Assembly (NCBI GenBank): GCA_026413765.1
Contig: JAOAKI010000003.1
Coordinates: 1 to 62,138, forward strand
Length of the DNA: 62,138 nucleotides
From: Microcaldota archaeon
GTDB taxonomy: Archaea; Micrarchaeota; Micrarchaeia; Anstonellales; Anstonellaceae
Reading direction: 5' to 3'
Shown here: piece by piece, positions 1 through 62,138 of the stretch
How positions within the stretch are numbered: position 1 is the stretch's first letter
How the letters are laid out: each line of letters opens with the position of its first letter
Notes under the pieces: model-generated
Told to the model about the DNA's origin: nothing
Database searches by the model: none
Seen by the model: only the letters and a program-made list of their open reading frames with translations
Translations under genes and position numbers: made by a program

Positions 1-353
1 TTCGGTGTACCACTCGGAAAAGTTCTCCTTCCTGCTTTTCATGTAGATGAATAGAGAGATAAGCAATAAAAATGGCTCTCGTGCGCATTCAGCGGCATCA
101 AGTACTACAAAAAAGATTTTCAGCTCAATAGAATGGGCTGCGCAGGTTCAGCTTCTCTCTACTATGTGCTTTTTCAGCCAACGGAATGCTATGATGCTAT
201 GCGGATTGTTTTTCTTCATCCTCTTCTGATGGAGAATGAATCAAAAAAGAAGTATTCGGCAGATGAGGACTGCTAGGTCAAAAAGTACGCAGTAGACCAA
301 ATCGGATTCGAGCTGATGTATCGAAGTCTCTCCTGCGCCACTCCCATCAGGAA
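1..353. other. Stretch without a recognisable gene
   Basis: Two plus-strand frames that are open at the left edge stop at 44-46 and 52-54, so the tail of a gene entering from the left may end here. It is too short to identify. From about 55 to 353 I see only short, unconvincing open frames on either strand. A few small inverted repeats occur (for example GGTC at 276-279 with GACC at 295-298), so a structured RNA cannot be excluded, but nothing matches an RNA family I know. Confidence 0.4.
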
Positions 354-446
354 CGCCTCAAAAGGAAGTATTGCAGAAACCCGCCTTATGCTTCTTTAGG
401 GTTTCTCGCCTATGGCCTTCTGTCCTTGACCACTAGACGATGAGGC
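354..446 (-). other. tRNA-like sequence, possibly degenerate or intron-disrupted tRNA
   Basis: On the minus strand the segment begins GCCTCATC, then a textbook D-arm (GTC, loop TAGTGGTCAAG, GAC), and ends with TGAGGC, which pairs with the first six bases. A further helix, GAAGG with CCTTT, follows the D-arm. No normal T-arm or clear anticodon loop is visible; the middle instead forms a GAAACCC/GGGTTTC hairpin. It could be a tRNA remnant, a tRNA with several introns that I cannot resolve, or a chance likeness. The D-arm most resembles archaeal tRNA-Glu or tRNA-Gln. Confidence 0.25.
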
Positions 447-533
447 TCCAAAAATCCTTATGCCATGATATCCTCAAAATTTCGCCTTCTTGGCCTCCGA
501 TCAGATTTTAACCTTTTTTGGCAACTGATTTGC

Positions 534-1133
534 ATGGAAGTAGAGATAGTACATCAGTTTGCCCAGGAGGCAGGCAAGAAAATAATAGACTATCTTCGCA
601 TGATGGCAGGCAAAGTCCTTGAGCTTTCAGGCAAGCCGGCATGGAGGGCAATAGTGGGGCATGCCTCCTCCTCAGGGATTGAGATTATCTCCCCTCTTGC
701 CAAAGAGTTTGCAGAAAAAGGCGGCAGAGTGCGGTTCATAATCGGGATGGACTATGACAAAGACGCGGAGCGTTCCATAAGGCGTCTTTGGGAGCTGCAG
801 AAAGAGATTCAGTGGCAATTTGGCAAGGAGAGCTTCAAAGCCAGGCTGTTTTTCAGCCCAAACAAGGACAAGATAATGCATATTAAAATGCACTGGATGT
901 TTTCAGAGGAAAGGCAAAATGAGGCGCACTATATATTGATTGGCTCGCAGAACCTCTCCAAAGGAGGGCTTTCCAAAAATTCTGAGCTTGCAGTCTGCCT
1001 CACTCTTTCACCCAAAGACATGAAGGAAATCATGGAATTCCAAAAGATATGGGAAAAATACCGGGATAACAAAAACGCCATCCCCATCAAAACATTCATC
1101 CAAAAGAAAGTCCTCTACTGGAAAGTAAGCTAG
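534..1133 (+). CDS. PLD-like domain protein (single HxK half)
   Basis: Protein of 199 aa. Residues 116-118 read HIK and 137-140 read GSQN, followed by a conserved Glu at 151. This is the H-x-K ... G-S-x-N pattern of the phospholipase D / Nuc superfamily. Only one catalytic half is present, so activity would need a dimer, as in small PLD-like nucleases. The usual Asp after HxK is not obvious. The ATG at 534 is preferred over an in-frame ATG at 465 because the upstream 23 residues add nothing family-like. It stands alone, and a DNA-processing role is only a guess from the family. Confidence 0.6.
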   Translation: MEVEIVHQFAQEAGKKIIDYLRMMAGKVLELSGKPAWRAIVGHASSSGIEIISPLAKEFAEKGGRVRFIIGMDYDKDAERSIRRLWELQKEIQWQFGKESFKARLFFSPNKDKIMHIKMHWMFSEERQNEAHYILIGSQNLSKGGLSKNSELAVCLTLSPKDMKEIMEFQKIWEKYRDNKNAIPIKTFIQKKVLYWKVS

Positions 1134-1339
1134 CCTTCCTATCTCAAGCGAAAAGTCCGCAGGCTTGGGCTTTGCGGTAAGTTGGCTTGTGGAGGTTGCA
1201 ACACCCGAATTAACAAGATGAGAGGCGCAACTTGGCCTCATTCATCTTGTTTGCACTTGCGATTTCTTTTTTTGTTAAAGCCATCATCTGAGCGCTTGAG
1301 GAAATTTCTCTTGGGCTTTTTGCATGTTCTGGAAGCTAG

Positions 1340-1348
1340 CTTTATATT
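1340..1348 (+). promoter_or_regulatory. TATA box for the ACT-domain gene
   Basis: CTTTATATT lies about 40 bp before the GTG start at 1388, in a gene-free stretch from 1134 to 1387 that otherwise holds nothing I recognise. Archaeal TATA boxes normally sit about 25 bp upstream of transcription start, so a short leader is expected. Confidence 0.35.
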
Positions 1349-1387
1349 CCTAAAGACACATTTTGTTTTGCATAAAACACTTGGACG

Positions 1388-2002
1388 GTGTGGCTTTTGG
1401 CAACGATCGCAAACATAATAAGGCTGTATCTGAAAAGAAGGCCGCAGCTTCTTTGGCTTGTGCACAACGGCCTTTGCAATTACTCTGCGCTGGCAAGACG
1501 GCTCCAAAAGGAGCTCTATCCGCAAAAAAAGGACTCTTTCTTTGCAATAAAGGCGGCTTTGCTTAGGCTGGCGCAGGAAAAGGAAGCGGGTTTACAGAAG
1601 GAATGGGGAAAAGAGGTGGAGAAAATACTCAAGGCAAGCTCGGTTGAGATACGCACAAACATTGCGGTTGTCTCAAGCAGAGGAAGCATAGGGGTGCCGG
1701 TAATAGCGACTGCAAGCAGCAAATCAGGAGTCATGAGTGTTGTAGATTCTGCTTATGTCCCGCAATTGAAGAAAAAAGGGCTAAAGGTGATGGATGATTT
1801 GACACTGGTGGTAATTTGCAGCCCGCCGCAGCTGCAGGACACTCCAGGCTGTGTTGCAGCTATTTTGGATGCGATTGCAGCCGAAGGCATCAATGTGCTT
1901 CAGTTCATTTCCTGCCACACCGACACTTTGATGGTGATGCGCAACAATGACGCCCTCCGCGCCTATGAAATTTTGATGGACCTGACAGGCCAAAAGGAAT
2001 GA
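1388..2002 (+). CDS. HTH-like plus ACT domain protein
   Basis: Protein of 204 aa. The N-terminal third (about residues 8-65, including NYSALARRL) resembles a small winged-helix region seen in archaeal ACT proteins. Residues about 135-200 match an ACT fold, with a DTPGCVAAILDAIAAEGINV segment typical of the amino-acid-binding helix of aspartokinase-type ACT domains. No catalytic domain is attached, so a ligand-sensing regulator is the likely role. The GTG at 1388 is the best available start, but starts a few codons further in are possible. It converges with the lipoprotein gene downstream, 10 bp apart. Confidence 0.6.
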   Translation: MWLLATIANIIRLYLKRRPQLLWLVHNGLCNYSALARRLQKELYPQKKDSFFAIKAALLRLAQEKEAGLQKEWGKEVEKILKASSVEIRTNIAVVSSRGSIGVPVIATASSKSGVMSVVDSAYVPQLKKKGLKVMDDLTLVVICSPPQLQDTPGCVAAILDAIAAEGINVLQFISCHTDTLMVMRNNDALRAYEILMDLTGQKE

Positions 2003-2012
2003 ATGAAAAAAA

Positions 2013-4067
2013 CTATTCGATTTTGATTACAGGATGATAAACGACATTCAAGGTGAAATTCTCTTTGTCATAAACACTATTGACTTTTGGCCAATAAACT
2101 ACCGTCCACACACCTGCCGGAAGTGTAATATTGAATTCTTTTTTGTAATCATAAGTGCGAAGCTCATAGCCTTCTTTTGGTTCTCCATTTTCAAAGATGT
2201 CAACAGCATAATATTTGTTTTTATAAAAGTAATAGAGAGCTGGAACTGATGAATTGAAGTGCAAGCTAATATTTGGCCACAAACTGATGTCTATTTTGCG
2301 ACCACAACCTTGACGATAATTTCTGAAAAATATGTAGCCATAAGCACAATCTTTGTCTGCCCATCCGCAATCTTTTCTTACATTAGTAAATTCAGAATAT
2401 ACTTTATTACTACCAAATAGCAACATAGATGCACACACACCATCTTGGCAAATATAACCGTCTCCAAAATATTCCAGACTCTTTCCAAAATCTCCATAAA
2501 CAAACTCAGGAATATCCGCTGAATAATGAAAAGTATCTAAAAGAAACTCCTCGCTATCAATTTCATTAATGAGACGTGAAGTATAAAGCCAAGCACCATG
2601 CATTCCTCTTGAGCCAAGAAGAACAGAAAAGGAAGAATTGCCAAAAACTTTTACTCTGCAGTCTTGAAAATCAAGGTTTTTTATAAACTCACGCGCGCAA
2701 CTTTTTGCAAGGAAAGCAAGTGAATTGCTATAATTGAGGCTTGACAGATTATTTTTCACACGTAAAGAATTTATGTGTTGCAAGATTGTTTGATTTGTGT
2801 AATTTGATTCTTTTCGCTGAGCTGCTTTAGTCTTCAACAGTTCGCGAACATGCGATGCGGTTAGATTCATAGTTGGCAAAAACTCTCTTCTGAACTCTAC
2901 TTTATCTCTATATGATGAATAGCATAGTGGTCCTTCGTTGAGTGTTTTTGTGGAATAGCACCAAAAATACAATAGTGATGGTTTTGTTATTGTTTCAGAG
3001 GCATACTCGGTCCAATCAAATCTTTTTTCATAATTAAACCCATGATTTGCATATTCCCACTGGTCAGACCACCAAAATAAGTCTGTTGCTTGGATATAAG
3101 AATGATTTGTGAGATTGTAGATGAACCCCTTACACCATGCTGGACGTTCTTCTGAAGCTTCCAGAATTTTTATTGAAAAGTGCTGAGGGACAAAACTTTT
3201 ATTTGGCAAAGAAAAGAAATCTACAGAGAAGGTGTCCCAGTTGTCATAATCGATTCTCCACGTTTCTCTATTCCCTGCAGTGACTGCAACTAAAGCGCAT
3301 CTGCCATTCAAGCAACCTGCCGAAACGCCAATATAATCAACAATTGCTGGGTAGGTTGAGGATGGATGGTCTATAGTTGTATTAGTCAGCAAAAGTTTTT
3401 GCTTGCTAGGCAATGCATCAAAAAATGCTTGTGAAAGATTTGTCGAGGGAGAGTTATTGATTATTGAAAGAAAAAAGAAACGATACCCATAAAAGCCGAT
3501 ATCCTCTAATAAACTTCTGAAACTGCCCCATTCATCAAAGCATACTGAAAGGTTGGAGGAATTTGCCATAAGAACAAGTCGCATACACTCTTCTGCTATA
3601 ACTGCAAGTCTTTCGTCTTCGGATAATAGAGATTTTCCGCTATAGAATTCTAAACGCTTTTTATTGACGAGTTTAATAAACTCTTTTGATTCGTTTGCTA
3701 GCAGGATGATTGAAAGGTTTTCACTTTTGTTTGTTTGCGTTGCAGTAGTAATGGTTTCAGAAATATTTTGAGCAGTTTGTGGGCTATAATTAGACTGGAT
3801 TTGAGTTTCATTTTGGATTATCTGCTCTATATTGATATGGATGCACTTGAAGAAAGTAGATTCGTTGCAAAAATCGAAAGTTTTAGAGTCATTGTCGTCG
3901 CAAGAAGCTGGACAAGAAGACACGTTTGTGTAATTTAAAGTGGATGCATTCTGTATCGAGAAATTTTTGGATGCATTTGAAGGCATTTCTTGATAAATAG
4001 ATGGCTGAGTGCAGCCGCCAAAAATAAGGAAGAAAGCCAAAAGAAAAATTGGAGCAAGCCTCCCCAT
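2013..4067 (-). CDS. Glycosylation-site-rich lipoprotein with two CAP-like repeats
   Basis: Protein of 684 aa. The start has a hydrophobic signal and a lipobox-like GGC at residues 18-20, so it is probably membrane-anchored and extracellular. Two regions (about 130-270 and 420-560) each begin with a helix such as ILQHINSLRVKNNLSSLNYS, which resembles the opening helix of CAP/SCP domains, but the usual CAP histidines are not evident. About 30 N-x-S/T sequons are present, far more than in neighbouring proteins, which suggests dense N-glycosylation. The gene looks more AT-rich than its neighbours, consistent with transfer or relaxed selection. Function unknown; a surface or adhesion role is plausible. 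Confidence 0.6.
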   Translation of the reverse strand: MGRLAPIFLLAFFLIFGGCTQPSIYQEMPSNASKNFSIQNASTLNYTNVSSCPASCDDNDSKTFDFCNESTFFKCIHINIEQIIQNETQIQSNYSPQTAQNISETITTATQTNKSENLSIILLANESKEFIKLVNKKRLEFYSGKSLLSEDERLAVIAEECMRLVLMANSSNLSVCFDEWGSFRSLLEDIGFYGYRFFFLSIINNSPSTNLSQAFFDALPSKQKLLLTNTTIDHPSSTYPAIVDYIGVSAGCLNGRCALVAVTAGNRETWRIDYDNWDTFSVDFFSLPNKSFVPQHFSIKILEASEERPAWCKGFIYNLTNHSYIQATDLFWWSDQWEYANHGFNYEKRFDWTEYASETITKPSLLYFWCYSTKTLNEGPLCYSSYRDKVEFRREFLPTMNLTASHVRELLKTKAAQRKESNYTNQTILQHINSLRVKNNLSSLNYSNSLAFLAKSCAREFIKNLDFQDCRVKVFGNSSFSVLLGSRGMHGAWLYTSRLINEIDSEEFLLDTFHYSADIPEFVYGDFGKSLEYFGDGYICQDGVCASMLLFGSNKVYSEFTNVRKDCGWADKDCAYGYIFFRNYRQGCGRKIDISLWPNISLHFNSSVPALYYFYKNKYYAVDIFENGEPKEGYELRTYDYKKEFNITLPAGVWTVVYWPKVNSVYDKENFTLNVVYHPVIKIE

Positions 4068-4098
4068 AAACGATTCATGAGTAAAAATATTTAAAAGC

Positions 4099-4347
4099 CT
4101 AAAGGGGGACGCCGAGAAAGGAAAGGATGAGGACGAGTATCACACCTAATATCCCGCCAAATGCTGCGATGAGGAATGTGGCTGCGTCAATGGGCACATT
4201 GATGATGCCGAAATGCGAAAAGAGCCAAAATATGATTATGCCGGCTATTCCATGCAAAATTAGGGGGAGAATCTTCCTGAGAATGTGGAAGAGGGCGGCT
4301 GCTATCAAAAAAGAGATGAGCAATGCAAGCAATAGCCCCCAGCTCAT
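4099..4347 (-). CDS. BofA-like small membrane protein
   Basis: Protein of 82 aa with three hydrophobic segments and the Gly/Ile-rich pattern of the pro-sigmaK processing inhibitor BofA family, which has archaeal members of unknown role (the sporulation function is bacterial). A conserved-looking NVPIDAATFLIAAFGGILG stretch closes the protein. It is followed 31 bp later on the same strand by nothing obviously related. The membrane location is well supported; the family call comes from pattern only. Confidence 0.6.
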   Translation of the reverse strand: MSWGLLLALLISFLIAAALFHILRKILPLILHGIAGIIIFWLFSHFGIINVPIDAATFLIAAFGGILGVILVLILSFLGVPL

Positions 4348-4377
4348 GAAAAGAAATGGGGAAAAAGCAATAAAGCA

Positions 4378-4821
4378 CTATCCTTTGAGCTTGCCGACTT
4401 TTTTTGCCTTTGAAAGCAAAACATCAACTTTTGAGAACCCATGCTGGCCAACAAAGGCAGCTTCGAACTTCTCCGAAGTTCCACAAAGGGAGGAAAATAC
4501 GTTTTTCCAGTTTGGATGGGTTGGGATGAATGAGGTGATGTCATAGACTGTGCCTTGATATGCCACCCAGCAATCTTCTAGAGAGGAATGGGAAGAAAGC
4601 TCTTTTGCCGAAATCGTTTTTTCCTCTTCTGATGAAGCAGGCGGCTGCATTTTTTGCGCATCTGGCTGGGTTTTGTTGAGGCTTTCTGTCTGCAAAGCTG
4701 CCTTGGATGGCTCAATTCCAGAGGAGACAGTGCTTTGCTTTGCTGGCGTTTCCTGCTGTGCGCAGCCAAAGAAAGCAAGCATCACAAAGATTGCCAAAAG
4801 CTTGATCAAAAAACCACCCAA
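4378..4821 (-). CDS. Cytochrome b5-like heme-binding lipoprotein
   Basis: Protein of 147 aa. An N-terminal signal with the lipobox-like FFGC (Cys at about 20) is followed by a low-complexity linker and a C-terminal domain of about 75 residues. The domain has the b5 signature pieces SSHSSLEDCWVAYQGTVYDI and FIPTHPNW, then a second histidine in GQHGFS. In canonical b5 the first heme ligand sits in HPGG; here it is HPNW, so the loop is altered though the His remains. It probably faces outward and handles electrons or heme. No partner reductase is adjacent. Confidence 0.6.
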   Translation of the reverse strand: MGGFLIKLLAIFVMLAFFGCAQQETPAKQSTVSSGIEPSKAALQTESLNKTQPDAQKMQPPASSEEEKTISAKELSSHSSLEDCWVAYQGTVYDITSFIPTHPNWKNVFSSLCGTSEKFEAAFVGQHGFSKVDVLLSKAKKVGKLKG

Positions 4822-4842
4822 AACAAAATATCAGAAGGGATT

Positions 4843-5559
4843 TTAAACTGAATTGACTGCCTCGATTGTCTTTGTGGTGTAAAACTCAAGGGCTTCTTTT
4901 TGGCGCAAAGAGATTTTCATCACCGCAAAATCCCAATGCGAAGCCACGATGTCTCCTTTTTTGATGCAAGAAGGAGGGAAAAACTTTCCGCAGCTTTGGC
5001 GGACCTTTCTTTCAAACGGCGCAAGAAAAAATTTGCCATTTTTTTGTAATAGGCGCTGGGAATCAACAAAAAGAAAGCCTGATTTTTTTTGTTTGACTTT
5101 ACCCCAGCTTATTCTGCACAAGTCGGCGTTCTTGACAGTGGGCTTGATTGCCCCTTTTATTGTGTGGATGTAGAGGGCATGAAAAGAATGGTGCGGGCAG
5201 GCACCGTCCGGCAGAGAAAGCGCAAGCTTTTTTGCTTCGGATTTTGAAAGCAAGCCCGGCCTGCAAAATTTGCCCAAGATGAGCTTTTGCAGCTGGCTTT
5301 TTCCGACGTTGTCCAGCAGCCTGTTGCCTATCCAGAATGCTTCGCAGACTTCTAAATCGAATGGGTCTTTCTTGTTTGCTTTGGCTATAAGCTCAAGATA
5401 AGAGTAATGCGCGCGAAAGCGGGAAAGTTCTCTTTTCAGTCTATTTTGCGACCCTGTCTGCAGAAAAGACAAGAACGCAGAATTGAACGATTTTGTGCCG
5501 CAATAAGAAAGATAGTTTGGAGGCAGCGCAAACCTGGCTGCAAGCTCTATGCCAAGCAT
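4843..5559 (-). CDS. DUF6390-like protein
   Basis: Protein of about 238 aa. The opening, MLGIELAARFALPPNYLSYC, resembles DUF6390 proteins (an LAARFALPPN-type start). A later segment, DGACPHHSFHALYIH, holds several histidines. I recall this family near [NiFe]-hydrogenase genes, and here it lies one gene from a hydrogenase, which supports a link to hydrogenase function or maturation, but the role is unknown. The ATG at 5559 begins just after the stop of the EamA gene. An in-frame ATG at 5580 would overlap that gene and is less likely. Translational coupling is probable. Confidence 0.5.
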   Translation of the reverse strand: MLGIELAARFALPPNYLSYCGTKSFNSAFLSFLQTGSQNRLKRELSRFRAHYSYLELIAKANKKDPFDLEVCEAFWIGNRLLDNVGKSQLQKLILGKFCRPGLLSKSEAKKLALSLPDGACPHHSFHALYIHTIKGAIKPTVKNADLCRISWGKVKQKKSGFLFVDSQRLLQKNGKFFLAPFERKVRQSCGKFFPPSCIKKGDIVASHWDFAVMKISLRQKEALEFYTTKTIEAVNSV

Positions 5560-5560
5560 A

Positions 5561-6484
5561 TCATCTTCGCCGCAAAACAAGCAGCGCCTTATCTTTCATC
5601 CAAGAGAAGGCAGAGATTGTCTCTGCTACTCCGACTGCGTAGATGACTCCTGCTGCCAAAAGCAGCAAGCCGAAAGCATGCAGAGGCAGGAGCGCCTTGC
5701 CCACAAACAAGAATGAAAGCAATGCGCTTATCGGGCCGCCCAATGTCAGCGCAGCGGTGGCATAAATGAGGGAAGTCTTGGCAAGCGCAGAATACCAAAG
5801 CGTGACAAATAAGGTAAGCAATCCTGTCGAAATCGCAATCCACAAAAGCGAAGAAGAGCTTACCTCAAAGACTGCGCTGATTTTGCCTTGCCAAACCAGC
5901 AGCCCAAGCAAAAACAGCGAGCCGAATCCCATCCTGAACGAGGCAACCGAAATTGGCGAAAGAGTCTGGAGAAGCTTCTTTGATGCTGTGTATTCCAGCG
6001 CCCAAAGAATTGTGGCCAAAAGCACAAGCAAAGAGCCGACCGAAAAGCTAAGCTGGGAAGAACCTAAAATAAGAAAGTTGCCAATTATGACTGCGGCTGC
6101 GCCTGTGACTATTTTCCAGTTTATCTGCTCTTTGAAAAAGACAACCGCAAGGACAATTGAGATTATGAAAAGCAGCCGAAACAAAAATGAGCCTTCTGCG
6201 CCGCTGATTGTGGAAAGGCCGCTGAAAAATAGGGCAAAGGCGATCCCTCCGCCAACAAGCCCGACAAAAAGCAGCATGAGGGTTTGGCGAGCATCAAGCA
6301 AGCTGAACTCTTTTATCTTGCCAAGCATGAGCCCGATAGAGCCAAGAACCCCTGCCACAAGCAGATTCCTCAAAAAAGTGTACGAAAGCGGATCCATGCT
6401 CACAACGCCGATGCTATTGACAAAAACCGAAATGCCGCTGACTAGCGCTGCCAGATAAGCCAATGCGATTCCGCTCATAAGCAT
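5561..6484 (-). CDS. EamA/DMT-family transporter
   Basis: Protein of 307 aa with about ten hydrophobic helices arranged as two five-helix repeats, the layout of the drug/metabolite transporter superfamily (EamA). The second half carries the typical GPISALLSFLFVGKALLPLH-like region before the last helices. Substrate cannot be told from sequence. It is divergent from the hydrogenase genes and shares their promoter region at about 6485-6530, and it precedes the DUF6390-like gene on the same strand with a 1-2 bp gap, so the two are probably co-transcribed. Confidence 0.8.
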   Translation of the reverse strand: MLMSGIALAYLAALVSGISVFVNSIGVVSMDPLSYTFLRNLLVAGVLGSIGLMLGKIKEFSLLDARQTLMLLFVGLVGGGIAFALFFSGLSTISGAEGSFLFRLLFIISIVLAVVFFKEQINWKIVTGAAAVIIGNFLILGSSQLSFSVGSLLVLLATILWALEYTASKKLLQTLSPISVASFRMGFGSLFLLGLLVWQGKISAVFEVSSSSLLWIAISTGLLTLFVTLWYSALAKTSLIYATAALTLGGPISALLSFLFVGKALLPLHAFGLLLLAAGVIYAVGVAETISAFSWMKDKALLVLRRR

Positions 6485-6500
6485 CAGTTGGCGGATTTGA

Positions 6501-6510
6501 ATTTATAAAT
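6501..6510. promoter_or_regulatory. Bidirectional TATA element, EamA / hydrogenase
   Basis: ATTTATAAAT is a perfect palindrome lying 21-30 bp before the hydrogenase GTG (6531) and 17 bp before the EamA ATG (6484). It can act as a TATA box on either strand and implies nearly leaderless transcripts. Confidence 0.5.
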
Positions 6511-6530
6511 CTAACCATGAATGAAAATAC

Positions 6531-7010
6531 GTGAAAAAGCTGAATGTCTCTTGGGTCACGTTCGCATGCTGCGAAGACTCAACAATACTTTTCATCGAGC
6601 TTCTCAACAAGCATTTTTTTGAATGGAAAGAGAAGATTGAGTTCAAATATTGCCCTTTCCTGAAAGGCAAGGGCAATGATTTTGAAGGAAGCGATGTGAC
6701 ATTTGTGGAGGGGGCAATCGCAACAAAGGAGGACGAAAGGCGCCTTCTGGAAATAAGGCAAAAAAGCAAAAAAATAGTTGCGATTGGCTCTTGCGCATGC
6801 ACCGGCTTGCCTTCTGCCCAGCGGAACATGTTTGACGAGCCTACGCGCAAAGAAATAATGATCGTAATTGAGCGATTTGGGCATCTGGAGAAAGTGCATC
6901 CAATAAAAGACATTGTGAAGGTGGACTATCAAGTGCCTGGATGCCCGATGGATGAAAAAATTTTCCTTCAGACTCTCGACAAGCTTTTTGAAGAGTTTGG
7001 GATAAGGTGA
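6531..7010 (+). CDS. [NiFe]-hydrogenase small subunit (group 3-like)
   Basis: Protein of 159 aa, about the length of the short cytosolic small subunits (MvhG/HydD type), which hold one proximal [4Fe-4S] cluster. Visible motifs are ACCED at 12-16, EG at 60-61, GSCACTG at 86-92 and VPGCPMD at 135-141. The family normally has C-x2-C at the start; here the expected second Cys is Ser17 (CCEDS), so the cluster may use adjacent cysteines as in NuoB. No Tat signal or extra clusters are seen, so it is cytosolic. The GTG start lies 30 bp after a TATA box. The large subunit follows 4 bp downstream. Confidence 0.8.
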   Translation: MKKLNVSWVTFACCEDSTILFIELLNKHFFEWKEKIEFKYCPFLKGKGNDFEGSDVTFVEGAIATKEDERRLLEIRQKSKKIVAIGSCACTGLPSAQRNMFDEPTRKEIMIVIERFGHLEKVHPIKDIVKVDYQVPGCPMDEKIFLQTLDKLFEEFGIR

Positions 7011-7014
7011 TAGG

Positions 7015-8364
7015 TTGCACAAGGAAGGGGAGTTTGACATTGACATCAGGCATCTTTCCAAGATTGAGGGGCACACTGACTTGGAGGTCAAAGTAAAGGA
7101 CGGCGTTGTGCAATATGCGCATTTGAAAATAAGCGAATCAAAAAGATTCTTCACGCAAAGCGTGCGCGGAAAGCCGTGCTTGAATGTCGCGCAGCTTGTT
7201 TCAAGGATATGTGGCACCTGCTCGCTTGCTCATCTGCTCACATGCATAGAGGCAGTCGAGGACGCGATTGGTGTTGTGCCGTCAGAGCAGACAAAAATCT
7301 TGCGGCATTTGACTGAAGACGGGCTGATAATCAGGGACCATGCAATGCATCTGTACATCTTTTGCCTGCCCGACATCATGGGGGCAGACTCGATTTTGGA
7401 GCTTGCGGAAAAAAACAAAGAGCTGATTGAAAAGGCGCTAGAGGTCAAATCTGCCGGAAATGAGCTGTCGAAATTGATAGCAGGAAGGGCGGTGCATGCC
7501 CCTTACCCAGTAGTTGGAGGCTACACAAAAATCCCAAGCAGCCAAGACTGCAAGCAGATCGCCAAAACGCTTGCCCATGCAAGGGAGCACGCAATTGAGT
7601 TTGTGGACCTTTTCAGGGAGACCTTGCCATCGTTTGAGAGAAAGACGCATTTCATTGCGCTCAAAAACCCGAAATACGAATATATTGGCGGCGAAATATG
7701 CTCTTCTGAAGGCTATTGCATCTCAAAGGAAAACTTCTGGAACCACCTGGAAAGGGTGGTGGTGCCATATTCTCAGTCTACAGGCTTCGAATTTGAGGGC
7801 AAGGAATACATGGTTGGGGCTCTTGCAAGAATGAACCTGAACAAAGAGGCGCTTCACAAAGAAACAAAGAAAGATGTCGCAGGCAGCTTGCCGCTCTTTC
7901 CCTCCAACAACATATTTGCAAACAACCTTGCCCAGGCAATAGAGATAGTAAACAGCATTGATCACGCAATTGAAATATTGGAAAGCTATGATTTTAGGCA
8001 AGAGCCATACAAAACGCCGCAGCCAAAGGAAGGCGCGGGGATTGGTGTAACAGAGGCCCCGAGAGGGACCCTCTATTACGCGCTTCGGGTCAATGCGCAA
8101 GGGCTTATAGAATACATCAACCTGGTAATACCCACTGCTCAAAACATGGTCAACATAGAAAAAGATATGGCGTATTTGGTCCAGCAAGGGCTTGACGCCG
8201 GCAAAGAAAAAGAAGAGCTGTCGATGGAAGTTGAAAGGTTGGTGCGGGCGTATGACCCGTGCATGAGCTGCGCCACCCATTTTCTCAGATTGAAAATAAG
8301 CGAAACAAAAAAGGCAGGCAGGCCAAAGAAAATCTCCCGCCCTTTCATCTTTCGGCAGCGCTGA
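7015..8364 (+). CDS. [NiFe]-hydrogenase large subunit
   Basis: Protein of 449 aa. Both nickel-binding motifs are intact: RICGTC at 64-69 and DPCMSCATH at 414-422. The 27 residues after the last His are the expected tail removed by a maturation endopeptidase, and such a protease is encoded immediately downstream on the other strand. The RAYDPC context resembles group 3 cytosolic enzymes. No diaphorase, ferredoxin or F420 subunit lies nearby, so the electron partner is unknown. The TTG start follows an AGGTGATAGG ribosome binding site that overlaps the stop of the small subunit. Confidence 0.88.
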   Translation: MHKEGEFDIDIRHLSKIEGHTDLEVKVKDGVVQYAHLKISESKRFFTQSVRGKPCLNVAQLVSRICGTCSLAHLLTCIEAVEDAIGVVPSEQTKILRHLTEDGLIIRDHAMHLYIFCLPDIMGADSILELAEKNKELIEKALEVKSAGNELSKLIAGRAVHAPYPVVGGYTKIPSSQDCKQIAKTLAHAREHAIEFVDLFRETLPSFERKTHFIALKNPKYEYIGGEICSSEGYCISKENFWNHLERVVVPYSQSTGFEFEGKEYMVGALARMNLNKEALHKETKKDVAGSLPLFPSNNIFANNLAQAIEIVNSIDHAIEILESYDFRQEPYKTPQPKEGAGIGVTEAPRGTLYYALRVNAQGLIEYINLVIPTAQNMVNIEKDMAYLVQQGLDAGKEKEELSMEVERLVRAYDPCMSCATHFLRLKISETKKAGRPKKISRPFIFRQR

Positions 8365-8731
8365 GCATGCGTATTAGCCGCTCAACACTTTTGATATGCG
8401 CTCGCAAGTAGCGCGGCGGAACTCCGATGATTGTCGCCTTTTTGAGCTTGCCGAGCTTTTTGAGCAGCATCAAGCTCCAGGCAAGGTCAAAGCCATGCAA
8501 AGAAAGAGGCTTTTGCGGAAGCTCAAGCTCAGAAAGCGAAATTAGCCGGGGCTTTTTTATCCCAACTACAGTATCCAGTATGGTTATTTCCTGCCCTTGC
8601 TTTTCCAAGTCTTCTGCAGTGTCAAAATGGACGAATTCTACTCCTTTTATCTTTCCTTCCAGCATATTTGATATCTTTAGGGCAGAGGAGTCCTTTGAGG
8701 AGAGCGGGTTTCCGAACACAAGAATCCGCAT
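8345..8731 (-). CDS. Hydrogenase maturation protease (HycI/HyaD-like)
   Basis: Protein of 128 aa. FGNPLSSKDSSALKI at residues 6-20 matches the GNxLxxDD-type nickel-sensing motif of the M52 family. A second acid in ILDTV and a His in SLHGFD occupy the other expected metal-ligand positions. It would clip the C-terminal tail of the large subunit after nickel insertion. Its 3' end overlaps the large subunit gene by 20 bp, tail to tail. It is co-directional with the ECF transporter genes upstream. No hypA-F genes are in the window. Confidence 0.75.
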   Translation of the reverse strand: MRILVFGNPLSSKDSSALKISNMLEGKIKGVEFVHFDTAEDLEKQGQEITILDTVVGIKKPRLISLSELELPQKPLSLHGFDLAWSLMLLKKLGKLKKATIIGVPPRYLRAHIKSVERLIRMLSAAER

Positions 8732-8755
8732 ATCGAACCAACCCGAAAATAAAGA

Positions 8756-9370
8756 TTAAAGGGATGACGCATCAAAGCCGCGCGCAGCCAGCGACAAAGA
8801 AAGCTTCTTTGCTTTTTTAAAGCATGCATGAAGCAAAGGCAAAAGCAACCCAAAAATATGGTAACTGCATCCCCTGCATTTTTGGGCTATGATTGATTTT
8901 CGCAGCTTGCGCAAAAAAAATGGGATTGAAAGGAAAGCAAGGGAAAATGCAAACGAAAGCCTTTTGGAAAGGCCGAAAAATCGCAAAGCTTCGCTGATTT
9001 TTGACGGCGGAGTAGTAAGGCTGAAAAGCAGGGGGATAAAGACAAGCGAAAAAAGAAATAGAAAATTCAGGAAAGAGGCATAGATCGCCTTTGGAAAAAA
9101 GACTCCAAAAATGCTGATTGTCCCTTTTTCAAAAAAAAGTCGCACCAATGAAGGAGCAAGAGGCAAAAATAGCAGGAAATAATTTTTGCGGATGAAACCT
9201 GCAAGGCTTATTGACGAAAGATGGAACAAGAATGCTGTGAGGGCGAAAAAGAAGATTGAATATTCAAGCGGGAGGATGATTTGCAATGAAATGATGAGCA
9301 GGACAAACGCAAGCTTTGCCCTGGCGTCTATTTGATGAACAAGGCTGATTTTCTTTTGGAAGCTGAACAT
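8756..9370 (-). CDS. ecfT: ECF transporter transmembrane protein EcfT
   Basis: Protein of 204 aa with an amphipathic start (HQIDARAKLAF), four to five hydrophobic segments and the C-terminal coupling-helix motif LAARGFD that contacts the ATPase. The ATG at 9370 is preferred over an upstream in-frame ATG because it falls just after the EcfA stop and directly precedes the family-like start. It is the third gene of an S-A-T operon, so the EcfS partner is local and dedicated. Confidence 0.85.
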   Translation of the reverse strand: MFSFQKKISLVHQIDARAKLAFVLLIISLQIILPLEYSIFFFALTAFLFHLSSISLAGFIRKNYFLLFLPLAPSLVRLFFEKGTISIFGVFFPKAIYASFLNFLFLFSLVFIPLLFSLTTPPSKISEALRFFGLSKRLSFAFSLAFLSIPFFLRKLRKSIIAQKCRGCSYHIFGLLLPLLHACFKKAKKLSLSLAARGFDASSL

Positions 9371-9374
9371 ACAA

Positions 9375-10118
9375 TTACCTTTCAGGGAGCCGCAAGCCAA
9401 GCTTCTCTATTTTTTTGTCAAAGAGGATTGATGGCTTGCCTTGAGCAATCATTTTGCCCTTGTCCATGACAATTACTCTGTTTGCATATTTCCAAAGAAG
9501 GCAGGTGTCTTGCTCGGTGATGACAATTGTTCTGCCTTCTTTTGACAGCGCTGAGAGTATAGAATAGAATTCTGAGGCTGATTTCCAATCAAGGCTGGAT
9601 ACCGGCTCATCAAGAAGAAGTATTTTTGCGTCCTGCGCAAGGGCAGAAGCCAGGACGACCTTTTGTTTTTGGCCCACCGAAAGCTCGGTTGGGTCGTCAT
9701 AGATACAATCTGAGAGGCCAAGCTTTCGGATCGCGGCGATTGCCTTTTTTTCTGCCTCCTCTTTTGGCATGCCTTGGCATATCAGCCCGAAAGAGACTTC
9801 ATCCAAAACAGACAAGTTGAAGATTTGGTCGTCTGGGTCCTGGAAAACAGTGGCGCAAAAGCTTGCGATATTCTTGAATGAAAGCTTTGCAATGTCATTT
9901 CCAAAAATCTTGACGCGCCCTCTGAACTGCCCCCTTATCTCTTTGGGGATTAGCCCGTTGCAGCAATAAAGAAGCGTGGTCTTGCCTGAGCCGACCGCGC
10001 CAACTATACCCACGAAGTCATGAGGATGAAATGAAGCCGACAGATTGGAGAGCGCCGGGCTAGTTTTGCCCTCGTAAAAGAAACTAACATCTTCAATTTC
10101 AATCGCAGGGACAACCAT
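9375..10118 (-). CDS. ecfA: ECF transporter ATPase EcfA
   Basis: Protein of 247 aa from the ATG at 10118 (MVVPAIEIEDVSFFYEG). It shows Walker A GAVGSGKTT, Q-loop VFQDPDDQIF, a signature LSVGQKQKV, Walker B ILLLDEP and a switch region TEQDTC, where the usual His is replaced by Gln in VITEQD. Only one ATPase gene is present, so it should act as a homodimer, unlike bacterial EcfA-EcfA' pairs. The upstream in-frame extension to 10175 overlaps EcfS and is rejected. Confidence 0.87.
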   Translation of the reverse strand: MVVPAIEIEDVSFFYEGKTSPALSNLSASFHPHDFVGIVGAVGSGKTTLLYCCNGLIPKEIRGQFRGRVKIFGNDIAKLSFKNIASFCATVFQDPDDQIFNLSVLDEVSFGLICQGMPKEEAEKKAIAAIRKLGLSDCIYDDPTELSVGQKQKVVLASALAQDAKILLLDEPVSSLDWKSASEFYSILSALSKEGRTIVITEQDTCLLWKYANRVIVMDKGKMIAQGKPSILFDKKIEKLGLRLPER

Positions 10119-10123
10119 AAAGC

Positions 10124-10936
10124 TCACGCGACTGCATATTTTTTGACAAAACCAAGCTTGAAGGCGACAGACCATGCAAGCCCAAGCTCAATTATGGCCT
10201 GTATTGCATTGAAGGCAAAGATTGCGATATACCACGTTGCGCCGCTTCCGAAGAAGAGAAGGTCGGCAGAGCTCATGAATGCGATGAATTCTTCCGGCGT
10301 CATCTTGAAGTAGAGTGGCCCTGCAAAATAAAAATTCGCCACTACCATCGATACGCCGCGCACTAAAACGACCAATAGCGCAAGGATAGCCACTGTCTCT
10401 TTTTGCTGGAAAATTCTAAGGCTTTCGTATCTGCCTGCCTTTTGAAAAAGCTTGTACAAAAGATAGGCGGCAAGCGACATTGCCAAGATAGGCAAAAGCC
10501 CAACGACAAGCCTCCCCTCTTTTGAAACATACGAGTAGGAAAATGCCCCTATGCCAAAAACTAAAATCCCAAAAAGAAGCGAAACAAGAACTACTGCCAA
10601 CGAAGGATATGGAGTGCCTCTTGAGCGGAAAAAATGGTAGGTGAAAAAAACAAGCAGAGTAGGAAGAGTCGCGCCGAATTTCATAGCCGCTCCAATTGGG
10701 CCGCTGGACGCAAAAATCGCAATAAATATGGTAGAAAGGAGAAGCACTTCAAGTGCAGGAACAAAACCAAAAAGGAAAAACGCAAGCAGAGTAGGGAAAG
10801 CGACAAGGTCTATGGTCATCCCAAAGCCCGTTTGGAGGCCGATGACATTGTTGGACAGCTGCAAAACGAAAGCAAGCGATGCAAGCATTGCTGTTGCCAC
10901 TAGGACAAAATTGGACATAAGAATCAGCTTCCGCAA
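10124..10936 (-). CDS. ECF transporter substrate-binding protein EcfS
   Basis: Protein of 270 aa with six or more hydrophobic segments, longer than most S components. The first half (TIDLVAFPTLLAFFLFGFVP then GAAMKFGATLPTLLVFF) resembles RibU-type vitamin transporters, so riboflavin or a similar vitamin is possible. Nickel or cobalt S proteins start differently (CbiM has an N-terminal His), which argues against a metal. It opens the ecfS-ecfA-ecfT-protease operon. Confidence 0.7.
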   Translation of the reverse strand: MRKLILMSNFVLVATAMLASLAFVLQLSNNVIGLQTGFGMTIDLVAFPTLLAFFLFGFVPALEVLLLSTIFIAIFASSGPIGAAMKFGATLPTLLVFFTYHFFRSRGTPYPSLAVVLVSLLFGILVFGIGAFSYSYVSKEGRLVVGLLPILAMSLAAYLLYKLFQKAGRYESLRIFQQKETVAILALLVVLVRGVSMVVANFYFAGPLYFKMTPEEFIAFMSSADLLFFGSGATWYIAIFAFNAIQAIIELGLAWSVAFKLGFVKKYAVA

Positions 10937-10960
10937 AAATCATTATTTAATCTGAATGCT

Positions 10961-11602
10961 TCAAATTTGAGTAAGCTCGTACTCAAAGTAATCATCCCAC
11001 GGGTTTTCCAACTTCATCATTTCTGCAACTGAAAGCTTCTCAAAATATCTCCTGATGGGGCGCATTGAATTTCCATGGGCAGAGATGGCAACATTGACTT
11101 TGTATTTTCTCATGTACCAAAGCAAGTCGCGCAAAAAAGAGCGCACGCGCCTTTCAACCATTTTTATGCTCTCTCCGCCAGGAGGTACAGCAGAATAGCT
11201 TCTTCTTATTTTGTGCAGCTCTTTTGCGCTGTGTGTACGGCTGAAAACGCTGTGACTGTGCCCCTCCAACTTCCCATAGCTTCTTTCGATTATGCGGTCG
11301 TCCACAAATATTTTTTGGCATTCTGGATGGAACTTGAGCACTTCTTTTAGCGTATCTTTAGACCTTGAAAGAGAAGTGCAGAATGCTACATCTATTTTTT
11401 TGTCTCTTAACTTGAGAGCCAGAAGTTTTGCTTGCTTTTTGCCAAAAGGAGTAAGCTTTGAATCTTTCCAGCCAGTAAAATATCGGTTTTTGTTGTAATA
11501 GGTTTGGGCATGCCTAAAAAGATAGATTTTGGGATGGCTTCTTTCTCCTTCTACTGGAATGTTTTTCCAGCTGCCACTAAAGTCAAGATCTTGCTTTTTC
11601 AT
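10961..11602 (-). CDS. Histidine phosphatase / phosphoglycerate mutase-like (GpmA type)
   Basis: Protein of 213 aa. RHAQT at 30-34 carries the catalytic His that is transiently phosphorylated, and ISAHGNSMRPIRRYFE near the C-terminus supplies the second His. FTGWKDSKLTPFGKKQA and RSYGKLEGH match cofactor-dependent phosphoglycerate mutases closely, so interconversion of 3- and 2-phosphoglycerate is the best call. It is somewhat shorter than the bacterial enzyme. It stands alone between the ECF operon and the tRNA-Gly gene. Confidence 0.8.
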   Translation of the reverse strand: MKKQDLDFSGSWKNIPVEGERSHPKIYLFRHAQTYYNKNRYFTGWKDSKLTPFGKKQAKLLALKLRDKKIDVAFCTSLSRSKDTLKEVLKFHPECQKIFVDDRIIERSYGKLEGHSHSVFSRTHSAKELHKIRRSYSAVPPGGESIKMVERRVRSFLRDLLWYMRKYKVNVAISAHGNSMRPIRRYFEKLSVAEMMKLENPWDDYFEYELTQI

Positions 11603-11693
11603 CGAGTTTGTTTTATTGCCAAACTATAAATTCGTTGCAGTTTTTGACTCAAGGAAATGCCTAAAAAGCTTTATTGCCAAAATCTTTCGACGT

Positions 11694-11992
11694 GCGGATG
11701 TAGTATAACCTGGTTAGTATCTTGGCCTTCCAAGCCAAAGATCCGGGTTCAAAACCCTAGGGGGCACCAAACTGGCACAAGCTTCCCCCTGAGGGCTCAC
11801 CCCCGAATGAAAAACAAATGTTTGGGGGTGGGGGCACCAAACTGGCACAAGCTTCCCCCTGAGGGCTCACCCCCGAATGAAAAACAAATGTTTGGGGGTG
11901 GAAAGCTTGGGGCTTGCAAGCGCGTTGTTTTGATTGCGCATCCAAAGATGACGCATTTGTGCTTGAAAGGCATGAAAATCCCGGCATCCGCA
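11694..11992 (+). tRNA. tRNA-Gly(UCC) with a 225-nt T-loop intron
   Basis: The acceptor GCGGATG pairs with CATCCGC before discriminator A. The anticodon arm is TTGGC-CTTCCAA-GCCAA, giving UCC. The T-arm is split: CCGGGTTCAAA ends at 11753 and TCCCGG resumes at 11979, so the intron is 11754-11978, between positions 59 and 60. TTCA before the left cut pairs with TGAA before the right cut, with three-base bulges AA^A and AA^T, a relaxed BHB. Splicing restores TTCAAAT. The intron holds two identical 70-bp repeats. A T-run directly after the gene is a likely terminator, and CTTTATTG at about 11669 a likely TATA. Confidence 0.9.
11761..11900 (+). repeat. Two perfect 70-bp tandem repeats inside the tRNA-Gly(UCC) intron
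   Basis: The 70-bp unit beginning GGGGCACCAA occurs at 11761 and again at 11831 with no differences. Each unit can form two hairpins: AGGGGG with CCCCCT (loop about 20 nt) and CACCCCC with GGGGGTG (loop about 19 nt). The core CCCCCTGAGGGCTCACCCCC is shared by every copy of the Gly type. The array is preceded by the boundary CCCTAGG at 11755-11761. The unit is not coding, although a long open frame runs through it. Confidence 0.95.
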
Positions 11993-12015
11993 CTTTTTTT
12001 GAGGCAAAACTCAAG

Positions 12016-12030
12016 CAATATAAATGATAA
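12016..12030 (+). promoter_or_regulatory. TATA box of the one-carbon operon
   Basis: CAATATAAATGATAA lies about 45 bp before the purB ATG at 12071, downstream of the tRNA terminator. It should drive purB and the tightly spaced genes after it. Confidence 0.5.
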
Positions 12031-12070
12031 GCTCGTTTTTTGGAGCGTTGGGAGGACATCAGGTGATGCG

Positions 12071-13390
12071 ATGAGTGTTTTGCCACTTGACGGAAGATAT
12101 AAGACTGAAATGAACCAGTTTTTTGAGGAAGAATATAAGCTGAAAACATGGCTTGAAGTAGAAGTTGCCCTTGCGAAAGCCCATGCGAAACTCAAAAACA
12201 TTCCGCAAGAGGCAGTCTTGGAAATAGAAGAGGCGTCAAAAGAAGTGACTTTGCAGCGCGTTTCTGAAATTGAAAGCGAGATACACCATGACTTGATGGC
12301 GATGGTGCGCGCGCTTTCTGAAAAATGTAAAAGATACGGCGGGTATGTGCATTTGGGTGCAACATCGTACGACATCGAGGACACTGCCTATGCGCTTGTT
12401 TTGCTGCGGGCAATAGGGATGCTGGAAAACAGGATGAAGCAGACGTGCAGCATCCTTAAAGACCATGCCTTGAAAACGAAAAATCTCGTCTGTGTGGCAA
12501 GAACCCATGGGCAGCATGCCGTCCCCACGACGTATGGGATGAAATTTGCTTTGTGGTATGCTGAGATGAAAAGGCACCTTGAGCGGCTGCAGAGGGCAAA
12601 GAAAGTAATTGGAGTCGGGAAGATGTCTGGGGCTGCCGGCACAATGGCAACATTTGAAGGCAAGGGATTTGAGATTCAAAGGCTGGTGATGGAAGAGCTT
12701 GGCTTGGAAGCAGACAGCATAACAAACCAAGTTGTGCAAAGAGACAGGCATGCAGAGGTTATTTTTGTACTTGCGTTGATTGCAGCCACGCTGGAAAAGA
12801 TTGCAAAAGAGATAAGGAATTTGCAAAGAACCGAGATAATGGAGATAAGCGAGCCGTTCTCCAAGAAGCAGGTTGGCTCATCCACCATGCCTCAAAAAAG
12901 AAATCCTCACAAATCTGAAAGGATATGCTCGCTTGCAAGAATAGTGAGGGCAAACGTTCCAGTCGCACTCGAAAACATCCCGCTTGAGCATGAAAGAGAC
13001 CTGACCAATTCTGCAAATGAGAGGTTCATATTCGCAGAAAGCTTCATAGTCACTGACTATATGCTTTCGCAGATGAACACGATCCTTTCAGGCCTGCAGT
13101 TTTATCCGGAAAACATAAAGAGAAACCTCGAAATCACTGGCGGGGCAATAATGGCAGAAAGGGTGATGATAGAGCTGACGAAGAGAGGCATGGGACGGCA
13201 GGAGGCGCACGAGCTGATACGCAAAAGCTCTCTTGAGGCATTTGAGCAGAAGAAGACTCTTGCGGAGGTGCTGCTGAAAAAAGAGGAAGTGGCAAAGCTG
13301 ATGAATGAAAGCGAGCTTTCAGCATTGTTTGACCCCAAGGAATACATTGGGGAAGCTGAAAGAATAGTTGAAAGGGTTCTGAAAGAGTAG
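12071..13390 (+). CDS. purB: Adenylosuccinate lyase
   Basis: Protein of 439 aa; it splits SAICAR and adenylosuccinate, releasing fumarate, in purine synthesis. The superfamily signature [14 protein letters not shown] is present, as are [13 protein letters not shown] and [13 protein letters not shown]. The ATG at 12071 follows AGGTGATGCG, a good ribosome binding site. An open frame continuing 138 codons upstream passes through the tRNA-Gly gene and its repeats and is not coding. First gene of a five-gene operon; glyA starts 7 bp later. Confidence 0.93.
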
Positions 13391-13397
13391 TGGTGCA

Positions 13398-14645
13398 ATG
13401 CAGGAATTTTTGAAACAGGTGGATCCCGAGATATATGGATTGGCAAGGCAGGAGCTTGAAAGGCAGAGAAACGGCCTCGAGCTGATACCTTCAGAAAATT
13501 TTGCTTCTCTTGCAGTCATGCAAGCACAGGGCTCAGTCCTTACAAACAAATACTCGGAAGGCTACCCAGGAAAGAGATATTATGGGGGGAATCAGTTTAT
13601 AGACGAATGCGAAACGCTTGCCATAAACAGGGCAAAAAAAATATTCCATGCAGATCATGCAAACGTACAGCCGCATTCAGGCTCGCAGGCAAATATGGCT
13701 GCCTATTTTGCCCTGCTAAACCCAGGGGACAAAATAATGGGGCTGAACCTGTCGCATGGAGGGCACCTGACCCATGGAAGCCAAGTGAATTTTTCTGGAA
13801 AGCTGTACAAAGTTGTTCCATACAATGTGCATCCGAAAACGCATCTGCTTGATTTTGACGAGATAGAAAAATTGGCAGTGCAGGAAAAACCAAGGCTTAT
13901 TGTTGCAGGATTTACTGCCTATCCTCGCCAGGTCGATTTCAAGAGGTTTGCAGAGATTGCTCAAAAGGTGGGTGCATATTTTATGGTAGATATGGCGCAC
14001 ATTGCCGGCTTGATTGCTGGTGGGGCGCATCCACAGCCATTCCCCTACGCAGATGTGGTGACATCCACGACTCACAAGACACTGCGCGGACCAAGAGGCG
14101 CATTCATACTTTGTAAAAAGGAGTTCCAAGAAAAAATAGACAAGGCGGTGTTTCCTGGCATCCAAGGTGGGCCATTTGACCATGTGATAGCTGCCAAAGC
14201 AGTCTGCTTCAAAGAGGCCATGCAGCCGGAATTTGCGCAATATGCAAAGAAAGTAGTTGAAAATGCGAAAGCGCTTGCAGAATCCCTGGTCGAAGAAGGC
14301 ATGACTCTTGTGTCAGGAGGCACTGACACACACCTGATCGTGGTCGATTTGACAAGCTTGAAGATAACTGGTAAAGAGGCGCAAAACGCTCTAGATGAGG
14401 TGGGAATAACAGTGAACAAGAATACGATACCGTATGACCCACTGTCTCCGTTTGTCACTTCTGGCATCAGGCTTGGGACGCCAGCATTGACAACGAGAGG
14501 GATGGGAAAAAGCCAGATGAAAGAGATAGGAAAGATGATAAGTGAAATATGCAGATCGCCAAACGACAGCGCAGTGAAAGAGAGAGTAAGAAAGCAGGTC
14601 GCTGAAATGACAAGGCAGTTTCCGCTTTATCCGGAACTTGGCTGA
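13398..14645 (+). CDS. glyA: Serine hydroxymethyltransferase
   Basis: Protein of 415 aa, of bacterial-type length. The PLP lysine lies in [12 protein letters not shown], with other signatures [22 protein letters not shown] and [10 protein letters not shown]. It converts serine and a folate carrier to glycine and the methylene-folate. In this operon the next genes oxidise and use that one-carbon unit, so tetrahydrofolate or a close analogue is the probable carrier. Confidence 0.93.
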
Positions 14646-14660
14646 CGCGCGGGGGATGAG

Positions 14661-15524
14661 ATGGCCGCGGTTGTGGTTGATGGAAATAAGCTGGCCCAAG
14701 AGGTGCTTTCAGAAATTTCAGCAAAATTGGAAGGCGCCTCTCCGAAGCCCACGCTTGCATTTGTCCTGGTCGGAAAAAACCATGCATCTGAAATTTATGC
14801 AAAGAAAAAAGCAGAAGACTGCAGAAAGGTTGGGATAAACTCTCTTTTGGTGAGGCTGCCTGCTTCTTTTACCCAGGCGCAGATAATAAATAAAATCAGG
14901 GAGCTTAACGCAGACCAAAATGTAGACGGGATAATAGTCCAGCTTCCGCTTCCGCCAAAAATAGATGAGAACAAAATAATAGAGGAGATTTCGCCGCATA
15001 AAGATGTAGACGGGTTCCACCCTTACAATTTTGGCAACACTGCGCTGGGGGTTGGAAAGATAGCGCCTTGCACTGCGGCAGGAGTAGTCTACTTGCTGAA
15101 AAAAAGCGGCATAAAACTAGAGGGAAAGCACGCAGTCGTGGTAGGAAGGAGCAGGATTGTCGGAAAGCCGCTTTCGCTGATGCTCCTGAATGAAAATTGC
15201 ACGGTGACTGTTTGCCACAGCAAGACAAAAGGCCTTCCAAAATACACAAGGCAGGCAGATATTGTATGCATGGCTGTCGGAAAACCGAGGATGCTGAAGG
15301 CAAGCATGATAAAGAAGGGCGCAATAGTGATTGATATAGGGATAAATCGTGAAGGGGAAAAGCTGGTGGGCGATGTGGATTTTGGGCCTGTATCAAGAAA
15401 AGCGTCATTGATTACCCCTGTCCCAGGCGGCGTAGGACCGATGACAAGGGCAATGCTCATCAAAAACACATTCGAATGCTATCGGATGAGGCGGATGGAA
15501 AATGACAGCAAAAAACTATCATGA
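14661..15524 (+). CDS. folD: Methylene-THF dehydrogenase / methenyl-THF cyclohydrolase FolD
   Basis: Protein of 287 aa, the usual FolD length. YAKKKAEDCRKVGI carries the catalytic Lys region, IIVQLPLP and HKDVDGFHPYN line the folate site, VVGRSRIVGKP starts the Rossmann NADP site, and PVPGGVGPMTRAML closes the protein. It oxidises methylene-THF to formyl-THF. It overlaps folC by 23 bp, so the two are translationally coupled. Confidence 0.93.
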   Translation: MAAVVVDGNKLAQEVLSEISAKLEGASPKPTLAFVLVGKNHASEIYAKKKAEDCRKVGINSLLVRLPASFTQAQIINKIRELNADQNVDGIIVQLPLPPKIDENKIIEEISPHKDVDGFHPYNFGNTALGVGKIAPCTAAGVVYLLKKSGIKLEGKHAVVVGRSRIVGKPLSLMLLNENCTVTVCHSKTKGLPKYTRQADIVCMAVGKPRMLKASMIKKGAIVIDIGINREGEKLVGDVDFGPVSRKASLITPVPGGVGPMTRAMLIKNTFECYRMRRMENDSKKLS

Positions 15525-16821
15525 AATTTTAGACAAGATATATTCATTGGACAAATACGGAAGCAAACTTGGCCTTGAAAGAATAGAGAGGATACTTTTT
15601 GCTGCTGGCAACCCGCAAAACAGCTATCGATGCATAATAGTTGGCGGAAGCAATGGAAAGGGGTCGACTGTCGAGATGATCGCATCCATACTGATTGCCG
15701 CTGGACTCAAGACAGGCTCCTATTTTTCTCCTCAAGTAGTGGAATTCCGGGAAAGGATAAGGATAAACGGCAAATATGTAAGCAAAAGAGATGTCATATG
15801 GGCATACAAAAAAGTAAGCTCGATATGCGAAAAAGAAGGAATAGAGGCAACGTTTTTCGAAGTGGTCACTGCGATGGCATTTTTGATTTTTCAGAGGCAT
15901 AAGGTGGAATACGCGGTGCTTGAGGTTGGATTGGGCGGCAGGTTGGACGCTACGAACGCCGCTGAGCCTGAAATTGCCGCTATATCCTCTCTTTCTTTAG
16001 AGCACACGCAGATTTTGGGACCGACAATAAGGCATATTGCTCATGAAAAATGCGGAATTGCAAGGAAGAACGTCAAGCTCGTCTGCGGCATGATGAATGA
16101 AGAGGCAAAACAGGCAATCTATGAAGAATGCAGGGTGATAGGTGCGCAGCCGCTGATGGTTGAAGATGAAGTCAAGATATTTGACATACGCCAGGAAAAG
16201 ATGAAGTATGCATTTAGGGCAAAATATGATGGCGAAGAATATGACATAAGGCTTGGAGCGCCAGGAAGGTTCCAGATGGGCAATGCCTGTGTCGCACTAG
16301 TTGTGTGCAAAAACCTGGGAATCAAAAAAGAAGCAATACAAGAAGGCCTTTTGGAGGCAAGGCCAAGATACCGGCTCGAGCAAGTTGGCAAAAACCCGAC
16401 TGTAATAGCAGACAGCTGCCACAATCCAGAGGCTGCTTTTGCTCTTTCTGCAGAGGTTGAAAGGCTGCCGGCAAGAAAGAAAATCTTGGTGTTTTCCGCA
16501 ATGAAAGACAAGGATTTTGAGCAGATGCTGAAGATATTCCGGGCGCATTTTGATGTGATCGTGCTGTGCAAAGTCTCACTTGAGAGGGCAGCCCCAATCA
16601 AAGATTTGCAGAATGCCGCCAAAAAAGCAGGGATTACGCTTTTGGACTCGCCGTCAAAAATGGGCACAGAAGGGACGTTTGCCATAACTGTGGAAGATCC
16701 GCATGAGGCAGTAAAAGCCGCAAAAAAGCTTGCAGGAAAATCTGGGTATGTTTTTATAGCAGGCTCGATATATTTGCTTGCCCAGCTTTATTCAAAAGAC
16801 AAAATAAGGATTGCCCAGTAG
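15502..16821 (+). CDS. folC: Folylpolyglutamate / dihydrofolate synthase FolC
   Basis: Protein of 439 aa of the Mur ligase superfamily. The ATP loop is GGSNGKGST near residue 50, VLEVGLGGRLDATN supplies the Mg-binding Glu, and the carbamylated-Lys/His region is SLEHTQILG. It adds glutamates to folate. Its place in the operon supports a polyglutamylated tetrahydrofolate as cofactor here rather than methanopterin. The start inside folD is chosen because the domain begins immediately (NYHEILDKIYSLDKYG). Confidence 0.9.
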   Translation: MTAKNYHEILDKIYSLDKYGSKLGLERIERILFAAGNPQNSYRCIIVGGSNGKGSTVEMIASILIAAGLKTGSYFSPQVVEFRERIRINGKYVSKRDVIWAYKKVSSICEKEGIEATFFEVVTAMAFLIFQRHKVEYAVLEVGLGGRLDATNAAEPEIAAISSLSLEHTQILGPTIRHIAHEKCGIARKNVKLVCGMMNEEAKQAIYEECRVIGAQPLMVEDEVKIFDIRQEKMKYAFRAKYDGEEYDIRLGAPGRFQMGNACVALVVCKNLGIKKEAIQEGLLEARPRYRLEQVGKNPTVIADSCHNPEAAFALSAEVERLPARKKILVFSAMKDKDFEQMLKIFRAHFDVIVLCKVSLERAAPIKDLQNAAKKAGITLLDSPSKMGTEGTFAITVEDPHEAVKAAKKLAGKSGYVFIAGSIYLLAQLYSKDKIRIAQ

Positions 16822-16828
16822 TGGTTAG

Positions 16829-17980
16829 ATGAAAGACGCAATAAGAAAAGAGATGATCAAAAAAAGAGATGAGCATTACAAGCAAAAGGGCCATCGCCTC
16901 TGCCTTGCAATAATGGACCGCTTCTTGAGATTGCCTGAATTTGAAAAAGCAGGCTGCGTGTTGCTTTACGCCTCGAAAGGGAGCGAGGTCCACACAAGCG
17001 ATATAATTCGGTCTGCGCTATCTTTAGGAAAGAAGGTTGTTTTGCCTGTGACAAATTTGGAAAAGCATGAGCTGGAGCTTTACCAGATTGGCTCGATAGA
17101 AGAGCTTGTGCCTGGCGCATTTGGGATTCCCGAGCCGCCAAGAGCGGAAAGAAAAAGAGTGAGCCCGCAGGAAATAGAGCTTGCAGTAATCCCTGGAATA
17201 AGCTTTGACATGCGCGGCTACAGGATTGGCTATGGGAAAGGATATTACGACAAGCTTCTGCCGCAAATCAAAGGGAAAAAGGTCGGCCTTGCGTATGAAA
17301 TCCAGATCATGGACAAAATCCCAAACGAGGCGCATGACATAGCGGTGGACATAATTGTCACCGAAGAGAGAGTCATAAGATGCAACAAAGATTTTCGCGT
17401 GGTTGTCCTGGCTTCAGGAAGGGGAAGCGATTTCCAGTCAATTATAGATGGGATAAAAAGCGGAAAAGTTCATGCCAGTGTGGTTGGACTAATCACAGAC
17501 AATCCAAACGCATACGCGATAAAGAGGGCGCAAGAAGCAGGCATACCTTATTTTGTCATCCCGCACAGCAGCCGCGAGGAACTCGACAGAGGGATTTTGG
17601 AAAAGCTTGACGAGCTTTCACCAGATTTAGTAGTGCTTGCAGGCTATATGAAAATAATAAAAAGCAAAGAATTGCTCTCCAAATACGCCGGAAGGATAAT
17701 AAACATCCATCCCTCGCTTTTGCCAAAATACCCCGGCATGAATGCGCAGAAAGCTGCATTCGAGGCAGGCGAGAAAATATCCGGCTACACCATTCATTTT
17801 GTTGATGAGACTTTGGATGGAGGCAAAATAATTTACCAAGAAAAAGTAGACATATCAGACTGCAAGAGTGCAGAAGAGGTTGCGGCAAAGATATTGGAAA
17901 GGGAGCACGTTGGGCTTCCAATGATAGTAGAAAAGTTTGCAAGAGGAGAGATAAAGCCTGAAGACATGTTCAGCCGATAA
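16829..17980 (+). CDS. Fusion: 5-formyl-THF cyclo-ligase + PurN GAR transformylase
   Basis: Protein of 383 aa with two complete enzymes. Residues about 1-185 are a 5-formyltetrahydrofolate cyclo-ligase (IRKEMIKKRDEH start, GYGKGYYDK near 135-143). Residues about 188-383 are phosphoribosylglycinamide formyltransferase: VLASGRGSDFQSII for phosphate, then INIHPSLLP with catalytic Asn and His, and the Asp in HFVDETLDGG. The first half makes methenyl-THF from 5-formyl-THF; the second uses formyl-THF for purine synthesis. I know these as separate proteins, so the fusion is unusual. There is no stop or frameshift between the halves. Confidence 0.9.
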   Translation: MKDAIRKEMIKKRDEHYKQKGHRLCLAIMDRFLRLPEFEKAGCVLLYASKGSEVHTSDIIRSALSLGKKVVLPVTNLEKHELELYQIGSIEELVPGAFGIPEPPRAERKRVSPQEIELAVIPGISFDMRGYRIGYGKGYYDKLLPQIKGKKVGLAYEIQIMDKIPNEAHDIAVDIIVTEERVIRCNKDFRVVVLASGRGSDFQSIIDGIKSGKVHASVVGLITDNPNAYAIKRAQEAGIPYFVIPHSSREELDRGILEKLDELSPDLVVLAGYMKIIKSKELLSKYAGRIINIHPSLLPKYPGMNAQKAAFEAGEKISGYTIHFVDETLDGGKIIYQEKVDISDCKSAEEVAAKILEREHVGLPMIVEKFARGEIKPEDMFSR

Positions 17981-17984
17981 AGAG

Positions 17985-17997
17985 GATTTATAATTTT
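17985..17997 (+). promoter_or_regulatory. TATA box of the Era-like GTPase gene
   Basis: GATTTATAATTTT follows the PurN-fusion stop directly and lies about 22-33 bp before the ATG at 18018, giving a short leader with the site GGGAGAGGC before the start. Confidence 0.5.
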
Positions 17998-18017
17998 TAG
18001 GCGCAAAAGGGAGAGGC

Positions 18018-18638
18018 ATGATATCCAAAATATTGCAGTGGCTCAAAAAAATATTCAAAGGCAGAAAAAGCATCACGTTAGGGATATATGGCAGCCCAAA
18101 TGTAGGCAAGACCACGCTTGCAAACAGAATATGTGTCGAGCTTGCAGGCGAACCTATCGGGACAATAAGCCCTATACCTCATGAAACAAGGTCGGTGCAG
18201 CAAAAAAGCAAAGTGATTCTCAAAGTTGATGGCTTCTGCCTGACGATGGACCTTCTTGACATGCCAGGAATTGCTGTAAAAGTAGATTACCGGGATTTTC
18301 TTGAATATGGTTTGACAAAAGAGGAAGCGCAAAAAAGGGCGCGGGAAGCAACAAGGGGGGTAGTCGAGGCGATAAGGCATCTTGACAAGGTGGATGCTGC
18401 TCTATTGATGGTCGACTCCACAGAAGACCCATACACGCAAGTCAATATCACTATGCTGGGCAACATGGAGGCAAGAAAAATACCCATCATCATAGTAGCC
18501 AACAAAATCGACTTGCCCAGCGCAAATATCGCAAGGGTCAAGGAAGCATTCAGCGGCTATGATGTTGTTGAAATTTCAGCAAAAACCGGCGAGAACATGA
18601 AGGCGCTATATCGCGAAATCGTAAACAAGCTGGCTTGA
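18018..18638 (+). CDS. Era-like small GTPase
   Basis: Protein of 206 aa with all G motifs: GSPNVGKTT (G1), the switch threonine region HETRSVQ, DMPG (G3), NKID (G4) and SAKTG (G5). It is a short TRAFAC GTPase of the Era-like branch with no KH domain, so it is not Era itself. The zinc-ribbon gene follows 7 bp later, a pairing that recurs in archaea and has been proposed as a functional unit (ArvA/ArvC-type, from memory). Role unproven. Confidence 0.78.
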   Translation: MISKILQWLKKIFKGRKSITLGIYGSPNVGKTTLANRICVELAGEPIGTISPIPHETRSVQQKSKVILKVDGFCLTMDLLDMPGIAVKVDYRDFLEYGLTKEEAQKRAREATRGVVEAIRHLDKVDAALLMVDSTEDPYTQVNITMLGNMEARKIPIIIVANKIDLPSANIARVKEAFSGYDVVEISAKTGENMKALYREIVNKLA

Positions 18639-18645
18639 AGGTGTC

Positions 18646-18978
18646 TTGATGCACAAGTGCTTGCGTTGTGGAAAGAGAATAGACAGCCTAGAGCAAATCA
18701 AAACGGGCTGCGAATGCGGCTCAAAAATTTTTGTATTCAACAAGGAAGCAGTGGCTGTGCGGCAAAAGGAAACGGAAGGCGACGGCAGGCTTCCTGATTC
18801 CTATTTTGCGGTGATATCTTTCCGTGAAGATGATGTGGAGAACATAAAGATAGTAGAGGAAGGAATCTTTTCGATAGATTTGGATGGCCTTTCCAGGAAT
18901 CCAGTTGTGCTAAAAGACCAGGATGGCGTATACTATATCAAGATTGAGCCAAAAGGCGACAATGGAAGAAAATGCTAG
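18646..18978 (+). CDS. Zinc-ribbon protein (OapC/ArvC-like)
   Basis: Protein of 110 aa. CLRCGK and GCECG near the start form a treble-clef or ribbon zinc site. The C-terminal half (SFREDDVENIKIVEEGIFSI then VLKDQDGVYYIK) resembles the archaeal DUF2072 pattern. It is coupled to the Era-like GTPase upstream and overlaps archease by 4 bp tail to tail. Probable GTPase partner; function not established. Confidence 0.6.
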   Translation: MMHKCLRCGKRIDSLEQIKTGCECGSKIFVFNKEAVAVRQKETEGDGRLPDSYFAVISFREDDVENIKIVEEGIFSIDLDGLSRNPVVLKDQDGVYYIKIEPKGDNGRKC

Positions 18979-19376
18979 ACATCCAATAAAACTCGAATTG
19001 TCCACCTGTTTTGGCTGTCTTTTTGGACAGCAAGCTGGTGATATGTGACTGCTTTGATTGAATCACGCGGCTGCTTCTTTTGGCCGCAAGCTTCAAATTC
19101 CAACGAAAATGTTTTGCCATCAAAAGAAGTGACCTTGACCTTTGAAAACAAAACACCATGGATATCCATGTAAGAGAGAAGGTCGGACAGTGCGTTTACT
19201 GTCAGCTCCTCAAGACTAGACGCTGAAATCCTAAATTTGACTTTTCTTTTGCACTCTGCCTTCCCCAATATTGAAAACATGGCCAAAGCAGCGTTTTCGA
19301 AAGCTTGCTCAAAGGAGTCGCCATATGCCTCAAACATGATGTCTGCCGTATGCTCAAGGAAGCGGAAATTTTGCAT
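18975..19376 (-). CDS. Archease
   Basis: Protein of 133 aa, the usual length. FRFLEHTADIMFEAYG is the archease opening, with the metal-binding Asp, and the C-terminal Asp-Val completes the calcium site. Archease activates the RtcB tRNA ligase, which joins exons after BHB cleavage. That makes this gene directly relevant to the many tRNA introns in this window, though RtcB itself is not here. Confidence 0.88.
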   Translation of the reverse strand: MQNFRFLEHTADIMFEAYGDSFEQAFENAALAMFSILGKAECKRKVKFRISASSLEELTVNALSDLLSYMDIHGVLFSKVKVTSFDGKTFSLEFEACGQKKQPRDSIKAVTYHQLAVQKDSQNRWTIRVLLDV

Positions 19377-19397
19377 GATAGAAAATATGCAAAAAGA

Positions 19398-19655
19398 TTA
19401 AGAAATAGTGACTTCTGCGCCTATCGCTTGCCCAGGAAGACCTTTGTTGAATCGCGCAAGGACCGCGCCAGAGTTGCCATGAGCTTTCGATATTTTGCCT
19501 ACGATTTCTTTTCCGGTCTGAGTCTTGAAGATCACTTTTTTCCCCACCATTGCTTCAGCAGCCTGCCTGTCGGTTACTCCGTCAATCTCCAATACATATT
19601 GATTGGTGTATTCTGTATGCACGCCGCGCCTGTAGCTTAATATTTTTCCTTTCAT
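19398..19655 (-). CDS. rpl35ae: Ribosomal protein L35Ae (eL33)
   Basis: Protein of 85 aa matching the family length and core: YVLEIDGVTDRQAAEAMVG, GKKVIFKT and KISKAHGNSGAVLARF. It is a large-subunit protein. A TATA-like TTTAAATATG on the minus strand lies about 30 bp upstream, and archease follows downstream on the same strand at 21 bp. Confidence 0.9.
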   Translation of the reverse strand: MKGKILSYRRGVHTEYTNQYVLEIDGVTDRQAAEAMVGKKVIFKTQTGKEIVGKISKAHGNSGAVLARFNKGLPGQAIGAEVTIS

Positions 19656-19685
19656 GCAAATCCCATCCTTTGTATTGAGGGAAGC

Positions 19686-19696
19686 ATATTTAAACT
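19686..19696 (-). promoter_or_regulatory. TATA box for L35Ae-archease
   Basis: On the minus strand AGTTTAAATAT lies about 30 bp before the L35Ae start. It overlaps the 3' end of the neighbouring coiled-coil gene. Confidence 0.45.
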
Positions 19697-21042
19697 CTTC
19701 TTGCTGAGGCGGCTAAAATCAGCAGAAGAATTGCTGCGGGGGCGCAGGAAGCAGGCAAGGCAGAAGCTCCTGCTTGGGCTTGCAAAGGAGCCTTCTCCAA
19801 AACGAGCTGGCTGAACCTTTTGGACAGATTTTCTACCTCATTTGCGCTTTCTTGAAGTGGCCTTTGCGACATTTTTTCTTTGATTGACTTAAGCTCTCCC
19901 AGGTATTGCTTGGAAACGTTGGCTCCTATCAAAGGCTCGCTTTTATTTATGGATTGCTCAAGCTCGGAAATTGACCTCAAAATTGCTTCATACTCCTTGA
20001 ACGAGCGGTTGATATCCTGCTCTGCCTCTAAAGCCTTTTTTTCAAATTCCAAGGCCAATGCAAATGCCTTCCTGTACAGCCCAGCCTTGCCAAGCTGGGA
20101 GATGTTTTGCTGCACAAGCCCAAGCTGTGAAAGCATAGAAGATGAAGTGGCAGCATCTTGCCCTATCTTGCTTGCCTTTTCGGACAGTGTGCGCAACTTG
20201 TTTTCTGAATAGAGAATGAACTCCTGAAGCCTTGCGTCTCTTGTTGAAAGGTAAAGGTCTTGAGCCTTTGAATTTTCAACAATAGCTTGCGCCCTTGCTT
20301 CTTGCTTGGCAGCCTCATCTGAAAGCATCCTGAGCGACTCGACCGCCTGCAGCGCATTGGAGATTTTCTCAATTCCATAGTCTATTTTCTGGCAATATTG
20401 GAAGCAGATGCTTGATTTCGATTGGCATTCTGCGTCTGTCTGGTTCAGGAAAATCGGGTTTTTGCCGATTGAAGCAGCAATTGCTGACATTTCGCTGAGG
20501 GCTTTTGATGCTTGGGCAAAATTGCCTAAAGCAACTGACTTTTCGTATTCTGCCAGCTTTGAGTCAAATTCGTTCCTTTTTTTGCTCCAGTCAAGAAGAG
20601 CTTCCCAAAAGCCGTTTGCATAAAGCATAACGTCGCAGTTTGGGTTTGACTTGCAAGCCACTATACATGACTGCTTATCTGTGCAGTTGTGGGCATCGGT
20701 GCCAGTCAGCACCATGCACTGTTTTTCATTTTTCTCCCTTGAAAGCCGTATCTCCTTCATTAGTCCAGATGCCAAAGAAACCTTAGCCTCATATTGGCTT
20801 TTTTGCCTCAAGTCTGAAAGCAGAAGCTGTGAAATTTCCTTTGTGTCATATAGCGGCTGGCCTTTTTCCAAGTCAAATAAGTAAAATTCTTTGCCTTCTG
20901 CTACAACTAAGGCAAATTGCCTGCTGGCAAGCGGCTGCAGTGAGAGATTCTGGTCAGGCTCAAAACGCTCTAAGATGAATTTTGGGAAAGATGCAGAAAG
21001 GAAGCCTGCAAGCAGCACCAAAAACAGCAGCTGGACTCTCAT
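19690..21042 (-). CDS. Exported coiled-coil protein with C-terminal membrane anchor
   Basis: Protein of 450 aa of no recognised family. It has an N-terminal signal sequence, a Cys-containing region around 115-150 (CMVLTGTDAHNC ... CIVACKSNPNC), a long helical Ala/Glu/Lys-rich middle likely to form coiled coils, and a C-terminal hydrophobic segment APAAILLLILAASARRV ending in Arg-Arg-Val. That layout suggests a surface-exposed rod held by its C-terminus. It could interact with the envelope; nothing in the neighbours points to a function. Confidence 0.5.
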   Translation of the reverse strand: MRVQLLFLVLLAGFLSASFPKFILERFEPDQNLSLQPLASRQFALVVAEGKEFYLFDLEKGQPLYDTKEISQLLLSDLRQKSQYEAKVSLASGLMKEIRLSREKNEKQCMVLTGTDAHNCTDKQSCIVACKSNPNCDVMLYANGFWEALLDWSKKRNEFDSKLAEYEKSVALGNFAQASKALSEMSAIAASIGKNPIFLNQTDAECQSKSSICFQYCQKIDYGIEKISNALQAVESLRMLSDEAAKQEARAQAIVENSKAQDLYLSTRDARLQEFILYSENKLRTLSEKASKIGQDAATSSSMLSQLGLVQQNISQLGKAGLYRKAFALALEFEKKALEAEQDINRSFKEYEAILRSISELEQSINKSEPLIGANVSKQYLGELKSIKEKMSQRPLQESANEVENLSKRFSQLVLEKAPLQAQAGASALPASCAPAAILLLILAASARRV

Positions 21043-21094
21043 GTAGACCCAGCTGATATGAAAAGAGAATGTTTTTGAGAGTTCTTACCCAAAA

Positions 21095-22390
21095 CTAGCT
21101 TCCCATCTGCTCCATGATGATGTTGTATGCATGCTTGGAATTTTTTGCGCGCTTGATGATCGCAAGCTGCGATTTGTCCGCAAGGCCCATTTCAATCGGG
21201 TATCTTTCAAACCACTCATACATCTCTTTCCAGAATGAGCCGCCAACCGCAATAATCGGGACATGCTGCATATCTTTGATGTGGATTCTTGTTGTAAATT
21301 CAAAAATCTCATCAAATGTGCCGTAGCCGCCAGGATAAAAAACAAGAATGTCGCTGCTGCCCAAAACAAGCTTCCTGGTCGCAAGCATGTTGAGGGTGAC
21401 GAGCTTGGAGAGGGAAGGATCTGGCTTTTCTTTGTGGTAGAAAAACAGCGGGATGAGGCCCACCGAGAGATTGCCTGCTTCAGCAGCACCTTTTGAGACT
21501 GCTTCCATTATGCCATTGCCGCCGCCGCTGCATATTGCAAAGCCTTCCAAAGCAAGCCTTTTGGAAAGGTCTGAAGCAGAAGAGTAATCACGAGAGCCAT
21601 CCTTGACTTTTGAAGAGCCAAAAAAGCTCACAAGAGGCGAAAGGATTTTCCCCATGTTGTCGAAGCATTTGAGCATATCTTTTCTAAACTGCTCACTGAG
21701 TATCGAAAGGTCATGGGAGACTTTTTTTGCATGCAATTTGACTAACTCGACAATCTTTGCGGGGGTCTTTGCAAATTTCAGGAGGGCCACATCTTTGGCT
21801 GAAACAAATCCTTGCAAGCAAAGAGTCTGCATCCATTTAATAAAGCCTTTCCAGTAATTCTCGTTGCCTGCAAGAAATATGGGTATGCCATTCATTTTAC
21901 CTATCTGCTTGAGGACAAGCATTTCAAAAAGCTCATCCAGCGTGCCAAGGCCGCCAGGGAAGAAAACAATGGCGGAACTGTGCGCATAGATGGAGATTTT
22001 GCGTGACTGCATTGAGTGCACAATATATTGCATTTTTCCTTCAAGTCGGCAAGGCTCGGTTGTGGCCAGAAAAAATGGCTGCACGCCGACCGAAGGAGAA
22101 TTGGCGTTGAGAGCCCCCAAGTTTGCCGCCTCCATTATTCCTGGTCCGCCGCCAGTAATTGCTCCATAGCCCTCTTTGCCCAATCTATAGAACAGCTCGC
22201 ATGCAAACTCATAGTCTGCCTCAGAAGGCTTCGTCCTTGCGGACCCAATGCAGCCGACAAGGCCTCTTGAATACTCCTGCACTTTCCTGATTGATGAGGT
22301 GGATTCGAGGTCTTTTCTGAAAAACTTGATGACATTATCGGGAGGATAGATTCTTTCCTTATTTAGATTTGGTTTTTGCTTAAATTGCAT
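21095..22390 (-). CDS. Tandem LOG-family (TIGR00730-like) nucleosidase fusion
   Basis: Protein of 431 aa with two complete LOG domains. The first carries GGGPGIMEAANLG and FFPGGLGTLDELFE; the second carries GGGNGIMEAVSKG and FYPGGYGTFDEIFE. Members are Rossmann-fold nucleotide-monophosphate phosphoribohydrolases, formerly mislabelled lysine decarboxylases. Normally one domain per chain forms a dimer, so the fusion may be a built-in pseudo-dimer. The ATG at 22390 follows AGGTGTGGTT; the longer upstream frame enters the tRNA-Trp gene and is rejected. Confidence 0.8.
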   Translation of the reverse strand: MQFKQKPNLNKERIYPPDNVIKFFRKDLESTSSIRKVQEYSRGLVGCIGSARTKPSEADYEFACELFYRLGKEGYGAITGGGPGIMEAANLGALNANSPSVGVQPFFLATTEPCRLEGKMQYIVHSMQSRKISIYAHSSAIVFFPGGLGTLDELFEMLVLKQIGKMNGIPIFLAGNENYWKGFIKWMQTLCLQGFVSAKDVALLKFAKTPAKIVELVKLHAKKVSHDLSILSEQFRKDMLKCFDNMGKILSPLVSFFGSSKVKDGSRDYSSASDLSKRLALEGFAICSGGGNGIMEAVSKGAAEAGNLSVGLIPLFFYHKEKPDPSLSKLVTLNMLATRKLVLGSSDILVFYPGGYGTFDEIFEFTTRIHIKDMQHVPIIAVGGSFWKEMYEWFERYPIEMGLADKSQLAIIKRAKNSKHAYNIIMEQMGS

Positions 22391-22530
22391 AACCACACCT
22401 GTGCCAGATAGATAGCGAAGTTGTTTTAAAACTACCATTGAGAAAGTTTCCGTTTGAATTTGCTCCTGAAAAAGGCAAGAAAGCAGCAAACCTTCTTTAA
22501 TTTTCATGCGAACAAGATAGTGCTGCAGTT

Positions 22531-22640
22531 GGGGTCGTGGCGTAACCTGGTAGCGCGGCAGGCTCCAGATCTCACCTGCGCCTTGCGGCGCAGGCAACAG
22601 AATACACCTGCATGTTAGGGTTCAAATCCCTACGATCCCA
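22531..22640 (+). tRNA. tRNA-Trp(CCA) with 37-nt anticodon-loop intron
   Basis: GGGGTCG pairs with CGATCCC (one G-U) before discriminator A. The anticodon arm is GCAGG-CTCCAG, intron 22569-22605, A-CCTGC, with anticodon CCA at 34-36 and the canonical 37/38 insertion. The intron folds as a strong CCTGCGCC/GGCGCAGG hairpin. It is too short for the C/D-box guide RNA that many archaeal tRNA-Trp introns carry. The T-arm is intact (TTAGGG-TTCAAAT-CCCTA). CTTTAATTTTC at about 22496 is a probable TATA. Confidence 0.92.
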
Positions 22641-22866
22641 TATTTCTACCCTCTGGCAAAAGAAATGAGCGGCCAAGTGCTCTGCAAAAAATGCGGCAAT
22701 TTCGTCTGTCTTCTTTTGCTTGATTCTGAAAGTTACTTGGCGTGTTGCTACAATCCTGCCTTCCTTTGGCTTAGTGCTTGCAAAAAAGATTAATAATCCA
22801 CATATCAAACTTAAATTGGGGCAGTTTTGCCTTTTAGGCAAGCTAAGCAGGATTTGTGTGGATCGC

Positions 22867-23385
22867 ATGGGGGAAATATCTTCTCTGATCAAGAATTCCT
22901 GCAGGCATTGCACTGCAAAGTGCTGCCGCGGGTTGGCAGTAGTCCTGACAATCCCCGAAGCAAAGAGGCTTGTGCAGCAGCTTGGGATGATGCCAGAGGA
23001 ATTTTTGGAATTCAGCTGCAACATAGATTCAAAAAAAACCCCCCACTATCCTCTTTTAGTTCAAAGTAGTGGCAAAATAGAGGAATATTTCATCTTGCTT
23101 AAAAGAAGGCAAAAGAAGGACTGCATATTTTTGCAAAAAGACTGCCGATGCAGCATATACGAAAAGCGGCCCGCAGTATGCAAGCTTTATCCATTTGAAT
23201 TGGACGGCAAAAAAGTGAAAAAAAACGCGCTATGCCCTGTAAAATTCGAAAAAGAAGAATGGACTGAGGTGGTCGCTGGGCAGCTCAAGAAGGACCTGTT
23301 TGAGCATGGAAAAATTGCGCGGCAATGGCAAAAGAAATTTGGAGACAAGGCCCCAGACATGCGCCTGTTTTGTCAGTATTTCTAA
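22867..23385 (+). CDS. YkgJ-type cysteine-cluster protein
   Basis: Protein of 172 aa. The YkgJ (zinc/iron-chelating) pattern is visible: CRHCTAKCCRG near residues 11-21, then CIFLQKDCRCSIYEKRPAVC and KLYPF. These cysteines are thought to bind metal or an Fe-S cluster; the cellular role is unknown. The ATG at 22867 directly precedes the domain. The 226 bp between tRNA-Trp and this gene contain only short open frames of doubtful value (see rejected items). Confidence 0.7.
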   Translation: MGEISSLIKNSCRHCTAKCCRGLAVVLTIPEAKRLVQQLGMMPEEFLEFSCNIDSKKTPHYPLLVQSSGKIEEYFILLKRRQKKDCIFLQKDCRCSIYEKRPAVCKLYPFELDGKKVKKNALCPVKFEKEEWTEVVAGQLKKDLFEHGKIARQWQKKFGDKAPDMRLFCQYF

Positions 23386-24089
23386 AAACAGTCAGGGAGG
23401 GGCTGCTCCTGCTCTTTCTTTGCCTCGTTTTCAAAGCCACCTCTTATTGTCAAGAGTGTCGGAGCCAACAAAAGCCTAATGCTGTTTAGGATGCCCAAAT
23501 AATTGATTGAGGCGACTGAAGAAGAAACGAATTTTTTGGCCAAAAGGACAAGGCCGCGCAAATCTAACTTCGCCACCAGCCCATCTTTTTTGTCTTTGGC
23601 CAAGTCCGAGATGGTATCAAGAAGCATCATTGCGACTGTGATGTTTTCCCAAAACTTTTTGTGCGTTTCGTCATCGAGTAGAAAGGCAAAAAAAGAGGAC
23701 AGCTTTTGGCCTATCTTTTCCCTCAAAAGCACAAACTCAGATAGGTTTTTTGAGCGGACCTCTGCCTCAAGAAGCGGCTGCATGCTTTCAAAAAAGTCGC
23801 GTGGTACGCCTTCTATTTTGGCAGATTTTCCAGATATTTCGGTTTGCTTGTCTGCTTTTGATATAGAAAGCCAGATGCCCAACGCCTCTGGCAGATTCTT
23901 GATTCTTTTGCCACCAACCGCAACGCTGATATTTTCGACGCAAAGAAGGCAGTACAGATATTTGTAACTTTTGTAAGAGAGGGTGCGGATTCCTTGGCGT
24001 TTCACAAACTGATAGATTGCTTGGTCTTTTGGGTCAACAGAAGAGGCAAGTTTTGGCAAGTTTTTGATTTTCAATATCAACTGACGCAC
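23382..24089 (-). CDS. Uncharacterised helical protein
   Basis: Protein of 235 aa that I do not recognise. It is predicted mostly helical, with an acidic segment LLDTISDLAKDKKDG around residues 156-170 that faintly recalls the Asp-rich helices of isoprenoid synthase folds; this is not enough to assign function. It ends in a Cys/Pro-rich tail, PLPDCF. It overlaps the YkgJ gene by 4 bp tail to tail and is co-directional with nmd3 upstream. Confidence 0.45.
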   Translation of the reverse strand: MRQLILKIKNLPKLASSVDPKDQAIYQFVKRQGIRTLSYKSYKYLYCLLCVENISVAVGGKRIKNLPEALGIWLSISKADKQTEISGKSAKIEGVPRDFFESMQPLLEAEVRSKNLSEFVLLREKIGQKLSSFFAFLLDDETHKKFWENITVAMMLLDTISDLAKDKKDGLVAKLDLRGLVLLAKKFVSSSVASINYLGILNSIRLLLAPTLLTIRGGFENEAKKEQEQPLPDCF

Positions 24090-24122
24090 CGATATTTTGG
24101 TGTAATATGTGGTTATAAATGT

Positions 24123-24731
24123 TTATGCTAGCCTTACCCTCAGAGTGGTGCGATAAAGCCTTTTGCCTTGGCGCTGGCCTGCAAGCTTCTCTGTCCTCAA
24201 AAATGGCAGCCCAAGCTTATTCAAGGCGGAGATTGCTTCTCTCCTGCTTCCTACATAGATGTCTATTCCCTCCTTCAAGCTCTCAATTTTGGAAACAAAA
24301 GTCGTTTTCTCAAGAGCAAAGCAAAGAAGATTTAGATATTTGGAGATTTTTGCCTCCTCCCCGCGCAATTGAATGATTGCCTCAAAATATTGCGAGGATC
24401 GCTTGCCGCACTCAAAGCAAACCATCCGGATAATGTTGACCTTGATAGGCTTGCTGATCCAGTTGCCTTCTACCTGAAAAAACACAGATTTGTAGTCTTG
24501 TGAAAAATGTGGGCTGAAATCTTTGAGCTTCAATATGCGCACAATCTCTTCATCAAGCGAGCAGCGCTTTCTTTTTTTTGCCTTGTCAAGGACAGAATGA
24601 CAGCTTGCGCAGACAGAAACAGAGATTGGCGGGAAATTGTCTATTTTGTCTGCCGCGCAGGAAACGCAAAGCTCGCCTATGAAATCTTTTTGGGAATCCG
24701 AGCCCCCACAGAGTGGGCAGAAACGAGGCAT
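24123..24731 (-). CDS. nmd3: NMD3 family 60S/50S export-adaptor homologue
   Basis: Protein of 202 aa. The N-terminus has the NMD3 zinc sites: FCPLCGG, LCVSCAADK, VCASCHSVLD and, later, VCFECGKRSSQYFEAIIQLR. The last stretch is the hallmark of the family. Archaeal NMD3 is short, lacks the export signals and binds the large ribosomal subunit. The ATG at 24731 is chosen because the zinc domain starts there, 17 bp after a TATA box. The open frame extending to 25202 is antisense to the next two genes. Confidence 0.82.
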   Translation of the reverse strand: MPRFCPLCGGSDSQKDFIGELCVSCAADKIDNFPPISVSVCASCHSVLDKAKKRKRCSLDEEIVRILKLKDFSPHFSQDYKSVFFQVEGNWISKPIKVNIIRMVCFECGKRSSQYFEAIIQLRGEEAKISKYLNLLCFALEKTTFVSKIESLKEGIDIYVGSRREAISALNKLGLPFLRTEKLAGQRQGKRLYRTTLRVRLA

Positions 24732-24747
24732 GAAAAAACAAGGTGCT

Positions 24748-24759
24748 ATTATATATAAA
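24748..24759. promoter_or_regulatory. Divergent TATA element, nmd3 / small acidic protein
   Basis: TTATATATAAAC is nearly palindromic and sits 17 bp before the nmd3 ATG on the minus strand and 24 bp before the ATG at 24783 on the plus strand. Both transcripts would be almost leaderless. Confidence 0.5.
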
Positions 24760-24782
24760 CTATTTTCTCCAAAAAGCCAACT

Positions 24783-24992
24783 ATGGAAGAGGAAGAAGAC
24801 CGCCAAATGGCAGCGAATTCTGAACTGCGCTACATCACATTGGAATTGATGAAAATAGCGCAGAAATCCGGGAAGAGCTTTGATGAAGTAGCTGAAGAAT
24901 TCATAAGCAACGCCGACAAGCTGCAAAAAATGATTTATGGAGAGGAAAATGCCCATAAATCTGGCTTGAAGGCAGTAAGAACAAAGAAATGA
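24783..24992 (+). CDS. Small acidic protein of unknown function
   Basis: Protein of 69 aa starting MEEEEDRQMAANSELRYITL and continuing with an amphipathic helix (LELMKIAQKSGKSFDEVAEEF). No family recognised. Support comes from its TATA box 24 bp upstream, a correct start and the co-directional DUF2070 gene 10 bp after it. It may be a small cytosolic helix bundle. Confidence 0.55.
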   Translation: MEEEEDRQMAANSELRYITLELMKIAQKSGKSFDEVAEEFISNADKLQKMIYGEENAHKSGLKAVRTKK

Positions 24993-25002
24993 TTGTGGTG
25001 GC

Positions 25003-26796
25003 ATGCAGGAAGTCAAAAAAGAGGTACTGGCTATAACGAAATATTTCCTTTCGTTGCCGCATCCTGCCAAGACCACAGTTGCAATCTTCATAGTCGCGTT
25101 CTTGTTTGGAGTGCTTCTGAGTGCCGCAAAAAGCACAGATGATTGGGTAAGGCTATTCATAGGGGGCATCGAAGGCGTCATTTTTTTGGCATTTCCTTCC
25201 ATATTTTCATCGGTTGCGCTTTACATTCTGAGAAGAAAGGCATTTTTCAGAAGGGCAGTATTTCTTGGGCTGCTTACTTGCATTTGCTATGGGCTTTTTT
25301 ATCTTCTTTCAGTATGGCTTGTGAGATTTTGGCAGCCTGCTGAGAATTTGGTCTATATTGGATTTGGCCTTGCGTTTGGCATGTGGTATTTCTTTCTCAA
25401 GCTTGCCTTTGGGTTCCGCAAAAGCGCATTTTTCCTTGCAACGCTGCAGCTTGCAATTTTTGCCGCCTTCCATCTTGCAGGCGGAATTCTCCAAAAGGAA
25501 GCCGACTTGGTGAATTTGCTTGCGAAACTTTACCTTGCGGTGTTCGTATTTCTTGCCGCAATCTACCTAATGTTCTACTTTCTTTCTTTGCCGATGAAAA
25601 AAAACCTCAAGATATCATCGATGGACGCGTTGGGCATGTTCTTGTCGCAGTGGCTATATGGCGAAAAAGAGCTTGAGGAAGCTTTTGAGGAGATAGGCGA
25701 GGAAGTTGAGACAGTCGTCTGGGTTGCGACTTTTTCTGGCAAAAAAAACAATGCAATATTTGTCGTGCCTTATGTTCATTTCGGCCCTTTTGGGAATTTG
25801 GGCGGAAGCGAGTTCACATTCAGGATAGCAGAAGGGTTTTCGGGTTTGTATGACAAAAAAGGGGCAATGCCCGAGGTATTTGTGTTCCACGGGACTGTCA
25901 CGCATGATTTTAATCCAGTATCCTCAAAAGAGCTGGAAAAGGTGATGTCGGCTTGCAAAAATGCTTTGGGAAGGATTGTAAAGCGCCCAGCCAAAATGGC
26001 GTATTTGGAGTGCAAGGTTGGAAGCACGAACGCAAAGTCTTTCTTTTTCAATGACTCTGCTTTCCTTTCTTTTTCAAGGGCTCCGCAGACAACTGAGGAC
26101 ATAAATTTTGGCCTTGGGCTTGCAGTCATGGAGATAGCAAAAAGAAGCTGCAAAACTGCGGCAGTGGTAGATGAGCACAATGCTGAGACTGGAGAAATAA
26201 GCTCGGTTGAAGTTGGAAACCCCATAGGGTTCGAGATTCTGGATGCCGCAAGGCAGATTTTCTCAAAGAAAAAGCGGTTAGACAGGTTTTTGTTTGCATG
26301 CGCCAGCAGGCGCATAGAGGCCGAAAACATCGGCAAGAACGGCATAAAGCTTGCCTTGTTCAAGAAAAATGCCACTCTTTACAGCATCGTTTTGATTGAC
26401 GCAAACGGCATTGTGCCGCAGTTCAGGGAAGAGATTCTTGACCTTCTTGTGGCGCTTGGGAAAGAAAAAGGCATGCGATGTGTTGGGGAAGTCATGACTA
26501 CCGACACCCATCAGCTGAATACCATCCAAGGAGTGATAAATCCGGTTGGAACGCAAAAGCGCGGAGACATCATGATGCTCATCCGGCAGCTTTTTTACGA
26601 GGCTGCAGCCAAGCTTGAAGAAGTAAAATTTGGGGCGGCAGAGGAAAGATTCAAAATAAATGTCTTTGGAAGCGGGCAGGCTGTGGAAATTGCTGCAACA
26701 ATAAATGGAGTGGTTGCGATTCTCCGCCTTGTCTTGCCTGCAATTCTAGTCGCAGCCACCGCAATACTTGTTTGGGCCCTTGGGAAGATTTCCTAA
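25003..26796 (+). CDS. DUF2070 membrane protein
   Basis: Protein of 597 aa. About seven hydrophobic helices fill the first 215 residues; the rest is a soluble domain. The conserved archaeal DUF2070 stretch VPYVHFGPFGNLGGSEF and FHGTVTHDFNPVSS are clear, as is DEHNAETGEISS; these His/Asp-rich motifs look catalytic or metal-binding. A C-terminal hydrophobic helix pair returns to the membrane. The family is widespread in archaea and uncharacterised. Confidence 0.8.
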   Translation: MQEVKKEVLAITKYFLSLPHPAKTTVAIFIVAFLFGVLLSAAKSTDDWVRLFIGGIEGVIFLAFPSIFSSVALYILRRKAFFRRAVFLGLLTCICYGLFYLLSVWLVRFWQPAENLVYIGFGLAFGMWYFFLKLAFGFRKSAFFLATLQLAIFAAFHLAGGILQKEADLVNLLAKLYLAVFVFLAAIYLMFYFLSLPMKKNLKISSMDALGMFLSQWLYGEKELEEAFEEIGEEVETVVWVATFSGKKNNAIFVVPYVHFGPFGNLGGSEFTFRIAEGFSGLYDKKGAMPEVFVFHGTVTHDFNPVSSKELEKVMSACKNALGRIVKRPAKMAYLECKVGSTNAKSFFFNDSAFLSFSRAPQTTEDINFGLGLAVMEIAKRSCKTAAVVDEHNAETGEISSVEVGNPIGFEILDAARQIFSKKKRLDRFLFACASRRIEAENIGKNGIKLALFKKNATLYSIVLIDANGIVPQFREEILDLLVALGKEKGMRCVGEVMTTDTHQLNTIQGVINPVGTQKRGDIMMLIRQLFYEAAAKLEEVKFGAAEERFKINVFGSGQAVEIAATINGVVAILRLVLPAILVAATAILVWALGKIS

Positions 26797-26803
26797 GCCA
26801 GGC

Positions 26804-28231
26804 TCAGGCAACTTCGCTTCCGCTTCTTTCTTTTTTGAGCTCGAAATCTGAAAGCGATGCCTTATACCAAGAGCCGTATTTTTCGGATGCCTGCTCCTCG
26901 ATTGGTCTGCTGTGCTGGATTGCAAATCGGACATCTTCAGCAGTAATTAAGTTCCTGCCTTCCGATATTGCCAAATCTCCTGCCATCTTGATCGTGCCCG
27001 CAAGCATCCTCAACCTAAGCGAAAGCCCATTGACACCGTCTATTTCTTTTGCCCTTCTTTTTGCAAGAGCTATCATTTCTTCTATTGCGCCTGCGTCAGC
27101 ATGCGGAATCCTTCCATCCCTTACGATCTCTTGCGCCAAAAATTGCACGAGCTTGAGCCGATTTTCTTCGCTGTCCTCCATATAAGAGTTCATCAGCACT
27201 TCATAGCCATTTCCAAGTATCCTGCTGCGCAGCGGCGGGAGTATATGCGAGACATCGTTGAAATTGACTGCCGCAACCAAAATGAAATCAGCTGGAACGC
27301 CGTCCACCCTTACTGATGATCCTGTGGAGGATTGGTTTCTCCCGCTTATTGGATATTTCTTTTCTTGCATTGCGGTAAGCAGGAAGCGCTGCAGCCGCCC
27401 CAGCGAAGAAAGCTCATCTATGAACAATACTCCTTCGTGCGCCTCATGCACCGCACCAGGCACCACGCGCGTGTAAGGAAGCGAGCCTATTGTGGGGTGA
27501 GAGCCATAGGGGTCGTGCCTAACATCGCCCAGCAGCTCTGTCTCGGAAGCTCCAGTGGCCTGCACGAAATTCGGGCGGTTGAGCGGCAGCAAAACTTTGA
27601 ATTGTGTCTTTCGCTCAAGCTCTGCAAGCTTGGAGAGCTCTCTTTGGGTGAGAAGCGCAATAGCGTTGCCCCTCCTTTCAAAAACTATCAGCTCCTCTTT
27701 GCCATTGACTATGCGAGTAGTGTGCACGCGGTCTTCGCGCTCGAAAGCGCCCGGTCCAACTATCAAGTCATCAAAAGGGCCTTTGATCTTTCTATATTTG
27801 TCTGCGCCACAGAAAAAGCAAACCGAAGCATCCGGGCTCGAGATCCTTGCGCACCTGCGGCAGCGAAAGCCAAGCTTTTCAGCAACAAACGATGGGACTT
27901 GGGTCGGGTCAAGAATTTGGCTGGCTGGCTGCGTCTGCTGCCTTGCTGATTTTTTTGAAGAAGGATAAGTTCGAACCTCAATTAGAGGCCTTTCGGGCTT
28001 TTCAGGGTTGTGCAAGACAAGGACTTCCTGGGTCGGCTTTGGAAGGGTGGACGCAATTGCTTGCGCAAGCATCGATTTGCCTGTGCCTGGAGGGCCGACC
28101 AAAAGAAGGTGTCTCCTTTGCTTGCCTACGATTCGCCCTATTTTCACTGCTGCATCTTGACCAATGATTTGCAGCATTGGGTCTTGAGGGATTTTGACTT
28201 CTGCGGTTGATGAAATGTCTGAAAGTCGCAT
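26804..28231 (-). CDS. LonB-like AAA+ ATPase with zinc ribbon and no protease domain
   Basis: Protein of 475 aa. Walker A is GPPGTGKS (46-53), Walker B GVLFIDEL (267-274), and a LonB-like block GDVRHDPYGS precedes VVPGAVHEAHEGVLFIDE. A four-Cys zinc ribbon (Cys 124, 127, 138, 141) is inserted in the AAA+ region, where archaeal LonB has its membrane insert. The C-terminal Ser-Lys protease domain of Lon is absent: the chain ends with the helical lid. So it is an unfoldase-type ATPase rather than a protease. It is the last gene of the pilin-like operon, 30 bp after its neighbour. Confidence 0.75.
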   Translation of the reverse strand: MRLSDISSTAEVKIPQDPMLQIIGQDAAVKIGRIVGKQRRHLLLVGPPGTGKSMLAQAIASTLPKPTQEVLVLHNPEKPERPLIEVRTYPSSKKSARQQTQPASQILDPTQVPSFVAEKLGFRCRRCARISSPDASVCFFCGADKYRKIKGPFDDLIVGPGAFEREDRVHTTRIVNGKEELIVFERRGNAIALLTQRELSKLAELERKTQFKVLLPLNRPNFVQATGASETELLGDVRHDPYGSHPTIGSLPYTRVVPGAVHEAHEGVLFIDELSSLGRLQRFLLTAMQEKKYPISGRNQSSTGSSVRVDGVPADFILVAAVNFNDVSHILPPLRSRILGNGYEVLMNSYMEDSEENRLKLVQFLAQEIVRDGRIPHADAGAIEEMIALAKRRAKEIDGVNGLSLRLRMLAGTIKMAGDLAISEGRNLITAEDVRFAIQHSRPIEEQASEKYGSWYKASLSDFELKKERSGSEVA

Positions 28232-28261
28232 GCTAATAAAATGGGGCTGAAATATAAAATA

Positions 28262-28759
28262 CTAATTCCTCCACAAATACACTTTCATCCGTACTGGGCG
28301 GCCATTGAGGATTGCCCCACGATAAACTATTGCCACCTCTGTCGCATTCTGCGGGACTGCTCTGCCGATAGAATAAGAACTGCCTGTTCGGTTGTCAGTC
28401 TGCTCAACCACTATATAGTAATTGGCAGGCGCTCGCATTATTCTCCCCACTGCTGAATAATTAGCTGCTGCAAGCGCACTCATCCTTGAGATTTTGTTTT
28501 CATCAAGCTGGCCGCTAAAGTGGTCTTTTGCAAAGCCAAATTGCCTAATTTGGTTCAAGTCAAAATACAATGACCAGTTTGAAGGAGAGCCAGGAGAACG
28601 CAGCGCCTCCGCAATCCTTAGTGCGTCCGCATAAAGCGGGCTGTTGCTAGACTCGGCAATTGATTGCGAGCTTAGCCAGAATGAAGCAAGCGTCGCCATT
28701 GCAATTATCATTATAACGGACGCGACAATTGCGTCAAAAGAAAAATATTGCGCTTTCAC
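28262..28759 (-). CDS. Pilin-like membrane-anchored protein (FSFDA type)
   Basis: Protein of 165 aa. A short positive start is followed by the hydrophobic helix of a pilin-like signal: QYFSFDAIVASVIMIIAMA. Here FSFDA replaces the class III QxxxE pattern, with Asp where pilins carry Glu5. The remainder is an extracytoplasmic domain with several N-x-S/T sites. The upstream gene stops 13 bp earlier. Probable minor pilin or pseudopilin; exact role unknown. Confidence 0.6.
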   Translation of the reverse strand: MKAQYFSFDAIVASVIMIIAMATLASFWLSSQSIAESSNSPLYADALRIAEALRSPGSPSNWSLYFDLNQIRQFGFAKDHFSGQLDENKISRMSALAAANYSAVGRIMRAPANYYIVVEQTDNRTGSSYSIGRAVPQNATEVAIVYRGAILNGRPVRMKVYLWRN

Positions 28760-28772
28760 AACGATTCCTCCG

Positions 28773-29291
28773 TCAACAACTATTAGGCGGTGTAAACTTT
28801 ATGGTGCTTTTGCCTGCAACCAATTCGTGCTTTATGCATACAGAAGAGCCATAGGAAGGATTGATGAAGATTTTTTCCTCACGTGGAAAAATGCGTATGA
28901 ATTGGCCCGAAGTCAGCGCGTCGTAAGAGGTGGTGACAGTTGCTGCCGCAAAAACTCCTGGCCCCAATGGGCTTGCCCACTCCACATAAACGAAGCCTGT
29001 CTCAGTCTGTGAAGGGGCAGAAGAGAAGCTGATGGAGATATTGTAAGGCTTGCCGAGTATGTCTTTTGGAAGCTGAACCCTTTGGCTGAAACCAGGCCCT
29101 GCCACAAAGGCAGTATAGATTGCATCCGCAAAGCTGAACGCGATTTCCTGCGCATAAGCATTCTCAGCGCGATAGAGGCCTTGAGCCTGCTGCTGGAAGA
29201 AAATTCCAACTGTAGCAACAAAGAGAAGCAAGAAAAACGAGGCATAAGCGATAAGCTCAATTGCCGCCTGCGCTTTAATCGTAGCTGACAT
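28773..29291 (-). CDS. Class III signal peptide protein (pilin-like)
   Basis: Protein of 172 aa from MSATIKAQAAIELIAYASFF. The QAAIEL sequence before the hydrophobic stretch matches the archaeal class III prepilin signal (cleavage expected before Q, Glu at +5). It overlaps the previous gene by 17 bp, which argues for translational coupling. A longer start four codons upstream is possible. The soluble part has two cysteines that may form a disulfide. Confidence 0.65.
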   Translation of the reverse strand: MSATIKAQAAIELIAYASFFLLLFVATVGIFFQQQAQGLYRAENAYAQEIAFSFADAIYTAFVAGPGFSQRVQLPKDILGKPYNISISFSSAPSQTETGFVYVEWASPLGPGVFAAATVTTSYDALTSGQFIRIFPREEKIFINPSYGSSVCIKHELVAGKSTIKFTPPNSC

Positions 29292-29685
29292 TGACAAAAT
29301 CACCCATATTCACCAATTTTATCTTTTGCAATCCGCCTGTTCGTTTGCCAGATAGGTTGCCGGAAACATTTGCAAATGTTGACGCTACAATGTCCATCGT
29401 CCGCCCATCCGCCTCTATCCTCAATACAACAAGGCCATTTTCCAGCTTTGCATTCGTTATGCCATCAGGATAATTGACAACAATTGTTTTCCTTGCACCC
29501 TCGCCTTGCAAAAAAATCTCACCTGCCTCATCTGCTATGGTGCTGGCCGCAACCTGGGCAGCGCTGATGCTGTTTTTTCCCCGCTCTGAATGCGAAAACG
29601 AAAGGAAAAGGAGAGCAAGTGGCACAATGAAAGCCAACGCAAAGCCTATCATCACTAAATATTCGCTTGCTGCCTGCCCTTTCAT
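29275..29685 (-). CDS. Class III signal peptide protein (pilin-like)
   Basis: Protein of 136 aa. MKGQAASEYLVMIGFALAF is a textbook archaeal type IV pilin signal (KGQAASEY), with cleavage expected before Q. A start at 29700 would add five residues. The rest is a beta-rich domain without known family. It is a good candidate for the major pilin of this operon because the signal is the most canonical of the five. Confidence 0.7.
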   Translation of the reverse strand: MKGQAASEYLVMIGFALAFIVPLALLFLSFSHSERGKNSISAAQVAASTIADEAGEIFLQGEGARKTIVVNYPDGITNAKLENGLVVLRIEADGRTMDIVASTFANVSGNLSGKRTGGLQKIKLVNMGDFVNVSYD

Positions 29686-29709
29686 GCATCCAGATTGCAT
29701 AACACCAGC

Positions 29710-31344
29710 CTAACAAGGCGCCGAGCTAATGCCTGGAAAGTCGCAGGCAATCTCTCTTGCGCCATACCTTTGGATTGCTTCTCTGCTTAGCCTGAAATGT
29801 CCAACGCTTTCGTTCAGCGGCGCCATGCCAGAGCACATCTCTTTGTCTTTGCAGCCCATCATCCCTTTTATCTTCAAAACCAAAGATGGTTGCGATGCTT
29901 GGTAAAACTCCCAGTCCAGCCTGGACCGCCCATTTTGCAGCTTGTCGTCTTTCCCACCTGCCCAGGTCCCAACAACGAAAGATTCTATCCCAAGATCATT
30001 GTTGTTGTAATTCTTTCCATTGCTAAGCATTCGCTGGAAGAACGATGGGCCATTTCCTTGCAAGTAAAATCCGCAGATTGCCATGTCCCTCAGCTTGGTG
30101 ATGTCCCATATGCGGTGATATCCTTGCCTCTTTTTGTCCTTGTCGCCAAACTCGTTGTCAATCAGAACGAAAACGTGCTCCCCAACTCCTTCTCGTTTGA
30201 CGATTGGAATGCGGCTGGAATTTGCGCTCCAGCCGCTTCCTGCCACGATGAATGGAACTTCTATCTCATTTTTGTAAATATATGGGGGAATTGGCCGGCA
30301 GGATTGCCCGCCGCTGTTGACTTGCACCCAACGCAGGCAATTGAGGCAATCTGTCTGGTTATATTCTGTGAAATTGCATCCTCCTTCAGTGTAGGTGCGA
30401 GATACAACTCTTGGAGAAGTTGTCAGAATCACAGCCCCGTAGAAGTTGGCGTAATTTGAAATGTTTTCATCGTAGCGGTGCACTAAAATATACTGCTTGA
30501 TCCTGTTGAGCTCCTCACCCTCGAAAATCCCTTGATCAGGGTAATCTGAAGTAATTGGACCAAAAAACCAGCCGCTTCCTTCCAGCCCATTTTCTTCAAC
30601 TAAAACAGGGGAAACATCAGAGGGAGAATTGTAGGAAACGTGCTTCCATATCTGCTTTTGGGCAACCAATGAAGGATCGCGCGCAATTCCTGGTCTTCGA
30701 TTAAGCTCTTCGCGCACAATAAGCGGATCAACAAAGCCGTTTATCGAAAATGAACTGTTTGCTTTGAGCCTTTTTGACTGCTTCATCGTGTTTTCCAGGT
30801 CGGTCAGGTTCATCTCCATCTCGAAAGAAACCCCCACCGTCCATGGATCCTTCTGGAGAAAGACAAAATTCTCCACAGGCCCAAAGCTGACATTCATCCC
30901 GACGATGTTTGCGGCCTGGCGGATTTTTTGCTGCCAGCCAGCTATGGTGTAAGCTTCCTTTTCTTCAGCAGAATAGCTTATGGGCAACGGAGAAGAGCTG
31001 TTCCCATAAAGCATCAATTCGTAAGCCAGCTTCTCGACTGCGCCAGTACCTGGGTTGCGAGGGTCAGATGAAGGCGATTCGCTCAGGCCGTTGACCTGTG
31101 TTGCATTTACCATCTTGAATGTCGCAAAAAAAGCGGAAGCATTCGCAAACTGAGAGAGGCTCTTGTCAGAAATCGAAGAAAGCACCATGCGCATCGATTC
31201 TCCTTTAAAACGCATTGAAAGGTGCTGGTCCTTTTGGGCAAATGTTCTTACCCACATTTGGCTAGTAAGAAGCATGAAAGAAAGGAGAATAAGCGCAGTG
31301 ACCGTAAAGAAAAACCCTTTGTTGGGAAGATTGAAATCACGCAT
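29710..31344 (-). CDS. Large membrane-anchored extracellular protein of the pilin-like operon
   Basis: Protein of 544 aa. A single N-terminal hydrophobic helix (KGFFFTVTALILLSFMLLTS) is followed by a long extracytoplasmic part with many N-x-S/T sites and paired cysteines (CNFTEYNQTDCLNCLRW). It resembles large minor pseudopilins in overall layout only. It overlaps the upstream gene by 8 bp. It could be the tip or adhesin component. Confidence 0.5.
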   Translation of the reverse strand: MRDFNLPNKGFFFTVTALILLSFMLLTSQMWVRTFAQKDQHLSMRFKGESMRMVLSSISDKSLSQFANASAFFATFKMVNATQVNGLSESPSSDPRNPGTGAVEKLAYELMLYGNSSSPLPISYSAEEKEAYTIAGWQQKIRQAANIVGMNVSFGPVENFVFLQKDPWTVGVSFEMEMNLTDLENTMKQSKRLKANSSFSINGFVDPLIVREELNRRPGIARDPSLVAQKQIWKHVSYNSPSDVSPVLVEENGLEGSGWFFGPITSDYPDQGIFEGEELNRIKQYILVHRYDENISNYANFYGAVILTTSPRVVSRTYTEGGCNFTEYNQTDCLNCLRWVQVNSGGQSCRPIPPYIYKNEIEVPFIVAGSGWSANSSRIPIVKREGVGEHVFVLIDNEFGDKDKKRQGYHRIWDITKLRDMAICGFYLQGNGPSFFQRMLSNGKNYNNNDLGIESFVVGTWAGGKDDKLQNGRSRLDWEFYQASQPSLVLKIKGMMGCKDKEMCSGMAPLNESVGHFRLSREAIQRYGAREIACDFPGISSAPC

Positions 31345-31972
31345 AGACAGTAAACCTCACGACCGAAATTGAATTTTTCCCTGGCAAGAAATTTGAGATT
31401 GTATTGTTGCAAGGGGTGATGTCGCATTCTGGCGAAGTCCTGCCATAGCCTGTGCATGAAAGGTAACAGAAAGGAGACTGACCAGGGTTTGGAGGTATGA
31501 CATACATTGATCCGAAGGTAGTTGCAGAGGCGGAAATTTTCGTGAATTTTCTTCCGCACCTATTCGAAAGATAGTCGCATCCTCGCACAGCTGCATTTGG
31601 GTTGTTTCCAGAATCATAAAGCATTCTCCAGCTGTTGTCTGCAAAACGGTAGATTTCAAGGCTGTAGCCGAATCCTTGCGGTATGATGGGGCGGTAAGGC
31701 GAAGAACTGTTTTCAGCGCCGCCTGCAATCTTTGCCAGGATTTCGTGCGGATTTGCTCCGTTGAGGATTTGCTCAAGATAAGTTCCTTTCGTCGGGTCAT
31801 CGGTTGTTGAAGAAATCACCATTAGCGTGTCGTATGCAAGCTGGTGGGCCTGCTGCAGTGAATAATAGTAAGGCTTTGGAGTACCTACAGTGAAAGTAAG
31901 AAAAGCCACAGTAAGCATTACGATTGTAAAGGCGACAAACGCATCAACCGAAAAAACGAAGCCTTTGGGCAT
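31337..31972 (-). CDS. Pilin-like membrane-anchored protein (FSVDA type), first operon gene
   Basis: Protein of 211 aa from MPKGFVFSVDAFVAFTIVML. It shares the variant F-S-x-D-A signal with the fifth gene of the operon. A Cys-rich segment (CDYLSNRCGRK, then CYLSCTGYG and CDITPCN) lies in the second half and may form disulfides outside the cell. The ATG at 31972 is preferred over one 15 codons upstream because the signal begins there. It leads a run of five pilin-like genes plus the AAA+ gene with gaps or overlaps under 35 bp. Confidence 0.6.
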   Translation of the reverse strand: MPKGFVFSVDAFVAFTIVMLTVAFLTFTVGTPKPYYYSLQQAHQLAYDTLMVISSTTDDPTKGTYLEQILNGANPHEILAKIAGGAENSSSPYRPIIPQGFGYSLEIYRFADNSWRMLYDSGNNPNAAVRGCDYLSNRCGRKFTKISASATTFGSMYVIPPNPGQSPFCYLSCTGYGRTSPECDITPCNNTISNFLPGKNSISVVRFTVYA

Positions 31973-32115
31973 ATGCGAAATTTCAGAGCAGAATATTAAA
32001 AAGTTGATTATGGGCAAATTTCAGAACACATCTTCTGAATTTCTGATGCTTTTTGCAAAAACGCTAATTTTTTAAACTCCAATAGAGCAAAAGGATTGCT
32101 TCAGGCTTTGCCTGT

Positions 32116-32364
32116 GCGACCGTCGTCTAGCCTGGTTAGGATACGAGATTGCCAATCTCGCGGGCCGGGTTCAAAACCCTAGGGGGCACTAAACTGACAC
32201 AAGCTTCCCCCTGAGGGCTCACCCCCGAATGGAAAACAAATGTTTGGGGGTGGGGGCAAGGGTTGGCGCCAGAATCCGTCAAAAGGCCCACCCTGAATGC
32301 AAAAGCAGATGCTTAGTACATTGTGGATGTTGAAAAAGTATGGGTGAAAATCCCGGCGGTCGCA
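32116..32364 (+). tRNA. tRNA-Gly(GCC) with a 175-nt T-loop intron
   Basis: GCGACCG pairs with CGGTCGC before discriminator A. The anticodon arm is CGAGA-TTGCCAA-TCTCG, giving GCC. The T-arm is CCGGGTTCAAA, intron 32176-32350, TCCCGG. TTCA before the left cut pairs with TGAA before the right cut (GGTGAAAAT), with bulges AA^A and AA^T as in the other Gly genes. The intron contains one 70-bp repeat, then about 100 nt of unique sequence. A T6 run follows the gene. TTTTTTAAAC at about 32067 is the likely TATA. Confidence 0.9.
32183..32252 (+). repeat. One 70-bp repeat unit inside the tRNA-Gly(GCC) intron
   Basis: The unit starts GGGGCACTAAACTGACAC and ends GTTTGGGGGTG, with a few substitutions from the tRNA-Gly(UCC) copies and the same core CCCCCTGAGGGCTCACCCCC and terminal hairpin. 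It is preceded by the boundary CCCTAGG. The following GGGGCAAGG looks like the first bases of a lost second copy. Confidence 0.93.
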
Positions 32365-32368
32365 TTTT

Positions 32369-33367
32369 TTAGCTTGAAAGAAAATAGGCGGAAGAAAAGA
32401 CATCTCCCAGCCCTACTGTCATCTTTGGGTGTTTCACGAAGAGAGGGCGAAAGCAAGAAAGCTCAGAAAGGGTTGCAAAGCGCCCAGTCTTTGCCTTGAA
32501 GCTTGCACATTTTTTTGCAAAAAGAAGCGCTTTCTGGTCAGAGGGAGAAGAAGGCAGAACGAATTGCCGCTTGGGAGAATGAAAAAGGACTTTGCCTGCC
32601 AATCTTGAAATCTCTTCGACCGACAGCGAAAGCTGCTTTGCCTCAACTTCGTTTAAGCCTACGCAATCCACGCAAGGAAAGAGCTTTTTTTCCGCAAAAT
32701 CAATTATCTTGCGATTTGAAAATTCCCCAAGCTCAAGGAAAACTTCGATCTCAGGGTTGTGCTTTTTCCATCTTTTGATTTCAGAAACAAAGGCGGCAAG
32801 CTGCGAAACAGATGAAAGAAGATGGACCCCGCCGACAAAGGCTTTGGGTATGTCCGGAATTATTGGGGTAATGAATTTGCAAAAGCTTCTTTCCAAGCTC
32901 AAAGGCGCAGCATCGAAAGAGGCAATAAAGCGCGTATTTTTCTTTGGGTATTCGAACACAAAGTGTGCCGAAGATTGCCGCTTGAAAGTAAATTGGTCGG
33001 CGGGAAGAAAACCAGAAGAGGAAGCCACAAGAATTTTGCTTGGCTTTTCAAACAGGAGGAAAAAATCACTGCCAAAGTTAGTTGTATGAAGGAAACAGGT
33101 TACACCAAGCAGCGATGCCTGCTGAGCAGCATTTCCTGCTTGCCCTCCTATGGTTTTTTTGTCAAATACAAACAGATTTTGCAGCTTTTTTGCAAGCCGT
33201 CTGCTGATTCTTACTTCTCTTTGAGCGCCTGTTGAAAAACAGTCTTTCATTGCATAAAAGAGGCTTTTTGAGGCGGATTTGACAGTCTCCAGATCGTTTT
33301 TGCTTACTATTTTGATGTAATCCGGATTGCAGTTGAAAGCAAAAATAGCGCTTTTTGGGAGCCGCAC
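32369..33367 (-). CDS. ADP-dependent sugar kinase family protein
   Basis: Protein of 332 aa resembling the archaeal ADP-dependent glucokinase/phosphofructokinase family (ribokinase fold). Evidence: FNCNPDYIK near the start, GGQAGNAAQQASLLG around 75-90 for sugar binding, a GLNEVE motif that contacts magnesium, and VGLGDVFSSAYFL at the C-terminus with the catalytic Asp. It is clearly shorter than the usual 450 or so residues, so parts of the lid or inserts are missing. Substrate undetermined. It lies convergent to the tRNA-Gly(GCC) gene. Confidence 0.7.
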   Translation of the reverse strand: MRLPKSAIFAFNCNPDYIKIVSKNDLETVKSASKSLFYAMKDCFSTGAQREVRISRRLAKKLQNLFVFDKKTIGGQAGNAAQQASLLGVTCFLHTTNFGSDFFLLFEKPSKILVASSSGFLPADQFTFKRQSSAHFVFEYPKKNTRFIASFDAAPLSLERSFCKFITPIIPDIPKAFVGGVHLLSSVSQLAAFVSEIKRWKKHNPEIEVFLELGEFSNRKIIDFAEKKLFPCVDCVGLNEVEAKQLSLSVEEISRLAGKVLFHSPKRQFVLPSSPSDQKALLFAKKCASFKAKTGRFATLSELSCFRPLFVKHPKMTVGLGDVFSSAYFLSS

Positions 33368-33384
33368 AAACTGTTTGCGAATAG

Positions 33385-33396
33385 CTTTAATAAATA
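33385..33396 (+). promoter_or_regulatory. TATA box of tRNA-Gly(CCC)
   Basis: CTTTAATAAATA lies 22-33 bp upstream of the tRNA 5' end at 33418, the spacing expected for an archaeal tRNA promoter. Confidence 0.5.
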
Positions 33397-33417
33397 GATA
33401 ACATACAAATGCATTGT

Positions 33418-33714
33418 GCGGCTGTAGTCTAGCCTGGTAGGATCTGAGCTTCCCATGCCTTTTTAGGCTGGAAAAAGCTCATGGCCCGGGTTCAAAACCC
33501 TAGGGGGCACTAAACTGACACAAGCTTCCCCCTGAGGGCTCACCCCCGAACGAAAAACAAATGTTTGGGGGTGGGGGCACTAAACTGACACAAGCTTCCC
33601 CCTGAGGGCTCACCCCCGAATGGAAAACAAATGTTTGGGGGTGTAAGGCAGGGCAAGGTTTCCTCTGCCAACTAATCATTGAAGCTACATGAATGGAAAA
33701 TCCCGGCAGCCGCA
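33418..33714 (+). tRNA. tRNA-Gly(CCC) with two introns, 20 nt (anticodon loop) and 204 nt (T-loop)
   Basis: GCGGCTG pairs with CAGCCGC before discriminator A. The first intron is 33456-33475 at 37/38: TTCC pairs with GGAA, bulges CA^T and AA^A, inner helix GCC/GGC, a proper BHB. The anticodon is CCC. The second intron is 33497-33700 at 59/60. Here TTCA pairs with TGGA through a G-U pair, keeping the same bulges as the other Gly genes. It contains two 70-bp repeats. A T7 run follows. All three Gly isoacceptors in the window therefore share this T-loop insertion. Confidence 0.9.
33504..33643 (+). repeat. Two 70-bp tandem repeats inside the tRNA-Gly(CCC) intron
   Basis: The copies start at 33504 and 33574. 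They differ from each other at two adjacent positions (GAACGAAAAAC against GAATGGAAAAC) and carry the same hairpins and boundary CCCTAGG as the other Gly introns. The first copy has GAACG, the form seen in the tRNA-Val arrays, which links the two subtypes. Confidence 0.93.
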
Positions 33715-33730
33715 CTTTTTTTCGAAAAAA

Positions 33731-33910
33731 TTAGAGCTCTTTGAATTGCTTTCGCTTTTGGATGTTTCCCCAGCAGTCTTTGCAAATAACAAAGCGGGAT
33801 GCTTTTTTCACTCTCTTTGCGGATTTTTTGCACGACTCGCAAATTTTTTTCGAGCAGTAATTGCAAACCTCGACCATATAGCATTGCTTCGAACAGCGTT
33901 CGCAAATCAA
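33731..33910 (-). CDS. Small multi-zinc-finger protein
   Basis: Protein of 59 aa with regularly spaced cysteines: ICERCSKQC, VCNYCSKKICESC and ICKDCWG, enough for two zinc sites in a treble-clef or RING-like arrangement, then a basic tail. A TTG start follows GGTGATTTT, and TTTATATCGA lies just upstream as a TATA. A longer open frame in another phase (33672-33905) covers the same bases but runs into the tRNA and lacks this pattern. Nucleic-acid or protein binding is likely; partner unknown. Confidence 0.65.
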   Translation of the reverse strand: MICERCSKQCYMVEVCNYCSKKICESCKKSAKRVKKASRFVICKDCWGNIQKRKQFKEL

Positions 33911-33955
33911 AAAATCACCTGTGCAGCTCGATATAAATAGAAAGGAATAAATATA

Positions 33956-36900
33956 TTATTTTGAGGTGCCGCTCTTTTCAAGCGATATTGAGATTTTTGT
34001 GTCTTGTATTTCCCATTCCTTTGAAAACTGCGTCCTTTTGGATTGGAAGAGAATCTCAACTGCATTCACTTGCTTTGAAAGCTGCCCGATGTGCGCGCGC
34101 AGAATGCTTTCAAGCTCTTTGTCGCCGACCTGCAAGTAAAGCATGATTTTGTCTGTTTCTACCAGCTGCGCCTGCTTGCGCATCAGCTGAATGCGCCTTG
34201 CCACCTCCCGCACCATTGCTTCCTCGTAAAGATGCTTTTTGATTTTCGTGTCCAAGTACAGCACGCCGCCATCAAAGCGCGCAATCGAGAATCCTGCGGC
34301 AGTCTCATGAATCTCAAGCATTTCTTTTTCTATCTCAAACTTTCCGCCCAACAAGAATGGCTTGCTTTGCGTGGCAAACCAATCAGCAAGCTCTTTTGCG
34401 TCTGCTTTTTCCAGCAAAGAAAGGACCAGGCTGGTTTCTTTCTTGAATTTTGCCCCAATTTTTGTCTTGTTGAAAGAAACCTGAATGGAAGTTTTCGGCT
34501 GCCGATCCGCTTCTACTGCAGTTATCTTTCTTATATTGCCAAGCCCCTTGATGATCTCGGAGGTATGCTCGATAGCAGACAAAACTTCAGTAGAGGACGA
34601 GACGATTTTGGCTTCTTCAAGCGGCCAGCGGAGAGGTATGCCTGCTTTCTGCCTCGCAGCAGAAATTGCTGCGGCAATTTGCCTTGCCAGGCTAAACCTT
34701 TGCTCAAGAACCGCGTCTTGAAGCTCTTTTTTTGCCGCCGGCCATTCAAACAGGCTTATTGAAGCCTTTTCTTCATATTTTCGGTAGAAAGACTGGTAGA
34801 TGCTTTCTGAGATGAATGGCGCAATTGGGGAAAGCAAGATTGTGGCGTCAAGAATTGTTGTGTACAATACATTCAGCGCAACGCATTCGCTGCCTTCCTC
34901 ATCGATTCTTTGCTTTGCAAGCTTCATGTAAAACCTACTTACATCCTCAAGCAGGAATTCCCTTATCGCCTTTGCGGCAATATGCGGCTGGTAAGACTCG
35001 AAAGCTTCCTGGCAAGCAACGATCGTGCTCGAAAGCCTCGAAAGGAGCCACCTGTCTTCCAGCAAAAGCTTTTTTGCGTCAATTTTTGGCTTTGAGCTTT
35101 TGAGGTAGAATCTGGAAAGGAAAACGCCTAGGTTGTAGATTGTCCCTAAAGTGCGGTGCGCCTCTTTTATTTCGTTCCAGTTGAAGCGCAAGTCGTCCCA
35201 GACAGTATTGGAAAGCGCCCAAAGCCTAAATGTATCAGCGCCGTATTTGTCAACAATATCCTCAAGCGGGACGAAATTCCCAAGCGATTTGCTCATCTTT
35301 TCTCCTTTTTCGTCAACAAAAAAGCCATGCATGAGGACTGCTTTGTAAGGAATCTCTCCATTCAAAACTACGCCCGATCCGAGAAGGGAATAAAACCAGC
35401 CGCGAGTCTGGTCTTTGCCTTCGACTATGAAATCAGTCCGTGCAAACGACGGGTTTGTCCTCTCTTGCTTTGACAAAGATGCCCATACTGCGTTGCCAGA
35501 ATCAAACCACACGTCCAGAATATCTGGGATGCGATGAGCAAACGAGCCGCATTTTTCGCACTTCAGCTTGATTTTGTCTATATATGGCCGATGCAGCTCT
35601 TGGAGCGGCGGCAGCTCTTCCTTGGATCCGATCAGCTTTATGTGCTTGCATTTGTCGCATCTCCAGATTGGAAGAGGTATGCCCCAATAGCGCTGCCTGC
35701 TGATGCACCAGTCAGGTGCGCCGGAGACAAACTCTTTGAATCTTGTTTTTGCAAACGGCGGATGCCATTCGCAATTTTCAATTTCAGAAAGCATCTTTTC
35801 TTTGAGCTTTGTAATCGAAATGAACCATTGGTTGGTCGCAATGAAAATGAGCGGGGTCTTGCATCTCCAGCAATGCGGATAGCGGTGGACAACCGAGGAG
35901 GAATGCACAAGCGCGCCGCATTTCTTCAAATCCTCAATCACGAGTGCGGAGGCTTCCCTCACGTCAATTCCGACATAGTCGCCTGCCTCTTTGGTGAACT
36001 TGCCAGAAGAGTCCACAGGGGAAAAAATTTCAATGCCAAAACGCTTGCCGATAATGAAGTCCTCTGGACCGTGTCCTGGTGCGCAGTGCACAAGCCCGCT
36101 TCCATCCTCCAAGCTGACAAACTCGTCAGAAAGCACAACTTGGCGCGGATATTCTTTTTTGATTTTGTGCTGCAGCGGATGGGCGTATTTTTCTTTTTCA
36201 AGCTTCTTGCCTGAAAGCTCGCCCAATATTGTGGCAGACTTGCCAGTAAGCTCAAGAAAGTGCTCCAGCCTTTCTTTGGCAAGGATCCACACTTCGTCCT
36301 CTACTTTCACTTTGACATACGTGAAGATAGGGTGAGCCATTATGGCCATATTTGATATCAGCGTCCATGGGGTAGTGGTCCATATGATGAAATATTCGCC
36401 AGGATTGGAAAGCGACTTGAATTTCACATAAATTGACGGGTCTTTCTGCTCACCGTACTCAAGCTCGTAGTTTGCAAGCGTAGTTTCGCATCTGCTGCAA
36501 TATGGCACAACATACAGGCCCTCGTGAAGAAGCCCTTTTTTGTAAGCTGCTTCAAGAGTTTTCCAGGAAGCCTCAATGTAATCGTCAGTATAAGTGATGT
36601 ATGGATTGTCGAAATCCATCCAAACGCCGCACCTTATGAATTGTTGCGAAATAATACCTATGTACTGGGTGGCAAATGCTTTGCATTTTTGAATGAAAGC
36701 TTCAACGCCCAGCTCTTCGATTTGGCGCTTGTTTGAGATGTTGAGGGTCTGCTCGACTTTCACTTCGATTGGCAAGCCGTGCGTGTCGTAGCCTGGTTGA
36801 GATCTGACTGCAAATCCCCTGAATCGCTTGTATCGGCAGATTGCATCTTTGATGACTTTGTTCCAAGCTGTTCCTGGGTGGATCTGCCCTGTAGCATATG

Positions 36901-37021
36901 GTGGCCCATCGCAGAAATAGAACACCTTTCCGCCGCTGCGCGCTTTCTTTACTTGCTCGTAGATTTTCTGGCTTTCCCAGAATTCAAGTATTTTGCGCTC
37001 TAACTCCACTTGGTTGTGCAA
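33956..37021 (-). CDS. ileS: Isoleucyl-tRNA synthetase
   Basis: Protein of 1021 aa, full family length. The class I motifs are PPYATGQIHPGTAWNK (HIGH variant HPGT) near residue 45 and KGEKMSKSLGN around 590. The editing domain with GSGLVHCAPGHGPEDF is present, as is the zinc-type C-x2-C pair in WRCDKC and LKCEKCG. The archaeal/eukaryal type is indicated by the C-terminal region. A 101-aa membrane protein is encoded 6 bp upstream on the same strand. Confidence 0.95.
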   Translation of the reverse strand: MHNQVELERKILEFWESQKIYEQVKKARSGGKVFYFCDGPPYATGQIHPGTAWNKVIKDAICRYKRFRGFAVRSQPGYDTHGLPIEVKVEQTLNISNKRQIEELGVEAFIQKCKAFATQYIGIISQQFIRCGVWMDFDNPYITYTDDYIEASWKTLEAAYKKGLLHEGLYVVPYCSRCETTLANYELEYGEQKDPSIYVKFKSLSNPGEYFIIWTTTPWTLISNMAIMAHPIFTYVKVKVEDEVWILAKERLEHFLELTGKSATILGELSGKKLEKEKYAHPLQHKIKKEYPRQVVLSDEFVSLEDGSGLVHCAPGHGPEDFIIGKRFGIEIFSPVDSSGKFTKEAGDYVGIDVREASALVIEDLKKCGALVHSSSVVHRYPHCWRCKTPLIFIATNQWFISITKLKEKMLSEIENCEWHPPFAKTRFKEFVSGAPDWCISRQRYWGIPLPIWRCDKCKHIKLIGSKEELPPLQELHRPYIDKIKLKCEKCGSFAHRIPDILDVWFDSGNAVWASLSKQERTNPSFARTDFIVEGKDQTRGWFYSLLGSGVVLNGEIPYKAVLMHGFFVDEKGEKMSKSLGNFVPLEDIVDKYGADTFRLWALSNTVWDDLRFNWNEIKEAHRTLGTIYNLGVFLSRFYLKSSKPKIDAKKLLLEDRWLLSRLSSTIVACQEAFESYQPHIAAKAIREFLLEDVSRFYMKLAKQRIDEEGSECVALNVLYTTILDATILLSPIAPFISESIYQSFYRKYEEKASISLFEWPAAKKELQDAVLEQRFSLARQIAAAISAARQKAGIPLRWPLEEAKIVSSSTEVLSAIEHTSEIIKGLGNIRKITAVEADRQPKTSIQVSFNKTKIGAKFKKETSLVLSLLEKADAKELADWFATQSKPFLLGGKFEIEKEMLEIHETAAGFSIARFDGGVLYLDTKIKKHLYEEAMVREVARRIQLMRKQAQLVETDKIMLYLQVGDKELESILRAHIGQLSKQVNAVEILFQSKRTQFSKEWEIQDTKISISLEKSGTSK

Positions 37022-37027
37022 GCTGCA

Positions 37028-37333
37028 TCACCTGTTCAAAGCCCGGCTGGCTGCTGAAATACAAACTGAAATTGGGAGAGGCAAAAGATAAAAGGCCTCC
37101 CTCAGGCTTGCGGCAGCCACAACAAAGGCTAGGAAAAACGACAAAATACAAAGAAAGACCAAAAAGGCTGAAGGGCTTTTGATGCCTGCTTGCTGCAAAA
37201 AAGAGATTGCATGAGACCCAATGTAAGACAGGCAGACAAGAAAAACGACAGTCGGAAGATGAGGCTGGCCAAAAAAGAACGCCGCAGATAGCGTGGCTGA
37301 GATGGCGTAAAAAGCCAGTTCAAAAGGCCGCAT
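37028..37333 (-). CDS. Small membrane protein of unknown family
   Basis: Protein of 101 aa with three or four hydrophobic segments and almost no loops, ending ISAASRALNR. Its stop is 6 bp from the ileS start, and the same-strand position suggests co-transcription with ileS. No family recognised. Confidence 0.5.
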   Translation of the reverse strand: MRPFELAFYAISATLSAAFFFGQPHLPTVVFLVCLSYIGSHAISFLQQAGIKSPSAFLVFLCILSFFLAFVVAAASLREAFYLLPLPISVCISAASRALNR

Positions 37334-37362
37334 AACAACCTTTGCTTATCTGAAAGCCTAAC

Positions 37363-37374
37363 CTATATAAGTAT
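37363..37374 (+). promoter_or_regulatory. TATA box of rfcS
   Basis: CTATATAAGTAT lies 22-33 bp before the ATG at 37396, predicting a nearly leaderless transcript. It sits in a divergent intergenic region of about 60 bp shared with the small membrane protein. Confidence 0.55.
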
Positions 37375-37395
37375 TTACAGTCGCAACTGATAAAC

Positions 37396-38358
37396 ATGGC
37401 AGAGGATGGCTCTTTCATGCCGTGGACAGAGAAATACAGGCCTTCAAGCTTGAAAGAAATTGTAGGGCAAGAAGAGGTAATTTCCATTCTGAAAGCCTAT
37501 GTCAAAGAGAAAAACATGCCGAACCTGCTTTTTGCAGGGCCTCCTGGCGTTGGGAAGACCACTGCCGCACTTGCGCTTGCAAGAGATTTGTATGGTGAGC
37601 AATACAAGGAGAACATATTGGAACTGAATGCGTCTGATGAGCGTGGAATAGACGTGGTGAGAGGGAAAATAAAGGATTTTGCCCGCACAGTTTCGCTGGG
37701 AGAAGTGCCATTCAAGATAATTTTCCTTGACGAGGCAGACTCGCTCACAGCAGAAGCCCAAAATGCCTTGAGAAGGACGATGGAGCTTTATGTGAACATC
37801 ACAAGGTTCATCCTTTCGGCAAATTATTCCTCAAAGATAATAGAGCCTATCCAGTCAAGGTGCTCGGTGTTTAGGTTCCGACCTCTGACTGAGCAGGAAT
37901 GCAAAGAGATGATTGAAAGGGTTGCTGGCAAAGAAGGGCTAAAGCTGGACCAAAAGGCGATCGAGGCCCTCATCTATGTTTCAGAAGGAGACATGCGCAA
38001 AGCGCTAAATGCACTGCAGGCTGCTTCCTTGCACTCAAAGCACATAACTGCGGATGCGGTGTACAAATCTGCAAGCAGGGCAGAGCCGCAAGAGATAAAA
38101 GAAATGATGGAATTGGCGCTAAACAGAAAATATCTCCAAGCAAAAGAGAAGCTGCACAAGCTTATGATCGAATATGGCATGTCTGGAGAAGACATATTGC
38201 TTCAGATGTACAGGACGGTGGATATGCTTTCTGTGAGCGAAAGGCAAAAGGTTGCAATCATTGACAAGATTGGCGAATACAATTTCAGGATGGTGGAAGG
38301 CGCAAACGAGATGCTGCAAATCGAAGCGTTGCTTGCCCAGCTTCTTTTAATAAAGTAG
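37396..38358 (+). CDS. rfcS: Replication factor C small subunit
   Basis: Protein of 320 aa. RFC boxes in order: PWTEKYRPSSLKEIVGQ, Walker A FAGPPGVGKTT, NASDERGIDVVR, Walker B IIFLDEADSLT, and sensor/arginine-finger SRCSVFRF. It forms the clamp-loader core that places PCNA at primer ends. The large subunit is not in the window. The length matches archaeal small subunits without an intein. Confidence 0.95.
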   Translation: MAEDGSFMPWTEKYRPSSLKEIVGQEEVISILKAYVKEKNMPNLLFAGPPGVGKTTAALALARDLYGEQYKENILELNASDERGIDVVRGKIKDFARTVSLGEVPFKIIFLDEADSLTAEAQNALRRTMELYVNITRFILSANYSSKIIEPIQSRCSVFRFRPLTEQECKEMIERVAGKEGLKLDQKAIEALIYVSEGDMRKALNALQAASLHSKHITADAVYKSASRAEPQEIKEMMELALNRKYLQAKEKLHKLMIEYGMSGEDILLQMYRTVDMLSVSERQKVAIIDKIGEYNFRMVEGANEMLQIEALLAQLLLIK

Positions 38359-38375
38359 CCGGATTTTGATACAAA

Positions 38376-38579
38376 GATATAAATATGCTTATCAACAAAA
38401 AGCGGTTGGTATGGCAGGAAATGAAAAATGCGCACATCTTTTTCTTCTGCCTACGCTAATTGCTAGGTCCTGTTTTATTATCGGCTATTAGCTTTCGGGC
38501 TTGTGCGGTTTGGCAAGCTGCATTTGCCCCCGGATTTTCAAATCATGAGCGCACAAAGCGCTCATAAAGGTGATAGTCT
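38376..38579 (+). other. Promoter and long leader upstream of the HTH gene
   Basis: GATATAAATAT at 38376-38386 is a strong TATA-like site, about 190 bp before the HTH gene start. No convincing coding region lies between; a 26-codon open frame from 38411 is weak. The stretch may be a long 5' leader or a small RNA. It ends in a palindromic hairpin next to the ribosome binding site. Confidence 0.4.
38545..38565 (+). promoter_or_regulatory. Perfect 8-bp inverted repeat before the HTH gene
   Basis: ATGAGCGC, loop ACAAA, GCGCTCAT. It lies directly before the AAAGGTGATAG ribosome binding site of the HTH gene at 38580, so it could be an operator for autoregulation or an RNA hairpin limiting translation. 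Confidence 0.5.
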
Positions 38580-38813
38580 ATGCGAAAATTAATATTGAGA
38601 AAAAATGGAGGAAGACCTAAAAAGATGAATGATGAGCAGGTTGCTACTGCGCTTGACCTTTATTTTGTCGAAGGGATGCCCATAAGGGAAGTTGCCGATG
38701 TTTTGGGCGTATCCCACATGACTGTGTGGAGGCTGATTGCAAAAAGCGAGCCGCCAAAAGGAAGTGATTTGTATGAGAAAAATGAGGGCAACTATAAGGT
38801 ATTGGCTAAATAA
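38580..38813 (+). CDS. Small helix-turn-helix protein (resolvase-type HTH)
   Basis: Protein of 77 aa. GRPKKMNDEQVATALDLYF then EGMPIREVADVLGVSHMTVW is a homeodomain-like HTH as found at the C-terminus of serine recombinases and in small transcription regulators. GRPKK is a typical AT-hook or minor-groove-contact arm. No catalytic domain is attached. The palindrome just upstream is a natural candidate operator. Confidence 0.65.
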   Translation: MRKLILRKNGGRPKKMNDEQVATALDLYFVEGMPIREVADVLGVSHMTVWRLIAKSEPPKGSDLYEKNEGNYKVLAK

Positions 38814-38822
38814 CCTTGCAGG

Positions 38823-39878
38823 CTAGTCTATCCTAAAGCGCAAAAGAGCAGCAAACCCGCCGAAGCCGGCAAGCTCCCTGCCGCCGTCTGACTGGGAGGA
38901 AAAAACGGTGATTTTTGCTCCTTTTTTTTCTGCCTCTTGCACAATAGCAGCAACCTCCTTGTTGGTCCGCAGCAGCTCGTCAGTGACCATCAAAACCTCT
39001 ACCGCAGAGGAAGAAACCGCTTGCTTTAGCTGCTGAATGCCATATGCCGCAAGCCCAGAATCCTTCCGGATTTCGGCTGCAAATTTTCCCATCAGCTCAA
39101 GCTCGGCTGCTGCCCTCTCTTGGGAAACAATATTGGAGATTTTTCCGCTGCGCAAAAGCTCATTTATCCCGCTTCTTTCCGCATAGGAGCAGTGCTCAAG
39201 CACGAGCTTTTTTGAAAGCTCTGGGCTTTTTTGCTTTGCGAATTTGATGAAATTTTCTGCACCAAAACCAGGGCCCGCAACGACAATCTTTGAAACAGGG
39301 GAATTCTGGAGCTTGGACAGTATCTTTTCAAAAAATGAGGCCTTTTTTTGCTCAAAATCATCGCTGCGCTTGCTTGCAGAATTCTCAATCTCAAGCTCGT
39401 ACTCCACTCCATACCCCCGCAGAGTCGCGTAGATTGCTTTGTTTTCGTCCATCGCAACAATGCCTATCCTTGGCCTTTTGCTTTCTGCAACTGCCTGCTT
39501 GATGCGCGAAAGATGGTGCGGCTCCCATTTTTCTTTTATTATTGTGACAGGAAATCCTGGCTCGATGTCAATCGTATGATAAGAGCCGACTTGGACAAAC
39601 TCCTCTGGTGTGCCGCTTTCGATTTTTCCAGTGACGCGGAGCCTGCTTGAGAACTTTGAGAAGTCGATCTTTTCTGCAGCCAGCTTGATCGTCACTTGCT
39701 TTTTTTCACCTGCATCGCCTTCCGATGCTTTAAAGCGCCGGAAGGACTTTGCGATGACTTTGTCTGAAGGCTGCAAAATCCTTTCGATATGCCACAGATC
39801 CTCCTCGTTCTCAGGGATAAGGACGATCGAGCCTTCTTTTGTGTCTTGCTTGCCTATTCTCATGGAAAAAAATTGCAT
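38823..39878 (-). CDS. pelA: Pelota (aPelota), ribosome rescue factor
   Basis: Protein of 351 aa of the eRF1/Pelota family. The N-terminal Lsm-like domain begins GSIVLIPENEEDLWHIERIL, the central domain contains KIVVAGPGFGAENFIKFAK, and the C-terminal domain ends in a typical FGGFAALLRFRID. No GGQ motif is present, as expected for Pelota, which splits stalled ribosomes with ABCE1. An in-frame ATG at 39863 (MRIGKQDTKEG) fits the family start equally well. ABCE1 is encoded 1.4 kb upstream on the opposite strand. Confidence 0.9.
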   Translation of the reverse strand: MQFFSMRIGKQDTKEGSIVLIPENEEDLWHIERILQPSDKVIAKSFRRFKASEGDAGEKKQVTIKLAAEKIDFSKFSSRLRVTGKIESGTPEEFVQVGSYHTIDIEPGFPVTIIKEKWEPHHLSRIKQAVAESKRPRIGIVAMDENKAIYATLRGYGVEYELEIENSASKRSDDFEQKKASFFEKILSKLQNSPVSKIVVAGPGFGAENFIKFAKQKSPELSKKLVLEHCSYAERSGINELLRSGKISNIVSQERAAAELELMGKFAAEIRKDSGLAAYGIQQLKQAVSSSAVEVLMVTDELLRTNKEVAAIVQEAEKKGAKITVFSSQSDGGRELAGFGGFAALLRFRID

Positions 39879-39886
39879 CGTAGGCT

Positions 39887-41218
39887 TTAAGTTGATGCCT
39901 GTCTGCCGCCGTCCCCAAGCACTGCGCCGGCCGAGCCGACAACGTCAGTGGAGTTTGAGTCAAGGCTTGCCGCCTCAAGAAGAAAGTCGGACTTCTGCTC
40001 TGCGCCGAAAATCTCCTGCATCCTGCTCTTGTGGATCTCATTGATTTTTGCGAAGTCTTTCTTCTTTGCAAGCTCAGAAATTTGCGGATCGACAAGGTCA
40101 AGCTCGTCAGTATAGCCATAAAGTGCTGAAAGGTAGATTGCCTTCTGCTTGATGATCGCAATCACTTTGCGCCGAAATATTTTTTCCTCCTCTACGATTG
40201 CTTGCTGCTTTTGCTCGCACTCATCTGCGAGCTTTTCCTTGCGCAGCAGCGAATCCCTATCCAGTTTGTTCACACCCCAGCCAAACAAGATCATTCCGCC
40301 AACATTCCAGACAAATTCCGCAAGAGGATTGATGAATTGCTTTATTTGCTGATCAAGATGTATTGTCCGCCAAGCCTGGACAAAGAATTCGACTATGCCA
40401 TTCAGCTGCCCTGTGAAGAAGAGCACTGCGCCGCTTATTGCGCCGCTTATTGCGCCAACAAGCGAGGCTTTCTTTTCAAATGACTCTTGCCGCATGTTTG
40501 CAAAAAAGCCATAAACGAACTTGCTTTTTGCTGCTTTGCTGAATACAAATGCAGCAGCCCCGATAGCCGAGGCAGCCACAAAAAAGTTGACTATTGAAGG
40601 TATCCTTTCCAGAATGAATTTGCTTTGGTGCCCAAGGTGAAGCAGATATTGCGTCAGCTGTACTGCAGCATTCCAGCCATTCGTGAACCACATCGCTGCC
40701 CCTACTCCTGCGCCCATCGCCAGAGTAATCCAGGGGTTCTTTTTGCGGATGTTTTCCCAAGGAGTAAGGACAAGGGCTTGCTTTGTGTAGCGCTGCTCGA
40801 TGTCTTTGACACGAGCTTTCCAGCTGTTTTGCCGTGAGACTAAGCCATTGACCTGCGCTTCGATAATGTTGTACATGTTCTCCATGAACGAAATGTCGTG
40901 CTTTAGCTTAGCGGCCAACTCATTTTCTTGGCCTTCTTCTTGCACCAATTTTGAGTAAAGCTGCTTTGCAAGCTTTATTCTCTCTTTCATGTTATTTATC
41001 GCCGAAAATGCAAGCTGCCTTTTTGTCTCGTTTGTGGATTCCCTCTCGAGCGCAAGGATTGCCTCAGAAACAATGTGGTTGATTTTCCATGGGGTCTCAG
41101 ACCATTTCGAGAGTGAAAGGTGCCTGCTTGCAAGCGGGTTTTGCCTTATGAACGCCCTTACTGACTCTTGTGGTTGTGGCTGATGCAAAGGAGAAGAAGA
41201 CTCCTTCATGGCGGGCAT
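39887..41218 (-). CDS. Membrane protein of unknown function between Pelota and ABCE1
   Basis: Protein of 443 aa. The first 160 residues are soluble and helical (coiled-coil-like ERIKLAKQLYSKLVQEE). Then come three or four hydrophobic segments (about 160-330; GAISGAISGAVLFF is one) and a long charged C-terminal part. The start at 41218 is chosen because GGTGATC lies just before it. It is in tandem with pelA (8 bp gap), so co-expression with a ribosome-rescue factor is likely, but no family is recognised. Confidence 0.5.
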   Translation of the reverse strand: MPAMKESSSPLHQPQPQESVRAFIRQNPLASRHLSLSKWSETPWKINHIVSEAILALERESTNETKRQLAFSAINNMKERIKLAKQLYSKLVQEEGQENELAAKLKHDISFMENMYNIIEAQVNGLVSRQNSWKARVKDIEQRYTKQALVLTPWENIRKKNPWITLAMGAGVGAAMWFTNGWNAAVQLTQYLLHLGHQSKFILERIPSIVNFFVAASAIGAAAFVFSKAAKSKFVYGFFANMRQESFEKKASLVGAISGAISGAVLFFTGQLNGIVEFFVQAWRTIHLDQQIKQFINPLAEFVWNVGGMILFGWGVNKLDRDSLLRKEKLADECEQKQQAIVEEEKIFRRKVIAIIKQKAIYLSALYGYTDELDLVDPQISELAKKKDFAKINEIHKSRMQEIFGAEQKSDFLLEAASLDSNSTDVVGSAGAVLGDGGRQAST

Positions 41219-41272
41219 GCGATCACCCCCACAACCCAATCAACACCAACTAACCAATTTATGCCACATACA

Positions 41273-41282
41273 TTATATAAGG
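41273..41282 (+). promoter_or_regulatory. TATA box of the ABCE1 gene
   Basis: TTATATAAGG lies 30-39 bp before the ATG at 41312 in the divergent region shared with the membrane protein gene. Confidence 0.5.
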
Positions 41283-41311
41283 TTATCTTCCAATTTTGAT
41301 GAAGAAAGCTT

Positions 41312-43066
41312 ATGGGCAAATATTTCGGCAAAACTCGGATTGCAATTATAGACAGGGAAAAATGCCTAAAGGAAAAATGCGGCTATATTTGCGTTAAGGT
41401 ATGCCCTGGAGTAAGGATGGGTGAGGAAACAGTAATCGTGGATGCTGAAGGCTACCCTGTGATTTCTGAGCAGCTTTGCACTGGCTGCGGCATTTGCCCA
41501 AAGAAATGCCCTGCAGACTGCATCACGATCATCAACTTGGCAGAAGAAATGAGCCAGCCGATACACCAATACGGCATAAACACCTTCCGACTCTATGGGC
41601 TGCCATTGCCGCAGAAGGGAGTTGTTGGTCTTATTGGGAGGAACGGAATAGGTAAGACAACCGCAATAAAGATAATGGCAGGGCAGCTTGCCCCAAATTT
41701 TGGGATATTCCAAGAAGACGCTGGAAAAAAAGAGGCAATCCGGCGGCTTTCGCCTGAATTGCAAAATTATTTCAAAAAGCTGGAAGAGAAGCTGAAAATT
41801 TCCCTCAAGCCGCAGAATATCCACAAAATACCGGAGCTCTTCCAAGGTTCTGCAAAAAAGCTGCTGGAGATGGCAGATGAGCGCGGAGCGGCAGCTGAGG
41901 CTGTCGAGCTTTTCTCTTTGAAGGAGACTCTTGATAAGCAAGTCTCTTCGCTTTCGGGCGGAGAACTGCAAAGGCTGGCAATAGCTGCCGCCTATTGCAA
42001 AGATGCCCAGCTTTATTATTTTGATGAGCCTACAGCTTATCTTGACATAAAGCAGAGGCTTGCGGTCGCCTTTGCACTCAAAAAGCTTGCAGAAAGCAGG
42101 CAAATCGTAGTAGTCGAGCATGATTTGGCGATATTTGACTACCTTTCCGACTACGTCTATATTTTTTATGGGCAGGAAGGCGCATACGGCGTGGTTTCTG
42201 GCACAAAATCCGCGCGAGCCGGCATTAACGAGTATCTGGAGGGGTTCCTGAAGGAAGAAAACGTCAGGTTCAGGGACCATGAGATAGAGTTCTCGCTTTC
42301 TTCTGCAAGCCAAACCAAAAGCCCAGTGAAGTTTTCCTATCCGGCGCTTGAAAAAAGATTTGAGCGCTTCAGGCTCTCTGCCCAGCCAGGAACAATCATG
42401 GAGGGGGAGATTGTCGGAATTCTTGGGGAGAATGCAATCGGCAAGTCGCTGTTTATCAAGATGATTGCTGGGGTTGAAAAGCCGGACAATTGCGCCCTGC
42501 AACACAGCTTCAAGATTGCCTACAAGCCGCAATACATAAAGGCGGAAAGCAACATTCAAGTGAAAGAGCTTTTCAGGCAAGAGGCTTTGCCTGAAAGCAT
42601 AAGGCGCAGGATGGGCATTTCTTCTTTGATGGAAAAAGAGCTGAGCTCGCTGTCAGGAGGGGAACTGCAGAGAGTCTCGATTGCTTATGTGCTGTGTTCG
42701 GATGCAGACGTCTATCTTTTTGACGAGCCTTCTGCGTTTCTGGATATAGAGCAGAGGCTTGAATTTGCCTCTATTTTACAGCAGTCAATCGCTGGCACAA
42801 AAAAATGCGCGTTTGTGATTGACCACGATTTGGTGATGCTTGACGCAATCTCTTCAAGAATGATAATATTTGAAGGAAAGCCATCGGTTGAGGGGAATGC
42901 CCTTCCTCCTTCCGACAAGCGGCAAGGGATGAACAAGTTCCTTGCAATGATGGGCATAACTTTAAGGAGAGACAAGGACTCAAAAAGGCCAAGAATCAAC
43001 AAGGCAGACTCGATAATGGACCGCAAGCAAAAAGAAGCAGGCGAATATTATTACTATGAAGGGTAA
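41312..43066 (+). CDS. ABCE1 / Rli1 ribosome-recycling ATPase
   Basis: Protein of 584 aa. The N-terminal ferredoxin-like domain carries CLKEKCGYICVKVCP and CTGCGICPKKCP, giving two [4Fe-4S] clusters. ABC1 has GRNGIGKTT, LSGGELQRLAIAAA and YYFDEPTAYLD; ABC2 has GENAIGKS (usually GENGIGKT), LSGGELQRVSIA and YLFDEPSAFLD. It splits ribosomes after termination or Pelota-mediated rescue. It overlaps the next gene by 13 bp tail to tail. Confidence 0.95.
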   Translation: MGKYFGKTRIAIIDREKCLKEKCGYICVKVCPGVRMGEETVIVDAEGYPVISEQLCTGCGICPKKCPADCITIINLAEEMSQPIHQYGINTFRLYGLPLPQKGVVGLIGRNGIGKTTAIKIMAGQLAPNFGIFQEDAGKKEAIRRLSPELQNYFKKLEEKLKISLKPQNIHKIPELFQGSAKKLLEMADERGAAAEAVELFSLKETLDKQVSSLSGGELQRLAIAAAYCKDAQLYYFDEPTAYLDIKQRLAVAFALKKLAESRQIVVVEHDLAIFDYLSDYVYIFYGQEGAYGVVSGTKSARAGINEYLEGFLKEENVRFRDHEIEFSLSSASQTKSPVKFSYPALEKRFERFRLSAQPGTIMEGEIVGILGENAIGKSLFIKMIAGVEKPDNCALQHSFKIAYKPQYIKAESNIQVKELFRQEALPESIRRRMGISSLMEKELSSLSGGELQRVSIAYVLCSDADVYLFDEPSAFLDIEQRLEFASILQQSIAGTKKCAFVIDHDLVMLDAISSRMIIFEGKPSVEGNALPPSDKRQGMNKFLAMMGITLRRDKDSKRPRINKADSIMDRKQKEAGEYYYYEG

Positions 43067-43650
43067 GAGGCTATTTCAAGAACGCGCCCTTCTGCTTTGG
43101 AAAGAACGACCAAAAAAGACTGGTTGCTCGAAATTGAGTTCCATTTGACCAGCCAGACATCCGAATAATTTCTGTAGGAAGAGAGAGCCATCACTTCAGG
43201 CTTTGCGTCCGAATTTGACTTGATGAAATTCGCTATCTGCTGCGCTGCAGGAGATTTGTGCGAAGCAATGATAGCCTCTTCTGGGAAAGCAACTATGCAA
43301 TTTGGCTCATTCAGACAAAAGCTGCATCCTTTTGTGATATACTCGGGCGGCTGGGCTACGAAATTTTTTGGCGGATAATCATAGTACACATGGATTCGCT
43401 CTGGGCAGGGGGTATAAAGACCGTGCGTTACTCTTGCCTTCAGCTGGTAATAAGGCATCCCGTCTGCTGAAGTCAAAAATAATATCTCGATTATCTCGCG
43501 CACGTCTGCGTTCGGATATTTTTCTTTAAGGTCCTCCAAAAAAAATTTTTTTGCGTCGCTTTCAGTCAGCGGATAGGACGGCTTTGAAAACACAATAATC
43601 GCAAGGAAAACGGCAAAAACCACAAGCAGCCCAACAAGCGTCAATGTCCT
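43054..43650 (-). CDS. Membrane-anchored extracytoplasmic protein, unknown
   Basis: Protein of 198 aa starting MRTLTLVGLLVVFAVFLAII, a single membrane anchor. The outer part has a cysteine pair region (CPERIHVYYDYPP, then CSFCLNEPNC) and a C-terminal stretch (DVWLVKWNS ... KAEGRVLEIASYPS) that recalls PepSY-like folds. A longer in-frame start at 43692 is possible but lies before the signal sequence. No neighbour suggests a role. Confidence 0.5.
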   Translation of the reverse strand, partial: RTLTLVGLLVVFAVFLAIIVFSKPSYPLTESDAKKFFLEDLKEKYPNADVREIIEILFLTSADGMPYYQLKARVTHGLYTPCPERIHVYYDYPPKNFVAQPPEYITKGCSFCLNEPNCIVAFPEEAIIASHKSPAAQQIANFIKSNSDAKPEVMALSSYRNYSDVWLVKWNSISSNQSFLVVLSKAEGRVLEIASYPS

Positions 43651-43757
43651 CATGCAAACTATTTTCCAGGTGAAATTTAAGAGGCTTTGCAAATTTCTCT
43701 ACACAAAAGCATCTGCCGCAAGGAGCAATTTTAGTTAAGCGCGGCAAGCAAAAAGAG

Positions 43758-43829
43758 GGCCACAGCCGAGACTCGAACTCGGGCTAAGGGCTCCACAGGC
43801 CCCCGTGCTACCACTACACCACCGTGGCC
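43758..43829 (-). tRNA. tRNA-His(GUG)
   Basis: Encoded without introns. The extra G(-1) is present and faces C73, the identity feature of tRNA-His. The acceptor is GCCACGG with CTGTGGC, the anticodon arm GGGGC-CTGTGGA-GCCCT and the T-arm CCGAG-TTCGAGT-CTCGG. A TATATAAA-type box on the minus strand at about 43854-43865 is well placed. It is the only tRNA here with neither intron nor repeat flank. Confidence 0.93.
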
Positions 43830-43853
43830 ACAAGAATGCAATTTAGGCAGGAT

Positions 43854-43865
43854 GATATATAAAAA
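43854..43865 (-). promoter_or_regulatory. TATA box of tRNA-His
   Basis: On the minus strand TTTTTATATATC lies 25-36 bp upstream of the tRNA 5' end at 43829. Confidence 0.55.
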
Positions 43866-43991
43866 TGGCGCCAAATTGGCGCAATAGAATCGAATTGCTT
43901 TCTTGGTGGCAAATTGCCAGCTTAACTGTGGCATTTCGATTCATTTAAAAAAGGATAGGACAAAAATTTGAGCTCAAAGGAGGTAGCTGAG

Positions 43992-44474
43992 ATGAGCAGG
44001 GCGCACAGCGTGCAGAACATAAGAGGATCTGGACCGCATTTCCAAGGACATATTAGGCAGAATGTGCTTGCTGAAAGTATTGACAAGAACATATTGCTTG
44101 ACAAAAATGAGCTGAGGGCGATTGTAAACGAGATGAGGGATGTGGCGCATGGCCAGCTTCACCCAGTAGTGTTCTACAGGCTGCACAGCGCACTCAACAA
44201 TCTGAGAGGCAGGGTGAATGTAGGGTGGAGCATAGCAGTGGTTTTTGAATCGGCAAAAGTTATAGAAAAGTGCTTTGTGGAAAAAAGCTATGAAAGCCGA
44301 ATTGACGCTAGCACGAAAAAAAGGCTGCTTGAGATTGCAAAGGTTCTTGTTGCAAGAAAAGAAGAAATTGAGGAGCTAAAAGGCGAGAGCTTCAATGAAA
44401 AGATAAAAAACAAGGTTTATGGAATATCTAGGATGCTGTCAGATATAGCTTACCATACCGGCATTGAAAGCTGA
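43992..44474 (+). CDS. Conserved-looking helical protein of unknown function
   Basis: Protein of 160 aa from MSRAHSVQNIRGSG. The start at 43992 is set by AAAGGAGGTAGC immediately upstream; a TTG at 43968 is rejected. The body is helical, with a repeated charged pattern (LARKEEIEELKGESFNEKIKN region). No family recognised. The MFS gene begins 34 bp downstream on the same strand. Confidence 0.5.
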   Translation: MSRAHSVQNIRGSGPHFQGHIRQNVLAESIDKNILLDKNELRAIVNEMRDVAHGQLHPVVFYRLHSALNNLRGRVNVGWSIAVVFESAKVIEKCFVEKSYESRIDASTKKRLLEIAKVLVARKEEIEELKGESFNEKIKNKVYGISRMLSDIAYHTGIES

Positions 44475-44508
44475 AAGAATTCTTTAATTTTTCTTTTCTT
44501 ATCTTTCT

Positions 44509-45654
44509 GTGGTCCGCAAGGTTTTCTGGCTGAATTTTTTCGATTCGTTTATTGGCGGAGCAATAATATTGGCTGTCCCTCTGCTTATGCTTCAGCTTGA
44601 AATAGATGTAAAAGAAATAGGCCTTGTTTTTGCAGTAGCTCCTTTGGCTTCGTTTGGAGCAAGAATAATCTCTTCTGTTATTGCTGACAGAATAGGGGAG
44701 AAAGTCTTCTACATTTTGAATGCGCTGTGCAATGCAGCGCAGTCGCTGCTTTATCTTTTTGTGCCCAGCACTTTTGGCTTTGCGGCAGGGAAAATGTTTG
44801 ACGGGGCAAGAAGCGCATTTATCTGGGCAGTCAACAGGACAAGCATAATTTCTGCGTCCCACAACAAGCATTTCACACTTGGAAGCTTGGTTGGCGGAAG
44901 GCAAGTTTATTTTGCGCTTGGGTGCCTTTCGGTCGCATTGCTTGCCCCGCAATTTGGGTTCGGGTTCGTCTTTGCCCTCTGCCTGGCCATCTCGCTGGTT
45001 ATGCTTTATCTTTCGCTTGATGCGCCAAACAGCGCAAGAGAGAATGTGAGCTGGAATGATTTGCTTGCGCACAAGAGAGATCGGCTGTTTTACGAAACAG
45101 CGATAGTGATGGCTATCGGAAGCACATTCTACATGATAATGCTGTACATTTTGCTGCCGATATTTTTCAGCAAGCTGGGATTTTCGCCTTTTGAAATCGG
45201 GATTCTTTATGCTATATATGCTTTGCTTTTTGGGATTGTGCTGCAATACATTTCGCACCATGGGTGGGAGAGCAAAAAAGTGGCAATCATCGGAGCGGCT
45301 GGATTTGCAGTCACGATTTTTGGGATGGCACTTTACCCTGCATTTGCCCCGCTGCTTTTTGTACTGATGGCAATTGGGGATGCAAACCTTGCGCTTGTGT
45401 GGGAAGAAACAATTTATCTTCAGGCAAGGCACAGCAAAAAAAAGTCCACCGACATTGCGCTTCTGCATGCGCCAGGAATGCTCTTGGTATTTTTGGCGTC
45501 GGCAGCCTCTGGCTTTGCAATCGAAATGGCCGGCTTTGCTGCAATACTGGTTGTAACTGCGCTTTCGCTTGTGCTTTATGCTTTCCTAAGCTTGAGGCTT
45601 ATTGACAAGCAAGTGGGCGCATCAGCGCTCCAGACTCAAATCACCAAGTCATAG
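44509..45654 (+). CDS. MFS transporter
   Basis: Protein of 381 aa with about eleven or twelve hydrophobic helices. The loop between helices 2 and 3 reads ADRIGEKVFY, the MFS signature loop D-R-x-G-x-K/R. The substrate is unknown. GTG start at 44509. It is shorter than most members, and the N-terminus begins directly in helix 1 (VFWLNFFDSFIGGAII). Confidence 0.75.
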   Translation: MVRKVFWLNFFDSFIGGAIILAVPLLMLQLEIDVKEIGLVFAVAPLASFGARIISSVIADRIGEKVFYILNALCNAAQSLLYLFVPSTFGFAAGKMFDGARSAFIWAVNRTSIISASHNKHFTLGSLVGGRQVYFALGCLSVALLAPQFGFGFVFALCLAISLVMLYLSLDAPNSARENVSWNDLLAHKRDRLFYETAIVMAIGSTFYMIMLYILLPIFFSKLGFSPFEIGILYAIYALLFGIVLQYISHHGWESKKVAIIGAAGFAVTIFGMALYPAFAPLLFVLMAIGDANLALVWEETIYLQARHSKKKSTDIALLHAPGMLLVFLASAASGFAIEMAGFAAILVVTALSLVLYAFLSLRLIDKQVGASALQTQITKS

Positions 45655-45700
45655 AAAGCGTTTCCTCATTTGCGCCCAACTAGACTCTGCAAACAGCAAG

Positions 45701-45710
45701 GTATATAAAC
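45701..45710 (+). promoter_or_regulatory. TATA box before a small protein gene
   Basis: GTATATAAAC lies about 80 bp upstream of the ATG at 45789, so the transcript should have a leader of roughly 50 nt. An 18-codon open frame inside it (from 45711) is probably fortuitous. Confidence 0.45.
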
Positions 45711-45788
45711 ATGTTTGAACAAAAAGGGAAACTACGCCTTCTTGAAGTTAGAAAAAGGCTACTATAATTATTCGGGAAGTGTGGTTTT

Positions 45789-46001
45789 ATGAGTGAGGAG
45801 GTGAAACTGCAGATTCTTGCTGCATGGAACCGATATACTGCTGAGCATATCAGAAGATGCAAGAAAAACGAAGGAAGCAGCGCTCAGCACGAGGAGTATT
45901 GCCGCATTTTCCGCGATGGCATATTGCGCCATCCGAAGCTTTCAAAGAAAGAGAAAGAGGAACTGCTTGTAAAAATCGGCTTTTATCCCCCGCCAGCTTG
46001 A
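45789..46001 (+). CDS. Small protein of unknown function
   Basis: Protein of 70 aa, helical and charged (AAWNRYTAEHIRRCKKNEG, then LSKKEKEELLVKIGFYPPPA). Supported by a strong TATA box upstream and by GAGGTG near the start. No family recognised. It converges with hjc. Confidence 0.5.
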   Translation: MSEEVKLQILAAWNRYTAEHIRRCKKNEGSSAQHEEYCRIFRDGILRHPKLSKKEKEELLVKIGFYPPPA

Positions 46002-46058
46002 AGGCATCAGAGTCAAGTCACCTCATCATTTTTCAGGGTCGTACTTGTCATCATCTGC

Positions 46059-46442
46059 CTATACTAGATCATCTAATTTCTGCCCTATTAATTTCGCTTT
46101 TGAAAGCGAAATTGTAAAGCTTTTTTCTTGCTCATCAAGAAAGTGGATGGGGAAAAAGAGCCACTCTTTCCTGTTCTGCTTCCATGCAATCAGATAAGTG
46201 ATGCCGGTTCTCTCCTCCCACCTTTTCATCTGCGCTACTTTTTCCTTTTCGAACGAAAGGTAGGGCTTTTCCCAAGCCTTGCACTCGATAGCGTATTGCC
46301 TTGCATGGCGAAAAACAAGCAAGTCAGGCGAAAGCGAATTCACTCCCGAGCCTGCCGAGCGCACTACTTCAAATCCATTCCCAGAAAAAAAATGAAGAAG
46401 CTCGCGCTCAACCCGCGCCCCCTTGCTGTATGCCCTTGCCAT
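46059..46442 (-). CDS. hjc: Holliday junction resolvase Hjc
   Basis: Protein of 127 aa, the usual length, from MARAYSKGARVERELLHFF. The PD-(D/E)xK catalytic set is visible: Glu in GARVEREL, Asp in SPDLLVF and ECK in YAIECKAW. It cleaves four-way junctions in recombination. The ATG at 46442 starts exactly at the family N-terminus; 32 further codons upstream are rejected. Confidence 0.92.
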   Translation of the reverse strand: MARAYSKGARVERELLHFFSGNGFEVVRSAGSGVNSLSPDLLVFRHARQYAIECKAWEKPYLSFEKEKVAQMKRWEERTGITYLIAWKQNRKEWLFFPIHFLDEQEKSFTISLSKAKLIGQKLDDLV

Positions 46443-46495
46443 CAAACATAAGAAAGAAGGCAACAAATAAGAATGATGCGATTGGAAGAAAATAG

Positions 46496-47206
46496 ATGGA
46501 CGCGCTGGGAAGCCTGCTAGCAGGTGCTTTTGTTGCATTCATTGCCACTGCGCTTGGCTCAGCAAACCTTGCGCTTATAGGTAGATTCTCAAATAAAACA
46601 AAAATCGCAATCATAGGGTTTGCTGCCGGAGTGATGTCTTTTTCTTCATACGAAATGCTGCTTGTATCGATTCAATCTTCAGACGTTGCCACCGCTGCAA
46701 TAGGCTTTCTTGGCGGCAGCGCCTTGCTTTTTTTGCTTGAAAAGCTGGTGCTTGGCAAAAAATATCCTTCAGAGCACAAAAAAGCAATCAAGCTTGCAGG
46801 AGCAATTACGCTGCACAACATACCAGAGGGATTCGCGATAGGCTCTTCGTTTGCTTCTTCCTCTTCGCTTGGATGGCTTGTTGCTCTCTCGATTGCTGTC
46901 CAGGACTTCCCAGAAGGCCTGATGGTTGCTGCTCCTATTGCTGCATTAGGGATAAGAAAGAAAACAGCTATCTTTTGGGGGATATTTTCAGGCGCAGTGG
47001 AAGCCTTTTCGGCTATTTTTGGCTTTCTGCTTCTTTCGACAGTTTCAGCAATAATCCATGCTGCCCTTGCATTTTCAGCAGGGGCGATGATACATGTGGT
47101 GGTTGTCGAAATGCTCCCAGAAGGAGCAAAAGACTGGCCGCTAATGCTTGGATTCTTTGCTTTCGGCATCCTTTCTGGCAGCCTAATAGCAAGCTTCCTT
47201 AGTTAA
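46496..47206 (+). CDS. ZIP-family metal transporter
   Basis: Protein of 236 aa with about eight hydrophobic helices. Helix 4 carries LHNIPEGFAIG and helix 5 VQDFPEGL, the metal-binding motifs of ZIP proteins (zinc, iron or similar divalent metals). The third position replaces the common HxxPEG His with Gln-Asp, as in GufA-like members. The long His-rich loop of eukaryotic ZIPs is absent. Confidence 0.85.
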   Translation: MDALGSLLAGAFVAFIATALGSANLALIGRFSNKTKIAIIGFAAGVMSFSSYEMLLVSIQSSDVATAAIGFLGGSALLFLLEKLVLGKKYPSEHKKAIKLAGAITLHNIPEGFAIGSSFASSSSLGWLVALSIAVQDFPEGLMVAAPIAALGIRKKTAIFWGIFSGAVEAFSAIFGFLLLSTVSAIIHAALAFSAGAMIHVVVVEMLPEGAKDWPLMLGFFAFGILSGSLIASFLS

Positions 47207-47207
47207 G

Positions 47208-47750
47208 CTAAACTTCTTCCTCTTCTATGCATTCCTCGCAGCGCAATTTTCCTCCAGAGCGCTTGAGGTCCTCTGCATAGCAGCCACAGCTTTCGCACAC
47301 ACCAGTAAATATTTCGTTCGGCTTGCTTTGCCTCAGTTGCTGCATCTCAAGGACGACGTCAACCATCCCAGGATAGACGCGAAGCAAGTCGCCTTCGGTG
47401 ATTATTCCCACAAGCCTTCCTTCTTTATCTATTACGGGCAGCCTTTTTACCTTATTGACCCGCAATGCCTCTGCTGCCGCATCCACACTATCATAGCTTC
47501 GGATGACTTTGAGGGGCTTGCTCATCACGCTTTTGAGCTTGGTTTTGGCAGGGTTTTTGCCTGCTGCAACAACCTTATAGACAATGTCCCTTTCAGTGAT
47601 TATTCCTTTTGCTTTTCCTTTTTGGGTAATGATGACCGAGCCGACGTTTGTCTTGCGCAAAAGGCGAGCAGCGTCAAGAACTGTCTTGCTTGCAGGAAGA
47701 GTGAAAACGCCAACCGTCATGCATTCGCTTACTTTGATATTCATCGCCAT
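47208..47750 (-). CDS. Two-CBS protein with C-terminal zinc ribbon
   Basis: Protein of 180 aa. Two CBS motifs follow each other (VGSVIITQKGKAKGIITERD and RLPVIDKEGRLVGIITEGDL), forming a Bateman module that binds adenine nucleotides. The C-terminus adds CESCGCYAEDL and RCEECIEEEEV, a zinc ribbon. The ATG at 47750 follows GGTGAGC; an upstream ATG at 47774 is less well placed. An energy-sensing regulator is plausible; its target is unknown. Confidence 0.85.
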   Translation of the reverse strand: MAMNIKVSECMTVGVFTLPASKTVLDAARLLRKTNVGSVIITQKGKAKGIITERDIVYKVVAAGKNPAKTKLKSVMSKPLKVIRSYDSVDAAAEALRVNKVKRLPVIDKEGRLVGIITEGDLLRVYPGMVDVVLEMQQLRQSKPNEIFTGVCESCGCYAEDLKRSGGKLRCEECIEEEEV

Positions 47751-47811
47751 ATGCTCACCAGCAAAATAACTCAAAGAACTTTTTTAATTTATTTCTGCTT
47801 ATTTTGATTTT

Positions 47812-47982
47812 ATGGAATTCAAAAGTTTTATGGCAGGAATAATGTTCCTTTTGGGCATGCAGATGCTTTTGCCGTTTTTAGGGGTAAAAGTGGAGATTCT
47901 GCTGCCTTACCAGCCATGGTCAACAGTCGGCATTGCGGTCCTTTTCCTGCTCATTGCCTATTACCTTTTCAAAAGCAATTGA
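47812..47982 (+). CDS. Very small two-helix membrane protein
   Basis: Protein of 56 aa: two hydrophobic segments (FMAGIMFLLGMQMLLPFLGV and VGIAVLFLLIAYYLF) separated by a short outer loop with LPYQPW, and a Lys-Ser-Asn tail. TTTAATTTATTTC lies 20-30 bp before the ATG as a probable TATA. The clean topology supports coding. Divergent from the CBS gene and convergent with the small protein that follows. Confidence 0.55.
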   Translation: MEFKSFMAGIMFLLGMQMLLPFLGVKVEILLPYQPWSTVGIAVLFLLIAYYLFKSN

Positions 47983-47988
47983 GGCGCC

Positions 47989-48303
47989 CTATTGCTTTTG
48001 AAGCTCTTCAAAAAGCTTCTTTCTTTCTGCAGCTTTTATCCTGTGAAATTGGTAAAAAGCCTTATAGCCTCCATGGACAACTTCCAATATGAATGCTTTT
48101 CCGTCTGCATGCTGCGGCGCGGTGTTGAGTGCAATATTCCCAACGCTTAACCCCACTATTCGCAGAAGCTTTCCGTGCTTTGTAGAAGTAGTAAGCAATG
48201 GCCTTCCATTGTAGTAGGTTATCCCTATTGCCCTTGTTTGTGCATCAAACGAGAAAGGGATTCTCCTTTCGATGAATGCTTGCCTTGCTTCTTTCATGTT
48301 CAT
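47989..48303 (-). CDS. Small basic protein, paralogue of its upstream neighbour
   Basis: Protein of 104 aa of no known family. It shares with the next gene upstream the layout of a helical start, a central beta-rich part (ITYYNGRPLLTTSTKHGKLL) and a C-terminal FYQFHRIKAAERKKLFEEL. An AAAAGGTGGTTGA ribosome binding site precedes the ATG. The two genes are 11 bp apart and clearly form an operon. Confidence 0.55.
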   Translation of the reverse strand: MNMKEARQAFIERRIPFSFDAQTRAIGITYYNGRPLLTTSTKHGKLLRIVGLSVGNIALNTAPQHADGKAFILEVVHGGYKAFYQFHRIKAAERKKLFEELQKQ

Positions 48304-48314
48304 TCAACCACCTT

Positions 48315-48650
48315 TTAAAAAAGCGGGTAATTGTAAAGCAACTTCAATTCTTTCAGCAGTGCTGCCCGCTCTGCAGCCTTTATCCGGTAGAATGGTTGAT
48401 AGAAGGATTTAAACTCCTTGTTGTCTAACTCCAAAACGAACATGTTTTGGGCCATATTTTTTGGCTTCACGGTGGAAAGCGGACCTGCCTTAATTCCGAA
48501 AATCCGATCTACATCGCCGTAATCTTTCCCTGCTACCACATAATCTTTTCCTTTATAGTGGATGGTTTGGAAAATCTTGTATTTGGTAGCTGATGCTGGG
48601 ATTGTCTTATTGTTGAAGAATTGCTTTAGCTGCTGCATTTTATACGACAT
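48315..48650 (-). CDS. Small basic protein, paralogue of its downstream neighbour
   Basis: Protein of 111 aa from MSYKMQQLKQFF. The central IHYKGKDYVVAGKDYGDVDR and the C-terminal FYRIKAAERAALLKELKLL match the neighbour downstream, so the pair arose by duplication. The ATG at 48650 follows TTTTGGTGGTTTT; an upstream ATG at 48668 lies before this site. Function unknown; basic charge hints at nucleic-acid binding. Confidence 0.55.
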   Translation of the reverse strand: MSYKMQQLKQFFNNKTIPASATKYKIFQTIHYKGKDYVVAGKDYGDVDRIFGIKAGPLSTVKPKNMAQNMFVLELDNKEFKSFYQPFYRIKAAERAALLKELKLLYNYPLF

Positions 48651-48708
48651 AAAACCACCAAAAACCATTTTCTAAGACAAAAAGCTTAAATTCATTTGTA
48701 ACAGAAAG

Positions 48709-48719
48709 GTTTAAATATA
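48709..48719 (+). promoter_or_regulatory. TATA box of the candidate H/ACA RNA
   Basis: GTTTAAATATA lies about 25-34 bp before the first base of the hairpin at 48743. The nearest coding start on this strand is 300 bp further on, so a non-coding transcript is likely. Confidence 0.5.
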
Positions 48720-48742
48720 GGCCGGGATAAAAGTTGAATGCT

Positions 48743-48801
48743 GTGCGTGGATGGCAGCAGGAGCAGTTGCGATGAGCTGCTTGTCAACAACGCACCGCAC
48801 A
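48743..48801 (+). ncRNA. Candidate H/ACA guide RNA
   Basis: GTGCGT (48743-48748) pairs with ACGCAC (48790-48795), and CGC then ACA (48799-48801) follow, the three-base spacing expected of box ACA. Inside, GCAGC pairs with GCTGC, and the apical part has AGGA opposite GATGA around a small GC-AGTT-GC loop, a k-loop/k-turn candidate for L7Ae. The bases between the two helices (GGATG and TTGTCAACA) could be the guide pocket. A TTTT run follows. The target was not worked out, and the rest of 48802-49020 shows nothing clear. Confidence 0.45.
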
Positions 48802-49023
48802 TTTTCAAAACAGGAAATCTTCATCACATGAATCATATTTCAATTGCGGAGATTTGGGTTGCATGCAAAATATAGAGCATAAGATCAAGGCTGCAAAGCC
48901 AGTATTTCGCATTCGCAACGAGAGCCTTCCTTCTTGCTGAAAGAATGGAAGGACTGATGCTGATTTCTTGTTTTGAAAAAGATTCAGAAGCCAAGAAAGT
49001 TTAATGGCAAAAAAGGTGAAAAT

Positions 49024-50292
49024 ATGGGTAAAACATACATTGACACAGTAAAATATCTGGTTTATGCTAATGTCGAGATAGATGGCATGGTAGAAAAGCC
49101 GGACGTGGTTGGCGCTATCTTTGGCCAAACAGAAGGATTGCTTGGTGACGAGCTTGACTTGAGAGACTTGCAAAAAAATGGCCGAATAGGAAGGATTGAA
49201 GTGGAGCTGCAGCCGCGAGGAGGGAAAAGCATTGGAAAGATTAAGCTTCCATCTTCTTTGGACATGGTTGAGACATGCATTTTAGCAGCCGCACTTGAGA
49301 CTGTCGACCGTGTCGGCCCATGCGAAGCAAAAATAAACATCGAAAAGGTTGAAGACACAAGAAATGCAAAAAGAAAGATTCTAGTAGAGAGAGCCAAAAC
49401 CCTCTTGAAAAACTTGCTTACCAACGAAATACCAGAAAGCAAAGAGATTTCAGAGATGGTCAGAGAAGAAGTCAAGATTGCAGAGATTTCAGAATATGGG
49501 CCTGAAAGGCTCCCATGTGGTCCTGGTATTGAGAAAGTTGATTCCATCATAATAGTAGAGGGGAGGGCAGATGTGATCAATTTGCTCAAAAATGACATCA
49601 CAAATGTGATTGCAATCGGTGGGGCAAATGTCACAAACACAATAATCAAGCTTGCAAGGGAAAAGGAAGTCACTGTCTTTCTTGACGGGGATAGGGGCGG
49701 CGACATTATTTTAAATGAGCTTGCAAGGGTGGCTGACATTGACTTTGTCGCAAGGGCGCCTCCGGGAAAAGAGGTTGAAGAACTGACAAGAAAGGAGTTA
49801 ATCAAATGCTTGAGGGCGAAGGTCCCGTTTGAGCAGGGGGCGATAAGGGAAAATGACGTCAAAAAGGAAGAAAGACGCAAGCGCTTTGAAAAGGAAGAAA
49901 AAAGAAGGGAGAGGGAAATCGAAATTCCTGAAGCCCCAGAAATACCTTCTGATTTTGCGGCAGAACCCGAAATCGCATCGCAAGAGGCTGTGCATGAGGA
50001 GCAGCCAAGGGAAGTCCCTCCTGAGCTTCTCCGCTCGCTTGATGAGCTTGAAAATACGTTGAGGGCAAGATTTTACAACTCCGAGCTTGCTTTGATAAAA
50101 GAGATTCCGGTAAGAGATATGATAAAATCCTTGGAAGAAGAGCAGGACATTTATGCGATAGTATTTGACGGCATTGTGACACAAAGGCTTGCAGACATGG
50201 CAGAAAACAAAAAAGTAAGCATTCTTGCAGCAATCAAGCTTGGCAATGTTTTCAGAAGGCCCGGCGGTGTCCTTATCTACACAAAAACATAA
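49024..50292 (+). CDS. dnaG: Archaeal DnaG-like primase (exosome-associated)
   Basis: Protein of 422 aa. The archaeal N-terminal start TYIDTVKYLVYANVEIDGMV is followed by a central Toprim domain (SIIIVEGRADVINLL with catalytic Glu, then FLDGDRGGDII with DxD). The usual bacterial zinc and helicase-binding domains are absent, as in archaeal DnaG, which often joins the exosome. A charged EERRKRFEKEEKRRERE-type linker separates the C-terminal domain. The ATG at 49024 follows AAAAAGGTGAAAAT. Confidence 0.9.
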   Translation: MGKTYIDTVKYLVYANVEIDGMVEKPDVVGAIFGQTEGLLGDELDLRDLQKNGRIGRIEVELQPRGGKSIGKIKLPSSLDMVETCILAAALETVDRVGPCEAKINIEKVEDTRNAKRKILVERAKTLLKNLLTNEIPESKEISEMVREEVKIAEISEYGPERLPCGPGIEKVDSIIIVEGRADVINLLKNDITNVIAIGGANVTNTIIKLAREKEVTVFLDGDRGGDIILNELARVADIDFVARAPPGKEVEELTRKELIKCLRAKVPFEQGAIRENDVKKEERRKRFEKEEKRREREIEIPEAPEIPSDFAAEPEIASQEAVHEEQPREVPPELLRSLDELENTLRARFYNSELALIKEIPVRDMIKSLEEEQDIYAIVFDGIVTQRLADMAENKKVSILAAIKLGNVFRRPGGVLIYTKT

Positions 50293-50317
50293 AATTTGTT
50301 AGCCACAAAAAGATAGC

Positions 50318-50854
50318 ATGCAAGCATTCAAGCCCCAAAAAGGAAAACATGAAGGGCCAGGCCACAGCCTCCGAAAGCTTCAGCAGCTTCTAAATGAGGA
50401 CAAAACAATATTCAAAAAGAAAAGAAGAAAGATAGAGATTGTCGGCGCTCCACCCATTAAGATAACACTTAAGCCGCCATTTCCACCTCCAACAAAAATA
50501 AGGTGGGGAAAAACACTGTTTGTCAGGACTTGCAGTTGGGGTAATGCGTCTTCCGAAGCGCTTGTAAGGAAGAATATTCATAAATTGATGGAAGAGACGA
50601 TTAGAGTAGCTAAAGCCGCAATAAAAGAAAAAAACCAAAGCAGCTTGCTTGACTTGTGCCTTGACCCAATTTATGGAATAAACCGTGTTGGATTTGTTGG
50701 GCTGAAAGGCAATCAGCTGAAAGCAGATGGGAAAGCAGTCTATTACATGATAAAGCAGTTCTTCAAAGACGAGGAATTCATAAAGAAAGTGATTAAGTAT
50801 GCATGGAATGAATATTTCCAAGAGCAGCGCAAAGAAACAAAAAAGACTCGATGA
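50318..50854 (+). CDS. Basic protein of unknown function downstream of dnaG
   Basis: Protein of 178 aa. Strongly basic N-terminal half with a Pro-rich patch (APPIKITLKPPFPPPTKIRW), then a helical C-terminal half (LVRKNIHKLMEETIRVAKAA). The ATG is 26 bp after the dnaG stop, so co-transcription is likely. No family recognised; a nucleic-acid-binding role fits the charge. Confidence 0.45.
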   Translation: MQAFKPQKGKHEGPGHSLRKLQQLLNEDKTIFKKKRRKIEIVGAPPIKITLKPPFPPPTKIRWGKTLFVRTCSWGNASSEALVRKNIHKLMEETIRVAKAAIKEKNQSSLLDLCLDPIYGINRVGFVGLKGNQLKADGKAVYYMIKQFFKDEEFIKKVIKYAWNEYFQEQRKETKKTR

Positions 50855-50962
50855 AAAAATTTGAGTCGTCTTAAGCCATTTTTGCAATCAAAAAAGACCA
50901 CAGAAATTTTCGTGCCAGGAAGCTGTGGTTTTTGCTTTCTGAGATTGGCTTTTAAGTGAAGT

Positions 50963-51353
50963 TTAGTCTAGTTTAGCTTCAAAAAAATCTTAGGTTTTTC
51001 ATTCAGAAGTGAAGCTTTCAGGAAGAAATTTGATGGAAGTTTAGTGCTAAAAAAATCTTGTGTCTTGCGTTCGGGGGTGAGCCCTCAGGGGGAAGTTGGT
51101 GATAAGCTAGTGCTAAAAAATCTTGGGTTTTGCGTTCGGGGGTGAGCCCTTAGGGGGAAGTTGGTGATAAGCTAGTGCCCCCTAGGGAGTGAGCCCTCAG
51201 GGGGAAGTTGGTGATAAGCTAGTGCTAAAAAATTTGGGTTTTGCGTTCGGGGGTGAGCCCTTAGGGGGAAGCTGGTGCCAAAGCTAGTGCTAAAAAAATC
51301 TTGTGTCTTGCGTTCGGGGGTGAGCCCTCAGGGGGAAGTTGGTGATAAGCTAG
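50963..51353 (-). repeat. Repeat array downstream of tRNA-Val(GAC): five copies plus one degenerate
   Basis: Read on the minus strand from the tRNA, units begin at 51353, 51287, 51222, 51175 and 51110, each about 65-67 bp except the third (51222-51176), which is 47 bp. A decayed copy follows at about 51043-50963. All share the CCCCCTGAGGGCTCACCCCC-type core (some with CCCTAAGGG). Unlike the Gly type they lack the GGGGGTG end and carry an A/T-rich tail instead. The gene-free stretch 50855-51367 is fully explained by this array. The array starts directly after the tRNA with CCCTAGGGGGCAC. Confidence 0.9.
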
Positions 51354-51367
51354 TGCCCCCTAGGGAA

Positions 51368-51459
51368 TGGGCCCGCGCGGAATCGAACCGCGAATCTTCT
51401 GCACGTCAAGCAGACGTCTTAACCATTGACGAGCCAATGGGCTTTTCGACTACGGGCCC
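51368..51459 (-). tRNA. tRNA-Val(GAC) with 19-nt D-loop intron
   Basis: GGGCCCG pairs with CGGGCCC before discriminator A. The anticodon arm is TCTGC-TTGACGT-GCAGA, giving GAC. The D-loop is split by 51444-51426 (minus order), an AAGCCCATTGGCTCGTCAA intron between positions 15 and 16. The inner hairpin AGCC/GGCT is flanked by bulges AA^A and AA^T. Removal gives GTC-GAATGGTTAA-GAC with the conserved A14 and purine 15. The T-arm CGCGG-TTCGATT-CCGCG is intact. The repeat array begins 3 bp after the discriminator. Confidence 0.9.
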
Positions 51460-51517
51460 TCTACTAGCTTCTTTTGAAATACCAATATTTAAATGAGTTT
51501 AGAGCGCCAGCTTTCTT

Positions 51518-52324
51518 ATGCGCAAAGCAGCAGCATTTTGCCCTGCCTATATTACTGGAATTTTTACTATAGGTAAAGGAGACGCGGCTGGTGCAGGCGT
51601 TTCGCTTGAAGAGGGAATGACCACTCATGTCCATGAAGCAAGCAAAACGGCCGTAAAAATCAACGGCCGAGCCAATAGTGCGCCTGTATCGCGGCAAGTG
51701 ATAAAAGAATACCAAAAGCTTTACCGCTTTTTTGCGAAAGTAGAGCATCAGAGCAGGCTGCCGATAGGGTATGGGCTTGGGATGAGCGCGGCTGGCGCGC
51801 TTTCTTTGTCGCTTGCACTAAACGAGCTTCTTGGCGCTGGCCTTTCTTATGCCCAGTGCGTAAAAATTGCTCACGATGCAGAAGTGAAATGCGGAACTGG
51901 GCTTTCTGGCGTGGATGCAGCGGCAATAGGCGGCTTTCTGCTTAGAAGGAACCTTAAAGAAAAGCCTATCGAAATTCCGATCGAAAGAAAGCGGTTGCAT
52001 ATAGCATTCTTTGCACCGATAAAAACTGCGCAAATTGTATGGGACGAGCAGATGAAAAGGAAAGTGAACCAAGCAGGGCAAGCTGCGCTTAACGGCCTTG
52101 CAGCAAACCCAAGCTGGGAAGCTTTTATCCGCTATTGCCGCCAATTTGCTTTGGAGTCCGGCCTTGCCGGCTGGTGCGAAAGCATTCTTGAAAAAAACGA
52201 ATCCTCGTCGATGGCAATGCTTGGAAGGACAATTTTTTCGGAAAGGGCGCTTTGGCTTCCTTCAAAGCCTAAATATTATATGAAAGTTGCGGCATGCAAA
52301 AAAAATGCGCATGTCTTGAGGTGA
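51518..52324 (+). CDS. Pantoate kinase (archaeal CoA pathway)
   Basis: Protein of 268 aa of the GHMP superfamily. It opens FCPAYITGIFTIGKGDAAGAGVSL, like archaeal pantoate kinases. The GHMP ATP loop is PIGYGLGMSAAGALSLSLAL around 85-104, and GTGLSGVDAAAIGGF forms the third motif. It phosphorylates pantoate; the partner phosphopantothenate synthetase is not in the window. It overlaps nothing, and the GT2 gene starts 5 bp later. Confidence 0.8.
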   Translation: MRKAAAFCPAYITGIFTIGKGDAAGAGVSLEEGMTTHVHEASKTAVKINGRANSAPVSRQVIKEYQKLYRFFAKVEHQSRLPIGYGLGMSAAGALSLSLALNELLGAGLSYAQCVKIAHDAEVKCGTGLSGVDAAAIGGFLLRRNLKEKPIEIPIERKRLHIAFFAPIKTAQIVWDEQMKRKVNQAGQAALNGLAANPSWEAFIRYCRQFALESGLAGWCESILEKNESSSMAMLGRTIFSERALWLPSKPKYYMKVAACKKNAHVLR

Positions 52325-52328
52325 AAAG

Positions 52329-53036
52329 ATGAAAAAGCCGTTCGTCTCGATTATTATCCCAACCTACAATGAAGAAAAATATCTCGGCGCAGCTCTTGCA
52401 TCAATCAGGCAGCAGAAGTTCTCAAAACCTTATGAGATAATCATAGGCGATGGATTTAGCAAAGACAGGACAACAAAAATAGCAAAAGCCTACAAAGCAA
52501 GAGTCTTCCAGAAGAACTGCAAGACTGCTGCTGCTGCAAGGCACACCGGAGCACTTGCTGCGCGGGGAGAGATTCTTGCATTTACCGGGGCGGATGTTGA
52601 AGTTGACCCAGAATGGCTGGAAAATTTGACGCGCCCGATTGTTGAAGGGAAAGCAGACTGGGTATTGGGAAAGATCTATCCACTGGGAGGTGGATTGCTT
52701 GACCGCTTTGCGATGGAGCTGCTTGAGCCGCTTGCAAAATTGATGAATTTTATTGGCTTTCCTTATGTATATGCGGAAAACCTTGCGTGCAAAAAAAGCG
52801 TTTATATGAAAGTTGGAGGCTTTAACCCCAAGATTGTCACAGGAGAAGATACTGACCTTGCAATAAGGTTGAGAAAGGTTGGCAAGTTTGCGTTTGCAAG
52901 CGACGCTAAAGTCCGTGTTTCTCTTCGTAGGTTGCGCAAATGGGGCTATCTAAAATATTTGGTGTTTCACGTTTCCAATTTCTTGCGCTCGCATTTCTTT
53001 TCCTCCCCTGCTCCATACTATGAGCCGGTCAGGTAG
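52329..53036 (+). CDS. Glycosyltransferase family 2
   Basis: Protein of 235 aa. SIIIPTYNEEKYLGAALASI opens the GT-A fold; IIGDGFSKDRTTKIAK and FTGADVEVDPEWL provide the metal-binding Asp motif, and GGFNPKIVTGEDTDLAIRLRK contains the catalytic-base ED region. No transmembrane segment is obvious apart from a weak C-terminal one. The acceptor is unknown. Its 3' end overlaps alaS by 8 bp tail to tail. Confidence 0.85.
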   Translation: MKKPFVSIIIPTYNEEKYLGAALASIRQQKFSKPYEIIIGDGFSKDRTTKIAKAYKARVFQKNCKTAAAARHTGALAARGEILAFTGADVEVDPEWLENLTRPIVEGKADWVLGKIYPLGGGLLDRFAMELLEPLAKLMNFIGFPYVYAENLACKKSVYMKVGGFNPKIVTGEDTDLAIRLRKVGKFAFASDAKVRVSLRRLRKWGYLKYLVFHVSNFLRSHFFSSPAPYYEPVR

Positions 53037-55668
53037 AAAAGATTTTGCCTCGGGCAAAAGTCTTGTTTCCGCCGCCTTTCGCATTGAAAGACTTGAGTAT
53101 CTCAAGCGCATTGTCATTACTTTCAGCTGGGGCAGCCACAACTATCAACCCCTCCTGATTTGAGATTGCGGCAGTATATCCTGATTCGGAAAATTTTGCC
53201 GCCATTTCTTCCATTAGTTTTTGCGAGAACTGCGTGCCCAAAAGCTGGATGCGGCTGGCTTGGCTTTCTTTCGCTTTTCTAATCTCGTTTTCCACAACCA
53301 CTGTGGCAAACAAAGACTGAAGCTTTTCGAGTTCCTTGCTTTTCTCTTTCCACTCAGAAAAGAATCGCATTGCAGTAGATTTAAGCTGCGTTTCGGGCAC
53401 AGAAAGGGCTTCTGCCGCCTCCCGCAAGAGCCTTTCCCTCTCCTGGATGTAGCGGACAGCCTCGAGCCCTGCCTTGATCACAACGCGCTCAACTCCATCC
53501 TGGACACCTTCTCTCCTGACTATTTTGACAAACCCAAACTCAGCAGTGCTTTTGTTGTAATTGTGGGTGCCTCCGCAAGCTTGATGGTCGATGTCTCCTA
53601 TCGAGACGACGCGAAGCTCTTTGCCTGGGACTGCGCCGCCTTGGTAGAGTCTAAAGCCGTATTTCCTTTCTGCTTCATTTCTGCCCAACACTTCGGTCTT
53701 TATTGGCAAGTTCGCAAGCACGTAAAAGTTTGCAAGCTCCTCGATTTTGTCAAGCTCCTCTTGGGTTATTTTGCGATAATGCGTCAGGTCTATATGGGCT
53801 TTGAATTCGTCTTTGTAAGAGCCTGCTTGCCATATGTGGGGCCCAAGAACCTGCCTTGCGCATGCATTAATCAGGTGGATGCATGTGTGGTGTATCGCGA
53901 TTTGCTTCCTTCTTTTTCCATCCACCTTGCCGTGCACTTTCTGCCCTACACGGAATGAGGATGCATCTTCAACTTCGTGCAATATCACGCCTTTCTCTTT
54001 TTGCACATTCACAACTCGCTTGCCATCAAGCCAGCCGACATCGTAAATCTGGCCACCTCCTTCGGGGTAAAACGCAGTTGCGTCCAACACGACATATTTT
54101 TCCGTCACAGCCAACACAGTGGCATCAAACTCCTCGACGCCTTCATAAAACAAGGTCTTTGTTTTTTGCATCCCTTCAACATCGATTGGCGGCTTTGCAG
54201 GCTGGCCAGTTTCATCCGCTTTTCGCAGCAGCGAATAGAAGTTTTCCGGGATTTGGATTTCTATTCCTTTTTCCTTTGCAACCTCTGCAACCAGCTCTGC
54301 AGGAATCCCGTCTGATTCGTAAAGTTTCTTGAGCTCCTCGAGCGTCAGCGCTTTGCCGCGAGAAAGCATTGAAGCGACTTTGCCCCTGCTTTTTTCGCGG
54401 GTTGCATAATATTTTTTCCTTTCTTCTTCCACCACTGCGATTGCAGTTGGCACGCCTTCTTTTAGCTTGGGAAACAGGTCCCGCAAATGGTAAGCATGTG
54501 CTTCAAGAATTGACGCATAATCTAAAGACAAAGAGAACTCGCCGTCAAAGCCAAAGACGCGCCTGAGAATCATCCTTAAGTTGTACCCTCCGCCTGAATT
54601 GGAAGGGAGCATCCCGTCAGTGGATGTGAAAAGGATAGTTTTGAGGTGATCTGCGCATGCATAAGAGGCATATAGGGGCGAAAAACTGTCTATGAGCTGC
54701 TTTGTGTCCATGCCAAGCTTTCTTGCAATCTCTTCTCGCTCTTGAGAAAATTTCCCGGCCGCTTCATCTGCATCAAGAGAGCCAGAAAGCTTTGCGTATT
54801 CCAAAAAAAGCTTTTCGTCTATTTTGATGCCTGCATTATCTTTTATTTTTTGTATGGCTGGGCCGAAAACAACATCATAGCTGACAGGTGAGCCCCAAGT
54901 TATCCAGCAAAGCCTTTCAAGCCCAGCGCCCATGTCGATGACTTTGGTGGAAAGCTCGCGGAAGCCGCCGCCAGGCAACTCCTCAAATTGCATGAAGACG
55001 CAATTGCCAAGCTCTAAGCCGTCAGCAAAATATTCTATGCAGGGGCCGAAATTGCCTCCTCCTGCCCAAACATCCTCGTTGAAGACAAGGTGCTTTTCAT
55101 CGATTCCAAGGAAAGAAAGATATCCAAGGTCGTGTGTTATTGCCTCATCTTTCCAATAAAATTGCCCTGTTTTTTGCGTGTTGAAAGCATGCTGCCCAAC
55201 CATCACAAAGGTAGTATAATGCCTGCCGGTCACGCCCACGTTCGAAATGTCTGGGAAACGGATGCACTCTTGAGGTATAATTAATGGGTTTGCGGGTGGG
55301 TCGACTTCTCCAGAAACGACATAGGGCTGAAAATCAGATATCGAAGCAATTGTAAAATACAAATCATCTCTCCAGCGTGCAACAGTCGGGTAAGCCTCAA
55401 GCGAGGTATGCCCGTTTTGGGTAAAGTATTGCTCGATTTTTTTCCATGTCTCAACATATTCAAGCGGTGCTTTTGCCATTTTTTTGCCTATGAACTTATA
55501 TCCCATGCAGCTTGCATCCGAGCAAGTTTCTCTCTCTTCAACTGCCCAGAAATGGCGGTTGCATTTTTTGCATTTCTGCCTAAAAAAGCCCCTGTCTATT
55601 AATGCGTCTACTTTGTAGTGCTTTTCCCATTCGGCTGCGAAATGTGCGCGCAATTTCTGTTTATCCAT
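53029..55668 (-). CDS. alaS: Alanyl-tRNA synthetase
   Basis: Protein of 879 aa, archaeal type. The class II core has FTQNGHTSLEAYPTVARWRD (motif 1 and 2 area) and FGPCIEYF with GAGLERLCW. The editing domain carries HHTCIHL and CGGTHN, the four zinc ligands. An N-terminal extension with CKKCNRHFWAVEERETC holds a zinc site typical of archaeal AlaRS. TTATATTCAT at about 55692 (read with the gene) is a likely TATA. Confidence 0.95.
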   Translation of the reverse strand: MDKQKLRAHFAAEWEKHYKVDALIDRGFFRQKCKKCNRHFWAVEERETCSDASCMGYKFIGKKMAKAPLEYVETWKKIEQYFTQNGHTSLEAYPTVARWRDDLYFTIASISDFQPYVVSGEVDPPANPLIIPQECIRFPDISNVGVTGRHYTTFVMVGQHAFNTQKTGQFYWKDEAITHDLGYLSFLGIDEKHLVFNEDVWAGGGNFGPCIEYFADGLELGNCVFMQFEELPGGGFRELSTKVIDMGAGLERLCWITWGSPVSYDVVFGPAIQKIKDNAGIKIDEKLFLEYAKLSGSLDADEAAGKFSQEREEIARKLGMDTKQLIDSFSPLYASYACADHLKTILFTSTDGMLPSNSGGGYNLRMILRRVFGFDGEFSLSLDYASILEAHAYHLRDLFPKLKEGVPTAIAVVEEERKKYYATREKSRGKVASMLSRGKALTLEELKKLYESDGIPAELVAEVAKEKGIEIQIPENFYSLLRKADETGQPAKPPIDVEGMQKTKTLFYEGVEEFDATVLAVTEKYVVLDATAFYPEGGGQIYDVGWLDGKRVVNVQKEKGVILHEVEDASSFRVGQKVHGKVDGKRRKQIAIHHTCIHLINACARQVLGPHIWQAGSYKDEFKAHIDLTHYRKITQEELDKIEELANFYVLANLPIKTEVLGRNEAERKYGFRLYQGGAVPGKELRVVSIGDIDHQACGGTHNYNKSTAEFGFVKIVRREGVQDGVERVVIKAGLEAVRYIQERERLLREAAEALSVPETQLKSTAMRFFSEWKEKSKELEKLQSLFATVVVENEIRKAKESQASRIQLLGTQFSQKLMEEMAAKFSESGYTAAISNQEGLIVVAAPAESNDNALEILKSFNAKGGGNKTFARGKIFST

Positions 55669-55730
55669 ACTCTCTTCTCTACTGAAGAAAATTTATATTC
55701 ATAACACAAAAAAGAAAGCGTTTGGCGCAC

Positions 55731-55741
55731 ATTATTTAATA
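55731..55741 (+). promoter_or_regulatory. TATA box of tRNA-Val(UAC)
   Basis: ATTATTTAATA lies 25-35 bp before the tRNA 5' end at 55766. Confidence 0.5.
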
Positions 55742-55765
55742 CAGCACTGCCCTAAAAATTCCTGT

Positions 55766-55857
55766 GGGCCCGTAGTCGAAAAGCCCATTGGCTCGGCAAT
55801 GGTTAAGACGTCGCTCTTACACAGCGAAGATTCGCGGTTCGATTCCGCGCGGGCCCA
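55766..55857 (+). tRNA. tRNA-Val(UAC) with 19-nt D-loop intron
   Basis: Near twin of tRNA-Val(GAC); the anticodon arm TCGCT-CTTACAC-AGCGA gives UAC. The intron is 55781-55799, at 15/16, identical to its twin except CGGC for CGTC. This change makes the central helix GTCG/CGGC fully paired (with one U-G), whereas the twin has a mismatch. Bulges AA^A and AA^T again bracket the intron. The repeat array starts after ATT at the 3' end with CCCTAGGGGGCAC. Confidence 0.9.
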
Positions 55858-55867
55858 TTCCCTAGGG

Positions 55868-55996
55868 GGCACTAGCTTTGGCACCAGCTTCCCCCTGAGG
55901 GCTCACCCCCGAACGCAAGACACAAGATTTTTTGGCACTAGCTTTGGCACCAGCTTCCCCCTGAGGGCTCACCCAAGAATGAAAAACCTAAGATTT
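55868..55996 (+). repeat. Two repeat copies downstream of tRNA-Val(UAC)
   Basis: Units starting GGCACTAGCTTTGGCACC lie at 55868 and 55934, a period of 66 bp, with a partial third start (GGCACC) at 55997. The first ends with ACAAGATTTTTT, a possible tRNA transcript terminator. The second has CACCCAAGAATG instead of CACCCCCGAACG, so its core is decayed. This is the same subtype and orientation as the array at tRNA-Val(GAC). Confidence 0.9.
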
Positions 55997-56112
55997 GGCA
56001 CCAAATTTCAGCTTTCCTGATGGCATCCTGAAGTAAAACGTTTTGCTAGATTGCCACCGAAATTTGCATGAAAGCCGGATGAATTTTAAATCGAAATGGA
56101 TAGAATAAGCTT

Positions 56113-56231
56113 GCAGGGGTACCAGAGCCCGGTTAAATGGGCGGGACTTAAGTGGCAAAAGCCGGAAGATATCCCGTGGCTTAGGCCTTCGAGGGTTCAA
56201 AAGAAATAAGCTGAAAATCCCTCCCCCTGCA
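56113..56231 (+). tRNA. tRNA-Leu(UAA) with two introns, 18 nt (anticodon loop) and 16 nt (T-loop)
   Basis: GCAGGGG pairs with CCCCTGC before discriminator A. The anticodon arm is CGGGA-CTTAAG, intron 56153-56170, A-TCCCG, giving UAA. A long variable arm (TGGCTTAGGCCTTC) marks a type II tRNA. The T-arm is GAGGGTTCAAA, intron 56202-56217, TCCCTC. TTCA pairs with TGAA with bulges AA^A and AA^T, exactly as in the Gly genes, but the intron is short and free of repeats. It shows the probable ancestral state of the Gly insertion. The 150 bp after the gene are gene-free. Confidence 0.9.
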
Positions 56232-56365
56232 TTACAGCACAAGCTTTTTGGCAGCAATGAGGCTTTTCAAGAAAAGCTATATTGTTTGGCAATTCATACG
56301 TTGCTTGCTTTTGTCAAAAATCCTTCCTTTTTCTCTGACAAAGAGCGAGTTGGAAATGACAAAAA

Positions 56366-56378
56366 GATATTTAAATTG
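56366..56378 (+). promoter_or_regulatory. TATA box before a small membrane protein gene
   Basis: AGATATTTAAATT lies 33-45 bp before the ATG at 56411. Confidence 0.5.
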
Positions 56379-56410
56379 AGACAGTAATTTTGAATAGCGA
56401 CGGTGAGAAA

Positions 56411-56926
56411 ATGGATTCCAAAGTTCTTTCGTTCAATAATTATTTTTCAGTTATATCTCAATCTGTTTTAGTATGCTTGCTTGTGGCGTTGGTGGTTTTA
56501 ATGCTGACAAAAGAGCCGATGTGGTATCCATTTGGGCTTCTTCTTGGATGTGCTGTTGCTCTCTTTCTTTCTAGATTCCGCTCAATCTCTATAGATAAGG
56601 AAACATCAACTATAAAGTATTCTTTATGGTCAGTAACTTCAAAAAGCTCTGTTTCGTTGCCATTTTCAAGCATTTCTGCAATTGTCTTAAAAAAAATCAG
56701 GCTAGCAAAAGGCAGCACACACAATCTGATTTTCAAGCAGCATGACGGCAAAGAACTCAATACAGAAGAATTGGTGACTAAGAAAGAAGACGCAAAAAAA
56801 ATTGCTGATTTGATAGGCGTTCCTTTTACCTATGAAGAACCTGCATCTTTGGTTGAGATTCTAGACAATTTAGAGTTCTCGCCGCAAGACAGCAAGAAAG
56901 ACAATGAAGCAAAGCCTATTGGATGA
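56411..56926 (+). CDS. Two-helix membrane protein with PH-like C-terminal domain
   Basis: Protein of 171 aa. Two hydrophobic helices (SVLVCLLVALVVLML and FGLLLGCAVALFLS) are followed by a beta-rich domain starting RSISIDKETSTIKYSLWSV, which resembles bacterial PH-like domains of small membrane proteins. The C-terminus is acidic. The ATG at 56411 follows CGGTGAGAAA; a TTG at 56390 is rejected. Function unknown. Confidence 0.5.
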   Translation: MDSKVLSFNNYFSVISQSVLVCLLVALVVLMLTKEPMWYPFGLLLGCAVALFLSRFRSISIDKETSTIKYSLWSVTSKSSVSLPFSSISAIVLKKIRLAKGSTHNLIFKQHDGKELNTEELVTKKEDAKKIADLIGVPFTYEEPASLVEILDNLEFSPQDSKKDNEAKPIG

Positions 56927-56989
56927 AGACCGGCTTTTTTGCGTGTCTGCACTTTTCAGAGCTTTTGGGCTAAATGAGGAGTAGGTCTT

Positions 56990-58225
56990 ATGGCAAATAT
57001 TGTTTCGATAGTCATCTTGGCAGTTGTGCTTGCATCGATTTTGCTTCGTGATTTCTTGAGGCTCAAAATTGCGCCATGGCATGCGATGGCAGCAGGAGGA
57101 ATTGCTGCTGTTTTGCTTGGGGCAATTACGCCTCAGCAGGCCCTCAAAGCTATTGACCTGGAAGTTATGGCATTCCTTTATGGGATGTTTTTGCTTGCCT
57201 ATTTTTTGCAAAAAAGCTGGTATTTGGAGCATTTGGGATACAAAGTGCTACACCGCTTTTCTTCTCCATTTGTGATTTTTTGCGCGATTGTGTTTTCAGC
57301 TGGGTTTGCGTCTGCTTTTCTGCTGAATGACACTATCGCAATAATTGGAGTGCCGCTCTGCATTATGATGGCAAGAAGGAGCGGCATTTCGGCAAAGCCA
57401 CTTTTGCTTGCGTTGGCGCTGGCAGTCACGATCGGAAGCATGGCAACGCCACTTGGAAATCCGCAAAATTTCATAATAGCAAGGCGGATGGAGGCAGGCG
57501 CGTTTGCAGAATTCCTCTATTATCTTGGGCTTCCAGCCGCAGCCTCTCTGTTTTTTCTTGCTTGCATTTTGTGGGTTGCTTTTCCGCAGCTGAAAAGGCT
57601 TCGGAAATTTGAGACAGACGTAAAAGTTAGGACTCCGACCTATAGCGCTGCAAGAGCTGGTTTTAGGCTTGTTCTTGCTCTTTCTTTACTCAGGCTGGCA
57701 AATGAGGTTGCCTCTTTCATCCCAGATTTTCCATTCTGGGCGATAGCGGTTGCCGGCGGCGCATCTGCGGTACTGCTTTCAAGGGAATGGAAAGCGCTGC
57801 TGAAGGTTGATTTTGAGACGCTGGCTTTTTTTGCCGGCATGTTTGTTCTTATGGATGCAGTTTGGCTTTCTGGCTTTTTCCAGCAGTTTCTGCCAGAAAG
57901 CAGGCAGTTGTTAGATCCGGCAACAATTGTTGGCTCCTCTCTGATTTTGTCTCAGCTATTGTCAAACGTGCCATTTGTGATTCTTTATCTGAAGGCAGCT
58001 GGCGAGAATATCGGGTCGGTCGGATTGATTCTTCTTGCGGCAGGCAGCACGCTTGCAGGAGGGATAGCAATTATTGGCGCTGCAAGCAATATAATAATCC
58101 TTCAGGGGGCTGAAAAAAGCGGTGAGAGATTTCCTGTGTTGGAGTTCAGCATTTATGGAATCGCTGTTGTTGCAATAAGCTTGCTTTTGCTAGGCATTTG
58201 GCTGAAGCTGCTAAATGCAGCCTAG
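56990..58225 (+). CDS. ArsB/SLC13-type anion or Na+/H+ permease
   Basis: Protein of 411 aa with about ten to eleven hydrophobic helices. AFLYGMFLLAYFL, LNDTIAIIGVPLCIMM and TPLGNPQNFIIARRM match the two re-entrant hairpins of the ion transporter superfamily (NhaD, ArsB, CitM), the ND and GNPQN motifs being characteristic. The second half repeats with LSNVPFVILYL and GAASNIIILQGAE. Substrate uncertain: arsenite, sodium or a dicarboxylate. Confidence 0.8.
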   Translation: MANIVSIVILAVVLASILLRDFLRLKIAPWHAMAAGGIAAVLLGAITPQQALKAIDLEVMAFLYGMFLLAYFLQKSWYLEHLGYKVLHRFSSPFVIFCAIVFSAGFASAFLLNDTIAIIGVPLCIMMARRSGISAKPLLLALALAVTIGSMATPLGNPQNFIIARRMEAGAFAEFLYYLGLPAAASLFFLACILWVAFPQLKRLRKFETDVKVRTPTYSAARAGFRLVLALSLLRLANEVASFIPDFPFWAIAVAGGASAVLLSREWKALLKVDFETLAFFAGMFVLMDAVWLSGFFQQFLPESRQLLDPATIVGSSLILSQLLSNVPFVILYLKAAGENIGSVGLILLAAGSTLAGGIAIIGAASNIIILQGAEKSGERFPVLEFSIYGIAVVAISLLLLGIWLKLLNAA

Positions 58226-58293
58226 CCCATATAGGTTTGTAGTTAGGTTTTTGAATTCTTCGGCAGCTACTTTAAAGACCCGAGGTTAATGGA

Positions 58294-59502
58294 ATGGACA
58301 TACGCGCCGAACTTGGAGAGTTTTTCAAGGAGCCTTTCAACAGGGCTTTGGTGGCAGGGCTTGTGCTGCTAGGGCTAATTTTGCTTTTTTACCAGCCTGC
58401 CGATGATGCAGCAGCAAATCAGGGAGTCTCAAAGACGCGTTTGCAGGTTGATTATTTTTATTTGCCTGGTTGCCCGCACTGCGCAGAGCAAAAAACCTTC
58501 AACCAAAAACTGGCAAAAGAATTTCCTGAAATCAGAATTGTGCAGCATGACGCAAGCACCCAGCAAGGCCTATCGTTGCTCAAGACAACTGCGCTAAAGT
58601 ATGGGCTGAATCCAGAGAGAATCGGCGTCCCTGCAACTTTTTTTGCGAATTGGTCGTTTGTAGGCTACGAATCCGAAGCAACGACTGGCAAAAAAATTAT
58701 GGAGGCAATAAAGGCAGCGCTAAACAGCAGCAAAGAATCGCAAAAAATGGAAGAAGAAAAGCTTGTGCTAGATTTGCCTTTGGTTGGGAAAATAGACCCG
58801 AAAGCCTACTCGCTGCCTGTCCTTGCGATAATTCTTGGGCTTGTTGACGGGTTCAACCCTTGCGCAATGTGGGTCCTTGTATATTTGATCGCGTTGGTTA
58901 TGAACCTAAACGACCGGACAAAAATCTGGCTCATTGTCGGAAGCTTTGTTGCTGCGTCTGGAATACTTTATTTTCTTTTCATGACTGCTTGGCTGAATGC
59001 ATTTTTGCTTGTAGGCTACATTAGGCCTGTAACGATTCTCATAGGGCTTGTTGCGTTGGGGGGCGGGATTCTTTCTATGCGGGAGTACGTAGTGACAAAG
59101 GGAGAGATGGTCTGCAAAGTTGGAGATGCGACCGAAAAGAAGAATATAATCAAAAGAATGGAAGAGATAGTTGCCTCGCCGATAAATATCGCAACCGTTG
59201 CCGCTATAGTAGTGCTTGCCTTCATAATTAACTCGGTTGAATTTGTCTGCTCTTCTGCGATACCTGCAGTCTTCACCCAAGTGCTTGCCCTCTCCAACCT
59301 TTCTTTCTGGGAATATTACTTTTACATTGCATTGTATGACTTTTTCTTTATGCTTGACGATTTGATTATATTCGGGCTTGCGGCATTCGCGATTTCTGGG
59401 CAGATTGGGCAAAAATATGCAAAATACTGCAAAATAATAGGAGGCGCGCTGCTGTTCATCCTAGGGTTGGTGCTTTTGTTTGCTCCGCATCTATTAAGAT
59501 AG
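58294..59502 (+). CDS. Thioredoxin-like domain fused to DsbD/CcdA-type membrane domain
   Basis: Protein of 402 aa. One membrane anchor is followed by a thioredoxin fold with CPHC at about 62-65 (FYLPGCPHCAEQ). The second half is a six- to seven-helix domain with FNPCAMWVL and VEFVCSSAIPAVFTQ, placing paired cysteines in the membrane as in CcdA/DsbD. It can pass electrons across the membrane for disulfide or peroxide reduction. Both halves in one chain reverse the usual separate-protein arrangement. Its 3' end lies 3 bp from the ferritin gene end. Confidence 0.8.
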   Translation: MDIRAELGEFFKEPFNRALVAGLVLLGLILLFYQPADDAAANQGVSKTRLQVDYFYLPGCPHCAEQKTFNQKLAKEFPEIRIVQHDASTQQGLSLLKTTALKYGLNPERIGVPATFFANWSFVGYESEATTGKKIMEAIKAALNSSKESQKMEEEKLVLDLPLVGKIDPKAYSLPVLAIILGLVDGFNPCAMWVLVYLIALVMNLNDRTKIWLIVGSFVAASGILYFLFMTAWLNAFLLVGYIRPVTILIGLVALGGGILSMREYVVTKGEMVCKVGDATEKKNIIKRMEEIVASPINIATVAAIVVLAFIINSVEFVCSSAIPAVFTQVLALSNLSFWEYYFYIALYDFFFMLDDLIIFGLAAFAISGQIGQKYAKYCKIIGGALLFILGLVLLFAPHLLR

Positions 59503-59505
59503 GCG

Positions 59506-60006
59506 CTAGTCGCCTTCTTTTCTTTTTGCAAGGAGCGCATCAAGCTGCAGCAGCGCTGCCGCAGAATCTCCGCACATCTTGGCAAGGTCCAAATTTTTCC
59601 TTGCTGAATCTTCTTCTTCAACTTGCTCATCGACAAACCATTTTAGAAATGAAACTGTTGCCTCGTCAGATTTTGATTCTGCCAAAGAAAGAAGCGCATA
59701 TATGTGCGCTGTGTTCTTTTGCTCATGCGCAAGCGCTGCCTCGAATGCTGCAACGACTGATGGAAAAGAGGATGCTGGCTTGGGAAGAGCTCCAAGCTCG
59801 GCTTTTGCTCCTCTCTGGTGGATGTAGTCGAATATTTTCATTGCATGCCCCATTTCCTCCTCTGCTTGTTTTCTCATCCAAAAAGCTGCGCCTAGCAGCG
59901 TTTTTGACTCAAAATAGGCAGAAAGTGAAAGGTAAGTATACCATGCTTCAAGCTCGTGGGTAATTTGCTTATTGAGTCCATCATATACTTCTTTATCCAA
60001 GTCCAT
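59506..60006 (-). CDS. Ferritin
   Basis: Protein of 166 aa from MDLDKEVYDGLNKQI. Ferroxidase ligands are visible: HELEAWYTYL, EEEMGHAMKIFD and Glu/Gln in the third helix (AALAHEQKNTAHIY), plus DEQVEEE in helix four. It stores iron. The ATG at 60006 overlaps the SOD stop by 14 bp after AGGTGGTTAAG, so SOD and ferritin are one operon. An upstream in-frame ATG is rejected. Confidence 0.9.
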   Translation of the reverse strand: MDLDKEVYDGLNKQITHELEAWYTYLSLSAYFESKTLLGAAFWMRKQAEEEMGHAMKIFDYIHQRGAKAELGALPKPASSFPSVVAAFEAALAHEQKNTAHIYALLSLAESKSDEATVSFLKWFVDEQVEEEDSARKNLDLAKMCGDSAAALLQLDALLAKRKEGD

Positions 60007-60607
60007 TCTTAACCACCTCAAAGCGCCTTTCAACTTCTTGCCAATTCACAACGTTCCACCATCCGTCGACATAGGCTGCTCGGTTGTTCTGGTATTTCAA
60101 ATAATAGGCGTGCTCCCAGACATCAAGGACAAGGATTGGAACACTTCCTTGGACAACGAGCTTCTGGTGGTTTTCTGCTTGCAAGACAAGTAGCCTTTTG
60201 CCAATTGGCTCCCATGCAAGCACTGCCCATCCATTGCCTTCAACTGCTTTTGCAGCCTCAGAGAAAGTTTTTTTGAATGATTCCATCGAGCCGAAGTCCT
60301 TTACGATTTGGGAATGAAGCTTTCCAGAAGTTGGCTCTTTGCTTTTTTGAGGCGGGCACATTACCGACCAGAAAATGCAATGCATTGTGTGGCCAGACCC
60401 ATGAAAAGCTATCTGCCTCAAAATTGGCTGTATTGAGGAAAAATCTCCTTTTTCTTGCGCCTCCTTAAGCTTTTTTAGCGCTGCATTCAAGCCGTTGACA
60501 TAGGCTTGGTGGTGCTTTGTGTGGTGGAGCCTCATTGTCGCCTCATCGATATATGGCTCCAGCGCATTATATGCGTAAGGAAGCTCGGGCAACTTGTATT
60601 CTTCCAT
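59993..60607 (-). CDS. Fe/Mn superoxide dismutase
   Basis: Protein of 204 aa from MEEYKLPELPYAYNALEPYI. Metal ligands: His in LHHTKHHQAYVNGLN, His in FHGSGHTMHCIFW, and Asp/His in VLDVWEHAYYLKYQN. GNGWAVLAWE lines the active site. Iron or manganese cannot be told apart here. The ATG at 60607 follows GGAGGTGTTTCT. It is the first gene of an oxygen-defence pair with ferritin. Confidence 0.92.
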   Translation of the reverse strand: MEEYKLPELPYAYNALEPYIDEATMRLHHTKHHQAYVNGLNAALKKLKEAQEKGDFSSIQPILRQIAFHGSGHTMHCIFWSVMCPPQKSKEPTSGKLHSQIVKDFGSMESFKKTFSEAAKAVEGNGWAVLAWEPIGKRLLVLQAENHQKLVVQGSVPILVLDVWEHAYYLKYQNNRAAYVDGWWNVVNWQEVERRFEVVKNGLG

Positions 60608-60681
60608 AGAAACACCTCCAAAAGAAGCTGAAGGTTTATTGCATAAGAGCATTAAAAATGCTTCCTACTTAACAATTGTTA

Positions 60682-61425
60682 TCAGCCGTACATCTGCCCA
60701 AGGCTTGCTTCATCTTGCACCTTTTTGTATTCGCTGTGGGCGGATTTTGCCTTGCTGAGCGCTTCTTTCACCTTGCTGTCGATAACCTTTGCCTCATCTT
60801 CAAGCGTGCTTGTGTCCAATTCAAAACGAAGCAGAGTCCTCAAAACATCCAGGACCATTGCGGCTGCTTTTGGGTCCATGTAACCTTCATGGGATTCGGC
60901 AAGAAGTGATATGACTGGGTAGTTTTCGACTGCCCCCTTTGCCAAAAGCATTCCGGTAACTCCTGTTGTTGCGCCTTCCTTGATGATTTTGACAGAAGGT
61001 ATCTTTTCAAGAGCAGGTATCAGCGATGGAAGCGAAGATATTGCGTACACTTCGTCTTGCTCGCCTTTGATTGGGATGCCTCCAAGCGAGATGATTTTGC
61101 TTATTTTGTTTTTTCTTGCAAATTCGTATATTTTTTCTGCAAGCTCGTTTACCACGCTTATTGGGATTACAAACTCCGAAACAAACACGATCAGGTTGTA
61201 TTTTGTCGAATAATACATTCTTGCAGGATAGAGTGGCTGCCGATTGTGGACTGCTGCAAGCGGCGGGAACTGATCGGAAGTGATATAACCCAATGGCTCC
61301 ATTTTTAGCTTTTCGATCAAATAGCTTGCTGCAATTGTGCCTACTAGGCCCAACCCAGGGAACCCCTCAACCAAGACAGGGTTTCTCAGCTTAGGCTTTG
61401 CAAGAATATTAAATTTCACTGCCAT
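60682..61425 (-). CDS. PAC2-family protein (proteasome assembly chaperone-like)
   Basis: Protein of 247 aa. FVEGFPGLGLVGTIAASYLIE-type start (here LVEGFPGLGLVGTIA), with ISLGGIPIKGE and EGATTGVTGMLL, marks archaeal PAC2 proteins, some of which help proteasome assembly. The C-terminal helix is charged (VIDSKVKEALSKAKSAHSEY). Proteasome genes are not in the window. Confidence 0.85.
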   Translation of the reverse strand: MAVKFNILAKPKLRNPVLVEGFPGLGLVGTIAASYLIEKLKMEPLGYITSDQFPPLAAVHNRQPLYPARMYYSTKYNLIVFVSEFVIPISVVNELAEKIYEFARKNKISKIISLGGIPIKGEQDEVYAISSLPSLIPALEKIPSVKIIKEGATTGVTGMLLAKGAVENYPVISLLAESHEGYMDPKAAAMVLDVLRTLLRFELDTSTLEDEAKVIDSKVKEALSKAKSAHSEYKKVQDEASLGQMYG

Positions 61426-61501
61426 ACCTTCACCGATTAAGGCAACTGCTGTAAAATTTTTAAAATAGAAGGAATGTGGTGTCTCGAGGCATTAGCAAAA
61501 A

Positions 61502-61918
61502 CTAATTCTGCGATGAGCAAACCTGACTGGCCGGTATGCAGGATCCTTCGCAGCATTGCTGATTACTTGTGCAGCAAGTAACTCCGCAGGCTTGCTGGCC
61601 GGTAGGACAAATTACACAGCTTATGTCTTTACCGTACATTGCTTTTAGCACTGGAGGAGAAACTGTAATAATCAGAATTCCAATTATTGCGCCAACAAGG
61701 GCAGCGGTTGCCCAGACGTTTGCCCTTGCTCTTGTCTCTGCGCCCATCATTTGGCCTCCTGCATAAACTACTGCGGCAAAGACGATCATGAGCATGGTGA
61801 CAATGGGCAAAATATTATTGACAAGTGCAGAGCAAAATGATGAAATGGCTGTTTTCACATTGTCAATCCCTGCAAAAAGAAGGGAAACAAGAGCAAAGAA
61901 AAACAAGATAGCTTTCAC
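61502..61918 (-). CDS. VirB2/TrbC-like pilin with Cys-rich tail
   Basis: Protein of 138 aa. An N-terminal signal, then two hydrophobic helices (ILPIVTMLMIVFAAVVYAGG and AALVGAIIGILIITVSPPVL) separated by a short polar loop (GAETRARANVWA), the VirB2/TrbC pilin layout. The tail carries ten cysteines in about 30 residues (CVICPTGQQACGVTCC, then QQCCEGSC), likely a disulfide-rich knob outside the cell. A second, closely similar copy follows upstream. Confidence 0.6.
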   Translation of the reverse strand: MKAILFFFALVSLLFAGIDNVKTAISSFCSALVNNILPIVTMLMIVFAAVVYAGGQMMGAETRARANVWATAALVGAIIGILIITVSPPVLKAMYGKDISCVICPTGQQACGVTCCTSNQQCCEGSCIPASQVCSSQN

Positions 61919-61928
61919 ATTTTCACCT

Positions 61929-62138
61929 CTATGAACATGTGCTCAAATCTATCGCACCTGTAGTGCCTTTATACATATAGGACAAGACTGGAGGCGCCAC
62001 AGCAAGTATCAGCACACCAATTATTGCGCCAACAAGGGCAGCGGTTGCCCAGACGTTTGCCCTTGCTCTTGTCTCTGCGCCCATCATTTGGCCTCCTGCA
62101 TAAACTACTGCGGCAAAGACGATCATGAGCATGGTAAC
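61929..62138 (-). CDS. VirB2/TrbC-like pilin, truncated by window end
   Basis: The visible 70 or so codons contain the same two helices and GAETRARANVWA loop as the downstream copy; its end (GTTGAIDLSTCS) is different and lacks the Cys-rich tail. The start is beyond the right edge. About 120 bp are nearly identical to the neighbour at the DNA level, pointing to recent duplication or gene conversion. Confidence 0.6.
   Translation of the reverse strand, partial: VTMLMIVFAAVVYAGGQMMGAETRARANVWATAALVGAIIGVLILAVAPPVLSYMYKGTTGAIDLSTCS

Follow-up and report, generated by a model that had tools for sequence, protein, structure and literature searches.

Two archaeal systems come closest to the arrangement described here. 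For Thermoproteales, transposition of BHB-spliced tRNA introns has been reported, with the intron presented as the shared unit in the accounts that later papers give of that work (Fujishima et al. 2010, cited in PMC4090602 and PMC10714607). In Caldiarchaeum, the gain of a tRNA-Thr intron has been attributed to integration of a mobile element, under an integrase/plasmid model at position 24/25 of one locus (PMC3293823). A general tabulation of direct repeats close to intron borders is available (PMC11782384), and a review describes the mechanism of tRNA intron transposition as unknown (PMC4090602). The introns examined in this study resemble the Thermoproteales examples in their BHB splicing, but what they share is a hairpin element and not the rest of the intron, and, unlike in the Thermoproteales work as those later papers describe it, this element also lies behind tRNAs and outside tRNAs, partly with target duplications. 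They resemble the Caldiarchaeum case in that the origin of an archaeal tRNA intron appears tied to a mobile element, although here the element is multicopy, about 60 bp long and present at many tRNAs, and no tyrosine recombinase was found in the genome.

Two further groups offer more distant parallels. Eukaryotic introners are short mobile elements that yield spliceable introns upon insertion, with target duplication; they are spliceosomal and occur in protein genes, whereas the present examples are EndA-type BHB introns in archaeal tRNA genes, whose creation by insertion is a proposal. MITE, REP and SINE-like elements are short, non-coding, hairpin-rich and dispersed, often with target duplications. 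The element described here shares all of these traits; however, it lacks the inverted termini of a known transposon, its genome contains neither Y1 transposase nor reverse transcriptase, its duplications vary in length (9-38 nt), and it is biased towards tRNA genes and tolerated as introns. In the open-access literature searched, with subscription papers and preprints outside its scope, neither this element nor hairpin-element introns of Micrarchaeota turned up.

The window, 62,138 nucleotides in length, is contig C7 of an 840,152-bp Micrarchaeota genome in 17 contigs, which was rebuilt in whole from fetched stretches. An earlier note, made from the letters of this window, had reported tRNA-Gly genes for UCC, GCC and CCC, each with an intron at position 59/60, of 225, 175 and 204 nt and with two, one and two repeat copies, respectively, and its coordinates and numbers proved right:

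11694..11753, + strand: tRNA-Gly(UCC) 5′ exon, positions 1-59 (ARAGORN finds a full cloverleaf in the spliced sequence)
11754..11978, + strand: tRNA-Gly(UCC) T-loop intron at 59/60, 225 nt (BHB UUCA:UGAA, bulges AAA/AAU, 4 of 4 bp)
11755..11901, + strand: two tandem element copies within the tRNA-Gly(UCC) intron, CCCTAGGGGG...CCCCCTGAGGGCTCACCCCC... (from sequence)
11979..11992, + strand: tRNA-Gly(UCC) 3′ exon (fold of the spliced sequence)
32116..32175, + strand: tRNA-Gly(GCC) 5′ exon (fold of the spliced sequence)
32176..32350, + strand: tRNA-Gly(GCC) T-loop intron, 175 nt, with one element copy at 32177-~32256 (BHB 4 of 4 bp)
32351..32364, + strand: tRNA-Gly(GCC) 3′ exon (fold of the spliced sequence)
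33418..33496, + strand: tRNA-Gly(CCC) 5′ part, including a canonical 37/38 intron of about 20 nt at 33456-33475 (sequence and spliced fold)
33497..33700, + strand: tRNA-Gly(CCC) T-loop intron, 204 nt, with two element copies at 33498-~33644 (BHB helix 3 of 4 bp)
33701..33714, + strand: tRNA-Gly(CCC) 3′ exon (fold of the spliced sequence)

The note's reading of these insertions as genuine T-loop introns that contain the repeat and are unusually long for their position is also supported. When the introns are removed, all three sequences form complete tRNA-Gly folds (ARAGORN; for CCC also without the 37/38 intron), the separated exons pair in the acceptor stem, and the mature T-loop reads UUCAAAU, with the introns beginning after A59. 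Read 5′ to 3′, the 5′ junction runs from the T-stem CCGGG through UUCA to the bulge AAA, and the 3′ junction from UGAA through the bulge AAU to CCCGG. To judge from these letters, the junctions are textbook BHB motifs with 3-nt bulges, and cleavage is predicted two bases into each bulge. The same helix recurs well beyond this genome. Among 23 element-bearing T-loop introns from seven genomes and two families, the 4-bp helix UUCA:UGAA forms with all four pairs in 18 and with three or more in 19; elsewhere within these introns the corresponding frequencies are 2.8% (perfect) and 15% (at least 3 bp). The other four introns do not form it, and in those the 3′ site is uncertain.

The genome encodes a 401-aa double-domain EndA of the epsilon2 type, whose best structure match is the ARMAN-2 epsilon2 enzyme (PDB 4fz2, E = 1e-130), and the ARMAN-2 endonuclease is described as broad in substrate specificity and versatile on non-canonical substrates (PMC12397907). 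Three traits of archaeal introns spliced by EndA are present here, namely a BHB at the junction, a canonical tRNA upon removal and a matching endonuclease in the genome. We infer that the tRNA-Gly transcripts are spliced at 59/60, where the epsilon2-type EndA would cut the BHB of all three. The earlier note had held that complete tRNA-Gly genes elsewhere would mark these as dead genes, but a BLAST search with the three mature tRNA-Gly sequences found no further tRNA-Gly gene in the 840,152-bp genome. UCC, GCC and CCC are therefore its sole tRNA-Gly set, and the organism must splice them for its own glycine tRNAs. On the unspliced window, ARAGORN recovers one of the three, and that one with a false T-arm, while Infernal with the tRNA family detects none, so that standard annotation may list the tRNA-Gly set as missing.

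The sequence common to these introns is a compact two-hairpin element. The window contains 12 copies of its core, CCCCCTGAGGGCTCACCCCC, with none expected from 100 shuffles, and the two-hairpin fold of a single unit has z = -3.0. When 40 elements from 13 genomes are aligned, they show a first hairpin (H1) with a 10-bp stem, followed by YTCACCCCC, the start of the second hairpin. The outer pair of H1 is CG in 24 elements, AU in 15 and GC in one, without a mismatch, and the covariation score of the stem exceeds that of 500 out of 500 shuffles. In an Rfam scan tRNA alone rose above the gathering score, and no known structured RNA or ribozyme matched the element. The core, with two wobble positions allowed, is absent from 2.9 million viral contigs; two looser matches, both in phage DNA, are without the element's second half and are probably due to chance, and a viral origin was rejected.

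The same element is found at other tRNA genes of this genome. Two lie in the window, each with copies directly downstream:

51368..51459, - strand: tRNA-Val(GAC) (anticodon read by hand; ARAGORN says Thr or Leu, apparently owing to a D-loop intron)
50963..51365, - strand: about five element units in an array with further degenerate ones, from 2 nt past the discriminator base of tRNA-Val(GAC) (from sequence)
55781..55857, + strand: tRNA-Val(UAC), apparently with a D-loop intron (ARAGORN and sequence)
55860..55990, + strand: two element units directly behind tRNA-Val(UAC), 2 nt past its end (from sequence)

Outside the window, the genome carries the element inside tRNA-Arg(CCG), as part of its T-loop intron, directly downstream of tRNA-Val(CAC), tRNA-Ala(GGC) and tRNA-Leu(CAG), and in one intergenic array. 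One repeat cluster falls on a contig break, and contig C1 terminates in Nextera adapter sequence. The whole-genome scan that the earlier note had proposed did reveal more copies at tRNA loci, in the Arg(CCG) intron and behind Val, Ala and Leu, and these do not support its claim that the spread of the repeat was limited to a single isoacceptor family and a single intron position; in relatives the element also occupies anticodon introns, tRNA 3′ ends and non-tRNA DNA. Likewise, its tandem 70-bp repeat is real locally, but is a trait of this genome, as the basic unit is a single element of about 50-70 bp that makes up nearly the whole intron in relatives.

With a covariance model, the element was detected in 24 of 84 genomes of one Micrarchaeota order. 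At a stricter cut-off, 22 of 301 genomes of the phylum match, all within that order, and none of the 217 outside it does; the assemblies that share the repeat, where named, are Candidatus Micrarchaeota. After duplicate and nested copies were dropped, about 88 distinct loci remained. Site classes, which were assigned automatically and then corrected by hand (five false T-loop assignments and several missed 3′ flanks), place about 56 of these at tRNA genes, which constitute less than 1% of the DNA in these genomes. T-loop introns account for 24 loci (Gly, Arg, Glu, Pro, Lys, Ser, Leu, Gln and others) and anticodon-loop introns, mostly of Arg-UCU, for six, and in both the element starts directly at the 5′ splice site. 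About 22 loci lie 0-4 nt from the mature tRNA 3′ end, and four involve the 5′ part of a tRNA, which in three cases is repeated, leaving the tRNA whole; about 32 loci are elsewhere. Element-bearing T-loop introns in relatives measure 52-135 nt, hardly more than the element and a splice arm, and in Glu (genome G003), Pro (G014, G016) and Gln (G034) the intron is practically the element alone. Lengths of 175-225 nt occur in this genome only, and they stem mainly from tandem duplication of the unit, with an unrelated 3′ segment added.

Several observations point to mobility. Direct duplications of 9-38 nt, the longest with 35 matches in 38 nt, flank the element at eight of 27 sites outside introns, and at all eight the second duplicate copy starts 49-70 bp from the element start. 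For the scoring, each 5′ flank was compared with the DNA that follows the element, and 658 mismatched flank pairings served as the null (p ≤ 0.003 for seven sites, 0.015 for one). No duplication was found at the other 19 sites or for copies at tRNA 3′ flanks, and duplications inside T-loop introns were left uncounted because they are inseparable from the 3′ BHB arm (UGAAAAU). Several of the eight sites with duplications lie at protein-gene ends (glycosyltransferase, glutaredoxin and RIO-like kinase, as named by eye from the sequence), with the element in antisense orientation and the last codons repeated. Of 26 non-tRNA sites, 25 have a pyrimidine at -5 and nine have YCNA at the junction, the latter versus 7% elsewhere. 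The tRNA sites TTCAAA, TTCTA and GCCCAT agree with this weak motif, which may explain part of the tRNA bias. A comparison of occupied and empty orthologous sites, covering tRNA-Gly, shows that the tRNA-Gly(UCC) T-loop carries an element-bearing intron in G000 and G006, an element-free intron in G002, G007, G008 and G009, and no intron in G001 and G003, while the tRNA-Gly(CCC) T-loop intron is missing in G002, G005, G006 and G012. Element loops are more alike within a genome (identity 0.65) than between genomes (0.38).

The enzyme behind such movement is not apparent from this genome, in which no RVT_1, Y1_Tnp, Phage_integrase (tyrosine recombinase) or Cas1 domain was found. For this genome we have accordingly rejected an IS200/IS605 or REP identity (no Y1 transposase), a SINE-like retroelement (no reverse transcriptase) and a tyrosine recombinase as the engine. 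A CRISPR-like array or casposon was set aside for lack of Cas1, and the array intervals are near-copies instead of unique spacers. Among 20 genomes of the family, six have a Y1 transposase, whose presence does not track element number, and five have a reverse transcriptase. An inverted pair of elements around a gene in G018 (locus L198) was considered as a complete transposon and rejected, since the gene looks like a host 2′-5′ RNA ligase/ThpR. The copies in this genome either no longer move, and only duplicate locally, or are driven by an unrecognised or host enzyme.

We consider it probable that the tRNA-Gly genes are functional and spliced by EndA at their BHB motifs, and that the repeat is a mobile, tRNA-biased two-hairpin element that becomes, or colonises, BHB introns. 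Under this model, an element of about 50-70 bp confined to one Micrarchaeota order would insert at short sites led by a pyrimidine at -5, with a strong preference for tRNA genes, either just inside the 5′ splice sites of T-loop and anticodon introns or 0-4 nt past the mature 3′ end, and insertion outside introns would often duplicate the target directly. A copy in a tRNA loop survives only if it can be spliced, and so would persist as, or within, a BHB intron. In this genome, the copies would have been further duplicated in tandem and homogenised, yielding the long introns. The element is practically the whole intron in several relatives, so that insertion plausibly creates the intron, and the Glu (G003), Pro (G014, G016) and Gln (G034) examples suggest that this took place there. 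For tRNA-Gly(UCC), the element may instead have entered an older intron, as close relatives have an element-free intron at the same place. The direction of change that we tentatively infer is insertion creating introns and not colonisation of existing ones.

A more specific possibility, which we advance tentatively and would not favor as it stands, is that these events are introner-like, with insertion of a hairpin of about 60 bp into a T-loop or anticodon loop making a BHB intron in one step and the duplicated target giving part of the splice helix. In this scheme GGTTCAAAT would yield GGTGAAAAT, and with it the UUCA:UGAA helix, after a small number of changes.

Alternatively, the intron itself might be the mobile unit, with excised introns moving among tRNA genes by reverse splicing or recombination, a route proposed for Thermoproteales, and the copies behind tRNAs or in other DNA arising as by-products. 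The elements do sit at RNA ends made by tRNA processing (after 37, after 59 and after the discriminator base), this genome is without the usual DNA transposition enzymes, and tRNA intron transposition has a precedent as reported second-hand in PMC4090602 (Fujishima 2010). However, the 3′ halves of the Gly introns differ among UCC, GCC and CCC and only the 5′ element part is common, which argues that whole introns did not move; near-identical whole introns across different tRNA genes, the hallmark of the Thermoproteales cases, are not seen among them. Moreover, non-tRNA copies start at the same element base, some with target duplications, which reverse splicing does not predict. We judge this explanation unlikely.

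We give equally little weight to the view that the repeat is not selfish but a selected cis-acting RNA or DNA element that helps to process tRNA 3′ ends, terminate transcription or stabilise the excised intron. Its conserved, covarying stem and strong fold would fit such a role, as would the finding that G000 and G002 both carry it directly downstream of tRNA-Val and tRNA-Ala despite changed loop sequence, but a mobile element can itself need a hairpin for movement. The element is also patchy on orthologous tRNAs and missing from many genomes of the same order, it has inserted at protein-gene ends with duplicated targets, and copies in introns cannot be 3′-end signals. Finally, dead tRNA genes or an assembly artefact, which the cluster at a contig break and the adapter-terminated contig might bring to mind, are very improbable given that these are the only tRNA-Gly genes of the genome, with intact exons and conserved BHB motifs, and that the same architecture exists in independent genomes and a second family.

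The mobile two-hairpin element that we favor bears on an old question, the origin of archaeal tRNA introns and of their odd positions, for which there is little direct evidence. Because a defined element recurs many times in related genomes, within introns as well as beyond them, and because its sites can be found both empty and occupied and in part with target duplications, intron gain can be studied as the insertion of a known sequence. The organism also presents a case in which all tRNAs for one amino acid are predicted to rely on non-canonical splicing, and the element may show how new tRNA introns arise.

Decay of the units in the element array behind tRNA-Val(GAC) grows with distance from the tRNA across positions 50963-51140 of the window, and one unit in this stretch restarts with CCCTAGG within an older unit. 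The pattern looks as if new copies either join near the tRNA or enter old units. In this tRNA gene and in that for tRNA-Val(UAC), the D-loop seems to be interrupted by an intron of about 18-20 nt with a AAGCCCATTGGCT hairpin, which is apparently why ARAGORN miscalls tRNA-Val(GAC) as Thr or Leu.

51368-51459, minus strand, tRNA-Val(GAC) with putative D-loop intron
55781-55857, plus strand, tRNA-Val(UAC) with putative D-loop intron

Among related genomes of the order, a second hairpin element (GCATCGAGC..GCTCGATGTCTGATGCATTTTGC..GCAAAATGC) sits within the first at TTCA/CCCC, the bases TCA apparently being repeated at the insertion.

L118, L215, L216 and L221 (genomes G002, G012 and G005), element loci with the nested second hairpin element

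In three genomes, a tRNA-Ala-like gene has the element within its first 9-14 nt, and those bases are repeated, so that the tRNA is left complete. These cases represent either recurrent insertion or an old insertion held in common.

L066, L106 and L217 (genomes G008, G001 and G009), element in the 5′ start of a tRNA-Ala-like gene

A 2′-5′ RNA ligase (ThpR-like) gene lies between two oppositely oriented copies that are close to the starts of the outer genes (L198, G018:C35:2760-3569), and a glycosyltransferase-like gene carries the element within its end (L192, G034:C11:73983-74024), with the longest target duplication seen (38 nt, 35 identical).

Within the window's own genome, one and the same tRNA-Arg(CCG) locus appears at two contig ends in two versions, which differ in repeat variants and at a few flanking positions.

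C1:137250-137593, tRNA-Arg(CCG) locus at a contig end
C3:1-420, tRNA-Arg(CCG) locus, other version, at a contig end

The terminal sequence of contig C1 is the Nextera adapter CTGTCTCTTATACACATCT. The difference reflects either strain variation of the repeat or an assembly break within it.

Finally, a tyrosine-recombinase gene directly follows a tRNA-Gly(GCC) carrying an element intron in its T-loop (L110, G008:C105), an arrangement that resembles tRNA integration sites.

Follow-up and report, generated by a model that had tools for sequence, protein, structure and literature searches.

A short, probably mobile hairpin element at tRNA genes and in tRNA introns of micrarchaeal genomes

Two tRNA-Val genes of a Microcaldota archaeon are each followed, almost without a gap, by an array of short related repeats, which raises the question of what these repeats are and what placed them at tRNA genes. 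A first-pass annotation of the locus had proposed tRNA-directed insertion, as integrases do, or a role in tRNA transcript processing. The window analysed here is the whole stretch of 62,138 nucleotides, which is contig C7 of an 840-kb genome in 17 contigs. Judging from comparative sequence evidence, the arrays are likely to represent a short, non-autonomous, MITE-like mobile element with a bias to tRNA genes, whose intragenic copies would survive as spliceable introns.

Repeat arrays at tRNA genes

The window contains eight tRNA genes (three Gly, Trp, His, two Val, and Leu), and five of them, the three tRNA-Gly and the two tRNA-Val genes, carry the element, as had been annotated. On the minus strand, tRNA-Val(GAC) (51368..51459) is abutted at its 3′ end by an array at 50978..51365, the outermost units of which are degenerate; two of its units, each starting with CCCTAGGGGG, lie at 51316-51365 and 51138-51187. 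On the plus strand, tRNA-Val(TAC) (55766..55857) is abutted by an array at 55860..55996, which comprises two units and a remnant. At both genes the discriminator is followed by TT and then by the array (from 51365 downwards and from 55860, respectively), the sequence immediately before the array start being ...GGGCCCA-TT in each case. The first-pass annotation was therefore right that the arrays start close to the discriminators and follow the orientation of their tRNA; the interval that it had described as repeat arrays, 50963-55996, does hold both of them but consists mostly of the protein genes between. The array period was 65-70 bp according to Tandem Repeats Finder. Both tRNA-Val genes have a D-loop insertion of about 20 nt, which is absent in G005, G012, and G013 and is probably a small intron. 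Because of these extra nucleotides, ARAGORN labels the minus-strand gene Thr(ggt); its identity as Val(GAC) is shown by the anticodon loop TTGACGT and by comparison with relatives.

The sequence that begins the arrays, CCCTAGGGGGCAC, also opens the T-loop introns of all three tRNA-Gly genes, in agreement with the annotated boundary. It occurs in six exact copies in the window (11755+, 32177+, 33498+, 51175-, 51353-, and 55860+), where 0.5 chance matches would be expected with two mismatches allowed and no shuffle reached six. All three tRNA-Gly genes lie on the plus strand. tRNA-Gly(TCC) (11694..11992) contains a BHB intron at T-loop position 59/60 (11754-11978) with two element units at its 5′ end (11755-11901), tRNA-Gly(GCC) (32116..32364) has a 59/60 intron at 32176-32350 with one unit from 32177, and tRNA-Gly(CCC) (33418..33714) has an anticodon-loop intron as well as a 59/60 intron (33497-33700, 3′ splice site assigned by eye) with two units from 33498. 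Placement of the Gly copies in the T-loop thus held, but they sit at the 59/60 BHB splice site and form introns rather than breaks in the genes. Among the several introns of the tRNA-Leu gene (56113-56231) is one in the T-loop that lacks the element, which indicates that T-loop introns exist independently of it. Two candidate C/D-box sRNAs, scoring under the Rfam gathering thresholds, were also noticed in the window at 45614-45678 and 46004-46058 (minus).

A genome-wide search, proposed as a check in the first-pass annotation, returned 24 copies of the core TTCCCCCTGAGGGCTCACCC with at most three mismatches and none with a reversed-pattern control; one additional locus was found by a covariance model. 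All ten array loci are at tRNA genes: they lie in the introns of the three tRNA-Gly genes and tRNA-Ser(CGA), at the 3′ ends of three tRNA-Val, one tRNA-Leu, and one tRNA-Ala gene, and in one array on contig C12, which is arranged tail-to-tail with an opposite-strand tRNA that its left end does not touch. In nine of the ten the left end falls exactly at the tRNA 3′ end or the 59/60 site (binomial, ~1e-30). The Ser(CGA) locus was met twice, at the end of contig C1 (L055) and the start of C3 (L056); both contigs break inside its element array, with slightly different flanks, and C1 terminates in ctgtctcttatacacatct, a Nextera adaptor remnant.

Structure, distribution, and sites of the element

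Reduced from copies in relatives, the element core comprises ~48-51 nt and reads CCN-TA-GGGGG-N5-20-CCCCC-TRA-N′GG-YTCA-CCCCC; a typical insert measures ~50-90 bp, and its right end is not sharply defined. The lower stem covaries, with the pairs CCC:GGG, CCG:CGG, CCA:TGG, and ACC:GGT all present. For 23 distinct sequences the covariation score was 0.139 vs 0.034 in shuffles. In an alignment of 96 distinct sequences, which was fitted to the covariance model and so leans towards the structure, 40 doubly changed cells were counted vs 10.6 in shuffles, and none of 500 shuffles was equally high. Folding of single units as RNA was significant for an intron-type unit (z -3.5) and for the short element of G034 (z -3.4), and not significant for a 3′-flank unit (z -0.3) or the G006 unit (z -0.95), so that the structural claim rests on covariation. 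A CRISPR array, with its constant repeats and unrelated spacers, was ruled out, since the units are alike over their whole length. Another repeat, made up of two hairpins (CATCGAGC..GCTCGATG-TC-TGATGCATTTTGC..GCAAAATGCAC), was also seen at six loci of G002, G005, G012, and G008 (L149, L151, L156, L157, L107, and L082), where it interrupts the first element behind its TCA or separates that element from the tRNA.

With the covariance model, the element was detected in 17 of the 20 family genomes. Of 295 genomes from the whole phylum, 19 had it, every one of them a member of the same order. A scan of GTDB species genomes with the element pattern returned Candidatus Micrarchaeota MAGs only, apart from one further archaeal record, and viral contigs gave no match to this pattern. 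None of the Rfam families matched the element, whether at gathering or at relaxed thresholds; the hits were confined to tRNAs and to weak C/D-box candidates at other positions.

Placement in relatives was counted over about 78 copies with flanks. Some 22 of them lie at the 5′ end of T-loop introns (59/60), whose removal restores the T and acceptor stems; 19 of these loci were assigned by a scripted test and three by eye. In each of these introns the 5′ exon pairs with the intron 3′ end in a central BHB helix of 4 bp, usually TTCA:TGAA, and a full BHB score was obtained at 25 of 2473 random control positions (1%). The T-loop copies accordingly have the features of archaeal BHB tRNA introns, and their splicing is predicted. 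A further ~21 copies are located 0-3 nt behind a tRNA 3′ end, 5-6 begin anticodon-loop introns at 37/38, for the most part in tRNA-Arg genes, three are at the 5′ end of a tRNA-Ala, and roughly twenty are elsewhere, often right after stop codons. Many copies far from tRNA genes had been named in the first-pass annotation as what would speak against its reading; the own genome has all ten array loci at tRNA genes, and in relatives roughly one copy in four lies at some other site. At one locus of G001 (L154), the stop codon (CACTAGGGGG) is supplied by the element right behind a purH-like C-terminus (...GIRHFKH*). G034, which belongs to another family of the order, has two T-loop introns with the element (L198 and L201), one anticodon-loop intron (L200), and one copy in a protein gene.

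A splicing endonuclease (tRNA_int_endo, PF01974) is encoded in all 20 family genomes. In the own genome (G000:C10:9962-10462) it has two domains within one 401-aa frame, a layout that calls to mind the three-unit epsilon-2 endonuclease of ARMAN, an enzyme that cuts introns at diverse positions (PMC12397907; PMC4033280).

Target duplications, empty sites, and intron residence

The tRNA-directed insertion put forward in the first-pass annotation is well supported by the precise boundaries described above, by target-site duplications, by presence and absence of the element at tRNA-Val, and by an occupied and an empty site in a protein gene. Flanking direct repeats scoring at least 11 were observed at 7 of 76 copies vs 3 of 1384 mismatched left/right flank pairs (p ~1e-7); most of the 76 copies scored, including every copy in the window, have no flanking duplication. 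Counting the cases 5′ of tRNA-Ala once, six independent loci and one in G034 (L199, ~25 bp) make seven, with lengths that vary between 14 and 27 bp. The duplicated segments are TGGGCTCGTGGCGCA at tRNA-Ala of G009, AATGGGCCTGTGGC at the orthologous tRNA-Ala of G008, TAAACCCTTCAAT upstream of tRNA-Ala(CGC) of G008, ATTG[A/C]CGCGCGGTCAAA in G016, a 25-bp repeat with four mismatches in G004, TCAGAC[C/T]GCTTCCA in G003, and ATCTCGGCAGCCCCA at tRNA-Pro of G011 (L159). The last corresponds exactly to nucleotides 59 to discriminator 73 of tRNA-Pro, which makes the 59/60 site and the 3′-end site the two edges of one 15-bp segment. This one clear duplication offers a lead, namely that the two favoured tRNA sites may in general be edges of a single target.

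Empty sites are also found. Near-identical tRNA-Val(GAC) genes have the element behind them in G005 and lack it in G003 and G008, the G003 gene being followed directly by oligo-T. In G004, the element is inserted in frame in a papain-like C1 peptidase (EKYWSY-ALGGTNASHDPPKGSPPTGY-PGIDDAPPAFCYSYAS), where it contributes 20 residues that are absent from the homologues in G001, G003, G008, and G014; this insertion is flanked by just a 5-bp exact repeat. Furthermore, loops are more alike between sites of one genome than between genomes at one site, with identities of 0.74 vs 0.55 for Val and 0.73 vs 0.58 for Gly (label permutation, 0 of 500). Such homogeneity would mean recent amplification or gene conversion, and gene conversion could account for it instead of amplification.

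Other inserts were noticed at two tRNA-Val loci. In G011 (L195, contig C15, ~12621-12722), a different insert, of 68 bp, lies upstream of the element between two copies of the tRNA-Val 3′ end TCTCCTTGGGCCCA, which points to the use of the same tRNA 3′-end target by other inserts. In G003 (L245, 1450-1760), the 3′ half of tRNA-Val(TAC) is repeated twice in tandem behind the gene, and a hairpin-rich insert breaks the T-loop of each copy at ~59/60.

With regard to the mechanism, the transcript or single strand would fold into the hairpin CCN-TA-GGGGG / CCCCC-TRA-N′GG followed by YTCACCCCC, and a putative recombinase acting in trans would insert the element with a stagger that is usually long and gives rise to direct duplications of ~14-17 bp, sometimes ~25 bp. 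Insertion would be strongly biased to tRNA genes, at the 3′ end, the T-loop 59/60 site, and the 37/38 site. A copy behind a tRNA would be harmless, and slippage or unequal exchange could expand it into a tandem array like those at the two tRNA-Val genes, while a copy inside a tRNA gene would persist only within a BHB intron that is cut out by the broad-specificity splicing endonuclease of the family.

How the intragenic copies and their introns came together may be read in another way, which we hold tentatively: the element could be an archaeal introner, so that a BHB intron would arise anew from the very act of its insertion into a T-loop or an anticodon loop. The element end, together with T-loop sequence that is duplicated or adjacent, would then provide the splice sites, TTCAA being nearly its own reverse complement. 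The position of the element at the extreme 5′ end of the T-loop and anticodon-loop introns is consistent with this, as are a ~50-nt T-loop intron of G034 that is little more than the element itself and the tRNA-Pro(CGG) orthologues, of which that of G011 is intronless with the element behind it and those of G014 and G016 have the element in a T-loop intron. However, T-loop introns free of it also occur in the same genome, so that the element could be a passenger in older introns, and no T-loop intron retains a duplication beyond what BHB pairing needs. Intron 3′ ends, which read GGTTGAAAATCC and so resemble the exon sequence GGTTCAAATCC, had been candidates for such duplications; BHB pairing alone explains them, and no match extends further.

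Mobilising enzyme, host function, and comparison with known systems

Four families were screened for a mobilising enzyme, and the own genome gave no match to Phage_integrase (PF00589), Cas1, Y1_Tnp, or RVT_1; tyrosine integrase, Y1 transposase, and reverse transcriptase are therefore rejected as universal mobilisers. Cas1 was found in 2 and Y1 transposase in 6 of the 20 family genomes, the own genome not among either. We infer that the recombinase moving the MITE-like element has been lost or is of a kind outside these four families. The element has an internal hairpin only. Target duplication together with occupied and empty sites is as in MITEs; terminal inverted repeats shared with an autonomous element were not found, nor was a larger element with the same ends among the fetched loci, and "MITE-like" hence describes behaviour, not membership.

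It is unlikely that the repeats are instead a functional RNA of the host, i.e., a hairpin that serves tRNA 3′ processing or transcription termination and owes its spread to selection and gene conversion. The hairpin is indeed conserved with compensatory changes, several copies lie right behind stop codons, and, in the own genome, units end in T5-T7 in 10 of 13 cases behind tRNAs vs 0 of 9 inside introns (p 0.0005). On the other hand, most tRNAs in these genomes are without the element, in close relatives the element is missing behind the same tRNA-Val, and copies also reside inside a protein-coding gene and tRNA introns. The T-run partition holds in the own genome only, the T-run being no part of the element in the others. 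Archaeal transcripts usually terminate at oligo-T, and tolerance of T-runs may hence be confined to positions where ending the transcript is harmless. The processing role that had been suggested is unnecessary, although the BHB introns and the T-run partition do touch on transcript processing.

A casposon-like or Cas1-driven miniature element appears just as improbable. At a tRNA-Pro 3′ end, casposase recognizes the T-loop motif TCAAATC and leaves duplications of 14-15 bp (PMC6614799), and casposon duplications range from 1 to 27 with a median of 15 (PMC4046053), close to the values here, which made membership attractive for the 15-bp tRNA-Pro duplication. Against this stand the near absence of Cas1 from the family, the lack of casposon-type terminal inverted repeats, and the position of the G011 Cas1 beside a CRISPR array with GTTGCATCCCTACGTCGTGAGCACCGGTGAGTGCAAC repeats (L195, 4100-4370). 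A REP/PATE-like element moved via single-stranded hairpins by a TnpA of the IS200/IS605 type is likewise improbable; the hairpin beside a conserved single-stranded tail, the short size, and the TTCAA-like left flank at many sites would fit, but Y1 transposase is absent from the own genome, and duplications are present here. IS200/IS605 transposition is not known to leave a target duplication. Insertion by an integrase, as put forward in the first-pass annotation, is not supported if taken to mean a classical tyrosine-integrase element: PF00589 has no match in the own genome, the element is only ~50 nt long, and the duplicated host segments differ per locus, with no one att sequence.

No description of this element was found in the literature searched. 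It shares with bacterial REP elements and archaeal MITEs a short, palindromic, non-coding sequence that is dispersed and often just behind genes, and differs from them by its tRNA bias, long duplications, intron residence, and the lack of a partner transposase among the four screened families. Casposons (PMC4046053, PMC6614799) resemble it in the tRNA 3′ end as target and in ~15-bp duplications, whereas most carriers here are without Cas1, terminal inverted repeats are lacking, and the single duplication at a tRNA 3′ end spans nucleotides 59-73, not the last 4-7 nt. As in the Caldiarchaeum model of tRNA disruption by a mobile element (PMC3293823), insertion of mobile DNA at a tRNA gene is tied to intron gain; that element is 1.8 kb long and encodes a recombinase, in contrast to the ~50-90-bp, non-coding unit with many copies and arrays described here. 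Eukaryotic introners likewise are transposable units occupying intron positions, though of spliceosomal introns rather than BHB tRNA introns, and intron creation is putative here.

The findings suggest a recombinase at work and show a very small genome that tolerates arrays of a seemingly selfish element at essential genes. One defined, searchable element is associated both with insertion with target duplications and with the leading part of tRNA introns, and is a concrete candidate for the origin of archaeal tRNA introns; with dozens of copies at occupied and empty sites, intron gain becomes testable locus by locus. A review of 2014 stated that the mechanism of archaeal tRNA intron transposition was unknown (PMC4090602). 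Closest in behaviour is the intron transposition proposed for Thermoproteales in 2010 (reviewed in PMC4033280, PMC4090602). Unlike in that proposal, which concerns a different phylum, a defined hairpin element of ~50 nt with flanking duplications and empty sites is recognized here, and the probable mobile unit is now visible outside introns, behind tRNAs and in protein genes.
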